Assembly: GCA_009777735.1 (NCBI GenBank) | Contig: WRLF01000009.1 | Coordinates: 1-64,000 of the forward strand | DNA from: Treponema sp. | GTDB taxonomy: Bacteria; Spirochaetota; Spirochaetia; Treponematales; Breznakiellaceae | Reading direction: 5' to 3' | DNA: 64,000 nucleotides | Shown: positions 1-64,000 of the stretch, piece by piece | How positions within the stretch are numbered: the first letter of the stretch is position 1 | Layout: the number at the start of each line of letters is the position of its first letter | Notes under the pieces: generated by a model | The model's database searches: none | Told to the model about the DNA's origin: nothing | The model's input: only the letters and a program-made list of their open reading frames with translations | Made by a program: the position numbers and the translations under genes

Positions 1-15
1 TACACGGAATAACGG

Positions 16-136
16 CAGCAATGTGTGCACCCATAAAACATGATAAGGCGGGTGTCGACGGCAAGCGTGCCGCGAAGCGGCGCGATTGGCCGCCGACGGG
101 CCCCGCATAAGTTATTTGACAGGGCACACATTGCTG
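16..136 (+). repeat. Dispersed structured repeat, copy 1
   Basis: This 121-bp intergenic element is bounded by a perfect 13-bp inverted repeat, CAGCAATGTGTGC (16-28) and GCACACATTGCTG (124-136). Inside are GCGGG/CCCGC, a GTCGACGGC/GCCGCCGAC stem with one mismatch, and a central CGTGCCGC-GAA-GCGGCGCG hairpin that needs one G-U pair. Related copies lie at 7238-7357, 38239-38354 and, inverted, 55926-56061. It sits downstream of the minus-strand chemoreceptor gene. It could be a MITE-like element or a structured RNA; no open frame in it looks real. Confidence 0.85.
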
Positions 137-138
137 TA

Positions 139-236
139 TTAACCGGTTGTCCATTGATCACCACATAGAGATCCTGTTTCCCTTTGTGTTCATGCACTGC
201 GGATGGGGCACAGCCGCCTGTTGTTACATCTTTGTA
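139..236 (-). other. Open stretch without start, possible gene remnant
   Basis: Between repeat copy 1 and the chemoreceptor stop codon, the minus strand has about 33 open codons beginning just after a TAG. They read like the tail of a protein (VVINGQPVNT at the end) and then run into the repeat. No start codon or ribosome binding site is visible. It may be a remnant truncated by the repeat, or chance. I do not recognise the family. Confidence 0.15.
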
Positions 237-259
237 CTATTTAGTACATTGACCAAAAA

Positions 260-2347
260 CTACTCCACCTTAAACCGTGAAACTTCCTTTATCAAAATAT
301 CAATGGCTTCACGATTATTACGGCTTATATCATTAACATTGTTTACCGCTAAATTAACACGTTCAGCCCCGGCAGCCATTTCATTCATGCCAGATGTGAT
401 TTCCTGGGTTGCCTTCTCCAAATTTTCGCTTTCCCGAATAACTTCCTTTGCCCCGTCAAGCATTTCATTGGAACCGCTTTTAACCTGGCGGGTAATATCG
501 TTTACATTGCCGACGCCCTGAAGTAATTGCTTGCTCCCAATGCCCTGTTCCTCCATAGAGTTACGGATATTTTCTTCCTGTTCAGCCACGATCCTGACAC
601 TTGAGTCAATGGCTTCAAATCTATTAAGCACATTTTCCGTGGACCTGGTTATCTTGTCGATAGAGTTTTTAATCTTTTTAAGTACATTGCCAATGGTCTT
701 GGACTGCTCACTTGAACTTTCTGCAAGCTTGCGTATCTCGGCAGCGACAACAGCAAAGCCCTTTCCCGACTCACCTGCATGGGCAGCTTCAATTGCGGCG
801 TTCATCGAAAGCAGGTTAGTCTGGCTGGAAATGTTTTCCATCACTGCATTGATTTCCAAAAGACCTTCCGATTCATGAGCTATTTCCTGTATGTCTTGCG
901 CCACTTCGGAAAGGCCGGTGCGGCCCACTTCGGATGCTTCTTTAAGGGTGTTTACATTACCAACATTGTTGACAAGCGTTACCGTAACGGACTGAATATT
1001 GGCTACCATTTGTTCAATGGCGCTCGATGCCTGGGATATATTTTCACTCTGATATTCAACATGACCGTTTAGCTTATTGATATTTGTCATCACCTGTTCC
1101 ATGGTTGCATGGGTCTCACTCACACTGGCGCTCTGGTTCATAACCCTGTTGTTGATGCTCTGGACATTGGCAGTGATCTCGTTCACCGCCGCTGCGGTTT
1201 CAGTCATGTTGATGGCAAGGTCATCGCCAACCTGAGACAGAGCTTTCGCCTCAGCTCTGATATTGACGATCATGTTTTTAATTTTTTCAATTGTCAGATT
1301 AAAGTTGCGTGCCAGATCGCCTATTTCATCTTTGGAAACAATGTCGATCATATTGGTAAAATCGCCCTTGGCAACATCTTCCAATGTAAGAGCCACACGG
1401 TGTACAGGACGGACGATCGACCTTCCGATAAACAGCGCTATGATTATACCAACGAAAAAACAGATTAATCCAATGAAAAGAACAAGAAAAAATGTGCTGC
1501 TCAACTCCGCTTGTGAATCGCTTTCTTCCATTGCAATAATAAGAACCCAGGGATAACCAGGAACTTCAGCATAAGCGCATTTATAGGATTTACCGTTTAA
1601 TTCATAAAAACCTTGACCGGTTCTTTGCCTTATTGCCAGAGCCGCCATATCTGCCATGGATTTCAGAGAAAGATCCGTCTGTGCCTCGCTTATCAGATTG
1701 AACTGATTAAGTACCCTGTCCTGATCAGGATAGGCTACAAAAGTCCCTTCGTTATTGATCATAAAAGCGTACCCGCTTGGGTAGCGGACTTTTATCCCGC
1801 TCACCAGATCAGAGAGCGCACTGCCGCCATCCTCCCTTGCAACCAACACGCCAACCACAGGCGCTCCCGGATTTTCGCTTGCATGGATGGGGGATGCGAA
1901 CATTAACACAGGTCTGTTGATAGCCCTGCTGATGAGTACATCCGAAATCGCTGCTCTTCCGCTGAAAGCCTGAATAACGTAATCACGGTCGCCAAGGCTT
2001 GCAGTGGAATTATCAGAAACATAACGGGCGATACCGTCCGGGAATACCACACCAAGTTCAAGAATTCCTAAACGCGGCACATCAGCGGTGAGGCTGGGTC
2101 TGGTAGTATTATCCCAGTCCATAGTTCGGGTCCTGGCCCGGTTTGCTATTTCCATGAGCTGGCTTAGGCGGCTCTCCAGTTTGGTTTTGATAATTTCGGC
2201 ATTCGCTTCAGCCTTGCTGCTGAGCTCCTCCAGGACAGAATTCCTAATCTTATTACCCATAAGAATTTGCATGGGGACAATAATACTCATTGTGGTTATT
2301 AATACAACAACCCCTATTAGAAGGGGTATTCTTATGCTCAATTTCAT
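260..2347 (-). CDS. Methyl-accepting chemotaxis protein, membrane type
   Basis: Transmembrane chemoreceptor of 695 residues. It has a TM helix at about 6-32, a large periplasmic sensor region of dCache type (about 35-280), a second TM helix (about 285-308), a HAMP domain (about 308-360) and a long cytoplasmic coiled-coil signalling domain. The conserved hairpin tip ([15 protein letters not shown] followed by FAVVAAE) lies near residues 505-540. This part binds CheW and CheA and controls flagellar switching. There is no C-terminal pentapeptide tether for CheR/CheB. It starts 21 bases after the hydrogenase-chemoreceptor fusion and is almost certainly cotranscribed with it, so the two may act in one receptor array. 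The ligand cannot be told from sequence. Confidence 0.95.
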
Positions 2348-2368
2348 GGGGCAACTCCTTTTATATGA

Positions 2369-4462
2369 TTATTCTGACATTTTTTCATCTGTTACCTCTG
2401 AAAGAGTATTCATATCATCAAGAAGGCTGCTTGACTTGGAAAGCAAATCAGAAAAACCTTCCTTTACTGCGGTGCTTTGGCTCTGTATGTTGTTTAACGC
2501 AGCAGTAATAGATGAACTTCTTTTGGACAATTCGCCCATTGTCGTTATCATTTCTGTCATGGTTTTGGCAAAATCAACAATTTCCTTTGACATATTATTT
2601 ATTACAAAACTGGTATCTCCGGATCTTTTAGATGTAACATCAATTCCTTTAATAATGTTTGACAGTGTTTGGGAAATATTTTGAGAATTCTGCCTTGTGT
2701 TTTCCGAGAGACGGCGGATTTCGTCTGCAACTACGGCAAAACCCTTGCCTGCCTCTCCGGCATGAGCGGCTTCTATTGCGGCGTTCATGGACAGTAAATT
2801 GGTGTTGGCTGCTATGCTGCTGATGATTTTTATTGCTGAGGCTATGCCTTCAATGGATTGGGAGATTTCCTCGACTGATAAAATGGTTTCTTTCATTGAT
2901 TGCTGGCCTTTGCCCGTTTCTTCGGTAAGTTCCTGTATGGTAGCCTGTTTAAGACGGGAAAGTTCCGATGTGCTTTGCAGATCATTTACAATTTCTTCTG
3001 TAATAACCGAAGATTCATTGATTGCGTTCATGAATGAATCAATGCGCTCGTTCTCTGATTTTATCGTACAATCAATCTCCCTGATAATACCTATGGCATG
3101 CTCAACATGTTTATGGAGTTGTTTGTTCAATTTTTCCATTTTTAATCTGTCCTGAGTGAGTAAGGAATGATTGAAATGGAGGCAGTTTTCCGGTTTATTT
3201 AATTTGTTGAATATTGCCTCTGCCATTGCCTCGCACGTTCCGTAACCGCAGGCAGTACAATTATATATATCTGCATTGGTAAACTTTTTCATGAGTGTAA
3301 ACACTTCGGATATTTCTGCTTTGTTGGGATGCCGTATGGTATTGTTCTCTGACAGATTGCGGTAACTGCGGTCATATATCCCTTTTTTCCAGTACTTATT
3401 GAGTATTTTGTGATATTTTCCGGATGCTTTTTTATTTCTATTGGTTTTATGAAAATTCTCCAGATAATCTATGCGCCTGCGAATTGGGTTTTCCAAAACT
3501 GCTATTGGAACTTTACTGTTTCCTGTACCGGGGCCTCCGTTACAGCCTTTTTCACAATTAAGACAGTCAACTAATGTTGCCAGCTTTAAATCGGTATTGT
3601 TTTTCAGCAATTCATCAAGGTCTGTCAAGTAGGGATAAATGCTGTGAAGCCCTTCGATTTTTCGTGTCTGCCGGCCTATGCCGGGTATAAAGCGTTCGGC
3701 GGTATCCAGTAATCCTCCGGGAGAAGAAAAACCCACCGCTCTTTCTGCAAGAATACCTGTGTATTCTACTTCCGGGAATGAAGCAAGATTGATATTATTT
3801 GCTTCCAGATGTTCTTTCACAGCTAGCATGGTAACATTATAATCACCCAGATTTGTTGCGTCAAATTCCCGTCTTTTGGCAGCGCATGGAGAAATGACCG
3901 CTGCTTTGTAATTTTTGTATTTGGGAAAATATTCATGAATCATTTTGATTGTGTGCAGCATGGGGCTGTGTGCCGGGGCAAGATAGGGCAGCAATTTTGG
4001 GCGGTAGATTTCTATATAGCTGACGATAGCAGGACACGGCTGGGCAATTAATGTACGGGGTTTTTTTTCTTTGATGTAGTTAAGATACGAAATAACGGTG
4101 AGTTCTGCACCGAAACTTACATCAAATATATCTTCTATCCCCAGAGACTTGAGATAGCCGTTAAAATTGAGGAATTTTTTCGGAAATACCGACGCAATAG
4201 CCGGAGCGACAACGGCTATCATTTTTGTCCCGTTTCTTAAATCTCCAAAGAATTGATCTGTGTCATCAATTATCCTGCGGGCATTATGAGAACAAGAAGT
4301 TATACAATTGCCGCATCCTATACACAAGTCATGGTTAATATCCAGTTTCTCACCTGATCCGTCCATACAGTATTTAACAGGGCAGACTGCAATACAGGCA
4401 TAACAATTTATACATTTATCAAGATCAATTTTAATGACTGGTGTAAGACGTGTGACTCCCAT
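2369..4462 (-). CDS. Soluble [FeFe]-hydrogenase-like H2 sensor fused to chemoreceptor signalling domain
   Basis: A 697-residue protein without TM helices. Order: two [4Fe-4S] ferredoxin motifs (C17-C27 and C47-C57); an [FeFe]-hydrogenase H-cluster domain (about 75-345); an extra Fe-S domain with C402, C405, C410 and C427; a linker helix; and a methyl-accepting signalling domain (about 470-690) with the hairpin tip [16 protein letters not shown]-cluster ligands match C143 (QPCPA), C193 (SPCAAK), C303 and C307 (CLNCEKGC). The proton-relay cysteine of catalytic enzymes is replaced by P142, as in sensory hydrogenases. Likely role: reads H2 or redox state in the cytoplasm and signals to CheA. Start ATG has AAAGGGG 7 bases upstream. 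First gene of a two-gene operon. Fusions of this kind are, to my knowledge, reported in termite-gut treponemes; the function is inferred. Confidence 0.9.
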   Translation of the reverse strand: MGVTRLTPVIKIDLDKCINCYACIAVCPVKYCMDGSGEKLDINHDLCIGCGNCITSCSHNARRIIDDTDQFFGDLRNGTKMIAVVAPAIASVFPKKFLNFNGYLKSLGIEDIFDVSFGAELTVISYLNYIKEKKPRTLIAQPCPAIVSYIEIYRPKLLPYLAPAHSPMLHTIKMIHEYFPKYKNYKAAVISPCAAKRREFDATNLGDYNVTMLAVKEHLEANNINLASFPEVEYTGILAERAVGFSSPGGLLDTAERFIPGIGRQTRKIEGLHSIYPYLTDLDELLKNNTDLKLATLVDCLNCEKGCNGGPGTGNSKVPIAVLENPIRRRIDYLENFHKTNRNKKASGKYHKILNKYWKKGIYDRSYRNLSENNTIRHPNKAEISEVFTLMKKFTNADIYNCTACGYGTCEAMAEAIFNKLNKPENCLHFNHSLLTQDRLKMEKLNKQLHKHVEHAIGIIREIDCTIKSENERIDSFMNAINESSVITEEIVNDLQSTSELSRLKQATIQELTEETGKGQQSMKETILSVEEISQSIEGIASAIKIISSIAANTNLLSMNAAIEAAHAGEAGKGFAVVADEIRRLSENTRQNSQNISQTLSNIIKGIDVTSKRSGDTSFVINNMSKEIVDFAKTMTEMITTMGELSKRSSSITAALNNIQSQSTAVKEGFSDLLSKSSSLLDDMNTLSEVTDEKMSE

Positions 4463-4487
4463 TTTTTTCCCCTTTCATTTTATTAAT

Positions 4488-4516
4488 CTTGTAAATCTCC
4501 TTATGTTGATTTACAA
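4488..4516 (-). promoter_or_regulatory. Promoter of the H2-sensor operon covered by a perfect inverted repeat
   Basis: TTGTAAATC (4489-4497) and GATTTACAA (4508-4516) form a perfect 9-bp inverted repeat with a 10-base spacer. Read on the minus strand, its arms supply a -35 (TTGTAA, 4511-4516) and a -10 (TACAAG, 4488-4493) separated by 17 bases, about 20 bases upstream of the gene start. The position between a regulator and a divergent operon suggests an operator. Seen: the repeat and hexamers. Inferred: the function and the regulator. Confidence 0.5.
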
Positions 4517-4569
4517 TGAAACATAAAGTCCCGGTGGAGTATTTTGCTTAAATTATCGAGAATTATGAT

Positions 4570-7149
4570 TTGTTGGCAATAGAACGCAGACCTCACCTGG
4601 TGAGGAAAAAACTGCAGGAGCAAACGATTAAAAAAGCAAGCGATAGAACAAGCATTTATTCACTTCTTTCAACTGTCGGTACTGTCCCACGAACGGCATT
4701 AGTACAAAAAATGAAAGCCATCTCTGCAAAAAAGAACCTTTTTATAACCGCCCCCGGCGGCTACGGCAAAACTGTTGCCGCCAGGCAATGGCTTTCCTCT
4801 GTCCGTGGAAAAACTGCCAGAATGACCGTGGGGGATGCGGACAACAATCCGGGGTTTTTTTGCAAACGCCTTGCATCGGTATTGTTAGAATTTGCTGGAA
4901 GTAAAAAAACGATACCGGAAAGCAGTATATCATTTGAAAAACTTTTAGAAATCATTAAACAGATGCCGGAAAAGAGAGCGCGCTGCTATTTGGTCATTGA
5001 CGACCTGCATATGATAACAAATCAGGAAATTATCGAGAATATGCCAACTGTCACAAACCGTTTGCCCCCCTATATTGGCCGCTGTCTTATAAGCCGCTCG
5101 CAGCCCAGCGCAGCACTCATGGAAACAGGGCTTTTCGAGCTTATAACTATGGACGATCTGTTGTTTTCGCCGGAGGAAGTAGAATACTTCGGTGCGGAAA
5201 AAGATTGCGAACTCGATTCAAAACAAATTAATTATCTACTGAAAATAACAGGTGGCTGGGCGATGTATTTATCCGCGCTGCTTTCTGATTGCAGTCCGTT
5301 GGATTTAAAAAACATGAACAAAGCCCCTCAGACATTGACGCATTATCTGAACGCAAAGATTTGGGGATTATGGGATAAAGAAACAAAGGTTTTACTTTTA
5401 CGTTTGGCTGTTCCAACAGATGTAAATCCCAAACTTGCCCAGATCCTAACAGGACAGAAAGGAGGACAGGATCTGTTGGAACGGCTGGTCAAAAAGGAAA
5501 ACGCTTTTTTATCCCGCACAGACAAAGACACATACCGTTTCCATGACATATTTCGCGAATTCCTGCAGGAGCGCTTAATCAGCAATTTAGGCAAGGAAGA
5601 AGTTGAAAGACTTAACGATATTTGCGCCCAATGGTATTACGAGCAGGGGGACTTCCTGACCGGGGGAAGGTATTATATCTATAACCGTGACCATGAAGGT
5701 GTAAGCCGCTGTTTAAGCATGAGCAACCGTTTCCATGAAAAATCCGGCAGACTGTCAGTAGAAACCAGTATAAATTTTGTCGCCCAGCATGTGCATAAAA
5801 TGCCCATATCGTTTATCCAGGAAAGCCCTTATTTAATTTCCTATTGTTTGCTCGAAGCCTTTCTTAACGGTAAGGGGGAAGAGTATCAAAGATATATGGA
5901 TATGTTATATCGAATGATGCCCGAAATAGCCGAGAAATATCCCGAGTACATGGAAACCGTCGGGTTTTTATCTTCCCTTGATTTTCGGGCTCCCCTTAAA
6001 AAAATCACAAAGCAAGTTGAAGCCACCATACAGCTCTTACAGAAACCAAAACATGATACCGGTGCTCGCTCAAGCACCATAACACAGAACCTTCCTTTTT
6101 TCCACCGCTCCATGCGGGATTTTTCAGAGTATTATGAATTGAAAGTTGATGACTTGAAACTCCTAAGGAATACCTTCGGCTTGATGATAGGCAGGGACTA
6201 TAATGTGATGGAACATTTAATAAAAGCCGGCATTAATTACGAGCGGGGCGAACTGCTAAATACACTGTATCATGCCCTGGAGGGCTTCCAAATTTGCGAT
6301 GAGGAAATGCAAAGCGAAACGGTTTTTTCTGCACATATGATGCTGTCTGCAGTGTTATACGCAATTGGTGCATCACAGGAAGCGGACGGGATCATGGATC
6401 AGATTGCGGATTATATTGAACGCAAAGCACCGTTCCTGCACCCGAATTATAAAGCGTTGAAAACCGAACGAGCTATCCGCAGCGGTAACATGGAGACTGC
6501 AAGGGAGTGGCTGACTGTTTACGCAAACCGTTCGAATCGCCTGCCCTTTTATCAAATGTTCAGGCACTTTTGTACCCTGCGGGCTTATATCGCCTTAGGG
6601 GATTACAAAACAGCTATTGACTTTGGAAACAGGCTGCAAAAATTAGCCGCGGAATATAACCGTCCGCTTGATAGAATCGAAAGCGGTTTATTGACGGCCA
6701 TAGCCTTATGGCATAACAATGAAAAAACAAAAGCTGTTAAACAGTTGAAGCAAACGATAATTCTCGCGGTCCCTTACGGCTTTACACAGTTAATACTCAA
6801 TGAGGGAATAGAAGTATTGCCCCTGCTGTGGGAATTACAAGGGGATCCTGAAAAGCAGGAAGGAAGTCCACTACCAAAAATTACAGGTTTTGTGGAAAAG
6901 CTGATGGATACTATTTACAAAAAATACGATCTTAAAACGGCAGAAGAAACAACTCTAAAATTGACGGCTCAGCAACAATCCATGCTTTCGTATCTTAGTA
7001 AAGGTATGAGCTACAACGAAATTGCCGAGGAATGCGGGATCGGGCGCGCAACAGTCAAGTATCATTTATTGCTGGTGTATAAGCGCTTAGGTGTACGCAA
7101 TGCGAAGCAAGCGGTCATTAAAGCGAAGGCGTTAGGACTTTTAGAATAG
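4570..7149 (+). CDS. MalT/LuxR-type STAND transcriptional regulator
   Basis: An 859-residue regulator of the large ATP-binding LuxR class. The Walker A motif APGGYGKT is at residues 61-68 and a Walker B-like LVIDDLH lies near 142. A long helical TPR-like middle follows, ending in a LuxR helix-turn-helix (about 798-859; core YNEIAEECGIGRATVKYHLL). Such proteins oligomerise with ATP and an inducer to activate transcription. The start is TTG at 4570 (or TTG at 4573); the only nearby upstream ATG (4565) closes after five codons. It is divergent from the H2-sensor operon with an inverted repeat between, so that operon is a candidate target. The inducer is unknown. Confidence 0.88.
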   Translation: MLAIERRPHLVRKKLQEQTIKKASDRTSIYSLLSTVGTVPRTALVQKMKAISAKKNLFITAPGGYGKTVAARQWLSSVRGKTARMTVGDADNNPGFFCKRLASVLLEFAGSKKTIPESSISFEKLLEIIKQMPEKRARCYLVIDDLHMITNQEIIENMPTVTNRLPPYIGRCLISRSQPSAALMETGLFELITMDDLLFSPEEVEYFGAEKDCELDSKQINYLLKITGGWAMYLSALLSDCSPLDLKNMNKAPQTLTHYLNAKIWGLWDKETKVLLLRLAVPTDVNPKLAQILTGQKGGQDLLERLVKKENAFLSRTDKDTYRFHDIFREFLQERLISNLGKEEVERLNDICAQWYYEQGDFLTGGRYYIYNRDHEGVSRCLSMSNRFHEKSGRLSVETSINFVAQHVHKMPISFIQESPYLISYCLLEAFLNGKGEEYQRYMDMLYRMMPEIAEKYPEYMETVGFLSSLDFRAPLKKITKQVEATIQLLQKPKHDTGARSSTITQNLPFFHRSMRDFSEYYELKVDDLKLLRNTFGLMIGRDYNVMEHLIKAGINYERGELLNTLYHALEGFQICDEEMQSETVFSAHMMLSAVLYAIGASQEADGIMDQIADYIERKAPFLHPNYKALKTERAIRSGNMETAREWLTVYANRSNRLPFYQMFRHFCTLRAYIALGDYKTAIDFGNRLQKLAAEYNRPLDRIESGLLTAIALWHNNEKTKAVKQLKQTIILAVPYGFTQLILNEGIEVLPLLWELQGDPEKQEGSPLPKITGFVEKLMDTIYKKYDLKTAEETTLKLTAQQQSMLSYLSKGMSYNEIAEECGIGRATVKYHLLLVYKRLGVRNAKQAVIKAKALGLLE

Positions 7150-7155
7150 ATAAGG

Positions 7156-7185
7156 AAGTGCGATTGGCCGTCGACGGGCCCCGCC
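7156..7185 (+). repeat. Half copy of the dispersed structured repeat
   Basis: The sequence matches the 3' half of the dispersed repeat (GTGCGATTGGCCGTCGACGG then GCCCCGC) just after the regulator stop codon. A linker of about 50 bases, alignable to the one at 38206-38238, connects it to full copy 2. The same half-plus-full arrangement at two loci suggests a longer ancestral unit. Confidence 0.65.
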
Positions 7186-7237
7186 CTCTTCCCCATCAGT
7201 AAAGCAAACCTCCATTTTACGGCTCACTGAATAACGG

Positions 7238-7357
7238 CAGCAATGTGTGCCACTAAAAACATGATAAGGCGGGTGTCGACGGCAAGCGTGCCGCGAAGCG
7301 GTGCGATTGGCCGTCGACGGGCCCCGCATAAGTTACTTAACATGGCACACATTGCTG
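7238..7357 (+). repeat. Dispersed structured repeat, copy 2
   Basis: 120 bp with the perfect 13-bp terminal inverted repeat CAGCAATGTGTGC/GCACACATTGCTG. The inner stem GTCGACGGC/GCCGTCGAC is perfect here, and the central hairpin CGTGCCGC-GAA-GCGGTGCG closes with two G-U pairs. It lies between two convergent genes (regulator and lptG). Confidence 0.9.
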
Positions 7358-7395
7358 GTTTTACCAGTTGTTCGGCCAATGGGGGTTTGAGCAGC

Positions 7396-8460
7396 CTATG
7401 TTTTCGCTCCCGCCAACAACAAAGCTCCGATAATAACGAAAACAGCCACAGGGAACCAGGCGCCGATAAAAGGCGGGATATAACCCATTCTGGCCATCAT
7501 CATGGTAATCATTTCAATAACATAAAAAGCTACGGCGGCGGAAAGGCTTGCAAGCAGGCTCATTAAAAGGATGTTTTTCCTGAACCGTCCGCCCATTGAT
7601 ATTGAAAGGACCATCACAATAAACGAAACAGTGGAAAAGGAAAACCGGTGGTGAAAATCAGACAGGGCTTCAGTGTAGGGAAGCCCTGCTTCACGAAGGT
7701 CCTGAATTAAATCCCTTGAGTCCAATGCCTTGAGTTCATCATGTCTGACCGCACTGCGGCGGAAAATGTCCGGGTCCTCACGGAATTCATCGGTGTCTGA
7801 AAGCGGCCCGGATCGGAGAAAACCGCTATCCCACTGATAAATAATGGGATTTTCAAAAGTCCAGAATTCCCCTGTCCAGTTGGCATATTGGGCGCGGATC
7901 AACGAGATAAAATCCCCCTGTGAATCCAGTTCAACAATGCTTATACCGTTGAGGGTCTGCCGTTCAATATCATAATAATCCACCGAATAAATTATCTCCC
8001 CGCCTCTTGCCTTGATTACAATGTCGGAATTGCTTTCTGAAACCTGTTGATTGAGAGCTGTCCTTGAAAGGTCATTTTTTACCTTTAATGTAGGAATTAC
8101 AATGTTATCATCAAAAAAAAATGAAAATACCGAAGCCAGCAATCCGATACATACCAATGGCAGGCTAAACCGCCAAAAAGGAATCCCCGAAGAGAAAACC
8201 GAAGTCAACTCATTGCGGGAATATAAATCTCCCAGAGTATAGGCAGATGCAAAAAGCAGGGCGATAGGCAAAGCGTACGAAAAACTTTTCGGAAGATAGA
8301 ATATACTTATCCGCATAATCTCGTTGAAAGGAACCTCATTGTTGAGATACCTGACCAGATGCGCAAATAAATCAATAAGCGACAGCAATAGCATGAACAT
8401 GCCTATTGCAGCGAAAAAGATGGGCATAAACTGGCGGACCAGATAGCGATCCAGAATCAT
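7396..8460 (-). CDS. lptG: LptF/LptG-family lipopolysaccharide-export-type permease (second)
   Basis: A YjgP/YjgQ-family permease of about 354 residues with the N-terminal signature MILDRYLVRQFMP, TM helices near the N terminus, a periplasmic beta-jellyroll-like middle and three C-terminal TM helices. In LPS bacteria this pair works with LptB to extract lipid from the inner membrane. Many treponemes lack classical LPS, so the cargo here is uncertain. The start at 8460 is chosen because its ATG overlaps the stop of the preceding permease (ATGA); a longer upstream reading would cover that gene. Assignment as G rather than F rests only on gene order. Confidence 0.85.
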   Translation of the reverse strand: MILDRYLVRQFMPIFFAAIGMFMLLLSLIDLFAHLVRYLNNEVPFNEIMRISIFYLPKSFSYALPIALLFASAYTLGDLYSRNELTSVFSSGIPFWRFSLPLVCIGLLASVFSFFFDDNIVIPTLKVKNDLSRTALNQQVSESNSDIVIKARGGEIIYSVDYYDIERQTLNGISIVELDSQGDFISLIRAQYANWTGEFWTFENPIIYQWDSGFLRSGPLSDTDEFREDPDIFRRSAVRHDELKALDSRDLIQDLREAGLPYTEALSDFHHRFSFSTVSFIVMVLSISMGGRFRKNILLMSLLASLSAAVAFYVIEMITMMMARMGYIPPFIGAWFPVAVFVIIGALLLAGAKT

Positions 8461-9719
8461 TTCACTACCCTGATGACAGTCAAAATAAGCCCTGCCGACA
8501 GAGCCAGAATATTGGGAGTCCACATTGACCAAAAAGGATCTGTACCAATCCGTATTCCCATTGTCTGCCCTCCCAACAGCAATGCCCAATAGACTACAGA
8601 AATAATCAATCCGAAAATAAAACCGACAGCCTGTCCGCTTTTTTTCGCCATAAGTCCCAATGAAACAGCAAGAAAAATAAAAGAAAATGCGCCAAAGGGG
8701 ATGGAAAATTTCTTGTAGAATTCAAGCGTGTACAACGCGAGGGTACGATCATTATGTAATGAGACAAGCGCCTGTAACTCCCTGTGAAAAAGCGAAACCT
8801 GATTTGATCTACGGTTCCAGTTTTCCGAATCAGTACCCATACGCAGGGTATCTTCAAGGGCAAGAGCCTGGACGGTGAGCCTGTTCTGCCTTTCATTTAT
8901 CCGTTGGTTGAGTTCTTCGGATTTGATGCGAATTTCCCTGTAGACATCAATGGAACTCATTTCGCGGGGACTAATCGTGGTAATTGCCTGAATCAAATCA
9001 TCCTGAGGTACCCAGTAACGCAGGAATTCGGCAGAGGCATAATCATAATCTTCCCGGACAATTTCCTTGGAAGACTGGATAAATGCCCTGTTTAAATCAA
9101 GACTTAAGCCCTCCCTTCCGCCATCCCGTAATTCGGCGTGACTTGCCATTATAATCCTGCGCTCACCGTCGCTGGTTCTGTCCAGTATCAACACATTGTC
9201 GATGGCATTACCCTTTACATTACCGGTAACAATTACCGTGTCTCTATATCTTTTTACCGAATGGGATTCCAGTTCCAGTGCCGGCGTAGAGATAAGAATA
9301 CGCCGGTATAAACGGGAAAACTGGATATACCCTCCGGGCAGCAGTATGTCATTGGCAATAAAAGAAAATATTGATACAACCACGCCCACGACTATTGCCG
9401 GGACAAACACATTCCGGTACGAAAGGCCGGAAGACAGCATCACTAAAATTTCATTGTCACTGGACAGTCTCCCGACGGTCATTAATAACCCGACAAGAGC
9501 CGCAAATGGCGCTGACATGGCAATTACCGTAGGCAAAGAAAAAATGAGCAGAAGTGCCACCTGAAAAAACGGAACCTGTTTGGCTAAAATTTCCTGGGCC
9601 ATTAAAAGGATCTGGTTAACAAAAAAAATGAAAAAGAAAAAGAGAAAAGAAATGAAAAATGAAAAAAACGCTTCGCCCAGTATATACAGAAAAATGGTAG
9701 AGGACATGGAACGGGGCAT
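8457..9719 (-). CDS. lptF: LptF/LptG-family permease (first)
   Basis: A permease of the YjgP/YjgQ family, about 420 residues, with TM segments (for example FFSFFISFLFFFFIFFV near the N terminus), a periplasmic domain and C-terminal TM helices. It partners the next gene through a 4-base overlap, typical of the LptFG heterodimer. Start codon: ATG at 9719 has AGGA 8 bases upstream; ATG at 9707 and GTG at 9755 are alternatives. The ATG at 9719 lies in the loop of a perfect hairpin (9708-9730), which is odd for a start. It is the eighth gene of the nusA operon. Confidence 0.8.
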   Translation of the reverse strand: MPRSMSSTIFLYILGEAFFSFFISFLFFFFIFFVNQILLMAQEILAKQVPFFQVALLLIFSLPTVIAMSAPFAALVGLLMTVGRLSSDNEILVMLSSGLSYRNVFVPAIVVGVVVSIFSFIANDILLPGGYIQFSRLYRRILISTPALELESHSVKRYRDTVIVTGNVKGNAIDNVLILDRTSDGERRIIMASHAELRDGGREGLSLDLNRAFIQSSKEIVREDYDYASAEFLRYWVPQDDLIQAITTISPREMSSIDVYREIRIKSEELNQRINERQNRLTVQALALEDTLRMGTDSENWNRRSNQVSLFHRELQALVSLHNDRTLALYTLEFYKKFSIPFGAFSFIFLAVSLGLMAKKSGQAVGFIFGLIISVVYWALLLGGQTMGIRIGTDPFWSMWTPNILALSAGLILTVIRVVK

Positions 9720-9730
9720 TTCCCCGTTCC
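9708..9730 (-). promoter_or_regulatory. Perfect 9-bp hairpin between pnp and lptF
   Basis: On the minus strand GGAACGGGG-AAATG-CCCCGTTCC forms a perfect 9-bp stem whose 5-base loop contains a candidate lptF ATG, and the next in-frame ATG (9707) follows the stem directly. There is no T-run, so it is not a plain terminator. It might be a processing or translation-control site; that is inference. Confidence 0.45.
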
Positions 9731-9767
9731 TGTCAGCCCAAAAAGCAATACGCACTGCTGCAGACCA

Positions 9768-11987
9768 CTATTGGCGCGGCCGGTCACGGGGACGTTCGTC
9801 CCTGCCTCCCCTGCCAAAACCTCCCCGGTCTCTGCTTTGCCCATGATGACTACCGCGCCGGGACTCATCTGAGGGTTCCGGTCCGGAACCGTCAGGATCG
9901 ATAGCATCAATATATGAAAGGTTAAGCCTTCCCATCTTGTCAATTTCGGTGAGTTTTACGGGGATTTCCTGCCCTTCGTTAAGCACGTCGGTAACCTGGG
10001 CAATACGCTGGCGGGAAAGTTTGCTGATATGCACAAGCCCTTCCTTGCCGGGTAAAATCTCAACAAAAGCACCAAAGTCCATGATCCGCTTTACCGTGCC
10101 GTTGTATACCCTCCCAATTTCAGGATCGGATGCAATGCCCATAACGGCGATTTTGGCTTCTTCCGCATCTTTGGTTTTCTTACCGAAAATCGTAACAGTG
10201 CCGTCATCTTCGGTATTGATTTTTACACTGTACTGTTCGCACAAGGCCTTGATGTTTTTTCCGCCGGGACCTATGAGCGCTCCGATTTTATCGATATCAA
10301 TGCGCAGGGTGACGATCTTTGGCGCATATTCGCTGATTTTCTCAGCCGGGCGGTTAATGGTATTGTTCATAATTGAAAGGATATGCAGTCTGCCCCGCTT
10401 TGCCTGATCCAGCGCTTTTCGCATAATCTCCGGGCTGACCCTGGCAATTTTTATATCCATCTGGAAACCGGTAATACCGTCTTCGGTTCCTGCAACTTTA
10501 AAGTCCATATCGCCCAAATGATCCTCATCACCGAGTATGTCTGACAAAACTGCGTAACGATCGCCGGGTCCGCCCGCACCATCGGTAATGAGACCCATGG
10601 CAATTCCTGCGACAGGTTTTTTTAACGGTACACCGGCCTGAAGCATGGAGAGCGTTCCTCCGCAGACCGAAGCCATGGAGGAAGATCCGTTTGACTCCAT
10701 CGTTTCACAGACCACACGTACTGTATAGGGAAACTCTTCTTTTGAGGGAACCATCGCTTCCAGGGATCGGCGCGCCAGGTGACCGTGGCCTATTTCACGG
10801 CGGCCTGTCCCCGTCCTGCCAACTTCTCCAACAGAATAAGGGGGAAAATTATAATGAAGTAAAAAATGCTCCCGTTTGTCGCCTTCAATGTCATCAAATA
10901 TCTGCTCATCAAACACCGTACCCAAGGTAGTTACTGCAAGCACCTGGGTTTCGCCCCGGGTAAACAGCGCCGATCCGTGTGTACGGGCCAGTATGTCTAC
11001 CTCACAGTTGATCTCGCGAATATCTTCAAGGCCCCGCCCGTCAACACGGCGGCCGCTGTTCAGGATTGACGAGCGCAGTATTTCATATTGCATTTCCTCG
11101 AAAAGCGCGTTGAAAAGTTTTTTCTGCTGATCGTCTTCAAGCTGGGCGGCATATTGAACAGCAATTTCTTCTTTTACCGCCTTAACGCCGCTGCGCCTTT
11201 CATGTTTGGCTGCAATGAAACAGGCCGCTTCCAGTTTTGGGTATGCCGCAGAGCGAATTGCGTCCTTGTTTTCCAGTGAAAAAGCAGGAGGCGTCAGGGT
11301 AAGTTTAGGTTTTCCGGAAAGTTCACGAAGTTTTTCCTGCATCGAACACAATTCAACGATCATGGCATGGGCTTTTTCCAGCGCCTCGATCATCAAATCT
11401 TCACTGACTTCTTTTGCTCCGCCTTCAACCATGGTTATGCCGTCTTTGGTACCGGCAACAACAATTTCCATGGTGGATTTTTCAATCTGCTCGTAGGAAG
11501 GATTCACTACAAGTTCCCCATCAACCTGACAGACTCTTACCCCGGCAACAGGGCCGTTGAAAGGGATGTCGGAGATGTGTACAGCAGCCGATGAAGCGAT
11601 TATCGCCAGCATATCCGGCGGGTTTACCTGATCGGTTGAAAGCGTGGTGGGGACAAGCTGAATCTCCCTTCCGAAAGTTTTATCAAAAAGAGGGCGCATG
11701 GGGCGGTCTATAAGCCGGCTGACGAGGATCTCTTTGTCTTTGGGCCGGCTTTCCCGTTTGATAAAACCGCCGGGAATTTTTCCTGCGGCATAGTATTTTT
11801 CGTTGTACTCAACCGTGAGGGGAACATAGTCCAGCCCCTCGATCGGTTCCGATGATGAACAGGCTGTCGCGATTACGGCAGATCCGGCATAAGTTGCGAA
11901 TACCGCGCCGTTTGCCTGTCGTGCTATTCTTCCGGTCTCGAGGACAAGGTCCTTGCCGGCAATTTGTAGTGTTACTTTCTGTACCAT
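9768..11987 (-). CDS. pnp: Polyribonucleotide nucleotidyltransferase
   Basis: PNPase degrades RNA 3' to 5' with phosphate. The 739 residues show two RNase PH-like domains (about 1-230 and 310-545), an alpha-helical insert between them, a KH domain (IGPGGKNIKALCEQY, about 555-615) and an S1 domain (about 622-690; RIMDFGAFVEILPGKEGL). The tail is rich in Arg, Gly and Ser (from about 700). Its ATG overlaps the rpsO stop by one base (TAATG), the classical rpsO-pnp pairing, which favours translational coupling. Confidence 0.98.
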   Translation of the reverse strand: MVQKVTLQIAGKDLVLETGRIARQANGAVFATYAGSAVIATACSSSEPIEGLDYVPLTVEYNEKYYAAGKIPGGFIKRESRPKDKEILVSRLIDRPMRPLFDKTFGREIQLVPTTLSTDQVNPPDMLAIIASSAAVHISDIPFNGPVAGVRVCQVDGELVVNPSYEQIEKSTMEIVVAGTKDGITMVEGGAKEVSEDLMIEALEKAHAMIVELCSMQEKLRELSGKPKLTLTPPAFSLENKDAIRSAAYPKLEAACFIAAKHERRSGVKAVKEEIAVQYAAQLEDDQQKKLFNALFEEMQYEILRSSILNSGRRVDGRGLEDIREINCEVDILARTHGSALFTRGETQVLAVTTLGTVFDEQIFDDIEGDKREHFLLHYNFPPYSVGEVGRTGTGRREIGHGHLARRSLEAMVPSKEEFPYTVRVVCETMESNGSSSMASVCGGTLSMLQAGVPLKKPVAGIAMGLITDGAGGPGDRYAVLSDILGDEDHLGDMDFKVAGTEDGITGFQMDIKIARVSPEIMRKALDQAKRGRLHILSIMNNTINRPAEKISEYAPKIVTLRIDIDKIGALIGPGGKNIKALCEQYSVKINTEDDGTVTIFGKKTKDAEEAKIAVMGIASDPEIGRVYNGTVKRIMDFGAFVEILPGKEGLVHISKLSRQRIAQVTDVLNEGQEIPVKLTEIDKMGRLNLSYIDAIDPDGSGPEPSDESRRGSHHGQSRDRGGFGRGGRDERPRDRPRQ

Positions 11988-12256
11988 TATTTACGCAGAC
12001 CCAATTCCTTGATTAACTTGCGGTATCCTTCGAGGTTAGTTCGCTGAATGTATTTCAACAGCCGCCGTCGTTTGCCGACGAGGATTAAAAGCCCCCGCTG
12101 GCTGGACTTGTCTTTTTTAAATTGTTTACAGTGTCCTGTGAGCTGATTGATTCGCTCGGTTAACAGGGCAATCTGAACTTCCGATGCGCCGGTATCTTTT
12201 TCGTTTTTTCCGTATTTGGTAACGATTGATGACACGCATTCTTTTGTTAACGCCAT
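11987..12256 (-). CDS. rpsO: 30S ribosomal protein S15
   Basis: S15 (89 residues) binds 16S rRNA helices 20-22 in the 30S platform. The sequence is full length with the expected conserved segments ([37 protein letters not shown]). AGGAG lies 7 bases upstream of the ATG. It lies 19 bases downstream of ribF and overlaps pnp by one base. Confidence 0.98.
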
Positions 12257-12275
12257 ATTGTTTCTCCTATTGGGT

Positions 12276-12884
12276 TCATTGTTGTCTTTGTATCGATTCT
12301 ATAGACCTGCCTAACATCCTTTCTGCCTCGGCTCTTTGCCCGGCAGCCAAAGCCTGCCTGATACGGCTGGAACTTACCGGCTGCCCTTCATCAAGGACTG
12401 ACGGCGCAATCCAGGTTTCCACGCCCTTTTCATCGGCTAAGACCCGAATTTCCTCTGCACCGGTATCCAGACCATTCCCGCAGCGAAAATTCCGCCCCAG
12501 GGCAATCATCTTCACCGGTCGGCCGGCAAGCAGTAGATCAATAAAGTCCCTTCCCGTAATTTTACTGAATTTATCAGAAAAGTCAATGAGTACAACCAGG
12601 TGAATTCCCATTGATTCAAACATGCACAGCCTCTGGTCAAGGCTCAGGATATCCCCGGTAAAAGCGGCAGGATTTAATGTTTTTTGGGGATTTTGTTTGA
12701 AAGTTACTATGGTGGGGATCGGGGATCGGGGACCAGGGACCGGGGAACAGATTTTTTGGATCAAAGCCTGATGGCCTAAATGTACGCCGTCAAATACACC
12801 GATGGTTATGGAAAGGTAAGAGGTAAGAGGTAAGAGGTAAGAGGTATCGAGATATTGATCCCAACTAATTACGCGCATAAACAT
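12276..12884 (-). CDS. ribF: FAD synthetase (FMN adenylyltransferase), single-domain RibF
   Basis: The nucleotidyltransferase domain of RibF is present: [13 protein letters not shown] (residues 27-39) and the SSSRIRQAL motif near the end. It transfers AMP to FMN. The usual bifunctional RibF is about 300 residues with a C-terminal riboflavin kinase domain; this one stops at 202 and only 19 bases separate it from rpsO, so the kinase domain is missing, not frameshifted. Two heptanucleotide repeats are translated inside it (residues about 12-24 and 46-57, the latter [10 protein letters not shown]). It overlaps truB by 20 bases. FMN may come from another kinase or from uptake. Confidence 0.88.
12714..12748 (-). 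repeat. Heptanucleotide tandem repeat inside ribF (GGGGATC/GGGGACC)
   Basis: Five 7-base units on the plus strand: GGGGATC, GGGGATC, GGGGACC, AGGGACC, GGGGAAC. On the coding (minus) strand they are read in frame as a Pro-rich segment. The same unit occurs in truB (13127-13147). Confidence 0.85.
12815..12849 (-). repeat. Heptanucleotide tandem repeat inside ribF (GGTAAGA)
   Basis: Four GGTAAGA units plus a degenerate GGTATCG, read in frame near the RibF N terminus as a Tyr/Leu/Thr-rich peptide ([10 protein letters not shown]). It falls just before the [10 protein letters not shown] motif. Confidence 0.88.
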
Positions 12885-13770
12885 ATCCGTAGGTCCATTT
12901 GTTGTTCTTTTGTTCTATTATGGCGATAAATGTGTTATCGGAGAAGAGCGCTGCAGCGGTTTTATCTCCGCATAGAAGCTCCTGAGGAGCTTTAGCGAGT
13001 ATGGGCGCCAGAGGTTTACCGTGAATTATTTGCTTGGCATCGTCAGGGGTAATTTCAAGGCAAGGAAGGCCGAGGGTGCGGAAGAGGTAAGGGGTAAGGC
13101 GTAAGGGGTAAAAGGTAGAAGGGACCGGGGACCGGGGACCGGGGATCCCCAGTTTGAACCCAGCTACCTGCGTTCGAACCAGCGCAGTCAAATGGGCGCG
13201 GCTGCCGGCGGCAAGAGCGATGTCCCTGGCTAGGGATCGGATGTAAGTTCCGCCGGAGCAATGGACGAAAATTTTTGCGAAAGGCGGCTCCCAGGAACGG
13301 AGCTCCAGGGCATGAATGGTCACCGGACGCTTGCGCATTTCGCGAATTTCGCCCCGGCGCGCCAACACCGATGCCCGCTTGCCATCAATGTGAATTGCCG
13401 AGTATGCGGGAGGGGCTTGTAAGATTTCGCCGGTAAATTGCGGCAGAACCTGTTCAACTGCTTCACGGGACGGCACAGGGGCACTGGCAATTGGGCTTCC
13501 TTCAGGATCAAGGGTGTCTGTTTCCGTGCCGAAGCAGATCGTTCCTTCGTACTGTTTGCCACAATGGGTAAACCATTTACTGAGCTTGAGCGCCCGGCCT
13601 GTCAACACCAAAAGCAACCCCTCGGCAAACTTGTCCAGCGTACCGGTGTGACCGACCTTGCCGGTTCCCAGTTCACGTTTAATGTCACGTAACGCATCAA
13701 AAGAGGTAATACCGGGCGGTTTGTGGAATAAAATCAAGCCGGAGGGAGCTGGTTTTTGTTTATTCTTCAT
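12865..13770 (-). CDS. truB: tRNA pseudouridine-55 synthase
   Basis: TruB makes pseudouridine 55 in the T-loop of tRNAs. Visible motifs: GLILFHKPPGITS at the N terminus, GHTGTLDKFAEGLL with catalytic D46, and SGGTYIRSLARDI near 180. The length (301) is normal despite an in-frame insert at about 208-229 encoded by two adjacent heptanucleotide repeats (PGPRSPVPS then FYPLRLTPYL). It overlaps ribF (20 bases) and rbfA (11 bases), so the operon is tightly coupled. Confidence 0.96.
   Translation of the reverse strand: MKNKQKPAPSGLILFHKPPGITSFDALRDIKRELGTGKVGHTGTLDKFAEGLLLVLTGRALKLSKWFTHCGKQYEGTICFGTETDTLDPEGSPIASAPVPSREAVEQVLPQFTGEILQAPPAYSAIHIDGKRASVLARRGEIREMRKRPVTIHALELRSWEPPFAKIFVHCSGGTYIRSLARDIALAAGSRAHLTALVRTQVAGFKLGIPGPRSPVPSTFYPLRLTPYLFRTLGLPCLEITPDDAKQIIHGKPLAPILAKAPQELLCGDKTAAALFSDNTFIAIIEQKNNKWTYGYVYARN
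13084..13147 (-). repeat. Heptanucleotide tandem repeats inside truB
   Basis: Units of GGGGTAA type (GAGGTAA, GGGGTAA, GGCGTAA, GGGGTAA, AAGGTAG) are followed by GGGGACC units (two exact, plus GGGGATC). Both unit types also occur in ribF. The array is read in frame and probably forms a surface loop. Confidence 0.88.
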
Positions 13771-14140
13771 TGTTAATTGTTAACTGTTCACTGTTCTCTG
13801 TTAACTGCTCAATCTTCTGTACTAAATCAAAACCGTCACGGATGCCGGTGTCGGCATGGAAACGCAGGCGGGGGATTTTACGGATGTGTAAAGAGGCGCC
13901 AAGCCGGGACTGGATGAACCCGGCGGCGCTTTGCAGCCCTTCCGCATTGCGTTTAATGCTTGCTTTTTCGCTGATATTGGAAACATATACATCGGCAAAT
14001 GAAAGGTCACGTGAAACATCAACCCTCGTTATCGAGATAAAGGGGGAAACCCTGGGGTCTTTTATTTTTCCTTCCAGAACAAGGGAGCTAATCATTTCCT
14101 GTATCAGGCATCCCAGCCGTTCTGCTCTGAATTCAGCCAT
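13760..14140 (-). CDS. rbfA: 30S ribosome-binding factor A
   Basis: RbfA is a KH-like 30S maturation and cold-adaptation factor. The 126 residues show the expected start (EFRAERLGCLIQEMISSLV) and the core IRKIPRLRFHADTGIRDG. The C-terminal tail (from about residue 108, EQLTENSEQLTINNEE) is encoded by a run of 7-base repeats, so the tail is repeat-derived and not part of the conserved fold. It lies 2 bases after infB and overlaps truB by 11 bases. Confidence 0.95.
   Translation of the reverse strand: MAEFRAERLGCLIQEMISSLVLEGKIKDPRVSPFISITRVDVSRDLSFADVYVSNISEKASIKRNAEGLQSAAGFIQSRLGASLHIRKIPRLRFHADTGIRDGFDLVQKIEQLTENSEQLTINNEE
13771..13819 (-). repeat. Heptanucleotide tandem repeat at the rbfA/truB junction
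   Basis: Seven 7-base units: TGTTAAT, TGTTAAC, TGTTCAC, TGTTCTC, TGTTAAC, TGCTCAA, TCTTCTG. They encode the RbfA C-terminal tail and abut the truB start codon. Confidence 0.88.
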
Positions 14141-14142
14141 TA

Positions 14143-16845
14143 TTATTCACTACTGGAAAGTTTTCGGGCAACTTCGACAAGTTCGATTACTTCCAATTGA
14201 TCGCCAATCTGTATGTCGTCAAAACCTTCAAGCCCAATACCGCATTCATACCCTGAGGCAACCTCACGGGCATCATCCTTGAAACGCCGCAGCGAAGCAA
14301 TTTTCCCGGAATGTACCACAATGCCTTCGCGGATAACATTGATGTTTGCGCTTCGTTTGACCGTGCCGCTTAGCACATAACAGCCGGCAATGGTTCCTGC
14401 CTTGGGTACCTTGAATGTATCCCGTACTTCCACTGTTGCAATAACTTCTTCTTTAATCTCGGGCTTGAGCATCCCTTCCATTGCCTGGTGGATTTCTTCC
14501 ACGGCTTTGTAGATGACACTGTACTTGCGTATGTCAACTTTTTCCTGATCTGCAAGGGTTTTTGCCTTTGGCAAGGGCCGCACATTAAAGCCGATGATGA
14601 TGGCTTTTGACGCAACAGCCAGGTCAACATCGCCTTCGTTTATGGGGCCGGGCAGGGCCTGGATAACATGCAGCCGGATTTCCCTTGTGGAAAGTTTTTC
14701 AAGGCTGCTCTTGAGTGCTTCTGCAGATCCTTGCACGTCGGCCTTGATGATAACTTTGAGTTCCTGTATGGTCCCATCGCTTATCCGGTCACGGAGGGTT
14801 TCGGCTGTTACCTGCTTAAAGTTTTTTGCATCTTCAAAACGCTTCAGTTCCTGGCGTTTCGATGAATATTCACGGGCAACTTTTTCATCTTTGACTGCCT
14901 GCAAGGGATCGCCGGCATTGGGAATTCCTTCAAACCCCAACAACTCAACAGGCATGGAAGGTGTCGCATGAGACAGCCTTTCGCCCTTGTCGTTAAAAAT
15001 GGCGCGAACCTTGCCCGGCCAGATACCTGCGACAAAGGAATCGCCTACAGAGATCGTTCCTCTTTCCACAATGACTGTCGCGACAATACCGCGCCCGTGA
15101 TCGATTCTTGATTCAAGAATTTTACCCTCGGCGCTCCGCTGAAAGTTCGCTTTAAGATCAAGCAATTCTGCTTCAAGGAGAATGGTCTCGATGAGTTTAT
15201 CTACACCGGTTTTTTGCAGGGCGGAAAGTTCGACATACATTGTCTTGCCGCCCCATTCTTCGGGCATGAGGCCAAGTTCGGAAAGTTTGCTTTTAACCCG
15301 GTCCGGATTCGCTTCCGGTTTGTCGATTTTATTTACGGCAACAATAATGGGAACATCGGCTTCCTGTGCGTGGTTGATTGCTTCAATGGTCTGAGGCATT
15401 ACGCCGTCATCTGCAGCGACAACAAGTACAACAATGTCCGTTACCTGTGCGCCCCGCGCCCTCATACGGGTAAATGCTTCGTGGCCCGGTGTATCGAGGA
15501 AGGTAATGCTGCCGTAGGGGGTATCCACCATGTACGCACCTATGTGCTGGGTAATGCCGCCAAACTCGCCCGACACAACATCGGCGCTGCGAATAGCGTC
15601 AAGAAGTTTCGTCTTCCCGTGATCAACATGTCCCATAACGGTAACAACCGGCGGTCTTGGTACCATTTCCGCACCTTCATCCGTTCCGGTATTAATAACC
15701 GTTTCGTCATATAAGCTGATTATTTTGACATCTGCGCCGAATTCGGCGGCAAGTATTGTAGCGGTGGTAGAGTCTATCTGTTGGTTTATGGTAACCATCA
15801 TGCCCATTTTCATGAGTTTTTGGATGAGGTCTGAAGCTTTTAAGTTCATTTTTTTTGCCAATTCCGACACCGAGATAACTTCCATAATTTCTATTGTCTT
15901 TGGTACGGGGTTGGCAACAAAGGTAATTTTCTTTTTTGTCTGGAGGAGTTTCTCCTCCATTTCCAGTTCTTTTTCCTTACGGTTATAAGTTGGTTTCTTG
16001 GCTTTGAAACTCCGTTTTGCTGTGCCTTTGCCTTCGGGTAATGGTACTGCAGGCGGAGTGCCCGTACGTCCCATTCCCGGACGGGGAGTAAAACCCGGCC
16101 GCCCTTGCTGGCCTGGCATACCGGGCCGGTGCTGTCCGCCGGAAAACGGAGGAGTTCCGGGCCGGGGTGTACCGCTAAATCCCTGACGGCTGCCGGCATG
16201 ACCGCCCTGTCGCTGAGAACCTGATTGCGGATAAACTGATCTGCTTCCCGTCCTGCTGCCTGTTCCGGTTCTGCCGCCGGTTTCGGCGGAACGCTGACCT
16301 GATCCCCGCTCGCCAAATGATCCGGCAGCCGCTTTTCCCTGCGGGGTTCGATTGGTATCGTGCGGCTTACGCCCAGCTACCTTTCCTCCGACTTTACCCG
16401 CTACTACTGCGGGCCGCTGTGCAAAAGTAAACAACGGAGGTTGCTCTGCCGGCGTTCCCTGAGGTGAAGTTCCGGTCGGATCCTCTGAAATTTCCTGCGG
16501 TATATCTGGCAAAGAGCCTGTGGCTTTTGCTTTCTTTACGGTAATTCCCTGAGGATGTTCATCTTTTACATCACCTGCGCCGCCTGCCGGTTGTGTCTCT
16601 TCTTTCGGCTGACTTGCAACAACGACTTTAGGGTGCAGTTTTCTGGTTGTTGCCGGAACTGCTCCGGACGCTGCTGCGGATTTTTTCTTGATAACGATGA
16701 CTTTACGGCGTTCCGCAGGATCGGCATCTGAAGCGCCTGGAGCGCCGGAAGCGCCGAGCGGACTCTTCCCGCCGGTTTGATCAACCTGAGAATGTTTAAT
16801 CAATTCAGCTTTTGGTTTTTTGATACCGTCAGTTTCCTCTGCCAT
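14143..16845 (-). CDS. infB: Translation initiation factor IF-2
   Basis: IF-2 is the GTPase that positions initiator tRNA. The 900 residues comprise a long low-complexity N terminus (about 1-290, Gly/Pro/Arg/Thr rich), the IF2N helix bundle (about 320-370), the G domain with GHVDHGKT near residue 408, DTPGHE and NKID, and the C-terminal domains that bind fMet-tRNA. The start ATG directly follows the nusA stop region. The variable Gly/Arg-rich N-terminal arm is common in large IF-2 forms. Confidence 0.98.
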
Positions 16846-18354
16846 TTATTCCTCTTGTTCTCCTTCTTCATCACCATAACTCAATTCCAGCACCGTGCCG
16901 CAATTAGGACAATTAATGGTACTGCCGGAAGAGTCAGCCATATCAAGGGCAAATATCACATGGCATTCGGGACATTCCACTTCTTCTGCTATCCCCTCTT
17001 CGTCTGAAGCTTCATCTCCTTCATCCACATCATCAAAATCCTGTTGATCTTCGTCTTCTACAATTTCAACAGAGTCATCAATCAGGTTCCGCAGGGCTTC
17101 AAGCTGCTGTACAGAAATATTTTTCATCGCGTCAAGTTCTTCCTGGGTAAGCTCAAGGAAGTCCTCAATGTAATCAATATCATTGTCAAGCAATGCCTGG
17201 GCAACTTCGGGATCAACGCCCGGAAGTTCTGAAATGCGGGAAAGTTCTTCTGTTACGTCATCGCCAAACAGTTCCGAAACAGCACGCCTGGATTCAGCAG
17301 CTATGTCCATTTCTGCAAATTGGCTTTCCGTTTTCACATCTATCATCCAGTCAGTCAGCTTATTGGCCAGGCGGACATTAAGCCCCTGCTTGCCTATCGC
17401 CAGAGACAACTGTAAATCGCTGACCACGGCCAGGGCTTTTTTTGATTTCTCGCTAAGGACAATCACATCCCTGACATTTGCCGGTGAAAGAGCATTTTTT
17501 ATAAAACGCCTGGGATCGGGATCATATTTTAAGATATCGATCTTTTCTCCTTCAAGTTCTTTTATTACCGCCTGTATCCGCACACCCTTGAGGCCGACAC
17601 AGGCGCCGACCGGGTCTACATCATCGCGGTTTGAATAAACGGCAAGCTTCGTGCGGTAACCTGCTTCCCTGACAATTTTATGTATTTCCACAGTCTTGTC
17701 GTAAACTTCGGGAACCTCAAGCTCAAAGATAGCCCGTACAAATTCGGGATCGGTGCGTGACAGAACAATCTGCAATCCGGATGAGGATTTGTTTACTTCC
17801 TTGATAAGCGTTTTGATTCGGTCGTTAAGGTGGTACGTCTCACGGGACGATTGGTTCTTTTTGGGTAAAACGCCTTCTATTTTTCCCAGATTGACATAAA
17901 TAGCCCCGTTCTTTTCACGTTGATAATAACCGACAATAATTTCACCCACTTTATCCTTGAACTCGGAATACAGGCTGTCTTTTTGGATTTCCCTGATTGA
18001 CTGGTGTGCAGTCTGTTTGGCAAGCTGTACCGATTGACGGTTGAATTCCCTTGCGGCATCTATGGGAACAAGCATCTCATCTCCAACATCAGCGTCGGGG
18101 TTGAGTTCCCGTGCTTCAAAAAGATCGATTTCATCAACCGGGTTGTACACATCATCGTGTTCGACAACTTTTTTTCTTGAGAGTATTGCAACCTGGTCGT
18201 CGTCATCAAACCTGACAATGGCGTTTTCGTCTGTACCAAAGCGTTTCCGGTAAGCCGCCAGGAGCATATCCTCAATGGTTTTCTGGATAAGCTCTTCTGA
18301 AAGACCTCGTTCCTGGCTTAATTGGCGGATCGCCTCCGACATATTAGTGCCCAA
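16846..18354 (-). CDS. nusA: Transcription termination/antitermination factor NusA with C-terminal zinc-ribbon-like tail
   Basis: NusA binds RNA polymerase and nascent RNA. The 502 residues comprise the N-terminal domain, S1, two KH domains (RDDVDPVGACVGLKGVRIQA; LAIGKQGLNVRLA), then one helix-hairpin-helix-like acidic repeat (about 370-425), a strongly acidic linker, and a CPEC-x20-CPNC motif near the end that looks like a zinc ribbon. That tail is unusual for NusA. The start is TTG at 18354, supported by AGGAGGAG at good spacing; the in-frame ATG at 18342 would be 21 bases from it. No rimP precedes it, unlike the common order. It heads the operon running to lptG. Confidence 0.95.
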   Translation of the reverse strand: MGTNMSEAIRQLSQERGLSEELIQKTIEDMLLAAYRKRFGTDENAIVRFDDDDQVAILSRKKVVEHDDVYNPVDEIDLFEARELNPDADVGDEMLVPIDAAREFNRQSVQLAKQTAHQSIREIQKDSLYSEFKDKVGEIIVGYYQREKNGAIYVNLGKIEGVLPKKNQSSRETYHLNDRIKTLIKEVNKSSSGLQIVLSRTDPEFVRAIFELEVPEVYDKTVEIHKIVREAGYRTKLAVYSNRDDVDPVGACVGLKGVRIQAVIKELEGEKIDILKYDPDPRRFIKNALSPANVRDVIVLSEKSKKALAVVSDLQLSLAIGKQGLNVRLANKLTDWMIDVKTESQFAEMDIAAESRRAVSELFGDDVTEELSRISELPGVDPEVAQALLDNDIDYIEDFLELTQEELDAMKNISVQQLEALRNLIDDSVEIVEDEDQQDFDDVDEGDEASDEEGIAEEVECPECHVIFALDMADSSGSTINCPNCGTVLELSYGDEEGEQEE

Positions 18355-18375
18355 TGTATTACTCCTCCTCTTAAA

Positions 18376-18406
18376 ACAAAAAAAAGGGCTTCTTGCAGCC
18401 CCTTTT
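18376..18406 (-). terminator. Intrinsic terminator just upstream of nusA
   Basis: On the minus strand AAAAGGGGCT-loop-AGCCCTTTTTTTT forms a stem with one bulge followed by eight T. It ends about 10 bases before the nusA ribosome binding site. It can end the transcript of the upstream phosphatase gene, or act as an attenuator in the nusA leader. The remaining 18407-18646 contains short inverted repeats (ACACC/GGTGT near 18570) but no gene. Confidence 0.7.
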
Positions 18407-18646
18407 ACCTTAGAAGTCTATACTGTCATACCCAGCCTGACATGTTATAAAAACAATGTCAACCAAGTACTACCGGCACAACGGGATTCCATTTATTGCC
18501 GGTTTTCCCAAGGGAAACGCGCCGCACAGGGAAACGGGGATCAACACCCCCGCCCTTAACACCGGTTAATCAGGTGTCAGTAACATCATATTAAAAATCG
18601 ATGAAGGTGTCAAGGGTGGTATCAGGTACCGTTTTCTATGTGTTCA

Positions 18647-20998
18647 TTAATCCTTGATTTTTTTTCTCATGGTAAGAAGATTTTTATTGTCCAGTCGCAC
18701 ATATCTGATTTTGTCCATTAGTTTATGAACAAAGAAAATCCCAAGACCGCCAATTTTCCGGTTTAATACAGCAATATCCAAATCCGGATCTGCCTGGTCA
18801 AGCGGATTGTAGGGCCGGCCTGTATCTTCAAACCTGATGACCGCCTCTTTTTCCTCTATAAACACGTACAGAGCAACAGTGCCGCTTTCCGGTGCATAGG
18901 CATAATGGACAATATTCATAAAAATTTCCTCTACCGCCATATCAATATCGTTTTGCAATGCGCTGGGGCAATGGTGCTGCTTGAGTTCTTCGTTTACAAA
19001 ATCTATTGCTTTGTGCAGGTTGTCAATGTTTGCGTCAAGGATTAATTTTTTTATGGTCGTCATTTCGGCACCGTATTGTTTAATTTCCAGTACCAACATG
19101 GTAATGTCATCCGCCTGCACTGTTTTTTCCGAGAAATGGTCAATTTCCTTTTTAACCTCAGAAAGCAGTTCCTTTGACGTGGTTTTGTCGGTTTTGTTCA
19201 ATACATCAAGCAGCCGTTGTTCGGTAAAAAAATCTCCTCCGGCATTCATGGCTTCTGTTACGCCGTCGGTATACATATACAGGATATCACCGGGTTCCAG
19301 GATTATTTCCTCTTCCCGGTATACGGCATTTTCCTTCCATCCCAGAATGGCGCAGGGTTTTGTTGTTAAAAACACATAATCATTGCCGCTTTTTTTTACC
19401 AGCGGCGGATTGTGCCCCGCGTTGACAAAGATAAATCTTCCGCTTGGTATATTGTAGTAACCCATGAATGCGGTGACAAACATCATCGCTTCGTTGTTTT
19501 CGCAGAGTGTTTTGTTTACTGCCTCAAAAACCTCTGCAGGATCTTCACATGCATACACTTTATTTGCTATTAGAGTTTTCGCAATTACCATAAACAGGGC
19601 GGCAGGCACGCCTTTGCCTGAAACATCCGCAATTACAACGGCAAGATTGTTTTTATCAACCAAAAAGAAATCAAAAAAATCCCCGCCGACCTCTTTTGCC
19701 GGGTACATGGCAGCGCTTAACTCAAATTCATGCCTGTCAGGGAAAGGCGGAAAAATGCAGGGAAGCAAACTTGACTGTATCTCTGCGGCTATATTCAGCT
19801 CCGCTTTTATCCGCTCTTTTTCAGCGTGCGCCTGGGCATAGGCTTCGATGGATTTCTGCAATTCGACAGTCATTTTGTTAAATGCCCGGGCAAGCATTCC
19901 CAGTTCGTCATTGGAAACATCATCAACCTGTATGTTAAGATTGTCCAGTGATATTTGAGTAACGCCGGATGTCAGCTTTTTTATGGGCACATATATTATT
20001 TTTAATGCTATAAAATGCGCAAGGCACATTATGGCAACCGTTGTCAGCAATAGAGACAGGATAAACCGTTTGTTGAGCCGATCTGTCTCCATGAATATCT
20101 CGTCTGTGGGAGCATACACCAAAAGATGCCAGCCGTTATCCATAATCTGGTTTAAAGACAGATACTCTGCATTGTCAATCATAACCCATGATACGTTTAT
20201 ATCGTAGGCGTTTTGCCAGATACCGCTCACCGAATCGATTATTCGGGAGAGCTGCGTCCTGGAACTATCCTCAAGCGTAACCCGCGAAAAGAAACCGGCG
20301 TTTGGTATTGTGTTGGCAATGATATAGTCATGCGCAATGTCGTACAAGACAACAATGCTGTTTTCCGTGGGTTTTATTTCGGTTATTGCATTTAACACCC
20401 CGTCCATATCCCAGTCTATAATGGAAATGCCGAGCACATCGCCGTTTGCATTAAATATTCCCGCCCCTGCGGTTGTTACAAAGTTATTGGTAGTATCATC
20501 AATGTAGGGTTCTATCCATACAACCTTGTAAGGCTCCTCTACTTTTCGCAAAATCTCGTTATACCAGCCCAGGCTGTGATAATCGTAATCATCTTCGATG
20601 AAATCAAGGCGCACCTCTCCTTCCTCTTTATCAAAGAACGCATGAATGCCCATACGGAGCGTGTTTTCATTATAGGCGTAGGGTTCAAACCAGAAACCGC
20701 CTCCTAAGGCGGTTGGGAAACTGCGAATGGCATCAAGCGCCGACAATTCGCCAATATCAAGCGACTGCGAGGTATAGAATAACAGCCCGCTGGTGGCAAG
20801 ATGTATGGTGTCACGCTCTATTTCAGCCAGCACTTTGTTTGTTCTTTCTGATTTTAATTCAATTAATTTTCTGATACCTTCCAGACGCTGGCGCTGGTAA
20901 GTCGAGGTGATTACTGATGAATACAAAGCAACAGCCGCACCGAAACAGGTTAATAAAACCAGCGTTATGGTCAGGAGTTTGAATTTTATCGAGTACAT
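18647..20998 (-). CDS. SpoIIE/RsbU-type serine phosphatase with sensor, HAMP and RsbW-like ATPase domain
   Basis: 783 residues: TM helix (about 8-28), extracytoplasmic dCache-like sensor, TM helix (about 308-332), HAMP (about 335-395), PP2C/SpoIIE phosphatase (about 400-620; KEVGGDFFDFF, SGKGVPAALFM, YMYTDGVTEA) and a C-terminal HATPase of anti-sigma-kinase type (about 655-783; EEIFMNIVHYAY, GLGIFFVHKLMD). Phosphatases of this class dephosphorylate a STAS antagonist while RsbW-like kinases phosphorylate it. Here both activities appear in one chain. The ATG follows the STAS gene stop without a gap. No sigma factor gene is nearby, so the output may be a c-di-GMP, chemotaxis or unlinked sigma target. 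Confidence 0.92.
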   Translation of the reverse strand: MYSIKFKLLTITLVLLTCFGAAVALYSSVITSTYQRQRLEGIRKLIELKSERTNKVLAEIERDTIHLATSGLLFYTSQSLDIGELSALDAIRSFPTALGGGFWFEPYAYNENTLRMGIHAFFDKEEGEVRLDFIEDDYDYHSLGWYNEILRKVEEPYKVVWIEPYIDDTTNNFVTTAGAGIFNANGDVLGISIIDWDMDGVLNAITEIKPTENSIVVLYDIAHDYIIANTIPNAGFFSRVTLEDSSRTQLSRIIDSVSGIWQNAYDINVSWVMIDNAEYLSLNQIMDNGWHLLVYAPTDEIFMETDRLNKRFILSLLLTTVAIMCLAHFIALKIIYVPIKKLTSGVTQISLDNLNIQVDDVSNDELGMLARAFNKMTVELQKSIEAYAQAHAEKERIKAELNIAAEIQSSLLPCIFPPFPDRHEFELSAAMYPAKEVGGDFFDFFLVDKNNLAVVIADVSGKGVPAALFMVIAKTLIANKVYACEDPAEVFEAVNKTLCENNEAMMFVTAFMGYYNIPSGRFIFVNAGHNPPLVKKSGNDYVFLTTKPCAILGWKENAVYREEEIILEPGDILYMYTDGVTEAMNAGGDFFTEQRLLDVLNKTDKTTSKELLSEVKKEIDHFSEKTVQADDITMLVLEIKQYGAEMTTIKKLILDANIDNLHKAIDFVNEELKQHHCPSALQNDIDMAVEEIFMNIVHYAYAPESGTVALYVFIEEKEAVIRFEDTGRPYNPLDQADPDLDIAVLNRKIGGLGIFFVHKLMDKIRYVRLDNKNLLTMRKKIKD

Positions 20999-21310
20999 TT
21001 ATATCAGCAACTCATTCAATGCAGCCATGCCTAAAACATTTTTGACGTTACTGGAGGGTTTTTCAATACCAAAAGTACCGCCTGCTTTTTTCAGATCTCT
21101 ATGTGTTTTAAGGATCACCCTAATCCCGGCGGAAGACAGGAATTCAACCTGGCTCATATTAAGGATTATTTTTGTCACTCCGTTTTTTATGGCTTCTTCC
21201 AGTTTTTCCTGGATAGGCAAAGCATAAACGGAATCGATCCGGCCTTTTATGGTAAATAGCACGCCATCAGGGGTTTCATCGTTCATAATTATAGAATCTT
21301 CTATTTTCAT
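20999..21310 (-). CDS. STAS-domain anti-sigma-factor antagonist
   Basis: A 103-residue SpoIIAA/RsbV-like protein. The segment LNMSQVEFLSSAGIRVILKT contains the likely phosphorylated serine (LSSAG, about residue 58). It is the probable substrate of the downstream phosphatase/kinase, forming a partner-switching module. GAGGT precedes the ATG, and a good promoter lies upstream at 21334-21362. Confidence 0.93.
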   Translation of the reverse strand: MKIEDSIIMNDETPDGVLFTIKGRIDSVYALPIQEKLEEAIKNGVTKIILNMSQVEFLSSAGIRVILKTHRDLKKAGGTFGIEKPSSNVKNVLGMAALNELLI

Positions 21311-21333
21311 GATTTTTACCTCTTTTAAATGGC

Positions 21334-21362
21334 ATTTTATTCTCTTATTTCTAGGCTGTCAA
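21334..21362 (-). promoter_or_regulatory. Sigma-70-type promoter of the STAS/phosphatase operon
   Basis: TTGACA (21357-21362) and TAAAAT (21334-21339) are separated by 17 bases on the minus strand, about 24 bases upstream of the STAS start codon. Near-consensus. Confidence 0.65.
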
Positions 21363-21456
21363 GTACAACTTAAAATGGTTTTATATGAAACCGGAACGAA
21401 CAACCACTGTGGCAGACCTCAGTACCATAAGCCCGGCGGTGTACTTCATTACTTCT

Positions 21457-23727
21457 TCAAGACAGATAATGATTGATCAAACAACCATCCAGCAGAATCT
21501 GCCGTTCGCTTGCAGTTAGATCACCGAGGGTGACGGTTATCGTAAAAAGCTTTTCATCAAGCACGTAAGCCGTGATGGTTTTTGCCTCGTCACGAACAGC
21601 CTGCGCGATACCGGGAAAGAAAACATAACTGCCAAGACTGAATACCGTTTCATCGGTAATGAGGAAAGGCAGAATCCCCCAGTTAATAAGATTTGAACGA
21701 TACCGTTTAGTGGCGTATTCAAGGGCAAAGTTTGCCGAGCCTCCAAGCACCCTCTGGCAGGAAGCGGCTTGCTCACGGGCAGAACCGTCACCGGGCTTGC
21801 GTGCATAAATAGCGCTGCCAATCCCAACAACATCAAGTGTAATCTCCTCACATCCAGGTATGCCTTGAATTTGCCTGAAAATACCTGATATCTCTTCACT
21901 TTTACCTTTTACCTTTTCACTTGCAAGCGCCTGCACCGCCTTCGCCCGGTCCACATAACCGGGATCCTTGCGACTGAGAGTAAATTCCGCCAGCCTGATG
22001 GGGTTTGAGCGGTACGACGAAGTTTCGCCTGAGGGGATAAGTTCATCGGTGGTAGTAACCGGGTCGGTGATAAAGCTGACGATTTTAACCAGCAGATGTT
22101 CCGGCAGGGCGGGCATTGCCGGCCAGTCCCTGATGTTGGGGCCAAAAACCAGTTCGGTTTCCGGTAAAGGTCTGCCAGTACCGTCATACACCCGCTTATC
22201 GTAAATGCCCCGGTCAAAAAAGAACCGGTACTTGCCAAATGGTATATCCAATTCAGTGGCGGCGGTGATCCTGCCGCCGTTAATGGCAGTTGCGGCAATG
22301 GAACGGGCGTCCATCAGCGCAACTGAAGCTATCTGCCCTTCACCGGGTTTTGATCCTTCCCGGTTTGGGAAGTTGCGGGTGGCATGGCGCAGTGAAAGTT
22401 CTCCGTTTGCCGGGGTGTCCCCCGCACCAAAGCAGGGGCCGCAAAATGCTTCACGCATTAAAACTCCGGCGCTCATAAAAATTTCGGCGGCGCCGTTTTT
22501 TACCAGTTCAAGATATGTCGGCTGGCTTTCCGGGTATACGCTCATGGTAAAGTTGCCGTTGCCGACTGATGCTTCCTTCATAATATCCGCTGCTGCCATA
22601 ATATTATCAAAAATGCCGCCTGCACAGCCGACTATGACCGCTTGCTCCGCCCAAATGCCGCCGTTACGATACTTGGCTTTCAGGTTGAGCTGCAGGTTCG
22701 GGTTACCCAGAGCCTTTAACCCATCTTCTTCGGTTTGTGCCAAAATATCCCGTGCGTTGTGCTGCAATTCCTTAATCGTATATACATTACTTGGATGGAA
22801 TGGCAATGCAATACACGGCTCAATCCGGGAAAGGTCAACATGGACAAAGCCGTCATAATATGCGGCGGCGGCAGGTTTAAGTTCGCGGTACTCCCCTGCC
22901 CTGCCCCGGACAGCCAGATAGTCCTTGACGGCGGAATCTGTTTGCCAGATTGACGACCAGCAGGTGGTCTCGGTGGTCATTACATCAATGCCGTTGCGGA
23001 AATCCACCGGCAGCCCGGCAACACCGTCCCCGATAAATTCCATCACTTTATTTTTCACATAACCGCTTTTGAACACCGCTGCGATAAGCGTTAGCGCAAC
23101 ATCGTGGGGGCCAACACCTGCTGCCGGTTCTCCGGTGAGGTACACTGCTACAACTTCCGGGCGGGTAATGTCATACGTCCTGCCGACAAGCTGTTTTGCC
23201 AGTTCGCCGCCGCCCTCCCCTACTGCCATTGTACCCAGCGCTCCGTAACGGGTATGGCTGTCAGAGCCCAGTATCATTTTACCGCAGCCGGCCATCATCT
23301 CGCGGTTATATGTGTGTATAACGGCAAGGTGGGGAGGCACATAAATGCCGCCGTACTTTTTCGCCGCGCTGAGAGCAAACACATGGTCATCCTGGTTGAT
23401 CGTTCCGCCGACTGCACAAAGGCTGTTATGGCAATTCGTCAGCACATACGGCACAGGGAATTTGTCCATGCCGCTTGCTCGCGCCGTTTGAATAATGCCC
23501 ACATAGGTAATATCATGTGAAGCGAGCGAATCAAATTTCAACCGCAGGTTATGTTCATCGCCGGTGTTATGTGAGGCTAAAATCCCGTAAGTAATTGTCC
23601 CTTTCTTTGCCTCATTTTTTGAGATGTCAACCCCCGCCTGCCTGAGTTTTGCTTCAGCATCGGTATCGTCTGGTATAATCAACGACCCGTTAATCAAAAA
23701 TGCCCCGGTATCAAACACTTGTATCAC
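21457..23727 (-). CDS. Aconitase-family hydratase (YbhJ-like)
   Basis: 756 residues resembling the YbhJ branch of the aconitase superfamily more than citric-cycle aconitase, judged from memory of the segment YVLTNCHNSLCAVGGTIN. The [4Fe-4S] ligands are probably the cysteine in IVGCAGG and the pair in CGPC, and the swivel domain is at the C terminus. The substrate of this branch is not established. A heptanucleotide repeat is translated in the linker before the swivel domain (about 603-611, SEKVKGKSEE). The start ATG is at 23727; the repeats at 23734-23754 lie just upstream. It stands alone on the minus strand. Confidence 0.85.
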   Translation of the reverse strand: MIQVFDTGAFLINGSLIIPDDTDAEAKLRQAGVDISKNEAKKGTITYGILASHNTGDEHNLRLKFDSLASHDITYVGIIQTARASGMDKFPVPYVLTNCHNSLCAVGGTINQDDHVFALSAAKKYGGIYVPPHLAVIHTYNREMMAGCGKMILGSDSHTRYGALGTMAVGEGGGELAKQLVGRTYDITRPEVVAVYLTGEPAAGVGPHDVALTLIAAVFKSGYVKNKVMEFIGDGVAGLPVDFRNGIDVMTTETTCWSSIWQTDSAVKDYLAVRGRAGEYRELKPAAAAYYDGFVHVDLSRIEPCIALPFHPSNVYTIKELQHNARDILAQTEEDGLKALGNPNLQLNLKAKYRNGGIWAEQAVIVGCAGGIFDNIMAAADIMKEASVGNGNFTMSVYPESQPTYLELVKNGAAEIFMSAGVLMREAFCGPCFGAGDTPANGELSLRHATRNFPNREGSKPGEGQIASVALMDARSIAATAINGGRITAATELDIPFGKYRFFFDRGIYDKRVYDGTGRPLPETELVFGPNIRDWPAMPALPEHLLVKIVSFITDPVTTTDELIPSGETSSYRSNPIRLAEFTLSRKDPGYVDRAKAVQALASEKVKGKSEEISGIFRQIQGIPGCEEITLDVVGIGSAIYARKPGDGSAREQAASCQRVLGGSANFALEYATKRYRSNLINWGILPFLITDETVFSLGSYVFFPGIAQAVRDEAKTITAYVLDEKLFTITVTLGDLTASERQILLDGCLINHYLS
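21894..21921 (-). repeat. Heptanucleotide tandem repeat inside the aconitase-like gene
   Basis: Units CTTCACT, TTTACCT, TTTACCT, TTTCACT on the plus strand, read in frame on the minus strand as a Lys/Glu/Ser segment in an interdomain linker. Confidence 0.75.
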
Positions 23728-23733
23728 ACTCTT

Positions 23734-23754
23734 ACCTCTTACCTATAACCTCAC
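23734..23754. repeat. Short heptanucleotide repeat upstream of the aconitase-like gene
   Basis: CTTACCT, CTTACCT, ATAACCT followed by a degenerate unit. It belongs to the same class of 7-base repeats seen inside genes elsewhere in the window. Confidence 0.6.
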
Positions 23755-23768
23755 TCCCGAATATCTCA

Positions 23769-23840
23769 CACAGAGACACGGAGGCACAGAGGAAGAAATA
23801 AAAATATTCTCTAATTCTCCGTGTCTTAGTGTCTCCGTGC
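23769..23840. repeat. Palindromic octanucleotide repeat (CACAGAGG / CTCCGTGC)
   Basis: Three 8-base units on the left (CACAGAGA, CACGGAGG, CACAGAGG; 23769-23792) are mirrored by CTCCGTGT, CTTAGTGT, CTCCGTGC (23817-23840), so the element can fold into a long hairpin. The same units occur in frame inside hydF. It lies in the gap between two minus-strand genes. Confidence 0.85.
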
Positions 23841-23859
23841 GAGGTTCTTATCCGAGACA

Positions 23860-24309
23860 TCAAAAGTCTTCCCTAAACACAAAAATCCCCGATATCCTGT
23901 CTGCGCTGATGTTGATACGCAGCGACAGCGGCCAGGCGCTTCCTGGTATCCGGTAGAGTATATAATCACCTCTATCCTGCACCCCTTCCCCAAGTACCCT
24001 CTGCACAACTGCCCTGGCATCGCCAATTCTCATGCCATACACGGATCGTAACCCTATCTGCCAGACTCTGTCCCGGAAAATATAGAAATCACCCTCGTTG
24101 TATATAAAAACGACATCATCCTGCCATACTTCCCCGCCTCTTGCCGCATGAACAGACTGTGGTATGCCATAACGCATCATTAAGTCGTCAAGCTTTAGAC
24201 CGACAAATAAGAGGATTTCATCGCTCTGGCCCTGATTTTGAGACCACACAGGCGAAACAGTCATAAGCAAGACAGCGAAAGTCATGGGAAATAATAGTTT
24301 TTTCTTCAT
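23860..24309 (-). CDS. Small exported protein of unknown function
   Basis: About 149 residues from the ATG at 24309, which begins a signal peptide (MKKKLLFPMTFAVLLMTVSP, likely cleaved after VWSQ). A longer reading from 24345 would put 12 non-signal residues in front. The mature part has repeated short beta-like segments (DVVFIYNEGDFYIFRDRVW) and a C terminus ending in FVFREDF. I do not recognise the family. It follows the 469-residue exported protein by about 56 bases and is probably cotranscribed. Confidence 0.75.
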   Translation of the reverse strand: MKKKLLFPMTFAVLLMTVSPVWSQNQGQSDEILLFVGLKLDDLMMRYGIPQSVHAARGGEVWQDDVVFIYNEGDFYIFRDRVWQIGLRSVYGMRIGDARAVVQRVLGEGVQDRGDYILYRIPGSAWPLSLRINISADRISGIFVFREDF

Positions 24310-24365
24310 AATACCACTGTAGCCGGGAATAGGCCTGTTATACAAGTAATCCCGGCCAGGGGTTG

Positions 24366-25763
24366 TCAGGGATCAAACGCTGTTTCGATGGGAACTCTGA
24401 CCAGGTTGATGTAATGGCCGTTGGGTAACACCCTTCGTTCGCCATTGACTATACGTTCCTGATGCGGGTAACGGTTTCTGACCGCACTGATTGATGTTTC
24501 TTCGGCGCTTTCAAAAACGGTTACCTGAAATATGCCCTGTTCGTTAAAGTAGGGGATGAGTGCCAAAACGTGGAAATACTGGCGTATGCGCGGACCGCGG
24601 GGGTCTGCCGGACCTTGTTCATTGTTAATTGCGGCAAGATACAACCTGCCCGGCTCATCAATAGCCAGAGTGTACAACAGGGGCAGAATTCCCTCAATAC
24701 CATATCCGGCATTTTCCAGAAAACCGGGATACGTATGGAGCGATGTTAAATTTCTTCCCCGGAGAAACATCTGGGAAAAAGGCTGACTGCGTACCTCAAT
24801 TTCTGTGAGTCTGCCGAATGCAGGTGAGCGCAGCCTTATCCAGGCCTGCGATGCGAGGTTTCTAATCCAGTCAAGGCCGAAGAAGGGGGCACGCTGGTCT
24901 TCCCATATAGAAGTAAATAATGAACCCCGGTCTCCAAAAGGCGCTTTTAATTGATCTATGGCAAGCCGTTCTCCGGTGACTGGCCTGAGCATACCGTCAA
25001 TCAGCCACTTGATAAAACCGGAACAATTAAGCCCTGGTTGTCCCTGTTGTTCAAGGCCGGTTTCAATGTAGACATAACGACCCGTGCTGTCGATAGCTCC
25101 GTCATCAGTAAAACGGAGCTGCGGCAGCCGTTCCCGTACTTGTGCTACAAACTGACGCTGGCTGCGGTAGTCGTCCGGATTTGGATCAAAATACCTGCGC
25201 GGGAATGCATCACCGGCAAAGTTTAAAACTTCGTTCATAGGCAAGGTGTAGAGTCTTTCAAATGATACCGGGAGGGGCAGGGAACGCACTATGTAGGCAT
25301 CGTACAAAACCACGTCCATTTGACACCTTTCTGCAGTAAAAGGCCTGAATTGCACATACACATAAGGATCGCTGCGGAGAAAAACGCGTATACGGGTTGC
25401 AGCTCCTGTGTCTCTGCGGCGGGTAAGTATCCATGAACCCTGCGCCCAGCCGGGGAAACGCCCGGTATTGGTACCGGGAACAGCCGAGCTGACGAAACCG
25501 GCAGTTAATTCCCTGGCAAAAATAACCATAAATTCATCCTGGGCTGCTTCAACACGCAGATGGACTCTGCCGCCGCCGTCCAGGTTAAACATGGCAGGGG
25601 AGTTCGCCAGAACTCTGCCGGGATCTGCCGTAAGCCAGGTATCCCTGGCCCTGGCCCTCAATGCGGAATCATCGACGATTCCTCTGACTGGTTTGTCCTG
25701 ACCATAAGACAGAGAAAGTGCAAAACCCAGACAAACAGCCATGAAAATTATTTTTTTAGCCAT
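24366..25763 (-). CDS. Exported protein, possible NlpC/P60-like cysteine hydrolase
   Basis: About 465 residues with a signal peptide (MAKKIIFMAVCLGFALSLSYG). A second start at 25775 is possible, but its AGG lies too close. Near residue 250 the segment NCSGFIKWLIDG resembles the active-site cysteine region of NlpC/P60 peptidoglycan hydrolases (usually DCSG). Histidines follow near 346 (HTYPGF) and 401 (HVLALI). The spacing is wider than usual, so the family is only a suggestion. It would act in the periplasm. It is divergent from htrA, with 75 bases between. Confidence 0.6.
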   Translation of the reverse strand: MAKKIIFMAVCLGFALSLSYGQDKPVRGIVDDSALRARARDTWLTADPGRVLANSPAMFNLDGGGRVHLRVEAAQDEFMVIFARELTAGFVSSAVPGTNTGRFPGWAQGSWILTRRRDTGAATRIRVFLRSDPYVYVQFRPFTAERCQMDVVLYDAYIVRSLPLPVSFERLYTLPMNEVLNFAGDAFPRRYFDPNPDDYRSQRQFVAQVRERLPQLRFTDDGAIDSTGRYVYIETGLEQQGQPGLNCSGFIKWLIDGMLRPVTGERLAIDQLKAPFGDRGSLFTSIWEDQRAPFFGLDWIRNLASQAWIRLRSPAFGRLTEIEVRSQPFSQMFLRGRNLTSLHTYPGFLENAGYGIEGILPLLYTLAIDEPGRLYLAAINNEQGPADPRGPRIRQYFHVLALIPYFNEQGIFQVTVFESAEETSISAVRNRYPHQERIVNGERRVLPNGHYINLVRVPIETAFDP

Positions 25764-25803
25764 AAAAAGACGCATACCTGCTTTTATTATCGACTTTTTT
25801 GTG

Positions 25804-25809
25804 TATAAT
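25804..25809 (+). promoter_or_regulatory. -10 element of the htrA promoter
   Basis: A perfect TATAAT lies 29 bases before the htrA ATG; the -35 region is T-rich but weak. GGAGGAAAG precedes the start codon. Confidence 0.45.
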
Positions 25810-25838
25810 ACATAGTAGGTAACGGAGGAAAGTATACT

Positions 25839-27128
25839 ATGAAACTTTACAGCCGGGGACAGGTAATTCTATTTTCGATTCTGGGCGGAGCGCTTACAGC
25901 TCTCATGGTAATGATCGTGCCAAAAGTGATGAATGTGCTGCCGGAAATGTCCGGAAGCACGGTAAGGCAGGAAACTGTCAGCGAGCCGCAATCGGATCAA
26001 TCGATTGATTTTGAGACGGTCATTGACGGATCCTTCGGTATCGAAACGCCGGAACTCTCGCATCTTCACGGGGGAGGCGTGCCTCTTACCGGGCACATTG
26101 TTCAATCAGCTGCCCAGTTCACTGATGGAGAACGGGAAAATATTACGATCTACGAGCGGCTCAATGCGGCAGTGGTAAACATCACCACCGAGACCATGGC
26201 ATTCAACTGGTTCCTTGAGCCTGTTCCCCAGGAAGGCAGTTCAGGATCAGGTTCAATTATTGATTCCCGCGGATATGTATTAACCAATAACCATGTTATC
26301 CGTAATGCCCATAAAGTTTTTATCAACCTTGCAGACGGCAGTCAATTTGAGGGAACTGTTATAGGAACCGATCCTGAAAACGACCTCGCCGTTGTTAAAT
26401 TTGATCCTCCGCGAGGAGTAGAATTGCGGGTTATTCCATACGGTGATTCCAGCGATTTGAGAGTAGGACAAAAAGTACTTGCAATAGGAAACCCATTTGC
26501 CCTTGAACGGACTCTTACCGTGGGCATTGTTTCCGGTCTGGGCCGGCCCATACAGATTTCCCGTCAGCATATCGTACGCGACATGATTCAAACCGATGCT
26601 TCCATAAACCCCGGCAATTCCGGCGGTCCTCTCCTTGATACCCAGGGACAGATGATTGGGATCAACACCATGATCTACTCTACTTCCGGCGGTTCTGTGG
26701 GAGTAGGTTTTGCTGTACCGGTAAACACCGCAAAGCGTGTCGTGAACGAGATTATCCAGTACGGCAGGGTGAGGCGCGGGTGGATTGACGCATCATTGGT
26801 GCAGCTTTTTCCCAACCTTGTGCGTTATGCCAATCTTCCGGTTAATGCCGGTATGCTGGTATCCCGCACACAGCGGGGCGGCCTTGCGGAAAGAGCGGGA
26901 CTTCGGCAGGGAAGTGAACCGGTGCAATCGGGACGCAGCACCATTTACCTTGGAGGCGATATCATCACTGCAATTGACGGTGTAAGGACAAATACCCTGT
27001 CCGATCTTTATTCTGCGCTGGAAAACAGCAAACCCGGCGATAGGGTGCGCCTTGAAATAATCCGCGGTGAAACTCCCATGACGATTGAAGTAACGCTTGC
27101 CAACCGGGACGAAGTATTAAACCGGTAG
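25839..27128 (+). CDS. HtrA/DegP-type serine protease
   Basis: A 429-residue periplasmic, membrane-anchored quality-control protease. N-terminal anchor at about 8-28, trypsin-like domain with catalytic H152 (LTNNHVI), D182 (NDLAVV) and S261 (NPGNSGGPLL), and one PDZ domain (about 320-425), the DegS/HtrA layout with a single PDZ. It degrades misfolded exported proteins or triggers stress signalling. hydF begins one base after its stop, so they are cotranscribed, although no functional link is known. Confidence 0.95.
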   Translation: MKLYSRGQVILFSILGGALTALMVMIVPKVMNVLPEMSGSTVRQETVSEPQSDQSIDFETVIDGSFGIETPELSHLHGGGVPLTGHIVQSAAQFTDGERENITIYERLNAAVVNITTETMAFNWFLEPVPQEGSSGSGSIIDSRGYVLTNNHVIRNAHKVFINLADGSQFEGTVIGTDPENDLAVVKFDPPRGVELRVIPYGDSSDLRVGQKVLAIGNPFALERTLTVGIVSGLGRPIQISRQHIVRDMIQTDASINPGNSGGPLLDTQGQMIGINTMIYSTSGGSVGVGFAVPVNTAKRVVNEIIQYGRVRRGWIDASLVQLFPNLVRYANLPVNAGMLVSRTQRGGLAERAGLRQGSEPVQSGRSTIYLGGDIITAIDGVRTNTLSDLYSALENSKPGDRVRLEIIRGETPMTIEVTLANRDEVLNR

Positions 27129-27129
27129 C

Positions 27130-28431
27130 ATGGGGCTGAACGACACACCTTCTGCCAGCCGTTTGCACATAGGCTTTTTTGGCCGCCGCAACACGGGAAA
27201 ATCCAGTCTCGTCAACGCCGTTACCGGACAGGAATTGGCGGTAGTATCGGATGTAAAAGGCACCACAACCGACCCGGTCTATAAGGCAATGGAACTTTTG
27301 CCTCTTGGCCCGGTAATAATCATTGATACTCCCGGCATCGACGACGAAGGTGAGCTGGGAGAATTACGGGTAAGCCGTACCCGCCGCGTTCTGAACAAAA
27401 CCGATATCGCCGTGCTGGTATTGGATTCATTGGACAATATTTCACACAGAGGCACGGAGGTACAGAGGGCACAAAGAGAAGAAAGTGAAAAGGGAGAAGA
27501 GAGAATTGTTGAAGTTGCGCTTTTCGAAACGGAAGAACAACTTGTAAATATTTTTAAAGAAAAAAAAATTCCTTATATTATCGTAATTAACAAAATTGAT
27601 CTTGGTAACGATGAACCTGGTACAAAAACTCCGTGCCTCTGTGCCTCAGTGCCTTTGTGCGATGAATTGAGCAAAATAATCCCCGTCAGCGCGAAAACAG
27701 GCTTCAACATAAACCTGCTCAAAGAAACCATTGCCGCGATTGCCGTTACCGATGAACCTCAGCAGCGGCTCGTTGCCGATCTCATTCAACCGTTGGACTT
27801 TGTGGTTCTGGTGGTACCCATCGACAGTGCCGCACCCAAGGGACGGCTGATCTTGCCCCAGCAGCAGGTGATACGCGGCATTCTAGAGGCAGGCGCTGTT
27901 TCTGTCGTCGTCAGGGATTGTGAGCTGAAGGAAGCATTGGCAGGTTTGGGAAAACAACCCGCTCTTGTCATCACAGACAGTCAGGTTTTTGCCCAGGTTG
28001 CTGCCGAGGTTCCACCGGATATCCCGCTTACCTCATTCTCGATTTTATTTGCACGGTACAAAGGCTTGCTGGAAACATCGGTGCGGGGAGCTGCCGCACT
28101 GGACAGCCTGCGGGACGGCGATGCCGTTTTGATCTGCGAAGGCTGCACGCATCACCGCCAGTGCGATGACATTGGTACGGTAAAAATCCCCCGCATGATA
28201 CGAAACTTCACCGGCAAAGAACCGGAGTTCCATTTCCGCTCAGGCGGCGATTTCCCCGAAGACATTTCTCCCTACAGGTTGATCATCCACTGCGGTGCAT
28301 GCATGCTCAATGACCGTGAAATGCACTACCGCCGCCGCTGTGCAGAAGATCAGGGTATCCCATTCACAAATTACGGCATTGCCATTGCCCGCATGCAGGG
28401 GATATTGGAACGGAGTATCGCTATTTTTTAA
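27130..28431 (+). CDS. hydF: [FeFe]-hydrogenase maturation GTPase HydF
   Basis: HydF is the scaffold that assembles the 2Fe subcluster and hands it to apo-hydrogenase. The G domain has GRRNTGKSSLVNA (about 15-27), TTTDPVY, DTPGIDD and NKIDL. The Fe-S site is C339-T-H341 and H387-C388-x2-C391, the family pattern. 433 residues, slightly long because two octanucleotide repeat arrays lie in frame in G-domain loops (about 106-117, HRGTEVQRAQRE; about 167-177, PCLCASVPLC). Its 3' end overlaps the GH127 gene on the other strand by 11 bases. hydG is 4.3 kb downstream; hydE is not in the window. Confidence 0.95.
   Translation: MGLNDTPSASRLHIGFFGRRNTGKSSLVNAVTGQELAVVSDVKGTTTDPVYKAMELLPLGPVIIIDTPGIDDEGELGELRVSRTRRVLNKTDIAVLVLDSLDNISHRGTEVQRAQREESEKGEERIVEVALFETEEQLVNIFKEKKIPYIIVINKIDLGNDEPGTKTPCLCASVPLCDELSKIIPVSAKTGFNINLLKETIAAIAVTDEPQQRLVADLIQPLDFVVLVVPIDSAAPKGRLILPQQQVIRGILEAGAVSVVVRDCELKEALAGLGKQPALVITDSQVFAQVAAEVPPDIPLTSFSILFARYKGLLETSVRGAAALDSLRDGDAVLICEGCTHHRQCDDIGTVKIPRMIRNFTGKEPEFHFRSGGDFPEDISPYRLIIHCGACMLNDREMHYRRRCAEDQGIPFTNYGIAIARMQGILERSIAIF
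27445..27476 (+). repeat. Octanucleotide repeat inside hydF, left array
   Basis: CACAGAGG, CACGGAGG, TACAGAGG, GCACAAAG. Read in frame as part of the G domain. The reverse-complementary array follows about 150 bases later, and the same pair forms the intergenic palindrome at 23769-23840. Confidence 0.88.
27629..27660 (+). repeat. Octanucleotide repeat inside hydF, right array
   Basis: CTCCGTGC, CTCTGTGC, CTCAGTGC, CTTTGTGC. It is the inverted partner of the left array and adds the cysteine-containing loop PCLCASVPLC. Confidence 0.88.
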
Positions 28432-30379
28432 CCCACACCGTCATTTCGCCCGGTGTGCGGTTTGCCCATGCATAATAGGGAATCCACCGCAGGGGTTTAT
28501 CTTCGTATACCGTTTCCTGCGAATTCCGGTACAGAGCATCTTCGTTCCGGTCTTTTTCTTTTTTTCCGGTAAATGAAATGGTTGTTACACCTTCCAACAG
28601 ATCTTCTTCATACCGGAACTGAACATCGTTTGGCTGCCCGCAGTAAATCCTGTACAGGCCATCACCGTTGTCGGCTTGTTCAAGGCAGTAAACAATCGGC
28701 CCTCGTGTTACCGCTACTTTGCCGGAATTCTCCCGCACCCTGGGATGCGCACTGACAAACTGCACCGGCATGGCAAAATCAATTTCCAGAGAATCGCCGT
28801 TGTGCCACTCCCGATCAATCAGCGCGAAACCGTCTTTGGTAATGAAACTAACAGTATTACCATTGAGCTTAACGGAAAAATTATCGCACCAGCCAGGAAT
28901 GCGAAAGCCATAGGTAAAACCAGCGGGTTCGTTCATGGAAAATGTTATTGATATATTTGATTCCCATGGATACTTGCCTGTGATAACAAGCCGAATATCC
29001 CTGCCGTCAACATTGATCGTTGCCTCGCTGCTGATAAACAAATGGGTAAACACTGCTTTTTCGCCGGATGTGTGGATATACGACCCAAGCGATGCAAGAA
29101 TCCGGGCAAGGTTCGGCGGACAGCATGCGCAGCCAAACCATTTTTGCCGTTCGATTTTTACATGGCGGTACGGCTGGGCTTTCAAACAGGACTCAGGATG
29201 TACTTCCAGCGGGTTTACGTAGAAAAATGCCTTTCCGTCAAGCGACATTCCGCTTATAATGCCGTTGTATAAAGCCCGTTCCAGCACATCGCCGTATTGG
29301 CCTTTGGGAACAAGGGAAGCCATGCGTTTTGCAAAAAAGGCAAGACCGATAGCGGCGCAGGTTTCCGCATAAGCGGTATCGTTAGGGAGATCGTAATCAA
29401 AAGTAAACGCTTCGCCGTATGCAGACTGGCCTATGGCGCCGGTAATGTACAATTGCCGGTTTGCGATATTATCCCAAATGCTGTTACACGCATCTAACAG
29501 GGATTTTTCGCCGGTAATGCGGGCAATGTCAGCCATTCCCGAATAGAGGTATGTAGCGCGTACCGCATGCCCTTCGGGAACGAACTGTTCACGAACCGGC
29601 TTACCCGCCTGATAATACTGCAAGCCAAAATAACTGTCAGCCCAGGCCATCCCTCTGCCGCTCCGCTTCGCCTCATCTTCAAAATACAACGGCGGCTGCC
29701 CGCGCTGGTCAATGAAGTATTGCGCCAGCCTGAGATGTTTTTCATCTTTAGTGACACGGTACAGCCACGCCAGTGCCATTTCTGCGACTTCATGCCCGGG
29801 ATACCCCTGCAGTTTATTTTTTTCCGGGCCGAACAGCCGGTCAACACAATCTGTATACCGGATCATCGCATCAAGAAGTGTGCGTTTTCCGGTGGCTTCA
29901 TACCATGCAAGCGCCGCTTCCAAAAAATGCCCGAAACAGTACAGTTCATGGTTATCCTGCAAGTTCGTAAAACGGTTTTCAAGCCCTTTGATAATGTAAA
30001 AAGTGTTAAGGTAGCCGTCCGGCTGCTGGGCATTACAAATTATTTCAATCGCGCTTTCTACGGTTTTTTCAAGTTCCGGATCGGGGTGCCGGATAAGGGA
30101 GTAGGCCGCCGCTTCTATCCATTTGGCGGTATCGCTGTCCTGCCACATACAGCCGCCGTGCCCCAGAGTATTGTCAACGCCGTAATCCAGCTCCGGATGG
30201 GTTAATTGCGCGGCTATTTTGAAATTCCTCATGCAATAACTGGGCGCTGCGCCTTCGATTCGGTCATTCAGCGCCTCCCACTGATAGGGGATAACTGACA
30301 GCCTGATCCGTTCCATAAACGGCGTCCAGAATGTATCGTTTATGGTTATGTTTTTCAATGAAATGGGGTCTGTTTTCAT
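28421..30379 (-). CDS. GH127 beta-L-arabinofuranosidase-like glycoside hydrolase
   Basis: 652 residues of the DUF1680/GH127 family, which removes beta-L-arabinofuranose from plant glycans by cysteine catalysis with a zinc-bound nucleophile. The expected zinc and catalytic residues are seen at E339, C341 (AETC) and C419, C420 (CCPPN), close to positions 338, 340, 417 and 418 of the characterised bifidobacterial enzyme. There is no signal peptide, so it is cytoplasmic and would act on imported oligosaccharides. It is a single gene overlapping hydF tail to tail. Confidence 0.9.
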   Translation of the reverse strand: MKTDPISLKNITINDTFWTPFMERIRLSVIPYQWEALNDRIEGAAPSYCMRNFKIAAQLTHPELDYGVDNTLGHGGCMWQDSDTAKWIEAAAYSLIRHPDPELEKTVESAIEIICNAQQPDGYLNTFYIIKGLENRFTNLQDNHELYCFGHFLEAALAWYEATGKRTLLDAMIRYTDCVDRLFGPEKNKLQGYPGHEVAEMALAWLYRVTKDEKHLRLAQYFIDQRGQPPLYFEDEAKRSGRGMAWADSYFGLQYYQAGKPVREQFVPEGHAVRATYLYSGMADIARITGEKSLLDACNSIWDNIANRQLYITGAIGQSAYGEAFTFDYDLPNDTAYAETCAAIGLAFFAKRMASLVPKGQYGDVLERALYNGIISGMSLDGKAFFYVNPLEVHPESCLKAQPYRHVKIERQKWFGCACCPPNLARILASLGSYIHTSGEKAVFTHLFISSEATINVDGRDIRLVITGKYPWESNISITFSMNEPAGFTYGFRIPGWCDNFSVKLNGNTVSFITKDGFALIDREWHNGDSLEIDFAMPVQFVSAHPRVRENSGKVAVTRGPIVYCLEQADNGDGLYRIYCGQPNDVQFRYEEDLLEGVTTISFTGKKEKDRNEDALYRNSQETVYEDKPLRWIPYYAWANRTPGEMTVWVKK

Positions 30380-30446
30380 ATTTTTACTTATAAAATTGTT
30401 TTATTGTTGTGTCAAGCAGAGACAGAATACTTCTTTTTCAGAAAAG

Positions 30447-30474
30447 TTGCTTTTTTGAATTTTCATGGTATAAT
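30447..30474 (+). promoter_or_regulatory. Promoter of the small lipoprotein, extended -10, close to the start
   Basis: TTGCTT (30447-30452), 16 bases, then TATAAT (30469-30474) preceded by TGG, an extended -10. The ATG at 30483 is only 8 bases further on, suggesting a leaderless or near-leaderless mRNA. Confidence 0.55.
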
Positions 30475-30482
30475 AATATTAA

Positions 30483-30869
30483 ATGAAGATGAAAAATATG
30501 CATAAATCAAAACCTACAGCGATTTTCGCCATTTTAATAATAAACTCAATGGCTATTGCGGGGTGTCTTGTAAATGACATCTCATACGACGGCTATACTT
30601 CCTTTGTCGTGGTGAACAATTACAACGAGACAATATATTCAATTGTTATTAATATCCTTGACCCCGGGTATCATTTTTCCGGTTATGTATTGTCAAATAA
30701 AAAATTTTCTAAGGGTAAATCAAAGGTACAATACCTTGATAAAACAGAAAAAGCATTTAATGCTGAAGTTATCGTGTGGTTTGGCAGCGAATATGATATT
30801 AAGGAATACAGATTTGCTCCCGGAGAAACTACGTTCATTACCCTGAATGAAAATGGAATATTGGAATAA
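30483..30869 (+). CDS. Small lipoprotein of unknown function
   Basis: 128 residues with a lipoprotein signal peptide ending SMAIAGC (cysteine about 28). The mature part is about 100 residues, beta-rich with Tyr and Asn (FVVVNNYNETIYSIVI). No family recognised. Possible starts are ATG 30483, 30489 or 30498; none has a clear ribosome binding site. The leucine-rich repeat gene starts 12 bases downstream, so the two form an operon. Confidence 0.75.
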   Translation: MKMKNMHKSKPTAIFAILIINSMAIAGCLVNDISYDGYTSFVVVNNYNETIYSIVINILDPGYHFSGYVLSNKKFSKGKSKVQYLDKTEKAFNAEVIVWFGSEYDIKEYRFAPGETTFITLNENGILE

Positions 30870-30881
30870 TCGGGAGAAATA

Positions 30882-32678
30882 ATGAAAAAAATAACATTGG
30901 GTATATCCTGCCTGACTGTGATGCTTGTATTATTCACAAAGTGTTATTGGGGAACAACTGATATAAGCGGTGCGCCAAACCGGGCTATAGCATGGAAACC
31001 ACTAAGACTGGAAGCTGAAGTATCGTCAAACTCTTTTTTGATAACACCTAACATAATATGGTCAATTAAAAATGCCGGAACCACCCAGGCCAGAATTGTC
31101 AATAATGAAATCCTGTTCGCAACCGCACCTGGAACGCTTGTTGTCAGAGCGAGTATTGAAAATACAGCTAACATAAAGGATAATTTTACAAAGGATTTTA
31201 CAATAACAGTTCATCCTGCCCCCGAAGAGATACATGCTTTGGGCACATTGCTGATTTCCCATAATGAAAATACCGCTGAAAATCCGATTTTATTAAATGC
31301 AAGCCTCAATCTGGAAGTTCACTGGGAAAACCTTCGGGATATGTTAATTGTCGCAAGCCGTTATGTATATCTCAATCTTACAGAAAGCACCGGAACAGCA
31401 ATACCTCATCTTCCCGGTTTTGCTGACAGACATTTTTATAACTATAATGTATTGTCAATAATTCTGCCTGACAGCATTACCGGTATTGGAAGTTATGCTT
31501 TTTCTCAATATGAGAGGCTTAAAAGCATAAACATGGGGAATAATATTGCCGAAATCGGAAATTCGGCTTTTTACCACTGCAGGGAAATTACCGAAATTAT
31601 CATACCTGACAGCGTTATCAAGATAGGAGATTCTGCTTTTAACGGATGCACCGGCCTTACCAGTGTGATCATCGGGAACAATGTTGACACAATCGGCGAT
31701 TATGCCTTTAACGGGTGCAGTAATCTTGGCAGCATAATCATACCTGACAGCGTCACAAGCATTGGTAATTCTGCTTTCAGCGGATGCAGCGGTCTTACCA
31801 GTGTGAGCATTGGGAACAATGTTGCCGTTATCGGAAATTCTGCTTTCAGCGGATGCGAAAATATACCCGGCATCACTATACCGGACAGCGTCACAAGCAT
31901 TGGACATTCGGTTTTTAACGGCTGCAACAGTCTTGCGGCAATACATGCCGCTCCCGGCAACACTATGTTTAGTTCAACAGACGGTGTATTGTACAATAAA
32001 ACAGCCACATCCTTAATCCGTTATCCGGCCGGAAAAACAACGGAAATATACAGTATACAAGACGGTGTTACCAGTATAGAAAATGAAGCTTTTAGGAACT
32101 GCAGCAGCTTAATCAGTGTTATTATTCCTGACAGTGTTATCACTATAGGAAATTTTGCTTTTAGCGGATGCACCGCGATGACAAGTATTACCATTCCTGA
32201 TAATGTTGTAAATGTCGGAGATTCTGCTTTTAGCGGATGCATCGGGCTTATCAGCATTTCTCTGCCTGACAATGTTGTAAATATCGGGGCTTATGCTTTT
32301 TATAATTGCCGTAAACTGAGCAGCATCAATTTAGGGAATTCCATTACCACAATCAGAACTAACACATTCGGCGGATGCACCGATCTTACCGGTATAACAT
32401 TTCCTGAAAGTGTTACCACTATTGAGAATTCTGCATTCATCAGTTGCAGCAATTTTACCGGCATTTTTATAGGGAAAAATATTACATTTATTGGGGAGCA
32501 TGCTTTTTGGGGAAATATACAACTTACCAGCGTTACATTTGAGGGCGCTATCCCACAAACAGGTTTACCTGACTCTGCTTTCCCCGGAGACTTACGGTTA
32601 AAATATTTTGCAAACAGCGGCGGCCCAGGTACTTATAACAGGTCCGGCGAATCAGACAGATGGAATAAAATATATTGA
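30882..32678 (+). CDS. BspA/TpLRR-type leucine-rich repeat lipoprotein
   Basis: 598 residues. The signal segment ends near LVLFTKC, a loose spirochaete-style lipobox. An Ig-like N-terminal part (about 30-110) is followed by about 14 LRR_5 repeats of 22-23 residues (pattern DSVTSIGNSAFSGCSGLTSV) and a short C-terminal cap. Proteins of this family in Treponema denticola and Tannerella mediate attachment to matrix proteins or other cells, so a surface or periplasmic binding role is likely. The consensus repetition is also visible in the DNA. GGGAG precedes the ATG. Confidence 0.88.
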   Translation: MKKITLGISCLTVMLVLFTKCYWGTTDISGAPNRAIAWKPLRLEAEVSSNSFLITPNIIWSIKNAGTTQARIVNNEILFATAPGTLVVRASIENTANIKDNFTKDFTITVHPAPEEIHALGTLLISHNENTAENPILLNASLNLEVHWENLRDMLIVASRYVYLNLTESTGTAIPHLPGFADRHFYNYNVLSIILPDSITGIGSYAFSQYERLKSINMGNNIAEIGNSAFYHCREITEIIIPDSVIKIGDSAFNGCTGLTSVIIGNNVDTIGDYAFNGCSNLGSIIIPDSVTSIGNSAFSGCSGLTSVSIGNNVAVIGNSAFSGCENIPGITIPDSVTSIGHSVFNGCNSLAAIHAAPGNTMFSSTDGVLYNKTATSLIRYPAGKTTEIYSIQDGVTSIENEAFRNCSSLISVIIPDSVITIGNFAFSGCTAMTSITIPDNVVNVGDSAFSGCIGLISISLPDNVVNIGAYAFYNCRKLSSINLGNSITTIRTNTFGGCTDLTGITFPESVTTIENSAFISCSNFTGIFIGKNITFIGEHAFWGNIQLTSVTFEGAIPQTGLPDSAFPGDLRLKYFANSGGPGTYNRSGESDRWNKIY

Positions 32679-32716
32679 AGCCTGTGCGTAACCTCTCTGA
32701 ATTTTTACATTTTACC

Positions 32717-32746
32717 TTGCACCCTCCTCCCGGTTTTCGGTATACT
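32717..32746 (+). promoter_or_regulatory. hydG promoter, leaderless arrangement
   Basis: TATACT at 32741-32746 has a weak TTGCAC 18 bases upstream. The hydG ATG is at 32754, 7 bases after the -10, and there is no ribosome binding site. Confidence 0.45.
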
Positions 32747-32753
32747 ACCAAAG

Positions 32754-34145
32754 ATGTCTGCACATTTTATCGATCACGAATACATCGAAAATTTACTGGA
32801 AGACGCCAAACACTCAGGTGACTCCGCCGTCATCCGTTCGCTGGACAAGGCTGAACGCATGGAAACACTGACTCACCGTGAAATTGCCACTCTGCTGGTA
32901 AACGATAACCCGGATCATCTTGAACGGATGTTTCGCATTGCCGGGGAAATCAAACGGCGGATTTACGGCAACCGCATTGTTATATTCGCCCCGTTATACG
33001 TCAGCAATTTCTGCGTAAACCGCTGTGCCTATTGCAGCTTTAATCACAGGCATGATTTTGGCCGCCGCAAGCTGACCATGGACGAAGTGCGGGAAGAAGT
33101 GAAGGTACTCGAAAGGATGGGGCACAAACGGCTTGCGCTTGAGGCAGGTGAGCATGACGGTGAATGTCCCATTGATTACATCCTAGATTGTATAAAAACC
33201 ATTTACTCGATGAAGTTTGAAAACGGCGAGATCCGCCGCATCAATGTGAATATCGCCGCAACTACCACAGAAAATTACCGCAGGCTCAAACAAGCGGGCA
33301 TAGGCACATACATTCTTTTCCAGGAAACGTACGACGAGCCGGTATACAACCGCGTCCACATTGCCGGCCCGAAAAAAGACTTTGTGTATCACCTGACCGC
33401 GTTTGATCGCGCTCTGGAAGCAGGACTTGATGATGTCGGCGGCGGGGTACTGTTCGGCCTGGCCGATCCGTATTTTGATGTTTTGGGTTTGATGATTCAC
33501 AATGAGCATCTGGAAAGAAAATACAATACCGGCTTTCATACCATTTCCGTTCCCCGGATTTGCCCCGCAGCCGGAATGAATATTGCCGATTTTCCCAATT
33601 TAGTTGATGATGCAATTTTTGCTAAAATTGTTGCCATAATCCGCATTGCCGTTCCTTTTACGGGAATGATCCTGTCAACAAGGGAAAATCATGTTATGCG
33701 AAAGCAATTACTGGAGCTGGGAATTTCCCAAATCAGCGCCGGTTCCAGCACCGGAGTCGGCGGATATGCGCAGCGGGAGAAAAACGAAACGATAACCCCG
33801 CAATTTTTAGCGAATGATGACCGCATCGCTCTTTCGGTTATTGCCGAGTTGATGGACGACGGTTACCTGCCGAGTTTTTGCACGGCCTGTTACCGCAGCG
33901 GCAGAACCGGCGACCGCTTCATGTCGCTGGCAAAAACCGGGCAGATTGGCAATGTCTGCCTCCCCAACGCCCTCATGACCCTGTGCGAGTACGCGATGGA
34001 TTACGGCGACGATGCTTTCAGGAAAAAAGCCGCAGCCGTTATAACGAATGAAATCCCCACCATTGCCAATGAACATATCCGGCGGCGAACCGCAGAAAAC
34101 GTGGAAAAAATCAGTTCAGGTGCGGGGCGGGATTTTTTTGTATGA
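32754..34145 (+). CDS. hydG: [FeFe]-hydrogenase H-cluster radical SAM maturase HydG
   Basis: HydG cleaves tyrosine to make the CO and CN ligands of the H-cluster. The radical-SAM CxxxCxxC is C87, C91, C94 (NFCVNRCAYCSF). The C-terminal cluster motif SFCTACYRSGRTGDRFM lies near 376. 463 residues, full length. It stands alone between the LRR gene and a small unknown gene, with hydF 4.3 kb upstream and no hydE in the window. Confidence 0.96.
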   Translation: MSAHFIDHEYIENLLEDAKHSGDSAVIRSLDKAERMETLTHREIATLLVNDNPDHLERMFRIAGEIKRRIYGNRIVIFAPLYVSNFCVNRCAYCSFNHRHDFGRRKLTMDEVREEVKVLERMGHKRLALEAGEHDGECPIDYILDCIKTIYSMKFENGEIRRINVNIAATTTENYRRLKQAGIGTYILFQETYDEPVYNRVHIAGPKKDFVYHLTAFDRALEAGLDDVGGGVLFGLADPYFDVLGLMIHNEHLERKYNTGFHTISVPRICPAAGMNIADFPNLVDDAIFAKIVAIIRIAVPFTGMILSTRENHVMRKQLLELGISQISAGSSTGVGGYAQREKNETITPQFLANDDRIALSVIAELMDDGYLPSFCTACYRSGRTGDRFMSLAKTGQIGNVCLPNALMTLCEYAMDYGDDAFRKKAAAVITNEIPTIANEHIRRRTAENVEKISSGAGRDFFV

Positions 34146-34163
34146 GTGTTGGCTGCTCAACAC

Positions 34164-34192
34164 TTGCCAACCTCCCAGACAGATGGTATAGT
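34164..34192 (+). promoter_or_regulatory. Promoter of the small gene after hydG
   Basis: TTGCCA (34164-34169), 17 bases, TATAGT (34187-34192). The predicted transcription start (about 34199) lies after the ATG at 34195, which argues for the downstream GTG start at 34228. Confidence 0.55.
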
Positions 34193-34227
34193 AAATGGAA
34201 ACAGACTTTAGTCTGAGGGGTGTTGTT

Positions 34228-34710
34228 GTGAACCTAATAAAAGATGAATCCATTATCAGCCTGGTGGAACGGATTAGCGGGCATTACCGGGCCAATATTT
34301 CAAATAGTTTAATCCGGCCTGCCCTGCTGCAACTCTCGCTGGACAAGGAAACATGGTCTCAAATCGAAAACTTAACTGAAAAAATAGAGATTTTTCAGAA
34401 TCAGGGTTTCCATATTGACGAACTGTACCATCAAATAGTTGCGTCAGCGAAATTTGTCAGGGCGGCCCGCGATGTTGCGCCTACACTCAGAAACAAGCTG
34501 CACAAAGGCAGTTCGGGCAGTTCTGACAGGGTACTGGGCGCAATGGCGGCACATAACTTTACATCCAACATTAAATTTTTTGCCGATATGCTGAACGATT
34601 TGTATATAAAACTCGTTGAAATAGATGTTGCCGACTCAAAAGGCAGACGCCCTGTCTACAAGCAAATACCTGAACTTGACGATATTGGTCATCAGCTCGC
34701 CGGAATCTGA
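34228..34710 (+). CDS. Conserved-looking small cytoplasmic protein, unknown function
   Basis: About 160 residues, helical, with no signal peptide or TM segment. The start is taken as GTG 34228, which has GAGGGG 7 bases upstream and fits the promoter; the in-frame ATG at 34195 would precede the predicted transcript start. It has a Ser/Gly stretch (KGSSGSSDR) in the middle and otherwise charged helices. I do not recognise a family. Its 3' end overlaps the convergent permease gene by 19 bases. Confidence 0.7.
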   Translation: MNLIKDESIISLVERISGHYRANISNSLIRPALLQLSLDKETWSQIENLTEKIEIFQNQGFHIDELYHQIVASAKFVRAARDVAPTLRNKLHKGSSGSSDRVLGAMAAHNFTSNIKFFADMLNDLYIKLVEIDVADSKGRRPVYKQIPELDDIGHQLAGI

Positions 34711-35663
34711 AAAAAAGATATACCCCAGTCTGTCAGAACTCCGGTTAAAAAAGCAAACAATACGGCAAATGCAATGTAATATAAAAAATGCTTTATCCCC
34801 AAAACAATTTTAAGCGCTCCAAGATTCGTGATTTTCATCGCAGGACCGGCAATCATGAATGAAGCAGCCGTTCCCATGCTCATGCCGCTGTGCATCCAAG
34901 TAATAATCAACGGAATGGTGCCGCCGCCGCAAATATACAGGGGAACCCCTATTGTCGACGCCAATAAAATTCCAAGACCCCTGTTGCTTCCAAATAGGCG
35001 TGCAAATGCATAGGGCGGTACATAACGCTGAAAGAGCGCCGAAAGAACAATGCCTATGAGAAAAAAAACTCCCGTTGCCCTGATATTCCTCCCGTAATTT
35101 TTTAGGAATCGTACCAGGAGATTGGGATCAGTATCCCGGTTTGCAATCTGTTCAAATACCTTAAAATTAAAAAAGCGTTTGTTCCTAAAAAATAATCTAA
35201 CGCAGATTCCCGCAAGAATGCCGCACACAAAGCAGCTTACAAAACGGATTATCAGCATGGGAACGCCTAAAGCTGCGGTGTAAAATAATATTTGAGGGTT
35301 TAGCAATACCGAACTTACCATGAATGCTGCAATCTGGCCGTCAAAAGACGATGCGCTCTCAGGAGATGGGGAGTCATCACTCATACCCTTTGCGGCAAAT
35401 GACGCTACGATGGGTATGGTTCCGTACATGCAAAGCGGACTGGCAATTCCCAGCAGTGAGGCGGGAACCAAGCCGAGAATCCCCGGTTTTTTACTCTGTG
35501 TTAAAGCAAAAGCACGGTGTATTTTTTCCTTGCCAAAAACCGAGACAAGGGAACCCAGAGCCATTCCCAGCGCCCAATACCAAACAATCTGCTGAAACTG
35601 GATGGAAAAATATAACCAGAAATAAATCAGTTCCCGGCTGATAATATCCAGTGTTTGCGTCAT
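34692..35663 (-). CDS. UPF0718/DUF318-type permease
   Basis: 323 residues with about 8 TM helices and the two family-like half motifs SPLCMYGTIPIV and PLYICGGGTIPLI. Members include ArsP-like organoarsenical exporters and uncharacterised YraQ proteins; the substrate here is unknown. It follows the DUF362 lipoprotein gene by 22 bases on the same strand and is probably cotranscribed. Confidence 0.85.
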   Translation of the reverse strand: MTQTLDIISRELIYFWLYFSIQFQQIVWYWALGMALGSLVSVFGKEKIHRAFALTQSKKPGILGLVPASLLGIASPLCMYGTIPIVASFAAKGMSDDSPSPESASSFDGQIAAFMVSSVLLNPQILFYTAALGVPMLIIRFVSCFVCGILAGICVRLFFRNKRFFNFKVFEQIANRDTDPNLLVRFLKNYGRNIRATGVFFLIGIVLSALFQRYVPPYAFARLFGSNRGLGILLASTIGVPLYICGGGTIPLIITWMHSGMSMGTAASFMIAGPAMKITNLGALKIVLGIKHFLYYIAFAVLFAFLTGVLTDWGISFFQIPAS

Positions 35664-35685
35664 TACAATTTTAACAACATATCAA

Positions 35686-36699
35686 TTACAACGTGACAAG
35701 CCGGTATGTCATGCTGCCAAGGCCGATTTTTTCGGCGTGATCGAGTATCAGGGAACCGTTTCTGGATTCAATTCGCTGAATAACATCTCTTCCGTCCGGC
35801 GCCGAATATACCAGGTCAACGCAGGCCTTGTCGAGCGCCACCGGATCAAGTGAACCGAGAATGCCGATGTCCGCCATGGTCGGAGGAGCGGGGTTGCCCA
35901 CACAGTCGCAGTCTACCGACAGGTGATTCATCACATTGATATACAAAAATCTATCGGGGTTCGTATCAATAACTGATTTTGCCGCTTCCGCCATTGATTC
36001 AAGGAAAGCGTTTTGGTCAGGGCTTCGCCAGGCGGTATTTCTGTTTCTGCCTGCTGAGTGTATCCAGGATTTACCCGCCGCCGAAGCGTAACCAATGGAT
36101 AAATTTTTTAATGCGCCGCCAAAGCCGCCCATGGCATGCCCTTTAAAATGAGAAAGCACGAGGTTAAAATCAAACTCGGTAAAGCGGGCTCCCACAAAAT
36201 TTTCTCTCAGATGTGTTCCGCCTGTAACCGGAATGCTGATCTCGGTTTGTTCGTCAAGAATTACCACTGGCGCAATGGCAGTAAAGCCATGGTCTCGTGC
36301 CACCTGGTAATGCACAGCAGTAGCAGCCCTCCTGCTGCCGGGAACGGTATTACATTCAACAATGGTGCCGTTAACCCTCTGCACCAAGTCTTTTATAAGA
36401 TCAGGTTTGAGATAATGCGGATTACCGGGTTCTCCCGTATGAATTTTAACCGCCACTTTACCGTTTGCTTCCCTGCCCAGAGATTCGTACACAGCCATCA
36501 ACCCCGCAGGACTTATATCAGCGGTAAAATACACAACCGGCGGCTGTGCACTCGCGGCATCCTGCTGCACTGTTTCAACAGGAAAAGTTTGCAGAGGCGC
36601 GTTTGTTTGCGCTTCTGCTTTCCGTCCAAAACACCCGGTAAAAACCATACAGCCCGCAATTGAGATGCATAGCAAGAAAAACAATGTTTTTTTTGTCAT
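35686..36699 (-). CDS. DUF362-domain lipoprotein
   Basis: About 337 residues from ATG 36699 (GGAGG upstream), with a lipoprotein signal ending MVFTGC. The body is a DUF362 domain (VAVKIHTGEPGNPHYLKP, SHFKGHAMGGFGGALKN, CDCVGNPAPP). This family is often fused to ferredoxins; here no ferredoxin is attached and the protein is exported. A metal or Fe-S role is plausible but unproven. It shares a short divergent region with recO. Confidence 0.85.
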   Translation of the reverse strand: MTKKTLFFLLCISIAGCMVFTGCFGRKAEAQTNAPLQTFPVETVQQDAASAQPPVVYFTADISPAGLMAVYESLGREANGKVAVKIHTGEPGNPHYLKPDLIKDLVQRVNGTIVECNTVPGSRRAATAVHYQVARDHGFTAIAPVVILDEQTEISIPVTGGTHLRENFVGARFTEFDFNLVLSHFKGHAMGGFGGALKNLSIGYASAAGKSWIHSAGRNRNTAWRSPDQNAFLESMAEAAKSVIDTNPDRFLYINVMNHLSVDCDCVGNPAPPTMADIGILGSLDPVALDKACVDLVYSAPDGRDVIQRIESRNGSLILDHAEKIGLGSMTYRLVTL

Positions 36700-36750
36700 T
36701 TGATTCTCCTCCGTTTTTACAATATACCACAAACCGGTAATGGTGAACCA

Positions 36751-36786
36751 GTTACCTGTTATCTGATACCTGTTACCTGTTACAAT
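36751..36786 (+). repeat. Heptanucleotide repeat forming the recO leader
   Basis: GTTACCT, GTTATCT, GATACCT, GTTACCT, GTTACAA. The last unit merges into TACAAT (36781-36786), a possible -10 located 5 bases before the recO ATG, so the promoter may be repeat-derived. Confidence 0.75.
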
Positions 36787-36791
36787 ATCAC

Positions 36792-37568
36792 ATGGCCCGT
36801 AATCTCTGTTACACCGGTCTTATACTCAGAAGCCGCCCGTCCGGCGAGGCCAACCGTGAGATTTGGCTGCTTACCGCCGAAGCAGGGTTGATCCGGGTTA
36901 CAGTTTTTGGCGGCCCAAAGAGCCGGCTAAGAGCTTATGCATCACCGTTTCATTCAGGCAGGGTGTGGATATACCATGACCCGGTAAAAGATACCCGCAA
37001 GCTCAGCGATTTTGATGTACATTCATGGAGGCCTGGATTACGGGAGTTATACGAACGAGCCATGGCAGCAGATACAATAGCAGAAACAATCCTCGCGTCA
37101 CACGGCGGCGGCGGGAACTGGGAAGATGCGCTTTCGATTGCAGAGACCGCACTGGATGCCCTGGCTCTTGCAGACGATGAAACCTGCGCCCGCATTGTTA
37201 TGTGGTTTTTTTGGCAATGGATTGATTTTCTGGGATTGCGGCCGGAATTTGCCAGTTGTTCCTCCTGCGGAAAAGCAACAGATCGCGGTGCCATGCTGCG
37301 GTTTTCGCCGAAGGAAGGCGTCATGATATGCACCGATTGCTGCGGGAATGAAACAAAAGCCGGCATTGCCGAAACAAGCCCTGCTGTAGGTCCCGGCTGC
37401 CGTCATTGGCTTGAAACAGTGCACCTTCTTACACCGGATCAACTTTTCCGCCATACCCTGGACAAGCCGTCATTCCGTGAAGCACACACACTGGTAACGG
37501 CAATCCTCACCGAAGCTCTCGGCAAGCGAATCGCCGGTTGGGATCACAACTCTGTAAATATAAAATAG
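36792..37568 (+). CDS. recO: DNA repair protein RecO
   Basis: RecO anneals single strands and loads RecA with RecR/RecF. 258 residues: N-terminal OB fold (YTGLILRSRPSGEANREIWL), helical C-terminal part and a zinc site (CSSCGK... CTDCC, about 157-180). No ribosome binding site is visible; the ATG follows the repeat array directly. It is a single gene. Confidence 0.92.
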   Translation: MARNLCYTGLILRSRPSGEANREIWLLTAEAGLIRVTVFGGPKSRLRAYASPFHSGRVWIYHDPVKDTRKLSDFDVHSWRPGLRELYERAMAADTIAETILASHGGGGNWEDALSIAETALDALALADDETCARIVMWFFWQWIDFLGLRPEFASCSSCGKATDRGAMLRFSPKEGVMICTDCCGNETKAGIAETSPAVGPGCRHWLETVHLLTPDQLFRHTLDKPSFREAHTLVTAILTEALGKRIAGWDHNSVNIK

Positions 37569-37617
37569 CGACATGTGTCGAACGGCTTATTCCTCATTAT
37601 GATGACTTATATTGATA

Positions 37618-37647
37618 TTGACACTACTGAAAATAATGTCTTAGAAT
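37618..37647 (+). promoter_or_regulatory. Promoter of the small lipoprotein at 37727
   Basis: TTGACA (37618-37623), 18 bases, TAGAAT (37642-37647). This leaves a leader of about 70 bases with GAGGTGAG closer to the start. The rest of 37569-37726 shows nothing else. Confidence 0.65.
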
Positions 37648-37726
37648 AAAAGCATAGAATAAAGGGATTAATCAATCGTGATTTGCCTGCTAAAGAGGTG
37701 AGTTATCACAAAAAGGAATTTTTTTT

Positions 37727-38137
37727 ATGAAGAACACAATTAAACTTTTTGGTATTATCGCTTTGGTGGCGGTAATCGGACTTTCAATGACCGCCTGTCC
37801 TACAGACGGCAATGGTGGCAATGGCGGCAGTATAACCATAACAATAAACGGACTAACCGCAAACACAAGATACTATGTATCTCCAAATCATGTATCCCAA
37901 TCAGGTTCAGTGACTTGGCAAAAAGATGAAGACATATCAACCATGTCTAACAGTGCAGGGACTCTCAGTATTTCTTTCACAATCAAACGTCTTAAGCAGA
38001 ATGGTTTTACCGGAAATTGTCAAATTAGATACTCTGATAACGAAATAATGGCAGATTGGGTAAGATCAATAAACACTTATAACATGGATACGCCAACGAC
38101 CCATACGCTCAATGCCGCTACAGATTTTGAAATTTAG
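37727..38137 (+). CDS. Small lipoprotein of unknown function
   Basis: 136 residues with a signal peptide ending GLSMTAC (cysteine about 24). A Gly/Asn-rich linker follows, then a beta-rich domain of about 100 residues (ITITINGLTANTRYYVSP) resembling a small Ig or fibronectin-type fold. The gene is followed immediately by a half copy and then a full copy of the dispersed repeat. No known function. Confidence 0.78.
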   Translation: MKNTIKLFGIIALVAVIGLSMTACPTDGNGGNGGSITITINGLTANTRYYVSPNHVSQSGSVTWQKDEDISTMSNSAGTLSISFTIKRLKQNGFTGNCQIRYSDNEIMADWVRSINTYNMDTPTTHTLNAATDFEI

Positions 38138-38210
38138 CGTGGGTGTCAGCGGCAAACATGCCGCAAAGCGGTACGCTTAGTCGCCTCCAACTAGCCCCCC
38201 ACAGAGAAGC
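38138..38210 (+). repeat. Half or degenerate copy of the dispersed structured repeat
   Basis: It aligns with the inner part of the repeat (GTGGGTGTCAGCGGC then GCCGCAAAGCGGTACGCTTA) but diverges at its 3' end. A linker alignable to 7198-7237 leads to full copy 3. Confidence 0.7.
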
Positions 38211-38238
38211 AACCCCATATACGGCATTACAGAAAAAG

Positions 38239-38354
38239 CAGCAATGTATGTTCATAACATGATAAGGCGGGTGTCGGCGACAAGCGTGCTGCAAAGCAGT
38301 GCGCTTGGTCGCCGACGGGCCCCGCATAAGTTTATTAGTGGGCACACATTGCTG
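38239..38354 (+). repeat. Dispersed structured repeat, copy 3
   Basis: 116 bp. Terminal arms CAGCAATGTATG and CACACATTGCTG (one mismatch). The inner stem GTCGGCGAC/GTCGCCGAC is perfect and differs from copy 2 on both sides; the central hairpin CGTGCTGC-AAA-GCAGTGCG carries a compensated C-G to T-A change. It ends 39 bases before the recJ start. Confidence 0.9.
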
Positions 38355-38393
38355 GGTTGTCTCCAATCCCCCGATATGGTACGGTGAAACACC

Positions 38394-40610
38394 ATGAATT
38401 GGGAAAAAAAACCCGTTTCTCCCGAGCAAGTCAAACATATCAGTGCAAAATATGGCTGCGACCTCCTAACCGCCTCAATACTGGTGCGCCGGGGAATAAC
38501 AAACGGTGAATCGATACAGTTTTTTCTGGAAGATAATGTCAGATATCTCCGCAACCCCTTTGAACTTCCGGGCATGGAAGACGCAGTAGAACGGATACTG
38601 GCTGCAAAAGAAGAAGGCGAAAAGGTACTGGTTTTTGGCGACAGCGATGTGGACGGTATAACCGGAACGGCATTACTTACCGGATACTTAACTGGACTGG
38701 GCATGGATGTAAGCTGGCGCATCCCCGGAGGGGACGAGCCTTATGGGCTTTCAATGGAAGCCGTAGAAACATTTGCCGCAGATTACGGCACACTCATCAT
38801 AACCGTTGACTGCGGCATTTCCCGTTTTGCAGAAATCAGGCGGGCGAACGAACTTTCGGTAGATGTCATTGTAACCGATCATCATGAGCCGCAGGAGGAA
38901 TTACCGGAAGCGCTGGTAATCATCAACCCAAAACTAAAACCTGCCCTTGTGGCCAAGGCAGCCGGGGCAGCATATCCGTTCAAGGATCTTTCCGGCTGCG
39001 GCGTAGCATACAAGCTGGTATCCGCTCTGCGTTTTGCCCAAAAAAGCGATTTGTACGGGCAGCCGGTGTGTATTTTGAACACTCGTCCGGTGAATGACGC
39101 ATGGATTGTCGAAGCAGCGAAAATGCGTAACCTTTCCGTTATAGACACCCTGATCGAAACGATAGTGCCGGGGATGGTATCCATCAGCGATACCCGCCTG
39201 CCTGCTTTCCTTGAAGGGCAGCAGATCCTTGTATGGGATGCACCCTTGCAAAAACAGGCATTTACCGCATTGTTTGGCTCCGGTGTCGAAATAGGAATGT
39301 TTGATGTCGGGCCGGAAATCGGCAAAGAGATACCTGCGGTTGCCGGGAAAAGCCTGATTCGCATTAAAGAACTGTCAGCAATTGCAAAATACGCCGACAG
39401 GGAATTCAGCGAACTCGATGTTCTGGTCAGCATGTTCCGGTCGTATGTGCATAAAAGGGAACAAGACAGCAGCAGCACGGAGGATCCTTCAAACTTTCCG
39501 GGAGAAGATTATGAATTGCAGCTTGCGGCTTTGGGTACCATCGGCGACATTATGCCGCTGCTGGATGAAAACAGAATTATTGTCCGCAACGGGCTTGGAT
39601 CGATCATACCTGATAACTCCTTCCCGGCTAAAACCGGGCGGGTAAAACCGGGACCGGGAATAGCAGAACTGCTGGACAAACTGGAACTTTCGGGCACTCA
39701 CTTTGATATCAAAGAGATTTCCTGGAAACTCTGCCCGGTGATAAATGCCGCACGCAGAATGGGCAGCCCGGAAAAAGCTGCGCAGTTATTTTTCGCAAAA
39801 GATCCCCGCGAACGGGAACGCCTTGCCGGCGAGCTTGTTTCCATGAATAAGCAGCGGAAAATTCTGGAAGATGAAATCTGGAGTAAAGCAGAACCGATTG
39901 CATACCAGTCGCTTTCCGAATATGACAATAAACTTGCTGTTGTTTACAGCGAGGAGATGCATAAAGGCGTAACAGGACTTATCGCCCAGCGTCTTGCACG
40001 GCGGTTTAATGTTCCGTCGCTCGTGATATGTTATTCCGGGAATGTGTATACAGGGTCTATCCGGTCTGCGAGGAGTTATAACATTTGCAGTCTGCTGGAA
40101 CAGTGCAATGATCTTTTTATTGACTCAGGCGGTCATGAATTTGCCGGAGGGTTCAGTCTGACAGATTCCGGCTGGGATACTTTTTTGAAACGTCTGAAAT
40201 CAATCGCCATTTCCATTGAATTTGACGATACGGGAGACGGGCAGGAAATAAATATTGACGCTGAGCTTCCGCCTGACTATCTTACCCCCGATATTCTTAA
40301 TCTGACAGATCGTTTTCAGCCTTATGGAAAGGAAAACGAACTTTTGACATTTCTGGTAAAAAACAGTGTTGTTGAAGATGTAAATTTCATTGGCAAAAAC
40401 GAGTCAAAACACCTCAAGATGATACTGGCTGTTGGAAAACACAAATGGCCGGCGCTGTATTGGGATGCCGCCAGCCGTGTGGTAAACAAGGAATTTGGCA
40501 TAGGCGATCATGTTGACATAGTCTTTACCGTAAAACGCGAATGGTACAAAGGCATAGCTACGCCGCATATAATGATTGTTGATTTGAGGAAAACAGAAAA
40601 CAAAGAATAG
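38394..40610 (+). CDS. recJ: Single-stranded-DNA exonuclease RecJ
   Basis: 738 residues of the DHH family. Metal-binding motifs: FGDSDVDGITGT (about 81-92), VDCGIS (about 137) and TDHHEP (about 161), followed by DHHA1 (GGHEFAGGFSL) and an OB-like C-terminal domain. It degrades single strands 5' to 3' in recombination and mismatch repair. It is somewhat longer than E. coli RecJ (577 residues), as in other Gram-positive-like and spirochaete forms. The M23 peptidase gene starts 19 bases downstream. Confidence 0.95.
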   Translation: MNWEKKPVSPEQVKHISAKYGCDLLTASILVRRGITNGESIQFFLEDNVRYLRNPFELPGMEDAVERILAAKEEGEKVLVFGDSDVDGITGTALLTGYLTGLGMDVSWRIPGGDEPYGLSMEAVETFAADYGTLIITVDCGISRFAEIRRANELSVDVIVTDHHEPQEELPEALVIINPKLKPALVAKAAGAAYPFKDLSGCGVAYKLVSALRFAQKSDLYGQPVCILNTRPVNDAWIVEAAKMRNLSVIDTLIETIVPGMVSISDTRLPAFLEGQQILVWDAPLQKQAFTALFGSGVEIGMFDVGPEIGKEIPAVAGKSLIRIKELSAIAKYADREFSELDVLVSMFRSYVHKREQDSSSTEDPSNFPGEDYELQLAALGTIGDIMPLLDENRIIVRNGLGSIIPDNSFPAKTGRVKPGPGIAELLDKLELSGTHFDIKEISWKLCPVINAARRMGSPEKAAQLFFAKDPRERERLAGELVSMNKQRKILEDEIWSKAEPIAYQSLSEYDNKLAVVYSEEMHKGVTGLIAQRLARRFNVPSLVICYSGNVYTGSIRSARSYNICSLLEQCNDLFIDSGGHEFAGGFSLTDSGWDTFLKRLKSIAISIEFDDTGDGQEINIDAELPPDYLTPDILNLTDRFQPYGKENELLTFLVKNSVVEDVNFIGKNESKHLKMILAVGKHKWPALYWDAASRVVNKEFGIGDHVDIVFTVKREWYKGIATPHIMIVDLRKTENKE

Positions 40611-40629
40611 AGATAAGATGGGAGTTTGA

Positions 40630-41550
40630 GTGAGATTTTTGTTTTTAAAATTATTTTTTTTCGTTGGGGTTTTCCTGCACGCACAAACTGACGCAGTGCG
40701 GTATGTTGTTATACCGGAAACTCCCCGGCAGGGAGATCCGGTTACCATCGGGGTTAATCACGACAGCGGAGTTCGTACGGGAGCGCTGATGTCGGGGGGC
40801 CAGCGCCTCGCAAGAACGGTTTTTTTTGATGTGCCCGTAGGCGGAGGACAGCAGCCGTTCAGGGCGGCGGTAATGGCTGTACCGGTTTCAGCAGCGCCGG
40901 GAAGGGCAACAATTATCCTTGAAGGCGAGCCGGGATTAATGACAGAAATTATCCTGACCATTGCATCAAGAGACTTTCCTTCTGAAAGAATACGGCTTAA
41001 CCGGGTAATGACCGGTCTAATGGGACCTCCCGATCAGCAGCGGATTGATGAGTCTAATTATTTACTGTCAATCCGTAACCGGGTCGGAGCCGAGGTGCAT
41101 GCTTTTGGGCGCTTCCAGACGCCAACTGCTTCAACCCGCCGGACAAGTCATTTTGGCCACCGCCGGACGTATGTGTATACCGACGGCAGAAGCAGCGTTT
41201 CGATACATGACGGGATCGATTTTGGGATACCGGCCGGTACCCCGGTTCAGGCTAGCGCACCGGGGAGGGTTGCTTTAGCCAGACCAAGAATCCTTACCGG
41301 AAATTCCATTCTCATAGAGCATGTTCCGGGTGTATACTCTGTTTACTATCATCTGGACAGGATCGATGTTGAAGAAGGCGCTTTGGTCGCTGCCGGAAAC
41401 ATTATCGGTTTAAGCGGTAACACCGGTTTTTCTACCGGCGCTCATCTGCATTGGGAATTGCGGGTTTTTGGTCACTATGTTGATCCTGATACTTTTATTG
41501 CCAGGCCTATTATTGACAGAGATGCGATTTTAAGTACAATTGGTAACTAG
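40630..41550 (+). CDS. Exported M23-family metallopeptidase
   Basis: 306 residues starting with GTG and a signal peptide (LFLKLFFFVGVFLHAQ). The C-terminal LytM/M23 domain has the zinc motif HDGIDFGIPAGTPV and GAHLHWELR, so it is a predicted catalytically competent peptidoglycan endopeptidase or EnvC/NlpD-like activator. An N-terminal Ig-like region (about 20-130) precedes it. It is probably cotranscribed with recJ. Confidence 0.9.
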   Translation: MRFLFLKLFFFVGVFLHAQTDAVRYVVIPETPRQGDPVTIGVNHDSGVRTGALMSGGQRLARTVFFDVPVGGGQQPFRAAVMAVPVSAAPGRATIILEGEPGLMTEIILTIASRDFPSERIRLNRVMTGLMGPPDQQRIDESNYLLSIRNRVGAEVHAFGRFQTPTASTRRTSHFGHRRTYVYTDGRSSVSIHDGIDFGIPAGTPVQASAPGRVALARPRILTGNSILIEHVPGVYSVYYHLDRIDVEEGALVAAGNIIGLSGNTGFSTGAHLHWELRVFGHYVDPDTFIARPIIDRDAILSTIGN

Positions 41551-41551
41551 A

Positions 41552-41590
41552 GGGTATCCCAAACACCGTTTGGCACCCAATCTAACCCTT
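41552..41590 (+). promoter_or_regulatory. Hairpin in the rpsU leader
   Basis: CCAAAC-ACC-GTTTGG (41559-41573) is a perfect 6-bp hairpin flanked by GGGT and ACCC that can extend it. It lies between the M23 gene and rpsU and ends about 20 bases before the ribosome binding site. Its role is unknown; there is no T-run. Confidence 0.35.
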
Positions 41591-41612
41591 AGGGAAAGGA
41601 GGTGAAATATTT

Positions 41613-41816
41613 TTGGCGCATATTGTAATTGATGAAAGCGAGTTGCTTGAAAAAGCCATAAAACGATTTAAACGTATGGTGGAAAAAGAAGGCATCATTC
41701 GTGAATTCAAAAAACGGGAGTATTATGAAAAGCCTTCCACCATCCTTAACCGGAAAAAAAAGGCCAATGCCCGTAAACTGATGAAAAAGACCAGAAAAGG
41801 CCGTGCAGATTATTAG
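41613..41816 (+). CDS. rpsU: 30S ribosomal protein S21
   Basis: 67 residues, basic, matching S21 ([32 protein letters not shown]). The start is TTG 41613, supported by a full AGGAGGTG 9 bases upstream and by family length. S21 helps mRNA-16S pairing at initiation. The NAGPA-like gene starts 6 bases after its stop. Confidence 0.95.
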
Positions 41817-41822
41817 TGAATT

Positions 41823-42719
41823 GTGAACATCGTTCGTAATTTTTGCATAATACCAATTATAATTTTTATCCTCTCATGTACAACACCGCCCGAGGCGGTG
41901 CCGTCAGTATCTGTAGTATCACCGGAGATGATATCACCTCATTGGTCATTCTTTACAGAATACTGTACAGAAGGCGGCCTTGCTTATTTTACAGGAAAGG
42001 TGTCCAGTCCCCGCATGGAATTCCACGCCCTTCGTGTTGACCTCTCCTGCACAGAACTGCGGATAGTTGTATCTGACGGGAACCCCAGCGCAAAAGTCAG
42101 TTCATTTGTCCGTGACATCAATCTTCTGGCAGGCATTAATGCCCTGCCGTTTTCCCCTGTTTCAGCCAGAGAAGGAGAGCCAAGAACCAATATCGGAGCA
42201 GTCATTGCCGATGGCATAATGCTTTCGCAGCCGCATCCGTGGTTTGATGCTCTTGTGTTTTATACTGATGGCAGCGCGGCAATTATACCCCAGGCTGCAA
42301 TACAGTCCGCAGAAAACATTGAACATGCAGTGGGCGGCTTTTTGCGAATTCTCGAATTCGGCGAACCTGTTTTGCGGGTTCTTAGCCTGAATGAGCGGCA
42401 TCCCCGCAGTGCGGCTGGCCTTTCCCCTGACGGCAGGTTTCTGTACCTGCTGGTAATAGACGGGCGGCGTTCCGGCAGTATCGGCGGCACCGAGGAGGAA
42501 ACCGCCCTTGTTTTACGCGCCCTGGGCGCCAGTGAAGGCATCAACTTTGATGGCGGCGGCTCAAGCGCTCTTGCACTCCGTTTCCCTGATGGAGCAGTCA
42601 GAGTGGTTAATAACCCAGTTCATGGCCGTTTACCTGCATCAGGCAGACGCACAGACAGAGAACGGGCCGTAGCCGGTTGTCTGGGAATTGGGTTAGTGTG
42701 CATACCCTGGCTTGACTAA
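41823..42719 (+). CDS. NAGPA/DUF2233-type phosphodiester glycosidase lipoprotein
   Basis: 298 residues from a GTG start, with a lipoprotein signal ending IFILSC. The DUF2233 domain shows INALPFSP, DGRRSGSIGGTEEE and EGINFDGGGSSALAL, the last being the family's catalytic-core signature. Bacterial members cleave phosphodiester-linked sugars, for example in cell-envelope glycopolymers; the substrate here is unknown. The rpsP promoter overlaps its stop codon. Confidence 0.88.
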   Translation: MNIVRNFCIIPIIIFILSCTTPPEAVPSVSVVSPEMISPHWSFFTEYCTEGGLAYFTGKVSSPRMEFHALRVDLSCTELRIVVSDGNPSAKVSSFVRDINLLAGINALPFSPVSAREGEPRTNIGAVIADGIMLSQPHPWFDALVFYTDGSAAIIPQAAIQSAENIEHAVGGFLRILEFGEPVLRVLSLNERHPRSAAGLSPDGRFLYLLVIDGRRSGSIGGTEEETALVLRALGASEGINFDGGGSSALALRFPDGAVRVVNNPVHGRLPASGRRTDRERAVAGCLGIGLVCIPWLD

Positions 42720-42741
42720 TCCGGATGTTTTTTGCTATTCT
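42712..42741 (+). promoter_or_regulatory. Promoter of the rpsP-rplS operon
   Basis: TTGACT (42712-42717), 18 bases, TATTCT (42736-42741), overlapping the stop of the previous gene. AGGAGG follows before rpsP. Confidence 0.6.
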
Positions 42742-42762
42742 TTCAAAACTACAGGAGGATTG

Positions 42763-43014
42763 ATGAGCGCCAGAATACGGCTGAAGAAATTCGGGGCAAA
42801 AAAGCGTCCCTATTATCGCATTGTGGTTATGGATAAGCGGAGTCCACGGGACGGAAAGACTATTGACGAACTGGGATACTACCACCCCATTGAGGCGGAA
42901 GATAAACAAATTGTGTTCGACATAGAAAAAGCCAGGAGCTGGCTTGCAAAAAGCGCAATTCCCAGCGATACGGTACGCAGACTTTTTAACAAGAAAGGCA
43001 TTCATGTCAAATAG
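42763..43014 (+). CDS. rpsP: 30S ribosomal protein S16
   Basis: 83 residues matching S16 (SARIRLKKFGAKKRPYYRIV). The ATG at 42763 is chosen because AGGAGG precedes it and the family starts here; upstream in-frame codons fall in the promoter. First gene of the rpsP-khpA-rimM-trmD-rplS operon. Confidence 0.96.
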   Translation: MSARIRLKKFGAKKRPYYRIVVMDKRSPRDGKTIDELGYYHPIEAEDKQIVFDIEKARSWLAKSAIPSDTVRRLFNKKGIHVK

Positions 43015-43031
43015 GTTCAAAGGATACATAC

Positions 43032-43265
43032 ATGGAAAAAGACCTGATTGAATACATTGCAAAATCGCTGGTTGATGATCCGTCACAGGTATCGGTCAAT
43101 GTGGTTGAAGGCGAGAAATCCACCATATTGGAATTACGGGTAGCCGAAGATGATATTGGCAAGGTAATAGGCAAACACGGCCGTATTGCCAAAGCCATGC
43201 GGACAGTACTTATGGCCGCCACCGCCAAATCCGGAAGACACATCGTACTGGAAATATTAGATTAA
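43032..43265 (+). CDS. khpA: KH-domain RNA-binding protein KhpA
   Basis: 77 residues with a single KH domain, GxxG loop in GKVIGKHGRIAKAMR. KhpA usually pairs with KhpB/Jag to bind RNA. Its place between rpsP and rimM is conserved in many bacteria. Confidence 0.92.
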   Translation: MEKDLIEYIAKSLVDDPSQVSVNVVEGEKSTILELRVAEDDIGKVIGKHGRIAKAMRTVLMAATAKSGRHIVLEILD

Positions 43266-43276
43266 GGGTTAGGGTC

Positions 43277-43813
43277 TTGAAACCCGCTCACCCACACCCT
43301 CTTTTAATCACCGGCATTGTCGGTGCGCCGTTTGGGGTACGCGGCTTTGTCAAGGTAAAACCCCTATCCGGAGAAACTAATCATTTACTCAAATTAAAGT
43401 CAGCGGTTTTACGAAAAGACGGGATAGAAAAAGTACTGGCGATAGAAGAAAGTTCTGTGATTCCGCCGGTTGTGATCATGCGTTTTGCAGGATATACAAG
43501 CCCGGAGGCGGTAAAGGCACTGGGCGGAGCTGAATTGCTTGTCAGCCGCGCCGAAGCTGCACCTTTGCAACCGGGCGAATATTACATTGAAGATCTCAAA
43601 GGGTTAACAGTATATTCCGCCGCAGAAAATGGCGGAGACGGGGAAATACTGGGACAGATTGCCGCTGTAATCGAAGGCGGCGGCGGCGACCTCATTGAAA
43701 TCCTGCTTAACGATGGCAATTTGAAACTTGTTCCTTTCAGAAATGAGTTTCTCACCGAAATAGACATGGATAACCGCCGGGTAACACTCACCAACCTCTG
43801 GATTTTGGAATGA
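43277..43813 (+). CDS. rimM: Ribosome maturation factor RimM
   Basis: 178 residues: N-terminal RimM beta barrel (GIVGAPFGVRGFVKVKPLS) and PRC-type C-terminal domain (YYIEDLKGLTV). It assists 30S head assembly. Start is TTG 43277 with a GGGTTAGGG stretch upstream that is only weakly ribosome-binding-like and resembles a 7-base repeat unit. Its stop overlaps the trmD start (ATGA). Confidence 0.93.
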   Translation: MKPAHPHPLLITGIVGAPFGVRGFVKVKPLSGETNHLLKLKSAVLRKDGIEKVLAIEESSVIPPVVIMRFAGYTSPEAVKALGGAELLVSRAEAAPLQPGEYYIEDLKGLTVYSAAENGGDGEILGQIAAVIEGGGGDLIEILLNDGNLKLVPFRNEFLTEIDMDNRRVTLTNLWILE

Positions 43814-44583
43814 AATATACGGTATTGACTCTTTTTCCCGAAATTATCAATGCCTATTTCGCAACATCAATCTCAGCCAGGGCCATACAGCGGGGTATTA
43901 TTGATTACCGAGCAGTGAACATCAGGGATTACGCACTGGACAAACACAGAACCTGCGATGATGCGCCTTACGGCGGCGGTCCCGGGATGCTTATGCTCAG
44001 CGAACCTCTGTGCCGCGCACTTGAAGCTGTTGGAATACAAAAACTCAGCGCCCGGCCTTCCGGCCCGCAGGTGATTTACCTCACTCCGTCCGGCAGACCA
44101 TTTAATCAGGATATTGCGAAAAAGTTGGCAGCGGAACAAGAACTTGTTCTGGTGTGCGGGCGGTATGAGGGGATTGATCAACGTGTAATAGATTTGTATA
44201 TTAATGATGAAATATCCATTGGCGATTATGTACTGGCTTCAGGTGAAGTCGCGGCGCTAGCACTCATTGATGCCACTTGCCGGCTGGTAGACAAGGTAAT
44301 CACAGCCGAATCGCTTGACGAGGAAAGTTTTTCCGGTGGGCTTCTGGAGTACCCCCAGTATACACGACCTGAGATTTTTGATACGATAAAAGTTCCCGAT
44401 GTACTGCTTTCGGGACACCATGAAAACATCCGGCGCTGGCGGCTGGAAAAAAGGGTAGAAAAAACCCTGCGATCCCGGCCCGACCTCATCCGGACAGGCA
44501 GGGAATTGGGTTATTTTAACAAGGAAACAAACAATGTCATAGACCGTTTGACTATGGCTGAAGGAGATAAAGAAAATGAATGA
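43810..44583 (+). CDS. trmD: tRNA (guanine-37-N1)-methyltransferase
   Basis: 257 residues with the SPOUT trefoil-knot region ([35 protein letters not shown]). It methylates G37 of tRNAs to prevent frameshifting. It overlaps rimM by 4 and rplS by 8 bases. Confidence 0.97.
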
Positions 44584-44947
44584 AATTAAGGCCATTGACG
44601 CAGCCCAAATGAAATCAGACCCCGGTAATTTTAAAGTCGGGGATACCGTAAAGGTACATTTTAAAATTATTGAAGGTAAAAACGAAAGGATTCAAATCTA
44701 CGAAGGTTTAGTCATCGCCATGAAGAATGCACAGGCAGGCCAAACATTTACCGTACGAAAAACATCCTACGGCGTTGGCGTAGAGAGGGTATTTCCCCTT
44801 CATTCACCCCGTATCGCAAAGGTTGAAGTAATACGCCCCGGCAAGGTACGCCGTGCAAAGTTATATTACATCCGCAGTAAGATCGGTAAAGGCGCAAAAA
44901 TCAAGGAACTAATCATCAAGAAAAAAGACAAGCAAGTTAAAAGTTAA
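44576..44947 (+). CDS. rplS: 50S ribosomal protein L19
   Basis: 123 residues matching L19 ([37 protein letters not shown]). The last residues QVKS and the stop are encoded by 7-base repeats (AAGTTAA twice), so the natural tail has probably been replaced by repeat sequence. Last gene of the operon. Confidence 0.95.
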
Positions 44948-44960
44948 AAGAGAGGAGTTA
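44934..44960 (+). repeat. Heptanucleotide repeat at the rplS stop codon
   Basis: AAGTTAA, AAGTTAA, AAGAGAG, GAGTTAG. It supplies the last codons and the stop of rplS. Confidence 0.7.
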
Positions 44961-45037
44961 GACCAAGAAGGCATAACGAGTTATCTAAGCATGATGGAAA
45001 ACCGGATGCCTTCATACAACAGTCAAGTTCATTTACC

Positions 45038-46183
45038 TTATACTTTGTATCCCTGCTCAAATGCCTTTGTCAGTTGTAGTTTGAAGAAGTTGATTTCTTT
45101 TCTGAGTTTGGAGATTTCAAGCTGTTGTGTTTTAACCGTTTCAATTAAATCGCCCTGGCTGAGCGCTCCGGTATGCAGAAGATCCCCGACATAATCCATT
45201 TTCGTTTCAAAATCAATTTCCGCTTCAATCTCCGCTTCCTGAAAGCTCTCTTCAATTTGCTTTTCATCCGGCAGGAATAAATCATCTTCGCTTTGCATAA
45301 TTTTATCGGCAATACGGTAGATTGCCTGTGAAAGCAAAGACTGTGGTTTGTATAGAATAATGGGCAGCCGTGAAGCAAGCGCCGTGTCCTGTATGGCGTC
45401 ACGGTAAATCACCCCAAGGTGTTCTATTTTTAAATCAAGGTATTCTTCGCATGAACGGCGAATCTTCATCGCAACATCGGCATCTTTGGGTTCAACGACC
45501 ATATTCATGATGAGGCGCGGGCGCAGCTTCTCCAGACGGGAATTAAAGGCATTAAAAGAAGTGGCATCGATTTTCATGATTTCCGGCAGCAGTTTGGGTA
45601 TATACAATTTTTGCGGCCCTGAGCCATCAATGCGGAGTTTTTCCAAATACTTGCGTGCTTTGGAATTTCTGGGAAACGAGGTAAACATAAGGCGAAAGAC
45701 AGCGTTTTTCAGGAAAACATACGCATTCAGTACGGCTGTTACCGCCGGCGCTGATACAACTATTCCCTGCCCGGAAAGAAGGAAAAAGTCCAGTATGGAT
45801 TGATGCGTCCCGGCGCCCAGGTCGAGTATAAGAATATCGGTATCGCTTTGCAGGGCAACAAGTTCTTTTACAAGGGCCTTAAGCTGAGTGGTTTTCAGGT
45901 TAGCCGTTCCGGGTATTTCAGTGTCGCCCGGGATAAAACGAAGCCCCCGCACATCAGTATCCATGATAACATCGGAAAAACCGGTTTTTATGTCATTGAG
46001 GAAAGTACCAATTCCCATTTTCGGTGCATGATACCCCAGTACCAGATGCAGGTTTGATGCGCCCAAATCAAGGTCGGCAACAACAACCCGCTGCCCTGCC
46101 TGGGCAAAAGCGACACCCAAATTTGCGGCAACCAATGATTTGCCCACGCCGCCTTTTCCGCTTGCTATCGGAATAATTCGCAT
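45038..46183 (-). CDS. MinD/ParA/FlhG-like P-loop ATPase
   Basis: 381 residues. The deviant Walker A is ASGKGGVGKS (about 7-16), followed by VVADLDLGASNLHLVLG and LILDLGAGTHQS (Walker B region). A C-terminal extension (about 300-381) is acidic and coiled-coil-like. Such ATPases position flagella, chemoreceptors or division proteins on the membrane. There is no ParB or MinC nearby; the following gene is a small membrane protein 3 bases upstream in transcription. Exact role uncertain; FlhG-like is one option. Confidence 0.85.
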   Translation of the reverse strand: MRIIPIASGKGGVGKSLVAANLGVAFAQAGQRVVVADLDLGASNLHLVLGYHAPKMGIGTFLNDIKTGFSDVIMDTDVRGLRFIPGDTEIPGTANLKTTQLKALVKELVALQSDTDILILDLGAGTHQSILDFFLLSGQGIVVSAPAVTAVLNAYVFLKNAVFRLMFTSFPRNSKARKYLEKLRIDGSGPQKLYIPKLLPEIMKIDATSFNAFNSRLEKLRPRLIMNMVVEPKDADVAMKIRRSCEEYLDLKIEHLGVIYRDAIQDTALASRLPIILYKPQSLLSQAIYRIADKIMQSEDDLFLPDEKQIEESFQEAEIEAEIDFETKMDYVGDLLHTGALSQGDLIETVKTQQLEISKLRKEINFFKLQLTKAFEQGYKV

Positions 46184-46186
46184 TTT

Positions 46187-46603
46187 TTACTCCATTTTCT
46201 GCGATTGCTCACTGACTTTGATAATTTTTAATGCCAGCCATACAGAAATCAAATCCCCCAGCAGAAGAAAAAAAACAATGCCAGGCACAATAAATGATGC
46301 TGTACTGTGAATGAGCAATGCCAGTATCGTATCACTTTTTATAAAAAAAAGCCATAACATTGTTGTTAATATCCCGAATCCCTTCCCTGCCAGATAGAGC
46401 GGACAGTACACCCGGTAACGGGTCATATTAAGCCGCCAAAACAGGGCCATAAGGAGAAACAGCGCCCCCGGTGTAATCAATGTCAGCCAGGGGAAAGAAA
46501 TATTACCCTCAGGCTGTAAAATAATAAAAGCCCCCGTTAAAAATGCAAACCGCAATCCTTCATAGACGCACAGAGCGGTCCTGAGAGGCCGAAATACTTC
46601 CAT
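46187..46603 (-). CDS. Small integral membrane protein, unknown function
   Basis: 138 residues with about four TM helices (for example FAFLTGAFIILQP and IVPGIVFFLLLGDLISVWLAL). No recognised family. It precedes the MinD-like gene with a 3-base gap, so the two form an operon and may act together at the membrane. Confidence 0.75.
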   Translation of the reverse strand: MEVFRPLRTALCVYEGLRFAFLTGAFIILQPEGNISFPWLTLITPGALFLLMALFWRLNMTRYRVYCPLYLAGKGFGILTTMLWLFFIKSDTILALLIHSTASFIVPGIVFFLLLGDLISVWLALKIIKVSEQSQKME

Positions 46604-46678
46604 AATTAAAAATAGGGTGATATGGGAGAATGATCAAGTAGGCTCGAAATAAAATTTCAATATATATACAAATATTTA

Positions 46679-46708
46679 TTGACAATCAGGCGAAAAATAT
46701 GATATACT
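46679..46708 (+). promoter_or_regulatory. Strong promoter of the Cys-rich lipoprotein
   Basis: TTGACA (46679-46684), 18 bases, TATACT (46703-46708), with an AT-rich upstream stretch that could serve as an UP element. The leader is about 65 bases, with GAGGTG before the ATG. Confidence 0.7.
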
Positions 46709-46778
46709 AGTACTTGAAGAAATATTTTTTTATGAAAAATTAAAAGTTGGCATGGTTTTTTAAAAAAAGAGGTGTATT

Positions 46779-48785
46779 ATGAAAAAAATTGCATTAGTTA
46801 TTGTGATTATTGCGGCATTTGGACTGGTTCTGGCAGGCTGTGAAGACTCGCCTATTCCATCCAGCAGCCAGTTGGGAGAAGTCGAAAATAATCCCGGTCA
46901 TCCCTGTACCAACGGCTTCCCTTGCGAAGATTGTGATTGTCCGGATAAAACCATTTGCATGGAAGAATGCAGTTGTAAAAACGAATGCAGCACTTGCGGT
47001 CCAAACTGCATCTGTGATGTGTGTACCTGCACAAATGGCGGTGACTGCCTCGAATGCGGCGGCGGCGGTGCAGACTGCAACTGCGGCCCTAACTGCGTCT
47101 GTGATGTGTGTACCTGCGCCAATGACGGCGACTGCCTCAAATGCGGCGGCGGCGGTGCAGACTGCAACTGCGGCCCTAACTGCGTCTGTGATGTATGCAC
47201 CTGTGCCAATGACGGCGACTGCCTCAAATGCGGCGGCGGCGGTGCAAACTGCAACTGCGGTCCAAACTGCGTCTGTGATGTGTGCTCTTGTGCCAATGGC
47301 GGCGACTGCCTGCCATGCACCAGGTGCGGTCCAGACTGCGGCTGCGGCGCCAACTGTACGTGTCCTAATACCGGCGATTGCTTGCCTTGTACCAAGTGCG
47401 GACCAAACTGCGGCTGCGGAGCTAATTGTACCTGCTCCGCCGGCGGCGATTGCCTGCCATGCACAAAATGCGGACAAAACTGCGGCTGCGGCGCAAATTG
47501 TACATGCCCCAACAGCGGTAATTGTACAGGAAACTGCAACAACGGCTGTCAAGGCACAAACTGCACATGCCCAACCCACGAAAATTGCCCGACCGGATGC
47601 GAAGGTAACCCCTGTACAGAGTGCAATCCTGTAGTAGTTAATCCGCCTACCGGAACATTTGGATTTGGTGTAACCAGAAATACATTGATAGATACCGGCC
47701 TGGCATTAAAAGACGGTGAAGTGTGGGTTTGGGGGTTCAGAGGCTCCGGACAGCAAGGTAACGGAAGTAATGTTGTTCTGCCGCACGAACCTCCTGCTAA
47801 GGTTCATTCCCTGAGTAATAATATTGTTACAGTAACCGGCAGTGCGTACACTTTGGTTGCATTAGATAAAAACGGCAATGCCTGGGGTTGGGGACAGAAC
47901 CTCTATGGAGCAGCCGGTGTGGGACAGAGCTCAGGCATAATTAGTACACCGCGCCGGGTTAATTTACCTGTTACAGTGGATCAAATTGCTGCAGGTGAAT
48001 ACTTCTTTATTGCAAGAGGCACAGATGGCAATGTATATACCTGGGGAGAAAATCTCTACGGTCAACTTGGTGTCCGCACAACATCTAATCTGCCTTCAGC
48101 CAATCCTGTCAGGGTGAACCTGCCCAATAATGAGACAGCCCGCCTTATTGGCGCCGCTTACGAAGGCGCATTTGTCGTAACGAATCAAGGCAATGTATAT
48201 GCCTGGGGCGATAATGAATCAAGCGGACTGGGGCTTGCGGCAAACGTAATAAGTCCAAATGCAATTTACGGTGTCCAGCAAATACATCGTACCCCGCAGC
48301 TTATCAATAACCTTAAACAATATGCAAACCAAATTACCTATATTGCCGGCGGCAATGGCTGGGGACAGGCGCTGCTTAATAACGGCACCGTAATCGGCTG
48401 GGGGCTGCGCGCATCTCTTGGTCAGGGAACAACCACTGTAATCGGCACTAACCACCATACAAACGGCGATGTGATTACGGTAACAACCAATATCGCTCAA
48501 ATGCACTCGCGGTATGTTGGTACGATTGCCATTACCAACGATAATAAGGTATTAACATGGGGGCAAACCGGCGCCAGTGCATTCCCGACAATTTACGGTG
48601 CAAGTGTAACAGAGCGTACATCGGCTAATGGTGTTATTGTAGATATTGGCGGCGGAAAAGAACATGTTTATTACAGAACTCAAGACGGCCGTGTTTGGGG
48701 GGCAGGTTACGGCGCAGCGAATAAATTATTATTAACCAGCATACTAAACCGGAGCTGGCCCGGTGTCCAGGTTGGCCTGGAATAA
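46779..48785 (+). CDS. Lipoprotein with 67-cysteine repeat domain and RCC1-type propeller
   Basis: 668 residues. Signal peptide with lipobox LVLAGC (C21). Residues about 40-283 hold 67 cysteines in tandem repeats: 29-residue units (CNCGPNCVCDVCTC motif, three near-identical copies) then 24-residue units (CGPNCGCGANCTC motif, three copies). No cysteine occurs after about residue 283. The rest (about 290-668) is an RCC1/BNR-like propeller (VWVWGFRGSGQQGNGS, NVYTWGENLYGQLGV). Such cysteine density suggests metal binding or a disulfide-braced stalk. The protein is exported, single gene, with a strong promoter and terminator. No known function. Confidence 0.85.
   Translation: MKKIALVIVIIAAFGLVLAGCEDSPIPSSSQLGEVENNPGHPCTNGFPCEDCDCPDKTICMEECSCKNECSTCGPNCICDVCTCTNGGDCLECGGGGADCNCGPNCVCDVCTCANDGDCLKCGGGGADCNCGPNCVCDVCTCANDGDCLKCGGGGANCNCGPNCVCDVCSCANGGDCLPCTRCGPDCGCGANCTCPNTGDCLPCTKCGPNCGCGANCTCSAGGDCLPCTKCGQNCGCGANCTCPNSGNCTGNCNNGCQGTNCTCPTHENCPTGCEGNPCTECNPVVVNPPTGTFGFGVTRNTLIDTGLALKDGEVWVWGFRGSGQQGNGSNVVLPHEPPAKVHSLSNNIVTVTGSAYTLVALDKNGNAWGWGQNLYGAAGVGQSSGIISTPRRVNLPVTVDQIAAGEYFFIARGTDGNVYTWGENLYGQLGVRTTSNLPSANPVRVNLPNNETARLIGAAYEGAFVVTNQGNVYAWGDNESSGLGLAANVISPNAIYGVQQIHRTPQLINNLKQYANQITYIAGGNGWGQALLNNGTVIGWGLRASLGQGTTTVIGTNHHTNGDVITVTTNIAQMHSRYVGTIAITNDNKVLTWGQTGASAFPTIYGASVTERTSANGVIVDIGGGKEHVYYRTQDGRVWGAGYGAANKLLLTSILNRSWPGVQVGLE
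47065..47320 (+). repeat. In-gene 87-bp tandem repeats encoding Cys-rich units
   Basis: Three units of 87 bp (29 codons) are nearly identical at DNA level, showing recent expansion. They are followed by three 72-bp units (24 codons) to about 47530. Confidence 0.8.
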
Positions 48786-48786
48786 G

Positions 48787-48820
48787 AAAAAAAACGCCTA
48801 AGCAATTAGGCGTTTTTTTT
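48787..48820. terminator. Bidirectional intrinsic terminator
   Basis: The arms AAAAAAAACGCCTAA and TTAGGCGTTTTTTTT with loop GCAA form a perfect 15-bp stem. It can stop transcripts of the Cys-rich lipoprotein (plus) and gpsA (minus). Confidence 0.92.
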
Positions 48821-48858
48821 ATGCAAAAAAGGGCATTGATAGAGAGCAAAGCCGATCA

Positions 48859-49941
48859 CTAGCGTCCCAGATCGTTCAGATAACCCTCAATAAAATTAAA
48901 TGGTTCGATTTCCCGGTTGAGGATTTGATACATCCCCGTTGAAATGGGCATTTTAAGCCGGTATTTTTCCGCAAGTTCATATATATATTTGGCAGCGGCA
49001 GCGCCTTCAGGCAGATACCCCAACTCATTTATCCTATCAAGCAGATCGTCAATATCACTGAACGGCTCAAGGATATTTTTTTCGATAATTTCTTTGCCAA
49101 AACGCCGGTTCCTGCCCAATACAGAGCGGCACGTAACATCAAGGTCCCCTATGCCGGAAATGGAGCTGAATGTTTCCCGGTGTGTCGCGCCCATTGCCAT
49201 ACCCAGATTGAGTATCTCGTTCAGTCCGCCGGCAAGCAGCAGGGATTCTGTTCCGTCGCCGAAGGGATTCGCCGCGTTGTTGACTGTTTCATCATTACCA
49301 AGGTTTTTTAAAACATCCAGCATGCCAAAGGCAATGGCAATAACATTTTTTGCGGCGGCGGCTACCTGCACACCCTGTACATCCAATGCAGAAAATACGA
49401 ACAGACTCTTGCTTTTAAGCAAATCCCTAAACCGGATGGAATTTTTTGCATTCTCACTTGCGGCGATAAGCCCGGTAATTTTTCCCATCGAGACTTCTTC
49501 GGCATGGCTTGGCCCCGCGATGTACACGAGCGATTTATGGTAAAATCCGGGAAGGTAATCCTCCAGGGTTTCCAGAATGAGCCTGGGTCCTTTGGGCGTT
49601 GACAAAAAGCCCTTGGTAATGACCGCGATGGCGGTTTCTCCTTCCTGAATTGAAGGCACTAAAAGAATTTGCTTGACTGTTTTTAAAAGATACAGAGACG
49701 GGACAGCCAGAATGAGATATTCCCGCCCGGATGCCGCCTCAACAACATCAGAAGTTGCCTGCACATTATCCGGCAGGGGAATATCCGGCAAGTACCGGGA
49801 ATTGACATGATGCAGGTTGATGGAGTCCCTGACACTTTCTTCGAGAGCCCAGATAACAACGTCCTTTCCTTTGCCGGCAATAACTTTGGCTATCGCCGTT
49901 CCCCAGGCGCCGGCTCCAATAACTGCTATTTGCGCTTCCAT
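48859..49941 (-). CDS. gpsA: Glycerol-3-phosphate dehydrogenase [NAD(P)+]
   Basis: 360 residues. The Rossmann motif GAGAWGTAIA is at 8-17 and the active-site lysine region AAKNVIAIAFG near 200. It makes sn-glycerol-3-phosphate for phospholipids. A TATAAT lies 7 bases before the ATG and no ribosome binding site is seen, so the mRNA may be leaderless. A CACATATGTG palindrome lies just upstream. Confidence 0.95.
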   Translation of the reverse strand: MEAQIAVIGAGAWGTAIAKVIAGKGKDVVIWALEESVRDSINLHHVNSRYLPDIPLPDNVQATSDVVEAASGREYLILAVPSLYLLKTVKQILLVPSIQEGETAIAVITKGFLSTPKGPRLILETLEDYLPGFYHKSLVYIAGPSHAEEVSMGKITGLIAASENAKNSIRFRDLLKSKSLFVFSALDVQGVQVAAAAKNVIAIAFGMLDVLKNLGNDETVNNAANPFGDGTESLLLAGGLNEILNLGMAMGATHRETFSSISGIGDLDVTCRSVLGRNRRFGKEIIEKNILEPFSDIDDLLDRINELGYLPEGAAAAKYIYELAEKYRLKMPISTGMYQILNREIEPFNFIEGYLNDLGR

Positions 49942-49948
49942 AATAAAA

Positions 49949-49970
49949 ATTATATCACATATGTGCCGGT
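49949..49970 (-). promoter_or_regulatory. gpsA -10 element and palindrome
   Basis: On the minus strand TATAAT (49949-49954) is followed after 7 bases by ATG. The palindrome CACATATGTG sits a few bases upstream. The -35 is weak. Confidence 0.4.
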
Positions 49971-50008
49971 GTTATTAGTGACTCCTGTCACCTGTGCGCT
50001 GCTTTACT

Positions 50009-50530
50009 TTATTCTGTTAGTTCCTGCGGCAGTAATAAACTTCCGTCAGATCTGAGAATTGCGATGTGCTTAAAGTATTCTATGTACCCTACATCAACTA
50101 TAGCAATATGAGACAAGACCCAATTTCTCAGGAAATGCGTAAAATTATTGATCACCAGCCTTTTTCCTGCCTGATAATCCCTGACACTGCGAACCACTTT
50201 TAAAATAAAATCGTTATGAAAATTTTTATGTTCTTCATAACCGGGGTATCTGGTGGCAAGCATTATCCCTTCTTCTGTCGCAAAGTGAGTTTTAATGTAA
50301 TCTACCGCCTGTGCAATAATTTCCTTGAAATAAATGTACTCTTCCCCTTCATTTATTTCATCACAATTGTATAAATCGTTGACAAATTCCAGCAGTCTTT
50401 TATGCTGGTCATCAATCACTTTTATACCCAGACAATACGAATCACACCATTTAAAATGTTCATTTTTCCGGTATGATTGACCGACATTGTGCCAGTGTAT
50501 TTCTGGCTGTTTCATATATAAGTTTTTCAT
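50009..50530 (-). CDS. Bacteriohemerythrin
   Basis: About 173 residues (or 168 from ATG 50515). All expected diiron ligands are seen: H in DDQHK, H and E in THFATEE, two H in EEHKNFH, and H and D in SHIAIVD. It binds O2 (or NO) and may store, deliver or sense it in a microoxic niche. Single gene, cytoplasmic. Confidence 0.92.
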   Translation of the reverse strand: MKNLYMKQPEIHWHNVGQSYRKNEHFKWCDSYCLGIKVIDDQHKRLLEFVNDLYNCDEINEGEEYIYFKEIIAQAVDYIKTHFATEEGIMLATRYPGYEEHKNFHNDFILKVVRSVRDYQAGKRLVINNFTHFLRNWVLSHIAIVDVGYIEYFKHIAILRSDGSLLLPQELTE

Positions 50531-50622
50531 ATTTCAATAGTCGTATATTAATATTTCATTCGTAATACCTAAAATATGAAAAAAATCATCGCATTATACA
50601 CCTTAAATCAAAGGCAGAGAGC

Positions 50623-52545
50623 TTACCCCTTCGCCAGCAGCCGGTTCAGCCTTTTCACAAAATCAGCCGGGTCTTTCAGCTTGACCCCTTCCACCAGCAA
50701 TGCCTGATCAAACAACACGGATGCGGTATCGGCGATGGTTTCCTCGTCGTCAATGTCCTTGAGGCCGGTAACAATGGGGTGATCGCCGTTTACCTCCAGA
50801 ATTGGCTTGATATCGGGCATTGCTGTCTGGCCCATTGCCTTGAGCATCTGTGCCATTTGGAGGCTGGGATCGTTTTCATCGGCAACAATACACGACGGGG
50901 AATCATGGAGGCGGCGTGAAAGTTTAACGTCCTTTACCCGGTCACCCAGGGCTTTTTTGATTTTTTCGATGACCGGCTTGGCTTCTTTCTCGGCGGCTTT
51001 GTCTTTTTTTTCGCCTAATTCTTCGTCGGCACCGGCGCGGTTTACCGCCTTGAGTTCCCAGGTTTGACTTTCTGATTTGCCGTCTGTACCGGGGGTTTCC
51101 TTCCTATAACTGTGCAGAGAGGGAATCACGATATCATCAATCTCTTCATCCATGATGAGGACTTCAATGTCTTTTGCGCGGTAGGCTTCCAAAAGCGGCG
51201 ATGCACGAAGGGTTTTCTCATCACCTCCGGAGATGTAGTAAATATGCTTTTGATCGCTTTTCATACGGGAGACATAATCGGCAAAACTGGTCCATCCTTC
51301 CGCTGTTGTACTTTTGAAACGCACCAGCTCCATAATCGCCTCACGGTTGGCGAAATCCTGATACAGCCCTTCCTTGAGCGGCCGGTTGAACTGGCTTACA
51401 AAAGTTTCCCATTTTTCTTTTGCTTCATCGGAGCCGGAGACAGCAGCATCTGCCATCTGCCTGAATTCGGCAAGGAGTTTTTTTACTGAGGCGTTTTTGA
51501 TATTGAGGAGAATCTTGTTCTGCTGCAAAATCTCGCGGCTTACATTGAGGGGCAGGTCTTCGGAATCAATTATGCCGCGCACAAAACGCAGCCAGACAGG
51601 CATCAATTCCTTATCGTCGTCGGTGATGAACACCCGCTTGACGTAGAGTTTTACACCGGGTTTGTAATCGACATTGTACAGGTCGAAAGGGGCCTTTTTG
51701 GGAATGTAAAACAGCGTGGAGTATTCGAGCGAACCCTCCGCTTTCGTGTGGATATAGTGCAGAGGCGGCTCGCTGTCGTGACCGATCTGTTTGTAAAATT
51801 CATGGTAGTCTTCATCCTTGAGTTCTGACTTTGCCCGTTTCCACAGTGCAGTGCCGGAGTTGATGCGGTCGGTTTTTATGACGCTGCCTTTTTCATTGCC
51901 TTTGTCATCCCATTCCTTTTCATCATAGGTAAGAAAAATGGGAAATGCGACATGGTTGGAATATCGTTTGATGATATTTTCAATAGACCAGCGGTTCGTA
52001 TATTCAGTACCTTCTCCGGAAAGATGCAGCGTTACCGTTGTCCCCTGACTGTCGCGTTCTGAGCTTTCAATCTCAAAACCGTCTTTACCGTCGCTTATCC
52101 ATTTCCATGCTGCGTCATCCGCCGCTTTACGGCTTATCACCTCGATTTTTTCGGCAACCATGAAGGCGGAATAAAAACCCACTCCGAATTGGCCAATAAG
52201 GTTTGAATCTTTTTTAACGTCTTCGGCAAGTTTTTCCAGAAATGCTTTTGTACCGGAACGGGCAATAGTTCCCAGTGATTCGATGAGGTCAGCCTCGTTC
52301 ATGCCAATGCCGTTGTCGGAAACGGTCAACGTTTTTGCTTCTTTGTCAAAAGAAATGTCGATTCGGGGGTCAAAACTGATGGATTTGTACGCTTCGTCTG
52401 CAACGGTAAGGTATTTGAGCTTGTCAAGCGCATCACTGGCATTGGAAACGAGTTCCCGCAGGAAAATCTCACGGTTCGAATACAATGAATGGATGATAAG
52501 GTGCAATAGACGGCTTACTTCCGCCTGAAACTGGTGTTGTGCCAT
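50623..52545 (-). CDS. htpG: Chaperone HtpG (Hsp90)
   Basis: 640 residues. GHKL ATPase N domain (ELVSNASDALDKL, LTVSDNGIGMNEADL, GQFGVGFYSAFMVA), middle domain and C-terminal dimerisation domain. AGGAGG precedes the ATG. No heat-shock operator of CIRCE type is seen nearby. Confidence 0.97.
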   Translation of the reverse strand: MAQHQFQAEVSRLLHLIIHSLYSNREIFLRELVSNASDALDKLKYLTVADEAYKSISFDPRIDISFDKEAKTLTVSDNGIGMNEADLIESLGTIARSGTKAFLEKLAEDVKKDSNLIGQFGVGFYSAFMVAEKIEVISRKAADDAAWKWISDGKDGFEIESSERDSQGTTVTLHLSGEGTEYTNRWSIENIIKRYSNHVAFPIFLTYDEKEWDDKGNEKGSVIKTDRINSGTALWKRAKSELKDEDYHEFYKQIGHDSEPPLHYIHTKAEGSLEYSTLFYIPKKAPFDLYNVDYKPGVKLYVKRVFITDDDKELMPVWLRFVRGIIDSEDLPLNVSREILQQNKILLNIKNASVKKLLAEFRQMADAAVSGSDEAKEKWETFVSQFNRPLKEGLYQDFANREAIMELVRFKSTTAEGWTSFADYVSRMKSDQKHIYYISGGDEKTLRASPLLEAYRAKDIEVLIMDEEIDDIVIPSLHSYRKETPGTDGKSESQTWELKAVNRAGADEELGEKKDKAAEKEAKPVIEKIKKALGDRVKDVKLSRRLHDSPSCIVADENDPSLQMAQMLKAMGQTAMPDIKPILEVNGDHPIVTGLKDIDDEETIADTASVLFDQALLVEGVKLKDPADFVKRLNRLLAKG

Positions 52546-52567
52546 GATGGCCTCCTAAAGTTGTTTT

Positions 52568-52849
52568 TTGATGATTGTTTACGGTTATGGTAGCAAATTA
52601 TATGGCTGGGGGCAAGGGGACTTAACCAGGTGGGATAAATCTATTGCACGTCTTATCATTGCATGGATTGAGAAACATTTAATTAATACACAAAACCCGC
52701 GTGTACATGGAAAGGGTTTATCGGCCAATCTTGCAGGTTCATGGCGTTACCGGATAGGCGGCTATCGTATTATTGCAAACATTGACGATCAAACTAAAAC
52801 GATAGTGATTTTGGATATCGACCACAGAAGCAGGATATATCAAAAATAA
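52568..52849 (+). CDS. RelE/YoeB-type toxin without visible antitoxin
   Basis: 93 residues. The C-terminal two thirds fit the RelE/Txe family (DKSIARLIIAWIEKHL, GSWRYRIGGYRIIANI, DHRSRIY). RelE toxins cleave mRNA in the ribosome. The N terminus (VYGYGSKLYGWGQGD) does not look like the usual beta strand and is encoded by G-rich sequence resembling the 7-base repeats. No antitoxin gene lies upstream (htpG is 22 bases away, divergent) or downstream. It may be inactive or an orphan. Confidence 0.7.
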   Translation: MMIVYGYGSKLYGWGQGDLTRWDKSIARLIIAWIEKHLINTQNPRVHGKGLSANLAGSWRYRIGGYRIIANIDDQTKTIVILDIDHRSRIYQK

Positions 52850-52856
52850 CAGGGCT

Positions 52857-52877
52857 AGCCCCCAGCCCCCAGCCCCT
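52857..52877. repeat. Heptanucleotide repeat (AGCCCCC)
   Basis: AGCCCCC, AGCCCCC, AGCCCCT, directly after the toxin gene and just before the EamA-family gene. Confidence 0.75.
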
Positions 52878-52890
52878 ATATACTAATCCC

Positions 52891-53304
52891 ATGTGGTTTG
52901 TATTTGCATTATTATCAGCGGTCTTTGCCGCTTTGACGTCAATCCTGGCAAAAATTGGCTTGGGGAATATTAATTCCAATCTGGCAGTGGCAATAAGGAC
53001 AGTAGTAGTGGTGGTTATGGCCTGGTCGATTGTATTTTTTACCGGCAAGCACCATGAAATAGGAACTATTGGACAAAAAAACGTGCTTTTTCTCGTTTTA
53101 TCGGGAATTGCAACAGGGCTTTCATGGCTGTGCTACTACCGGGCCTTACAGTTGGGGGAAGCATCAAAAGTTATACCCGTAGATAAATTCAGCCTGGTTT
53201 TGGGAATGGCGCTGGCTTTTATTGTCCTCAAAGAAACGGTAACCATAAAAGCCATTATCGGCGGCGCCTTAATCACCCTCGGAACATTTGTGCTGATATT
53301 TTAA
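52891..53304 (+). CDS. Half-size EamA/DMT-family transporter
   Basis: 137 residues with 4-5 TM helices and one EamA unit (ALSRYRALQLGEASKV-like YYRALQLGEASKVIPVDKF). Most DMT proteins have two such units; half-size ones work as dimers, like small multidrug transporters. The substrate is unknown. The gene lies between the orphan toxin and a large unknown gene and has no clear ribosome binding site. Confidence 0.82.
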   Translation: MWFVFALLSAVFAALTSILAKIGLGNINSNLAVAIRTVVVVVMAWSIVFFTGKHHEIGTIGQKNVLFLVLSGIATGLSWLCYYRALQLGEASKVIPVDKFSLVLGMALAFIVLKETVTIKAIIGGALITLGTFVLIF

Positions 53305-53351
53305 GCCGCCGGGTATTTTACTTTTCTGCAAAAATACATTAAAATGGAGGT

Positions 53352-55298
53352 ATGTCCCAACCAGACCTGTATTCTCTGCTTAGAGAATATGCCGAAAAAG
53401 CAAAAACTTCATATATCAATGTTGATATATTCCTGGATTCTGTGAAGAAATACGCTGTACAAAAACATTCCGATAATTATGAATGGGAAAAATGGATATA
53501 TAATGGCAGATCATTGTTTGAAGCTGAAATGCCTGCTCTTTTGGAAAACGGATCATGTTTACTCCAGGTAGATAATAAAGGCGAATGTGTTTTTATGTAT
53601 TCTTTATGCCGGGAGCAAATAACGGAAGCATATAAGGATATGTACAAGCTGGTAAAAGTACCCTTTCCCGACGAAGTATCCCTTAGACTGAAGATCCCCC
53701 ATAAATTTGCCCGCCTTATCAATCTAACCAGGGATATGGGAGTTTTTTTTGGTGAACACGAAGATGCTCCCGATCCGCAGGATATAATCGTTTTACAGTT
53801 TCCCCATGGCTGCGGCAGCGCCGTACTATTTTCTTCAGTCATCCCCCGCAGGTTGATTGAAATTTCTTTACTAAGAGTACAGTTTTACATGCGCAATTAC
53901 TGCCGCAAGGAGTATTTGCTCAGCAAGCTGAGTGTCCAGATGAAAGCTAATGATGGTATTCTGAAAAGTATTGTTGAACGTATAACAGAACATCCGCTTG
54001 ACAGCCTGAGTGAAATGGAACGATCGCCCGATTTCCCCTATCTTTTTTGGACTTGTTTTTGTTCAACGGTAAAAAGCGAATATAGGGAAACAGAATCACT
54101 CCGGAGCGAAGATATTGCAATACTGCAGGCGATTTTTATTATTGAAGTATGCTGCGGTTATTATCATACTATAGCGGCAAAAAAACGGGAAATTGAAGCT
54201 GCCTTTTCTACCCTGGAATCGATTATGGACCGTTCTCCCTGGCTTTATTCTCTGGATGAGATAACAGGATTTAAGAATGACAGGGGTATCCATCTGCTTG
54301 ATATTTATTCCAAAAAAGACCTGGAAGAATACATCAATAAGGCAACAGGAAGTATCAATGATGGTGTTCTCCCTTCATGGCTGACAATATCTCAGGCCAA
54401 ACAGAATAACGGAGCCGCAGCAGAAACACGATCTTCATCTCTTCTGTTGCACAGAAAAAAAGAAGACCGCTTGTTTGCCAAAAAAGAAAAATACTTACAC
54501 ATTTGCACAAAAATGATATCAGATATGCAGCCGTCCGTTAAGAATGCAATTGTAAAACGCTGGACAAAGCTGATACGTGAATATACAAAAGAAGAAGCCA
54601 TGAAATCAGATGCGGAATTTGAAAAATATCTTCAAAAACTGATCAATGAAGTAAATCCGATTATCATGACAATGCTGAAAGATTCAAAACTCTATCTTGC
54701 ATACATGGAAATAGAGTCTGCTCAAAACCCGGTACCACAGTCTTTACGCATCTTCAGAGACGGCGTGCTTATTCCATACAGCACCCTTTTTAAATTACGT
54801 CGAAAGGATATTATTCATGATATAAAATTAATGCTTCCTTTCTGGCACTCTGTTCCGGTTATTGTTTCCATCGCCGCTTTTTTTTACCGGTTAAAAAAGA
54901 AAAAGAAGAGAAATTTACCAAAAGAATCCGTCACTGCAGCTATTCATGCCCCTCAGGTTTCCAACGAACTGCTCAAAAGCGCCCAGCAGGTAAAAACTGA
55001 CATTATGCCATCGGGGAAAACAATTGATAAATACATTTCCGAGCTTGAAGACAAGAGCATACAAATTCTTGATGTAAGAGTACGGCAAAATTTTATTATT
55101 GATCTGCAATCATTGCTGCAGGACAACATTCGCAATGCACTAAAACTTTATAAACTTAAAACAATAACCCGTGAAAGTCTGCGTGATATGTCCGCCCTGC
55201 TTATCAGAACAAATCCCGCTCTGACAAAAAACACCGATCAGAAATCCCTTCGTTTATACATGGAAGTATATATGCTCAAACTGCTGCTGGAAAATTAA
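53352..55298 (+). CDS. Large protein of unknown function
   Basis: 648 residues with GGAGGT before the ATG. No signal peptide. One possible hydrophobic stretch (about 498-516, SVPVIVSIAAFFYRL) is followed by KKKKKR, so it could be membrane attached with a basic cytoplasmic flank. The rest is helical and rich in charged residues, with no repeat or motif I recognise. It is a single gene before ssb. Confidence 0.8.
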   Translation: MSQPDLYSLLREYAEKAKTSYINVDIFLDSVKKYAVQKHSDNYEWEKWIYNGRSLFEAEMPALLENGSCLLQVDNKGECVFMYSLCREQITEAYKDMYKLVKVPFPDEVSLRLKIPHKFARLINLTRDMGVFFGEHEDAPDPQDIIVLQFPHGCGSAVLFSSVIPRRLIEISLLRVQFYMRNYCRKEYLLSKLSVQMKANDGILKSIVERITEHPLDSLSEMERSPDFPYLFWTCFCSTVKSEYRETESLRSEDIAILQAIFIIEVCCGYYHTIAAKKREIEAAFSTLESIMDRSPWLYSLDEITGFKNDRGIHLLDIYSKKDLEEYINKATGSINDGVLPSWLTISQAKQNNGAAAETRSSSLLLHRKKEDRLFAKKEKYLHICTKMISDMQPSVKNAIVKRWTKLIREYTKEEAMKSDAEFEKYLQKLINEVNPIIMTMLKDSKLYLAYMEIESAQNPVPQSLRIFRDGVLIPYSTLFKLRRKDIIHDIKLMLPFWHSVPVIVSIAAFFYRLKKKKKRNLPKESVTAAIHAPQVSNELLKSAQQVKTDIMPSGKTIDKYISELEDKSIQILDVRVRQNFIIDLQSLLQDNIRNALKLYKLKTITRESLRDMSALLIRTNPALTKNTDQKSLRLYMEVYMLKLLLEN

Positions 55299-55457
55299 AA
55301 AAAAATCGGCGATTCATTCAAGCATTTTCCAATATTACGCCATATATAAGGTATCATAGACAGAATTGTGCCGGCCTTGAGTTCGTTGAATTCAGGCTGC
55401 ACACTGTCCATGACCGGCGGCTGTATGCGGCCGGACTAAGCCACATGGAGGCAAATC

Positions 55458-55919
55458 ATGAATAACAATCTTAACAGCATTCTCATTGAGGGAAACTTGG
55501 TGAGGGAACCCCTGTTCCGCTCAACACCAAAAGGAACACCGGTCTGTACTTTCAGCCTGGCCTCCAACCGTTTCTTCAGGCAAGATTCAGGATTGGAAAA
55601 GGAAGTTTCGTTCTTTGAGGTGGAAACCTGGGCAAAATTGGCAGAATCCTGTAACAAACAGGGGAAAAAAGGCCGAGGCGTAAGGGTTGTAGGCCGTTTG
55701 AAGCAGGACAGATGGACAGGAAATGACGGAAAGCCCCGTTCGCGTATTACCATTGTCGCAGAGCATGTAGAATTCCGTCCCGAATTTAAAAAGGATGAAC
55801 AATCTGTATCCGCAGCATTGGTAGCGGAACAAGCACGGGAATATGACAATGATCTCCAGCCTGAAGAAAACGTTCATTCTCCGGTTATGGAAGATGTCTA
55901 TGCACAGGTAGTGTTTTAA
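55458..55919 (+). CDS. ssb: Single-stranded DNA-binding protein
   Basis: 153 residues: OB fold about 1-110 (NSILIEGNLVREPLFRSTPKG, FFEVETWAKLAE, VVGRLKQDRW). The C terminus ends EDVYAQVVF and not the acidic DDDIPF-type tip that recruits partner proteins, which is unusual. It is not next to rpsF/rpsR as in many bacteria. GGAGG precedes the ATG; the leader contains a GC-rich hairpin (CCGGCGGC/GCGGCCGG near 55425). Confidence 0.9.
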   Translation: MNNNLNSILIEGNLVREPLFRSTPKGTPVCTFSLASNRFFRQDSGLEKEVSFFEVETWAKLAESCNKQGKKGRGVRVVGRLKQDRWTGNDGKPRSRITIVAEHVEFRPEFKKDEQSVSAALVAEQAREYDNDLQPEENVHSPVMEDVYAQVVF

Positions 55920-55925
55920 GCAAAA

Positions 55926-56061
55926 CAGAAATGTATGTCCTTTGGTATGCTTATGCGGGGCCTGTCAGTAGCCAAACGCCTGCCTTCAGCAGGCGAGCAC
56001 CGCTTGCGCGGCACGCTTGTTACTGACACCCACCTAACCATGCTTTTAGCATACATTTCTG
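55926..56061 (-). repeat. Dispersed structured repeat, copy 4 (inverted, with extra hairpin)
   Basis: 136 bp on the minus strand. Terminal arms CAGAAATGTATG/CATACATTTCTG are perfect and differ from other copies on both sides. The inner stem GTCAGTA/TACTGAC is a different but still perfect stem. The central hairpin CGTGCCGC-GCAA-GCGGTGC is kept, followed by an extra hairpin GCCTGC-TGAA-GGCAGGC. The 3' part GGCCCCGCATAAG is conserved. It sits between convergent ssb and the U32 peptidase. Confidence 0.85.
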
Positions 56062-56103
56062 TAATATTTTTGCAGTACATCACTAACAGTTATAAGGCAG
56101 GAA

Positions 56104-58272
56104 TTAATTTTCTCCCTTCTCATTATTATAAAAGCCGTCTTTCCAGTTAAACCGTGTTATATCGGGTAATGGTGCGCCGCTATTTACAGCCCGCATAAGA
56201 TCCTTGTAATCGGTTTTTCTTAATGGCCGACTGCTTAGATCAATGACAAAACGGCGGAATCCGGCTTTTTTCAAAAATGGTATTTTATCGGTAATGGAAA
56301 ATGGCTGCCGGGGAATGACAAGAGATCCTTCAGTGTTGTTGACAAGACGAAAATTTTCATCGCGGTTATCGGAAAAGTCTGAAAAATCATAGACTTGCCC
56401 AAGATCGGCACGTATACGGAACAGCGGCGGCCAGGCGAAAACCGGAACGAATATATGCGGCTTCAAAGAATGAGGTACAGCGCCGAGTGTGCGTTCAAGG
56501 TTTTGCCGGTTGTTCTCCAGCGGTGAAACATATCCGTCTGCTTCAAAGGATGTTAAAAACGATAATGCCCACGCATTGAACATATACAGCCAGGGACCGG
56601 TGATAACATGAATTTCTTTACGGTAAGCCCTGAGCAAATTCAAATGCCCAAGGTTGTTTGCAACAAACTGCCGGTAACCAAGATCAATGAGTTCGGGGAT
56701 TATGCCGTTTAACATTTCCGTATCTGCTTGCGGAAAATACGGGTCAAGTACCGGAATTATATCCGCACGCCTGAACGGTAACGGAGCTTTAGATTCATCC
56801 AAAAGGTATTTTGCGATCTTTTTGGTTAAAGTTAGCATTACCCTGACTGGCCGCGATGATTGTACGATGTACAGATCCTCTATCCGGGAAACGGCAGTAT
56901 ACAACCCCTCCGGAAAAAAACTGTTAGAATGCTTATATTCGGATTTTTGTAAATCAAAAACCGGAAACGGTGCTTTCTCATGCCCCGGTATCTGTTTTGT
57001 TGTATTGGCATTACCCGTAATTACCGGCTTGTAGCGTTTTGACATTGCCTTTGTTTGAATAAGATACACACTGTCACCTTTGCCGAATCCGCCGGGAATG
57101 GAAAGCCAATAAGCATTAATATCTGAGGTAGTGTTGTCACGTACCGTTTCGACCTGTTTAACTTTGTGCGAAACCCGATCAGAATCATCACTGCGATGAA
57201 GCCGAATTGAATCACCTGCAGCAAGCCGGATGCCTGTTGTTTTTTTTTCTATTTTTACAAGCCCTTGCCTGGATTCATCTTTTCCGCGAACCTGACGTAT
57301 CAACCCAAGGCTGATGCCGGTACCGCCATCCTGAGCAGGGTTTAGCCATGTGAGAGCAGGCGGGGAGGTGTCTTTCGCGGTATTGAAATAAAAAGTTGTT
57401 TTTGAGCGGGCAAAATCGTTACGAAGAATTTCCTTTCCGTCAAGGATACTCTTTTTGATGAGGTCTTCATCTCCGCAAGCAATTGCATCCAGAACAAGCC
57501 GGTACGCGGATACTACCGTGCCAACATAATCAGCGCTTTTCATCCGCCCTTCGATTTTGACGGCGTTCACTCCGGCAGCTGCAAGACTGGGAAGATGTTC
57601 CAGAAGCTGTAAATCCGCAGGGCTAAAGTAATAACCTTCATTGAACGAATTTTCACCCTTGCTTCCGCAGTAAAACAGGCGGCGGCAGGCCTGTGTGCAC
57701 ATTCCGCGGTTGGCGGACTTGCCGCCCAGATAGCTGGAAAACAGGCACAATCCGGAAGCACTGACACATAGTGCTCCGTGTGCAAACACCTCCAATTCCA
57801 TATTGGTATCAGTGCGCAGTGAACACAATTCTGCCAGGCTGAGTTCCCGTGCCAGCACTACTCTTGACACTCCATGACGCGACAGCGCGTTTGCTCCCTT
57901 GCTTGACGCAATATTCATTTGGGTTGACGCATGGATTTTCAATTGCGGAAATTCCGATCGAACCATGGCAAGAACGCCAAAATCCTGTACAATCAGCGCA
58001 TCAGGGCCAAGGCAGGAAAGGTATTTGAGCAGTTGAAACATGCGGTCGGCCTCGCGCTGCTCAAATACCGTATTTACCGTTACATAGATATTTTTCCCTA
58101 AGCGTCTGAGAGAACGCAGAGAAGCTTCAAATTGGGAATAGGCAAAGTTTGCACTTCGCATCCGGGCATTGAAATTTTTCAACCCCAGATAAACAGCATC
58201 CGCTCCTTCCCCGATGGCAGCATCCAGCGCTTCCGGCGATCCGGCAGGGGCCAATAACTCGATTCCATGCAT
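56104..58272 (-). CDS. U32-family peptidase (collagenase-like)
   Basis: About 722 residues. N-terminal U32 domain (ELLAPAGSPEALDAAIGEGAD, QDFGVLAMVR, EVFAHGALCVSASGLCLFS) with the cysteine cluster near 170-200, then a C-terminal extension. Some U32 proteins (RlhA, TrhP/TrhO-like) modify rRNA or tRNA with Fe-S clusters, others are proteases, so the activity is uncertain. The start is ATG 58272 because the predicted promoter ends 5 bases before it; a longer start at 58299 would precede the promoter. Confidence 0.85.
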   Translation of the reverse strand: MHGIELLAPAGSPEALDAAIGEGADAVYLGLKNFNARMRSANFAYSQFEASLRSLRRLGKNIYVTVNTVFEQREADRMFQLLKYLSCLGPDALIVQDFGVLAMVRSEFPQLKIHASTQMNIASSKGANALSRHGVSRVVLARELSLAELCSLRTDTNMELEVFAHGALCVSASGLCLFSSYLGGKSANRGMCTQACRRLFYCGSKGENSFNEGYYFSPADLQLLEHLPSLAAAGVNAVKIEGRMKSADYVGTVVSAYRLVLDAIACGDEDLIKKSILDGKEILRNDFARSKTTFYFNTAKDTSPPALTWLNPAQDGGTGISLGLIRQVRGKDESRQGLVKIEKKTTGIRLAAGDSIRLHRSDDSDRVSHKVKQVETVRDNTTSDINAYWLSIPGGFGKGDSVYLIQTKAMSKRYKPVITGNANTTKQIPGHEKAPFPVFDLQKSEYKHSNSFFPEGLYTAVSRIEDLYIVQSSRPVRVMLTLTKKIAKYLLDESKAPLPFRRADIIPVLDPYFPQADTEMLNGIIPELIDLGYRQFVANNLGHLNLLRAYRKEIHVITGPWLYMFNAWALSFLTSFEADGYVSPLENNRQNLERTLGAVPHSLKPHIFVPVFAWPPLFRIRADLGQVYDFSDFSDNRDENFRLVNNTEGSLVIPRQPFSITDKIPFLKKAGFRRFVIDLSSRPLRKTDYKDLMRAVNSGAPLPDITRFNWKDGFYNNEKGEN

Positions 58273-58277
58273 AATGC

Positions 58278-58315
58278 ATAATACAATTGACAAAAACATT
58301 AAACAAGCATAGTCT
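58278..58315. promoter_or_regulatory. Overlapping divergent promoters for the U32 and FMN-reductase genes
   Basis: Plus strand: TTGACA (58287-58292), 17 bases, TAGTCT (58310-58315), ATG 58321. Minus strand: TTGTTT (58301-58306), 17 bases, TATTAT (58278-58283), ATG 58272. Each start codon is 5 bases after its -10 element. Confidence 0.6.
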
Positions 58316-58320
58316 GACTT

Positions 58321-58893
58321 ATGAATACTATTGAAAAACTAAAAATAATTGCCATAGTTGGTTCACTTAGAAAAGATTCCTATAACCGCCAATTGGCAAA
58401 GGAAGCCGGAAAAGCACTCGGCAATACGGTTGAATTTGAACTGCTCGATTACAGCGATGTCCCCTTGTTGAATCAGGATAATGAGTACCCTGCTCCGGAC
58501 GCTGTCAGGCGGGTTCGCGGAATTGTTCGGGACTCTGACGGAATTTGGTTTTTCTCTCCGGAGTACAACCATTTTTTTCCCGGCTGCCTGAAAAATCTCA
58601 TTGATTGGCTGTCCCGGCCAATTAGCAAGACTGAGCCGCAAGTACTTGGCGGCAAACCGGCAGCTGTCAGCGGCATTACACCCGGCATATCCGGCACGGG
58701 AATTGCGCAGGATCATCTTGTAACGCTTATAAGCTTTCTCAACATGAAAGTAATGAACATACCACGCTTGATGATTCCGAACGCTCTGCAGCAAACGGAT
58801 CAGAACGGATCCCTTGCACTGACAAGCAGCGCCTCATTCCTGGAAAAACAAGCGCAGGCCTTTATACAGTTTATACAGAACGGGAAACGGTAA
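58321..58893 (+). CDS. NADPH-dependent FMN reductase
   Basis: 190 residues with flavodoxin-like fold. IVGSLRKDSYNRQLA binds FMN phosphate, and FFSPEYNHFFPGCLKNLIDW is the family signature. It reduces FMN or quinones with NAD(P)H. A TTGACA/TAGTCT promoter lies directly upstream and no ribosome binding site is visible. Confidence 0.92.
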   Translation: MNTIEKLKIIAIVGSLRKDSYNRQLAKEAGKALGNTVEFELLDYSDVPLLNQDNEYPAPDAVRRVRGIVRDSDGIWFFSPEYNHFFPGCLKNLIDWLSRPISKTEPQVLGGKPAAVSGITPGISGTGIAQDHLVTLISFLNMKVMNIPRLMIPNALQQTDQNGSLALTSSASFLEKQAQAFIQFIQNGKR

Positions 58894-58951
58894 CTGTCAC
58901 CGAGGCATGAACTGAGACATTTCAGGATAAAATGTATATAATCGAAAGGCA

Positions 58952-59122
58952 ATGGTAGATTCCTCATGGGATGAAATAGATGTGCAATACGAAATTGAGG
59001 GACAAACATATACTTACACATTCGATGGAGATGAAAGGTTCCGTGTTGGTGACAAAATATCACTATTTGTTGAACTAAATAATCACAAGAATGTATCTTT
59101 ACAGGATGGAAAGTGGGATTAA
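58952..59122 (+). CDS. Small ORF, 56 residues, possible fragment
   Basis: 56 residues beginning MVDSSWDEIDVQYEIEGQTY and ending LQDGKWD, with GAAAGG 2 bases upstream of the ATG. The pattern with VGDKISLFVELNN resembles the end of DUF3592-like domains. It may be a truncated relic, since the neighbour is also a fragment. Confidence 0.45.
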   Translation: MVDSSWDEIDVQYEIEGQTYTYTFDGDERFRVGDKISLFVELNNHKNVSLQDGKWD

Positions 59123-59153
59123 TGACAAAGCGTAAAAAAAGAGGCTGCATCAG

Positions 59154-59375
59154 TTGACAACTGGGGACACTTCTGATGTGCAAAACGAAGGCAGCCTGCT
59201 CACCGCCGCTTCTCTTTACGAAGCCATTTGGAAGCTGCCCTTAGACGCTGACACAAGCGTAATAAGAACCGCAATCAGCCGTTTGCGCCAAAAATTAGGC
59301 AGCGGATTTTCCATCGAAAATGACAAACAGGAAAAAGGCTACATTTTTACCCAAATTCCCGGTGGCTATGTATGA
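59154..59375 (+). pseudogene. Fragment of an OmpR-type winged-helix response regulator
   Basis: About 73 codons from TTG match the DNA-binding domain of OmpR-family regulators (LYEAIWKLPLDADTSVI, RTAISRLRQKLGS, GYIFTQIPGGYV). The receiver domain is absent and no partner kinase is near, so it is read as a gene remnant. Its end overlaps hicB on the other strand by 10 bases. Confidence 0.65.
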
Positions 59376-59707
59376 TGGACTACCGAATGACTGAGAGCGG
59401 AAACCAGCCAGTTGTTCAGACTGCTGCCGTTGGCTTCGGCCTGAACGGCAAGCTGCGCATGCAGCTCAGGGGATAAACGTAAAGTAACTTTACCGGAATA
59501 TGGCTTGTTTGGCTGGCGGCCTATTTTTGCACATGCGACAAGGTAGTCATCAATTGTTTCGTGAAAAACCTTACGGATTTCTTCTACAGAATCTGCGTGA
59601 AAACCAATGACATCATTTATACCAGCAATATGCCCAACAAGGCATTCATCATCGGTGCTGAATTCGATAATGGCTGTATAACCTTTATAGGTAATAATGT
59701 TTTTCAT
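59366..59707 (-). CDS. hicB: HicB-type antitoxin
   Basis: 113 residues: HicB-like N-terminal part (YTAIIEFSTDDECLVGHIAGI, DSVEEIRKVFHETIDDYL) and a ribbon-helix-helix DNA-binding C terminus (GKVTLRLSPELHAQLAVQA). It neutralises HicA and represses its own operon. The ATG overlaps the hicA stop by 4 bases. Confidence 0.92.
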   Translation of the reverse strand: MKNIITYKGYTAIIEFSTDDECLVGHIAGINDVIGFHADSVEEIRKVFHETIDDYLVACAKIGRQPNKPYSGKVTLRLSPELHAQLAVQAEANGSSLNNWLVSALSHSVVHHT

Positions 59708-59973
59708 GGTTCTACTCCTAATTTTGTCAGGAACGTTTTAGCGTCCCGAATTTGATACGGCGCAGCTTCTTTTTTTTGGTGCGGTCTGTGGAAATAGCCT
59801 ATGACATTATCTCTAATAAACCTGACTCGTGAACCGTCACCTTCGATAATTTCACAACCAATCGCCAACAGAAGAGCTTCAATATCGGCCCATACCATAG
59901 TTTTTGGCGTTGGGTTGGAAAAAATTGCGGCAAGCGTTTTTCGCTGCTTGTTGTTCATACTATATAGTGGCAT
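59704..59973 (-). CDS. hicA: HicA-type mRNA interferase toxin
   Basis: 89 residues (84 from ATG 59958). HicA core: WADIEALLLAIGCEIIEGDGSRVRF with the catalytic region ending in GYFHRPH. It cleaves mRNA. Longer than the usual 60 residues, as for many variants. The palindrome ACTATATAGT (59959-59968) just upstream of the second ATG could be part of an operator. Order toxin then antitoxin is typical for HicAB. Confidence 0.88.
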   Translation of the reverse strand: MPLYSMNNKQRKTLAAIFSNPTPKTMVWADIEALLLAIGCEIIEGDGSRVRFIRDNVIGYFHRPHQKKEAAPYQIRDAKTFLTKLGVEP

Positions 59974-60079
59974 ACAATGGTGGCATCGTCAAGAGTTCAT
60001 CGTTACAATTTTGCAACAATTGAACTCATTCCTTTCCCTTAATGCTAAAATTATATGTTATTTTCATAGGAGTCTTTTG

Positions 60080-61378
60080 ATGAAAAAATATGCTATTTAC
60101 GTCTCTTTGCTGACTATATGTTGTCTATTTTACGCCTGTTTCAGCTCCTTTGCCGGAGATACGGGAATAATTAGCATAAATATGGGCGGGAACGCACGGT
60201 CTGCCCCGCTATATCCGCCGACAAACGATAATGGAATCCTCCCTAACCTGGAACTTCGCATCCAACTCGAAGGCCCCACAGAAATCCAAAACCACACGCT
60301 TTCAAAGGGTGCAACGAACGCGAGATTTTCGGTTAATCCCGGTCTCTGGTATATAAACGTAGAAGCCTGGTATGAAGGTGAGCTGTACGCAACAGGATCC
60401 AACAGCGTGAATGTACGAGCCGGACGGGAGAATCCAGTAACGATACGGATGGGCCCGGAAATCACTGTCCTCCACCCGCTGTCTGTCTGGACTGCTGTAA
60501 CAGATCCTACAGTGGAAAGCGCTTTCCCGGATGTTTCTAATTCCGCTTTTACTGATATCAATGCTATTGCTTATGGCAATGGTCTTTTAGTCGCCGGGGG
60601 TTCAAGAGGAACAATGATCTATTCTGATGATAACGGAGATACATGGCAATCCGTATCGGACAGCGGCTTCGGCACAGATACTATCAGCAAAATCACTTTC
60701 GGGAATGGAACATTTGTCGCTGTAGGCCAGGCCGGCAGCGTTTCGTATTCCAGCGACGGTATAACCTGGATCGGTATCAGTCCAGGTGCCTTTGGGGGCC
60801 TTTATATACAGGATATTGCTTTTGGTAACGGACGTTTTGTTGCCGGGGCTTTTACTAATCCTAACAATAGAATAGCATATTCCGACAATGGCGCAACTTG
60901 GACACGTGTAACTGATATAGATACAGTCTTTGGTACTACCGGTATGCTTCGGAGCATTGGCTACGGCAATGGCCGCTTTATTGCCGCTGGCAGCGGCAGC
61001 AGGATTGCTTATTCAGACGATGACGGACTAACCTGGACACAATCGACGACTGGACATACGAGCGGGCAAATTTCTGGTATCGCCTATAACAACGGGCGTT
61101 TTGTTGCCGGGGCTGTTGACGGCGGCTCTGTTAGATTATTCTATTCAGACGATGACGGCGATAACTGGAACGAAGCTGTGGGAAGTATTGGAAATGTTTA
61201 CAGTATTATCCATGGTAATGGATATTTTGTAGCTGCAGGCCAATCAGGAAGAATTGGGTATTCAAGCGATGGAATAAAACAGAAACCATTTTATGGGAGC
61301 AAGCAGATCATGAAAAACAATTGGAAGAAAAATGGCTTATTGACATTATTCATAAATACCGATTTCCAATGGATTTGA
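60080..61378 (+). CDS. Propeller lipoprotein, 3' end truncated and altered
   Basis: 432 residues from ATG 60080 (AGGAG upstream). Signal with cysteine 20 (LFYAC). A region at about 25-140 is followed by a BNR-like propeller of repeats (NGRFVAGGSRGTMIYSDDNG style) each with GNGRFVA and a DxGDTW turn. The last repeat breaks off after GYSSDG and the final residues (about 400-432) come from sequence that encodes an acetyltransferase in another frame. So the original gene was longer and was truncated by a deletion or rearrangement near 61275. Function unknown, exported. Confidence 0.72.
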   Translation: MKKYAIYVSLLTICCLFYACFSSFAGDTGIISINMGGNARSAPLYPPTNDNGILPNLELRIQLEGPTEIQNHTLSKGATNARFSVNPGLWYINVEAWYEGELYATGSNSVNVRAGRENPVTIRMGPEITVLHPLSVWTAVTDPTVESAFPDVSNSAFTDINAIAYGNGLLVAGGSRGTMIYSDDNGDTWQSVSDSGFGTDTISKITFGNGTFVAVGQAGSVSYSSDGITWIGISPGAFGGLYIQDIAFGNGRFVAGAFTNPNNRIAYSDNGATWTRVTDIDTVFGTTGMLRSIGYGNGRFIAAGSGSRIAYSDDDGLTWTQSTTGHTSGQISGIAYNNGRFVAGAVDGGSVRLFYSDDDGDNWNEAVGSIGNVYSIIHGNGYFVAAGQSGRIGYSSDGIKQKPFYGSKQIMKNNWKKNGLLTLFINTDFQWI

Positions 61379-61629
61379 CTGATCAACCGTGGCTTGCAGA
61401 TTATCCAGCACATCTTCATATTGATTTATTACCTAATATACAGCGGAAAGGTATTGGACGCATTTTAATAAATACTCTTTTTGATGAATTAACACAAAAA
61501 AAGGTATCTGGTTTGTATCTAAATGTTGGTTCATCAAACACTGGTGCAATTATTTATTATAAAAAAATGGGTTTTTCTATAATAAAAGAGCAGGAATGGG
61601 GATTAACAATGGGTAAAAAATGCGGTTAA
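61279..61629 (+). pseudogene. Remnant of a GNAT acetyltransferase
   Basis: Codons from 61279 in the second frame read ETILWEQADHEKQLEEK and continue to a GNAT core (AHLHIDLLPNIQRKGIGRIL and NTGAIIYYKKMGF). A methionine at 61321 could start a 102-residue product, but the N-terminal half of the fold is missing. The gene is joined out of frame to the preceding lipoprotein, so it is a 5' truncated relic. Confidence 0.7.
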
Positions 61630-61725
61630 TAAAAATTCAAAATGAATGTTATTAACAAACTAGTGTACCGTACGAAACATTGGAGATCTTTCCCGTTACA
61701 TTAACCTAACGCTGGAAAAATCAAC

Positions 61726-61754
61726 TTGACTAGGATCTCAAAAAAAAGTAGAAT
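61726..61754 (+). promoter_or_regulatory. Promoter of the lipoprotein at 61825
   Basis: TTGACT (61726-61731), 17 bases, TAGAAT (61749-61754), with a leader of about 65 bases. Confidence 0.65.
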
Positions 61755-61824
61755 ATTTTTATACTGAAAGCACTGCTTGGACCCGGACAAAGTGAACAAT
61801 TTGCATGAAAAGGAAGGTATTCAA

Positions 61825-63249
61825 ATGAAAAACCTTACAAAATCATTCGGGGTTATCGTTCTTCTAACCCTATTTTTGTTCGGAATGTCGTATTGTAGCA
61901 GAAGTGACCGTGTGTCCAATTCTGCAGCAAACATAACCGGTACGCAGGCAACGGCAATAATGGCAGCCACTAACACCGGCAACGCTGATGGTTTAAGCGG
62001 AACATGGGTTTCAGATGATACTGACACTGTTTATACCATGGTAATCAGCGGAGACAGGATTACAGTAACATGGAGCGGCGATACTCCATGGAGCGGCAAT
62101 ACCTGGACAGGCAGAATAACGGATTTTGAATTTGAACCCACTCCTGATTTAAATTATTGGAATGGTATGGTCGTAAACAATAATGGAACCGAGGTTGGCG
62201 CCATTGCCAGAATGAATTATATTGGCGATGATGTGTTACCGGTCTGGATTTATGCATCGGATGTTGTCCATTTTGGTATTTTTGACTCAGAAGTTATTAT
62301 AGCAGGAACATTTTTAACAGGAGTCGAGGAAGAGGTATACAGCGTTACATTACCCGCATCACGAAGGGGAGATGTGTATGCGGCAGGCTGGTTAGTTGGT
62401 GAATCCGGCGCCGTGCTTTGGATAAACGGTGTTGCGTACCATCTTACAGGCGATGATCTTTACGGACGGGCTGATTCTGTTTTTGTATCCGACAGCGATG
62501 TGTATGTGGCGGGACAAGCTCGCGGATATAGCAGTGGTGCAGGTAATTGGAGCTCTGCCGTACTTTGGAAAAACGGCGTTATGCAGTATCTCCCGGGCGG
62601 AACTGATGCTCATTCCGTTTACGTATCGGGCGGCGATGTCTATGTGGCAGGATATAACCGGGACCATAGCGGGGACTCTGCCGTACTTTGGATAAACGGC
62701 ATTGCTCAGCATCTCGCAGTTACAGACGGGGCCACCTATGGTTATGCTCAGGCTCGTTCTGTTTTCGTATCAGGCAGCAACATGTATGTAGCGGGTTCTA
62801 TTGATGGTTATGCCGTACTCTGGACAAACGGCGTTGCGCAATATCTAACATCAAGTAATGGCTATAACTGGCTTGGACATGGCACTTCCGTTTTCGTATC
62901 GAGCGGTGATGTGTACGTAACGGGTTCTTCTAATAGTTCTGCCATATTTTGGAAAAACGGTGAGGTGCAATTTAGCCAAACCCAGCTTCAAATGTGGGAA
63001 GCCGGACCTGAGGCTCATTCTGTTTTCGTATCCGGCGGCAATGTGTATGTTGCGGGAAGGAATCAATATTACAATCCAGTCCTTTGGGTAAACGGCGTTG
63101 AACAGCGGCTCCCGGGCGGAACTGTACCCCGCTCCGTTTTCGTATCCGGCGGCGACGTATATGTTGCAGGCGGCAGCCTTTTGAAAAACGGTGTTGCTCA
63201 GTATGATTTCGAAGGCCAAGGAGTTAATTCCATTTTTGTGGTGGAATAG
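61825..63249 (+). CDS. Lipoprotein with VAG/LWKNG propeller-type repeats
   Basis: 474 residues from ATG 61825 (AGGAAGG upstream), signal ending LFGMSYC. An N-terminal region (about 40-190) is followed by 8 or more repeats of about 40-45 residues of the type SVFVSGGDVYVAG and LWKNGVAQYL. Such repeats are expected to form a beta propeller on the cell surface or in the periplasm. Proteins with these repeats appear to be common in termite-gut treponemes (recalled, not checked). Function unknown. Confidence 0.85.
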   Translation: MKNLTKSFGVIVLLTLFLFGMSYCSRSDRVSNSAANITGTQATAIMAATNTGNADGLSGTWVSDDTDTVYTMVISGDRITVTWSGDTPWSGNTWTGRITDFEFEPTPDLNYWNGMVVNNNGTEVGAIARMNYIGDDVLPVWIYASDVVHFGIFDSEVIIAGTFLTGVEEEVYSVTLPASRRGDVYAAGWLVGESGAVLWINGVAYHLTGDDLYGRADSVFVSDSDVYVAGQARGYSSGAGNWSSAVLWKNGVMQYLPGGTDAHSVYVSGGDVYVAGYNRDHSGDSAVLWINGIAQHLAVTDGATYGYAQARSVFVSGSNMYVAGSIDGYAVLWTNGVAQYLTSSNGYNWLGHGTSVFVSSGDVYVTGSSNSSAIFWKNGEVQFSQTQLQMWEAGPEAHSVFVSGGNVYVAGRNQYYNPVLWVNGVEQRLPGGTVPRSVFVSGGDVYVAGGSLLKNGVAQYDFEGQGVNSIFVVE

Positions 63250-63302
63250 AGAGCATTATTAGTTGCTGTGTAATACTATACACAAACCATTGTGTGGTGC
63301 CA

Positions 63303-64000
63303 TCAGGGGCTTTTCCCCGCTTCCTCTAGCAAAATTTGCAAAATCTTTCCATTGGTATAACCGCTGACCGGCGGTAAAGTCCGATTGAGCTTTTGCACCT
63401 GCCCGGCGGTGTTCGTGTATGTGCCTTCCGATTCGGCAAAGCCGGCGAAGGGAAGTACTACATTGGCTTTTTTCGCCGTTTCCGTCATGTAAACGCTGCC
63501 GATGCATAAAAATTCCAATCCTGACAATTCTATTTCATCAACATCATCCCCAAAGGCAATCAGGCCTTTGAGTTTTTTTTCAGTAATTTTTCCGATAATT
63601 TTACCGGCGTAACCAATTCCCAGATCGGCTAACCCCCGGCTATTGGCTTGTGGTAAATGCCGAGTGCCTCCCGCTTGTGATGCTTTGATAACTGAATGTA
63701 CCGTGAAATCGGCGCCGGCAGGATCGTTTTCTCTGCGGCTAAAAGAATACATCCTAATTCCAAGGGAGGCAGCATACTGTTTGGCAAGAGAAATTTCTTC
63801 GTTGGTAAGCCTGCCGGAAACTGTTACTGCTGCTGCCTCTGCTCCGTGCTGTGCGATAATGTCTCGCATTGCTTGATTGATTCGGGCGCATGCCGTAGAA
63901 AGATCGGTTTTTTTGTTTTCTACAAGCGGCGTGGTGATGCGCTCCTTTTTGAGAAGTTCGATGAAACCAAAACGGCCTTGCTCGCAAAGGATTTGCTTTT
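63303..64000 (-). CDS. NuoG-like molybdopterin oxidoreductase subunit, partial
   Basis: The 3' part (about 232 codons) of a gene running past the window edge. Translation starts CEQGRFGFIELLKKERITTP, the turn after an Fe-S region in NuoG and formate-dehydrogenase-like proteins, then a domain with AKKANVVLPFAGFAESEGTY and NTAGQVQKLN. This is the C-terminal half of NADH-dehydrogenase chain G or of the related subunit of NAD(P)-reducing hydrogenase. With HydF and HydG nearby a hydrogenase complex is attractive but not shown. An internal Met start at 63869 would lose conserved upstream residues. Confidence 0.85.
   Translation of the reverse strand, partial: KQILCEQGRFGFIELLKKERITTPLVENKKTDLSTACARINQAMRDIIAQHGAEAAAVTVSGRLTNEEISLAKQYAASLGIRMYSFSRRENDPAGADFTVHSVIKASQAGGTRHLPQANSRGLADLGIGYAGKIIGKITEKKLKGLIAFGDDVDEIELSGLEFLCIGSVYMTETAKKANVVLPFAGFAESEGTYTNTAGQVQKLNRTLPPVSGYTNGKILQILLEEAGKSP

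Follow-up and report, generated by a model that had tools for sequence, protein, structure and literature searches.

A diverged, mobile palindrome family with nested hairpins and a strand-specific structural constraint in a Treponema genome

Four copies of a structured repeat lie in the window, by which we mean the whole 64,000-nt stretch of a Treponema sp. contig analysed here. Their stems change on both sides between copies, and a sequence-only reading had taken this pattern to fit selection on either a folded RNA or a palindromic mobile element. We conclude that they belong to a real, diverged and mobile palindrome family that is under a strand-specific structural constraint.

The four copies and their spread in spirochaetes

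All four copies were confirmed as nested hairpins at the positions first proposed, and they align end to end over their full length. The features of the window are as follows.

16..136, + strand: copy 1, with S2 arms CAGCAATG..CATTGCTG and the core hairpin; core model match 46-108
7158..7184, + strand: right-half remnant of a truncated copy, head-to-tail, directly abutting the left end of copy 2
7186..7199, + strand: left-end motif CTCTTCCCCATCAG, common to part of the copies in this genome
7205..7389, + strand: copy 2 with its outer arms S1 (7205-7216 / 7378-7389), taken from the fold
7238..7357, + strand: copy 2, S2 arms and core hairpin; core model match 7267-7329
38110..38229, + strand: decayed copy beside copy 3 (R1, E 0.0047; R2, 38137-38202, 18.8 bits)
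38239..38354, + strand: copy 3, with a CTGC/GCAG tip; core model match 38265-38327
55926..56061, - strand: copy 4, between convergent genes; core model match 55953-56035

The paired stem changes are present as first described (GTCGACGGC/GCCGTCGAC, GTCGGCGAC/GTCGCCGAC, GTCAGTA/TACTGAC and the CTGC/GCAG tip). Copy 2 is built, from the outside in, of S1 arms, S2 arms (GGCAGCAATGTGTGCC/GGCACACATTGCTGG), a lower core stem bulged by 3 nt on its 3′ side and a tip hairpin. Together with its flanks, it is predicted to fold into one rod (-95.8 kcal/mol, z = -7.4), and 0 of 200 shuffled sequences folded as well. Its outer inverted repeat reaches approximately 7205-7389, beyond the ends originally assigned, and the repeat unit measures about 200 bp once the outer arms are included. 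As in a MITE, terminal inverted repeats are present and coding capacity is absent. Copy 3 is located 39 nt upstream of a recJ-like ORF, and the tip of copy 4 carries an additional GCCTGC..GCAGGC hairpin. The left outer arm of copy 1 is lost at the contig start, and several contigs of this genome begin or finish within a copy.

A BLAST search with copy 2 gave 62 matches in its own genome (2.69 Mb, 39 contigs). We then carried out the covariance-model search that the sequence-only reading had called for, using a model built from 22 copies (R1) and a short model of the core (R2; core alignment A4, 24 rows). R1 gave 83 strand-wise matches in the own genome at E ≤ 1 (48 distinct places by tally; 46 at E ≤ 0.01), and it matched 18 of the 39 genomes searched, namely the own genome, 14 of 23 from the same genus and three from the same order. 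A wider R2 search of the phylum matched 11 of 392 genomes, all of the same order, where absence is weak evidence as 13 first-look candidates were scored per genome. The core is recognisable in other genera of the order, and the outer arms there differ in sequence, yet still form inverted repeats (for example in G225 and G243). The copies are thus diverged and spread over relatives, rather than confined to identical recent duplicates. No Rfam covariance model matched the window at the gathering score, and the five Rfam matches at E ≤ 1 in five loci all lay off the copies.

Compensatory changes, nesting and mobility

The conserved part of the repeat is a core hairpin, GGGTG-N-C ... G-N-C-(A/G)-GGN-CCC, that has a 3-nt bulge on its 3′ side and sits at the apex of the outer inverted-repeat tiers. 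We measured covariation in this core against 500 shuffles, and the concern that it might lack significance was not borne out. Among relatives, 17 of 23 core pairs have changes on both sides, with 428 both-side-change cells compared to a shuffled mean of 118, and 96.0% of cells are paired (R2; 102 matches, 99 distinct rows); all five measures were equalled in 0 of 500 shuffles. In the own genome, 97.8% of cells are paired and 10 of 23 pairs have changes on both sides (38 distinct rows), with four measures at 0 of 500 shuffles and the fifth, which counts further pair types, at 114 of 500. The pairing of the repeat is kept by compensatory changes.

We also found that the two strands are not equivalent. 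When pairs with a wobble majority are omitted, G.T outnumbers A.C by 58 to 14 among relatives (95 distinct rows, four wrong-strand duplicates left out) and by 33 to 3 in the own genome. A cause acting equally on both strands would not give this bias. As most wobble pairs are on one strand, the fold selected is that of one strand. The tip stem often retains tandem U.G/G.U pairs.

Comparison of orthologous loci shows that the copies do not keep their positions. Using R2, no copy was found at the recJ loci of 12 other genomes of the genus, or at 15 U32-peptidase loci from 13 other genomes of the genus, some of these loci being short or cut; besides the own genome, copies appeared in this comparison in two loci of G027 only. 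G009, G005 and G008 lack copy 4 in the corresponding orthologous gap, which in G001 holds a different, decayed arm pair. We compared the gap with five relatives for a target-site duplication, and the sequences are too diverged to fix the exact site. An inner TGTGTGTCCC.. unit stands in place of the outer copy's tip at four sites; L004, L052 and L024 retain both outer arms, and in L048 the outer left arm is cut at the contig start. L028 has the outer left arm only. Nesting of this kind is direct evidence of insertion; a left-[whole]-right arrangement is not the product of a simple tandem duplication. The family is therefore mobile, because its positions are non-orthologous and its copies lie within one another's hairpin tips. 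Together with the covariation, these observations support the original proposal of selection on a folded RNA or a palindromic mobile element.

The two arms of a copy are also specific to that copy. Same-copy arms are more complementary than swapped arms in three hosts discussed below (0 of 5000 permutations each in G416 with 26 copies, G417 with 10 and G420 with 7), and matching runs of at least 6 pairs occur in 19 of 26, 4 of 10 and 5 of 7 copies, respectively; the runs are shorter in 7 of 26 G416 copies and 6 of 10 G417 copies. The same test among spirochaetes favors same-copy arms in G000, G007, G008, G011 and G012 (0 to 8 of 2000) and is not significant in G001 (310 of 2000). Three G416 copies (L525, L532 and L534) combine a near-identical core with quite different arms. 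Compensatory evolution or hairpin-templated correction could account for part of this specificity. Within the own-genome stretches examined, 6 of 11 left-end motifs abut a truncated upstream copy that ends at the tip or at GGGCC, once a spurious twelfth motif match is excluded. We considered an autonomous form with a gene between the two halves and rejected it, as the half-copies inspected seem to be deletion derivatives or arrays.

Could the repeat instead be a functional structured RNA, such as an mRNA 3′-end stabiliser, an attenuator or a small RNA, that was duplicated and whose fold is under RNA-level selection? The covariation, the tandem U.G/G.U pairs of the tip stem and the one-sided wobble all agree with this, and between tandem gene pairs of the own genome 14 copies are co-directional compared to 5 that are anti. 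The bias is nevertheless absent from the rest of the genus (15 versus 17) and of the order (5 versus 6), and pooled gene orientation is random (34 versus 28, p = 0.53), so that a link to gene orientation, suggestive in the own genome, vanishes on pooling. This test began with 131 copy entries, of which 24 overlapping a long ORF call were set aside and 107 counted; gene calls were greedy ORFs, and ORFs shorter than 600 nt that overlap a copy had been removed beforehand. The spirochaete copies are mostly intergenic, and a check for a link to the replication strand met no usable replicational GC skew in 44 pieces (40 of 20 kb and the four window quarters). Positions beside the two tested genes are not conserved and no Rfam family matches, and we consider an RNA function unlikely. 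As for the RNA half of the original proposal, one strand's fold is selected, but gene orientation and Rfam do not bear it out.

An explanation that needs no selection is that the paired changes arise mainly from hairpin-templated correction of mutations, by intrastrand template switching. It would fit arms that are often perfectly complementary yet differ between copies (30, 35 and 24 bp in G425), and half-hairpin arrays that break at the tip. Such correction is expected to leave perfect Watson-Crick arms with no bulge. The repeat, however, retains its bulge, its N-N mismatch and its one-sided G.T pairs, which makes correction, in our judgment, improbable as the main cause. Almost every host genome is a draft, in which repeats cause breaks and may be misassembled, and copies at several contig ends and half-copies in tandem arrays could suggest an assembly or binning artefact. 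The same core is nonetheless found in many genomes of different projects, including the single-contig G225 and G243, and an artefact can be almost entirely discounted.

The repeat is thus probably a non-autonomous mobile palindrome of the REP/MITE kind. Its mobilising enzyme would act in trans and recognise the folded single strand, either ssDNA or RNA. As the nesting and the copy-specific arms suggest, the folded strand would be inserted at the tip of another hairpin, and every insertion would add one tier in the manner of a Russian doll. If true, hairpin-tip insertion would explain the origin of nested bacterial palindromes, and it makes a clean prediction for each new copy.

A candidate mobilising enzyme

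We searched for a mobilising gene among the Y1_Tnp and RVT_1 families. RVT_1 was detected in the copy-bearing G006, G009, G012, G020 and G026, and not in the own genome (G000), G007, G008, G013, G027 or G032. A retro-element copied by an RVT_1 reverse transcriptase was accordingly rejected, as no such gene was detected in several copy-bearing hosts. Y1_Tnp genes were detected in 17 of 39 relatives, with one in the own genome, and in 7 of 15 other hosts. The own-genome gene (C1, ORF at about 25502-26002, 166 aa) matched the Y1_Tnp domain only, and no HTH was seen in its ORF.

The surroundings of this gene share a sequence with the repeat. GGGACACACA, the outer end of the arms in the subfamily that is found nested, occurs on the + strand at 23163, 25376, 25433 and 28445 and on the - strand at 26389 and 26747. 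Six occurrences thus fall within 5.5 kb around the Y1 gene, compared to 16 near a core and 5 outside element copies in 864 kb of the own genome; this match is post hoc, as it was seen after screening 30 Y1 loci for the longest inverted repeat and its enrichment was counted afterwards. Published terminal inverted repeats next to RAYT-like genes have GGGG[AT][CG]A[CG] in common (PMC3733652; PMC6006769), and this GGGGWSAS motif is matched by GGGGACAC, the sequence of the site at 25433. Within the core, only the GGGGTGAC variants fit, most cores reading GGGGTGGC or GGGGTGTC.

A refinement of the mobile-palindrome reading is that the folded top strand is the cutting substrate of a Y1 (HUH) transposase from the RAYT/TIRYT group, and that the repeat's terminal motif is GGGGWSAS. 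In the own genome, such an enzyme would perhaps be the agent for one subfamily. The published motif, the concentration of GGGACACACA around the gene and its identity with one subfamily's arm argue in favor, as does the core hairpin near one Y1 gene in G027 (L091). Opposing this, GGGACACACA is on the + strand upstream and on the - strand downstream of the gene and so faces inward, but it faces outward in the repeat, which is thus not simply derived by deletion. Only that one of 30 spirochaete Y1 loci has the core hairpin nearby, the arms of other subfamilies are unrelated, the one downstream site that was examined (26389) falls inside an rnhA-like ORF, and no Y1 gene was detected in the copy-bearing G008 (94% complete), G013 (97%), G417, G420 and G425. 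We place this refinement somewhat below an even chance. The suggested search for a transposase with matching ends is answered in part: one subfamily's arm recurs inverted around the single Y1 gene detected in the own genome, but with opposite facing. The gene is a candidate partner, and for one subfamily the leading one.

The same core in other phyla and comparison with known systems

The core (A-GGGGTG-N-C ... G-N-CA-GGA-CCCC, with its 3-nt bulge) recurs beyond the spirochaetes. Among the matches listed by a pattern scan were MAGs named as Gammaproteobacteria, Deltaproteobacteria, Bacillota/Clostridia, Saccharibacteria and Omnitrophica; in MAGs of all these groups but Saccharibacteria the core forms multi-copy repeats. 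The pattern was recovered in all 15 chosen host genomes, which had been chosen by it, so that only features outside the pattern are informative. Copies number 5 in G415, 26 in G416, 11 in G417, 5 in G418, 7 in G420, 2 in G421, 3 in G425, 2 in G426 and 5 in the spirochaete G427, with one to three in each of the other hosts. The reversed pattern gave one match in one of the 15 genomes, and the matches in G428 and G429 are probably due to chance. The N-N position is G.A in 48 and the swapped A.G in 9 of 62 copies from 12 hosts, compared to 3 of 41 viral pattern matches, and both forms are found within each of G415, G416 and G420. G follows CCCC in 60 of 62 copies and in 17 of 41 viral matches; A precedes GGGG in 62 of 62 copies and in 5 of 41 viral matches, a difference partly forced because the pattern required GA. 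On these sequence features, we regard the cross-phylum cores as a single motif, likely of common descent. A phage or plasmid origin was rejected: a search of phages and plasmids with one genus copy (L066) gave no match, and the 47 pattern matches in viral contigs look like chance, with a best R2 score of 21.7 bits and a scattered N-N pair and neighbors.

Some of these copies lie within genes. Four of the five G415 copies are inside long ORFs, on the sense strand and in one phase, reading RG(G/D)..QDPE; the fifth is not. Pfam assigns the ORFs to a class I tRNA synthetase with valyl arm, a polyprenyl synthetase, a family-28 glycosyltransferase and a phenylalanyl-tRNA synthetase beta. Two Saccharibacteria have single copies in an exonuclease and an alanyl-tRNA synthetase (Pfam), on the same strand and in the same phase. 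The constant phase is suggestive, with other phases also open in several copies. Among 27 loci, and with G415 and the Saccharibacteria set aside, the frames that stay open through the copy are either rare or found in GC-rich DNA where several frames are open.

The cross-phylum core, with its bulge and its side-swapping G.A/A.G pair, suggests that a single conserved step of recognition is at work, one open to in vitro testing with an oligonucleotide of 66 nt. We tentatively propose a superfamily of selfish hairpins, free of genes, that would multiply at hairpin apices as nested tiers in at least Spirochaetota, Gammaproteobacteria, Deltaproteobacteria, Bacillota and Omnitrophica. The purine-purine pair beside the GGA bulge would be the enzyme's handle, with a TIRYT-type HUH nuclease perhaps serving in some hosts; as a whole, this proposal is more apt to fail than to hold. 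Literature searches brought up no account of either the cross-phylum core or the nested build.

REP-like palindromes are common, and to our knowledge their sequences are particular to each host and linked to a transposase resident there. Like REPs (GTAG- and CGTC-tagged) and BIMEs or REPINs, the present repeats are dispersed, strand-specific, imperfect hairpins that are clustered and sometimes lie inside genes. Unlike them, they form nested tiers of about 120-200 nt, whereas REPs are single hairpins of 21-65 nt. By eye, the bases 5′ of the core stem are GA, GC or similar, with no GT(A/G)G foot, and the whole copies that flank a RAYT gene in GTAG REP systems have a counterpart at 1 of 30 spirochaete Y1 loci. 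BOX, RUP and Correia-type bacterial MITEs are modular, foldable, non-coding mobile units, as are the repeats described here, but for the latter neither a same-ended IS, in searches for the Y1_Tnp and RVT_1 families, nor a target duplication was established.

Three further systems invite comparison. The stem-loop repeats of Borrelia plasmids (PMC2674063) are likewise from a spirochaete, intergenic and marked by compensatory stem changes, but they are plasmid-borne and partly gene-linked; the likeness is one of description. Rickettsia palindromic elements (RPE; PMC10969869) are in-frame palindromes in housekeeping ORFs, as four of the G415 copies and those of two Saccharibacteria appear to be; the spirochaete copies differ in being mostly intergenic and the repeats in spanning several phyla, and the two are likened by these features. 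TIRtrons and their TIRYTs (Y1 subclass 2.1; PMC3733652, PMC6006769) differ in that the whole hairpin here is near 1 of 30 Y1 loci without flanking the gene, that the arms face the opposite way and that the core has the form GGGGTG(T/G/A)C and a 3′ side of its own with a GG(A/C) bulge. They are alike in being moderately abundant palindromes with a GGGG-headed motif that form dimers and clusters, and in that one subfamily's arm matches the repeats around the own-genome Y1 gene, where one site fits GGGGWSAS.

Long reading frames of the window

The reading frames of the window carry the following features.

2369-4462 (-): open reading frame of 697 aa with 4Fe-4S, iron-only hydrogenase large-subunit C-terminal, FeS and chemotaxis (MCP) signalling domains, possibly a hydrogen or redox receptor
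31554-32461: tandem repeat of 69-bp units in a long open reading frame
46990-47524: tandem repeat of 87/72-bp units in a long open reading frame
62406-63170: tandem repeat of ~130-bp units in a long open reading frame

Partial arrays and copies in unusual settings

At three loci of the genome holding the window (L212, L211 and L008, on contigs C30, C17 and C6, respectively), left parts of the element are repeated in tandem and followed by a single whole copy, with break points either at the hairpin tip or 3′ of GGGCCCCGC. Copying may have begun at a fixed left end and been halted by the hairpin, or these arrays may be an effect of the assembly.

The core hairpin of one copy in a relative (G001, L150) encloses an unrelated, far longer tip. 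In a genome of another genus (G225, L215, C1:1195000-1214900), tandemly repeated genes of ~1000 aa form a cluster; the repeated block between these genes holds three instances of the hairpin and a weaker fourth match.

Repeats flanking Y1 transposase genes

Within 5.5 kb around the only Y1 transposase gene detected in the window's genome, GGGACACACA occurs six times (C1:23163-28454; L214 and L088), inverted on one side of the gene relative to the other. This sequence is letter-identical to the arms of the nested subfamily, whose inner units sit at the hairpin tip of outer copies.

Y1 genes of two relatives also have repeats next to them. One has six GGGGWSAS motifs, ~29 bp apart, upstream (G027, L107 1248-1392), and the other lies between the halves of an exact 18-bp inverted repeat (G009, L106 1383 and 1954). 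The motif series and the inverted repeat both look like arrays of the TIRtron type, TIRtrons being the published TIR repeats beside RAYT-like genes.
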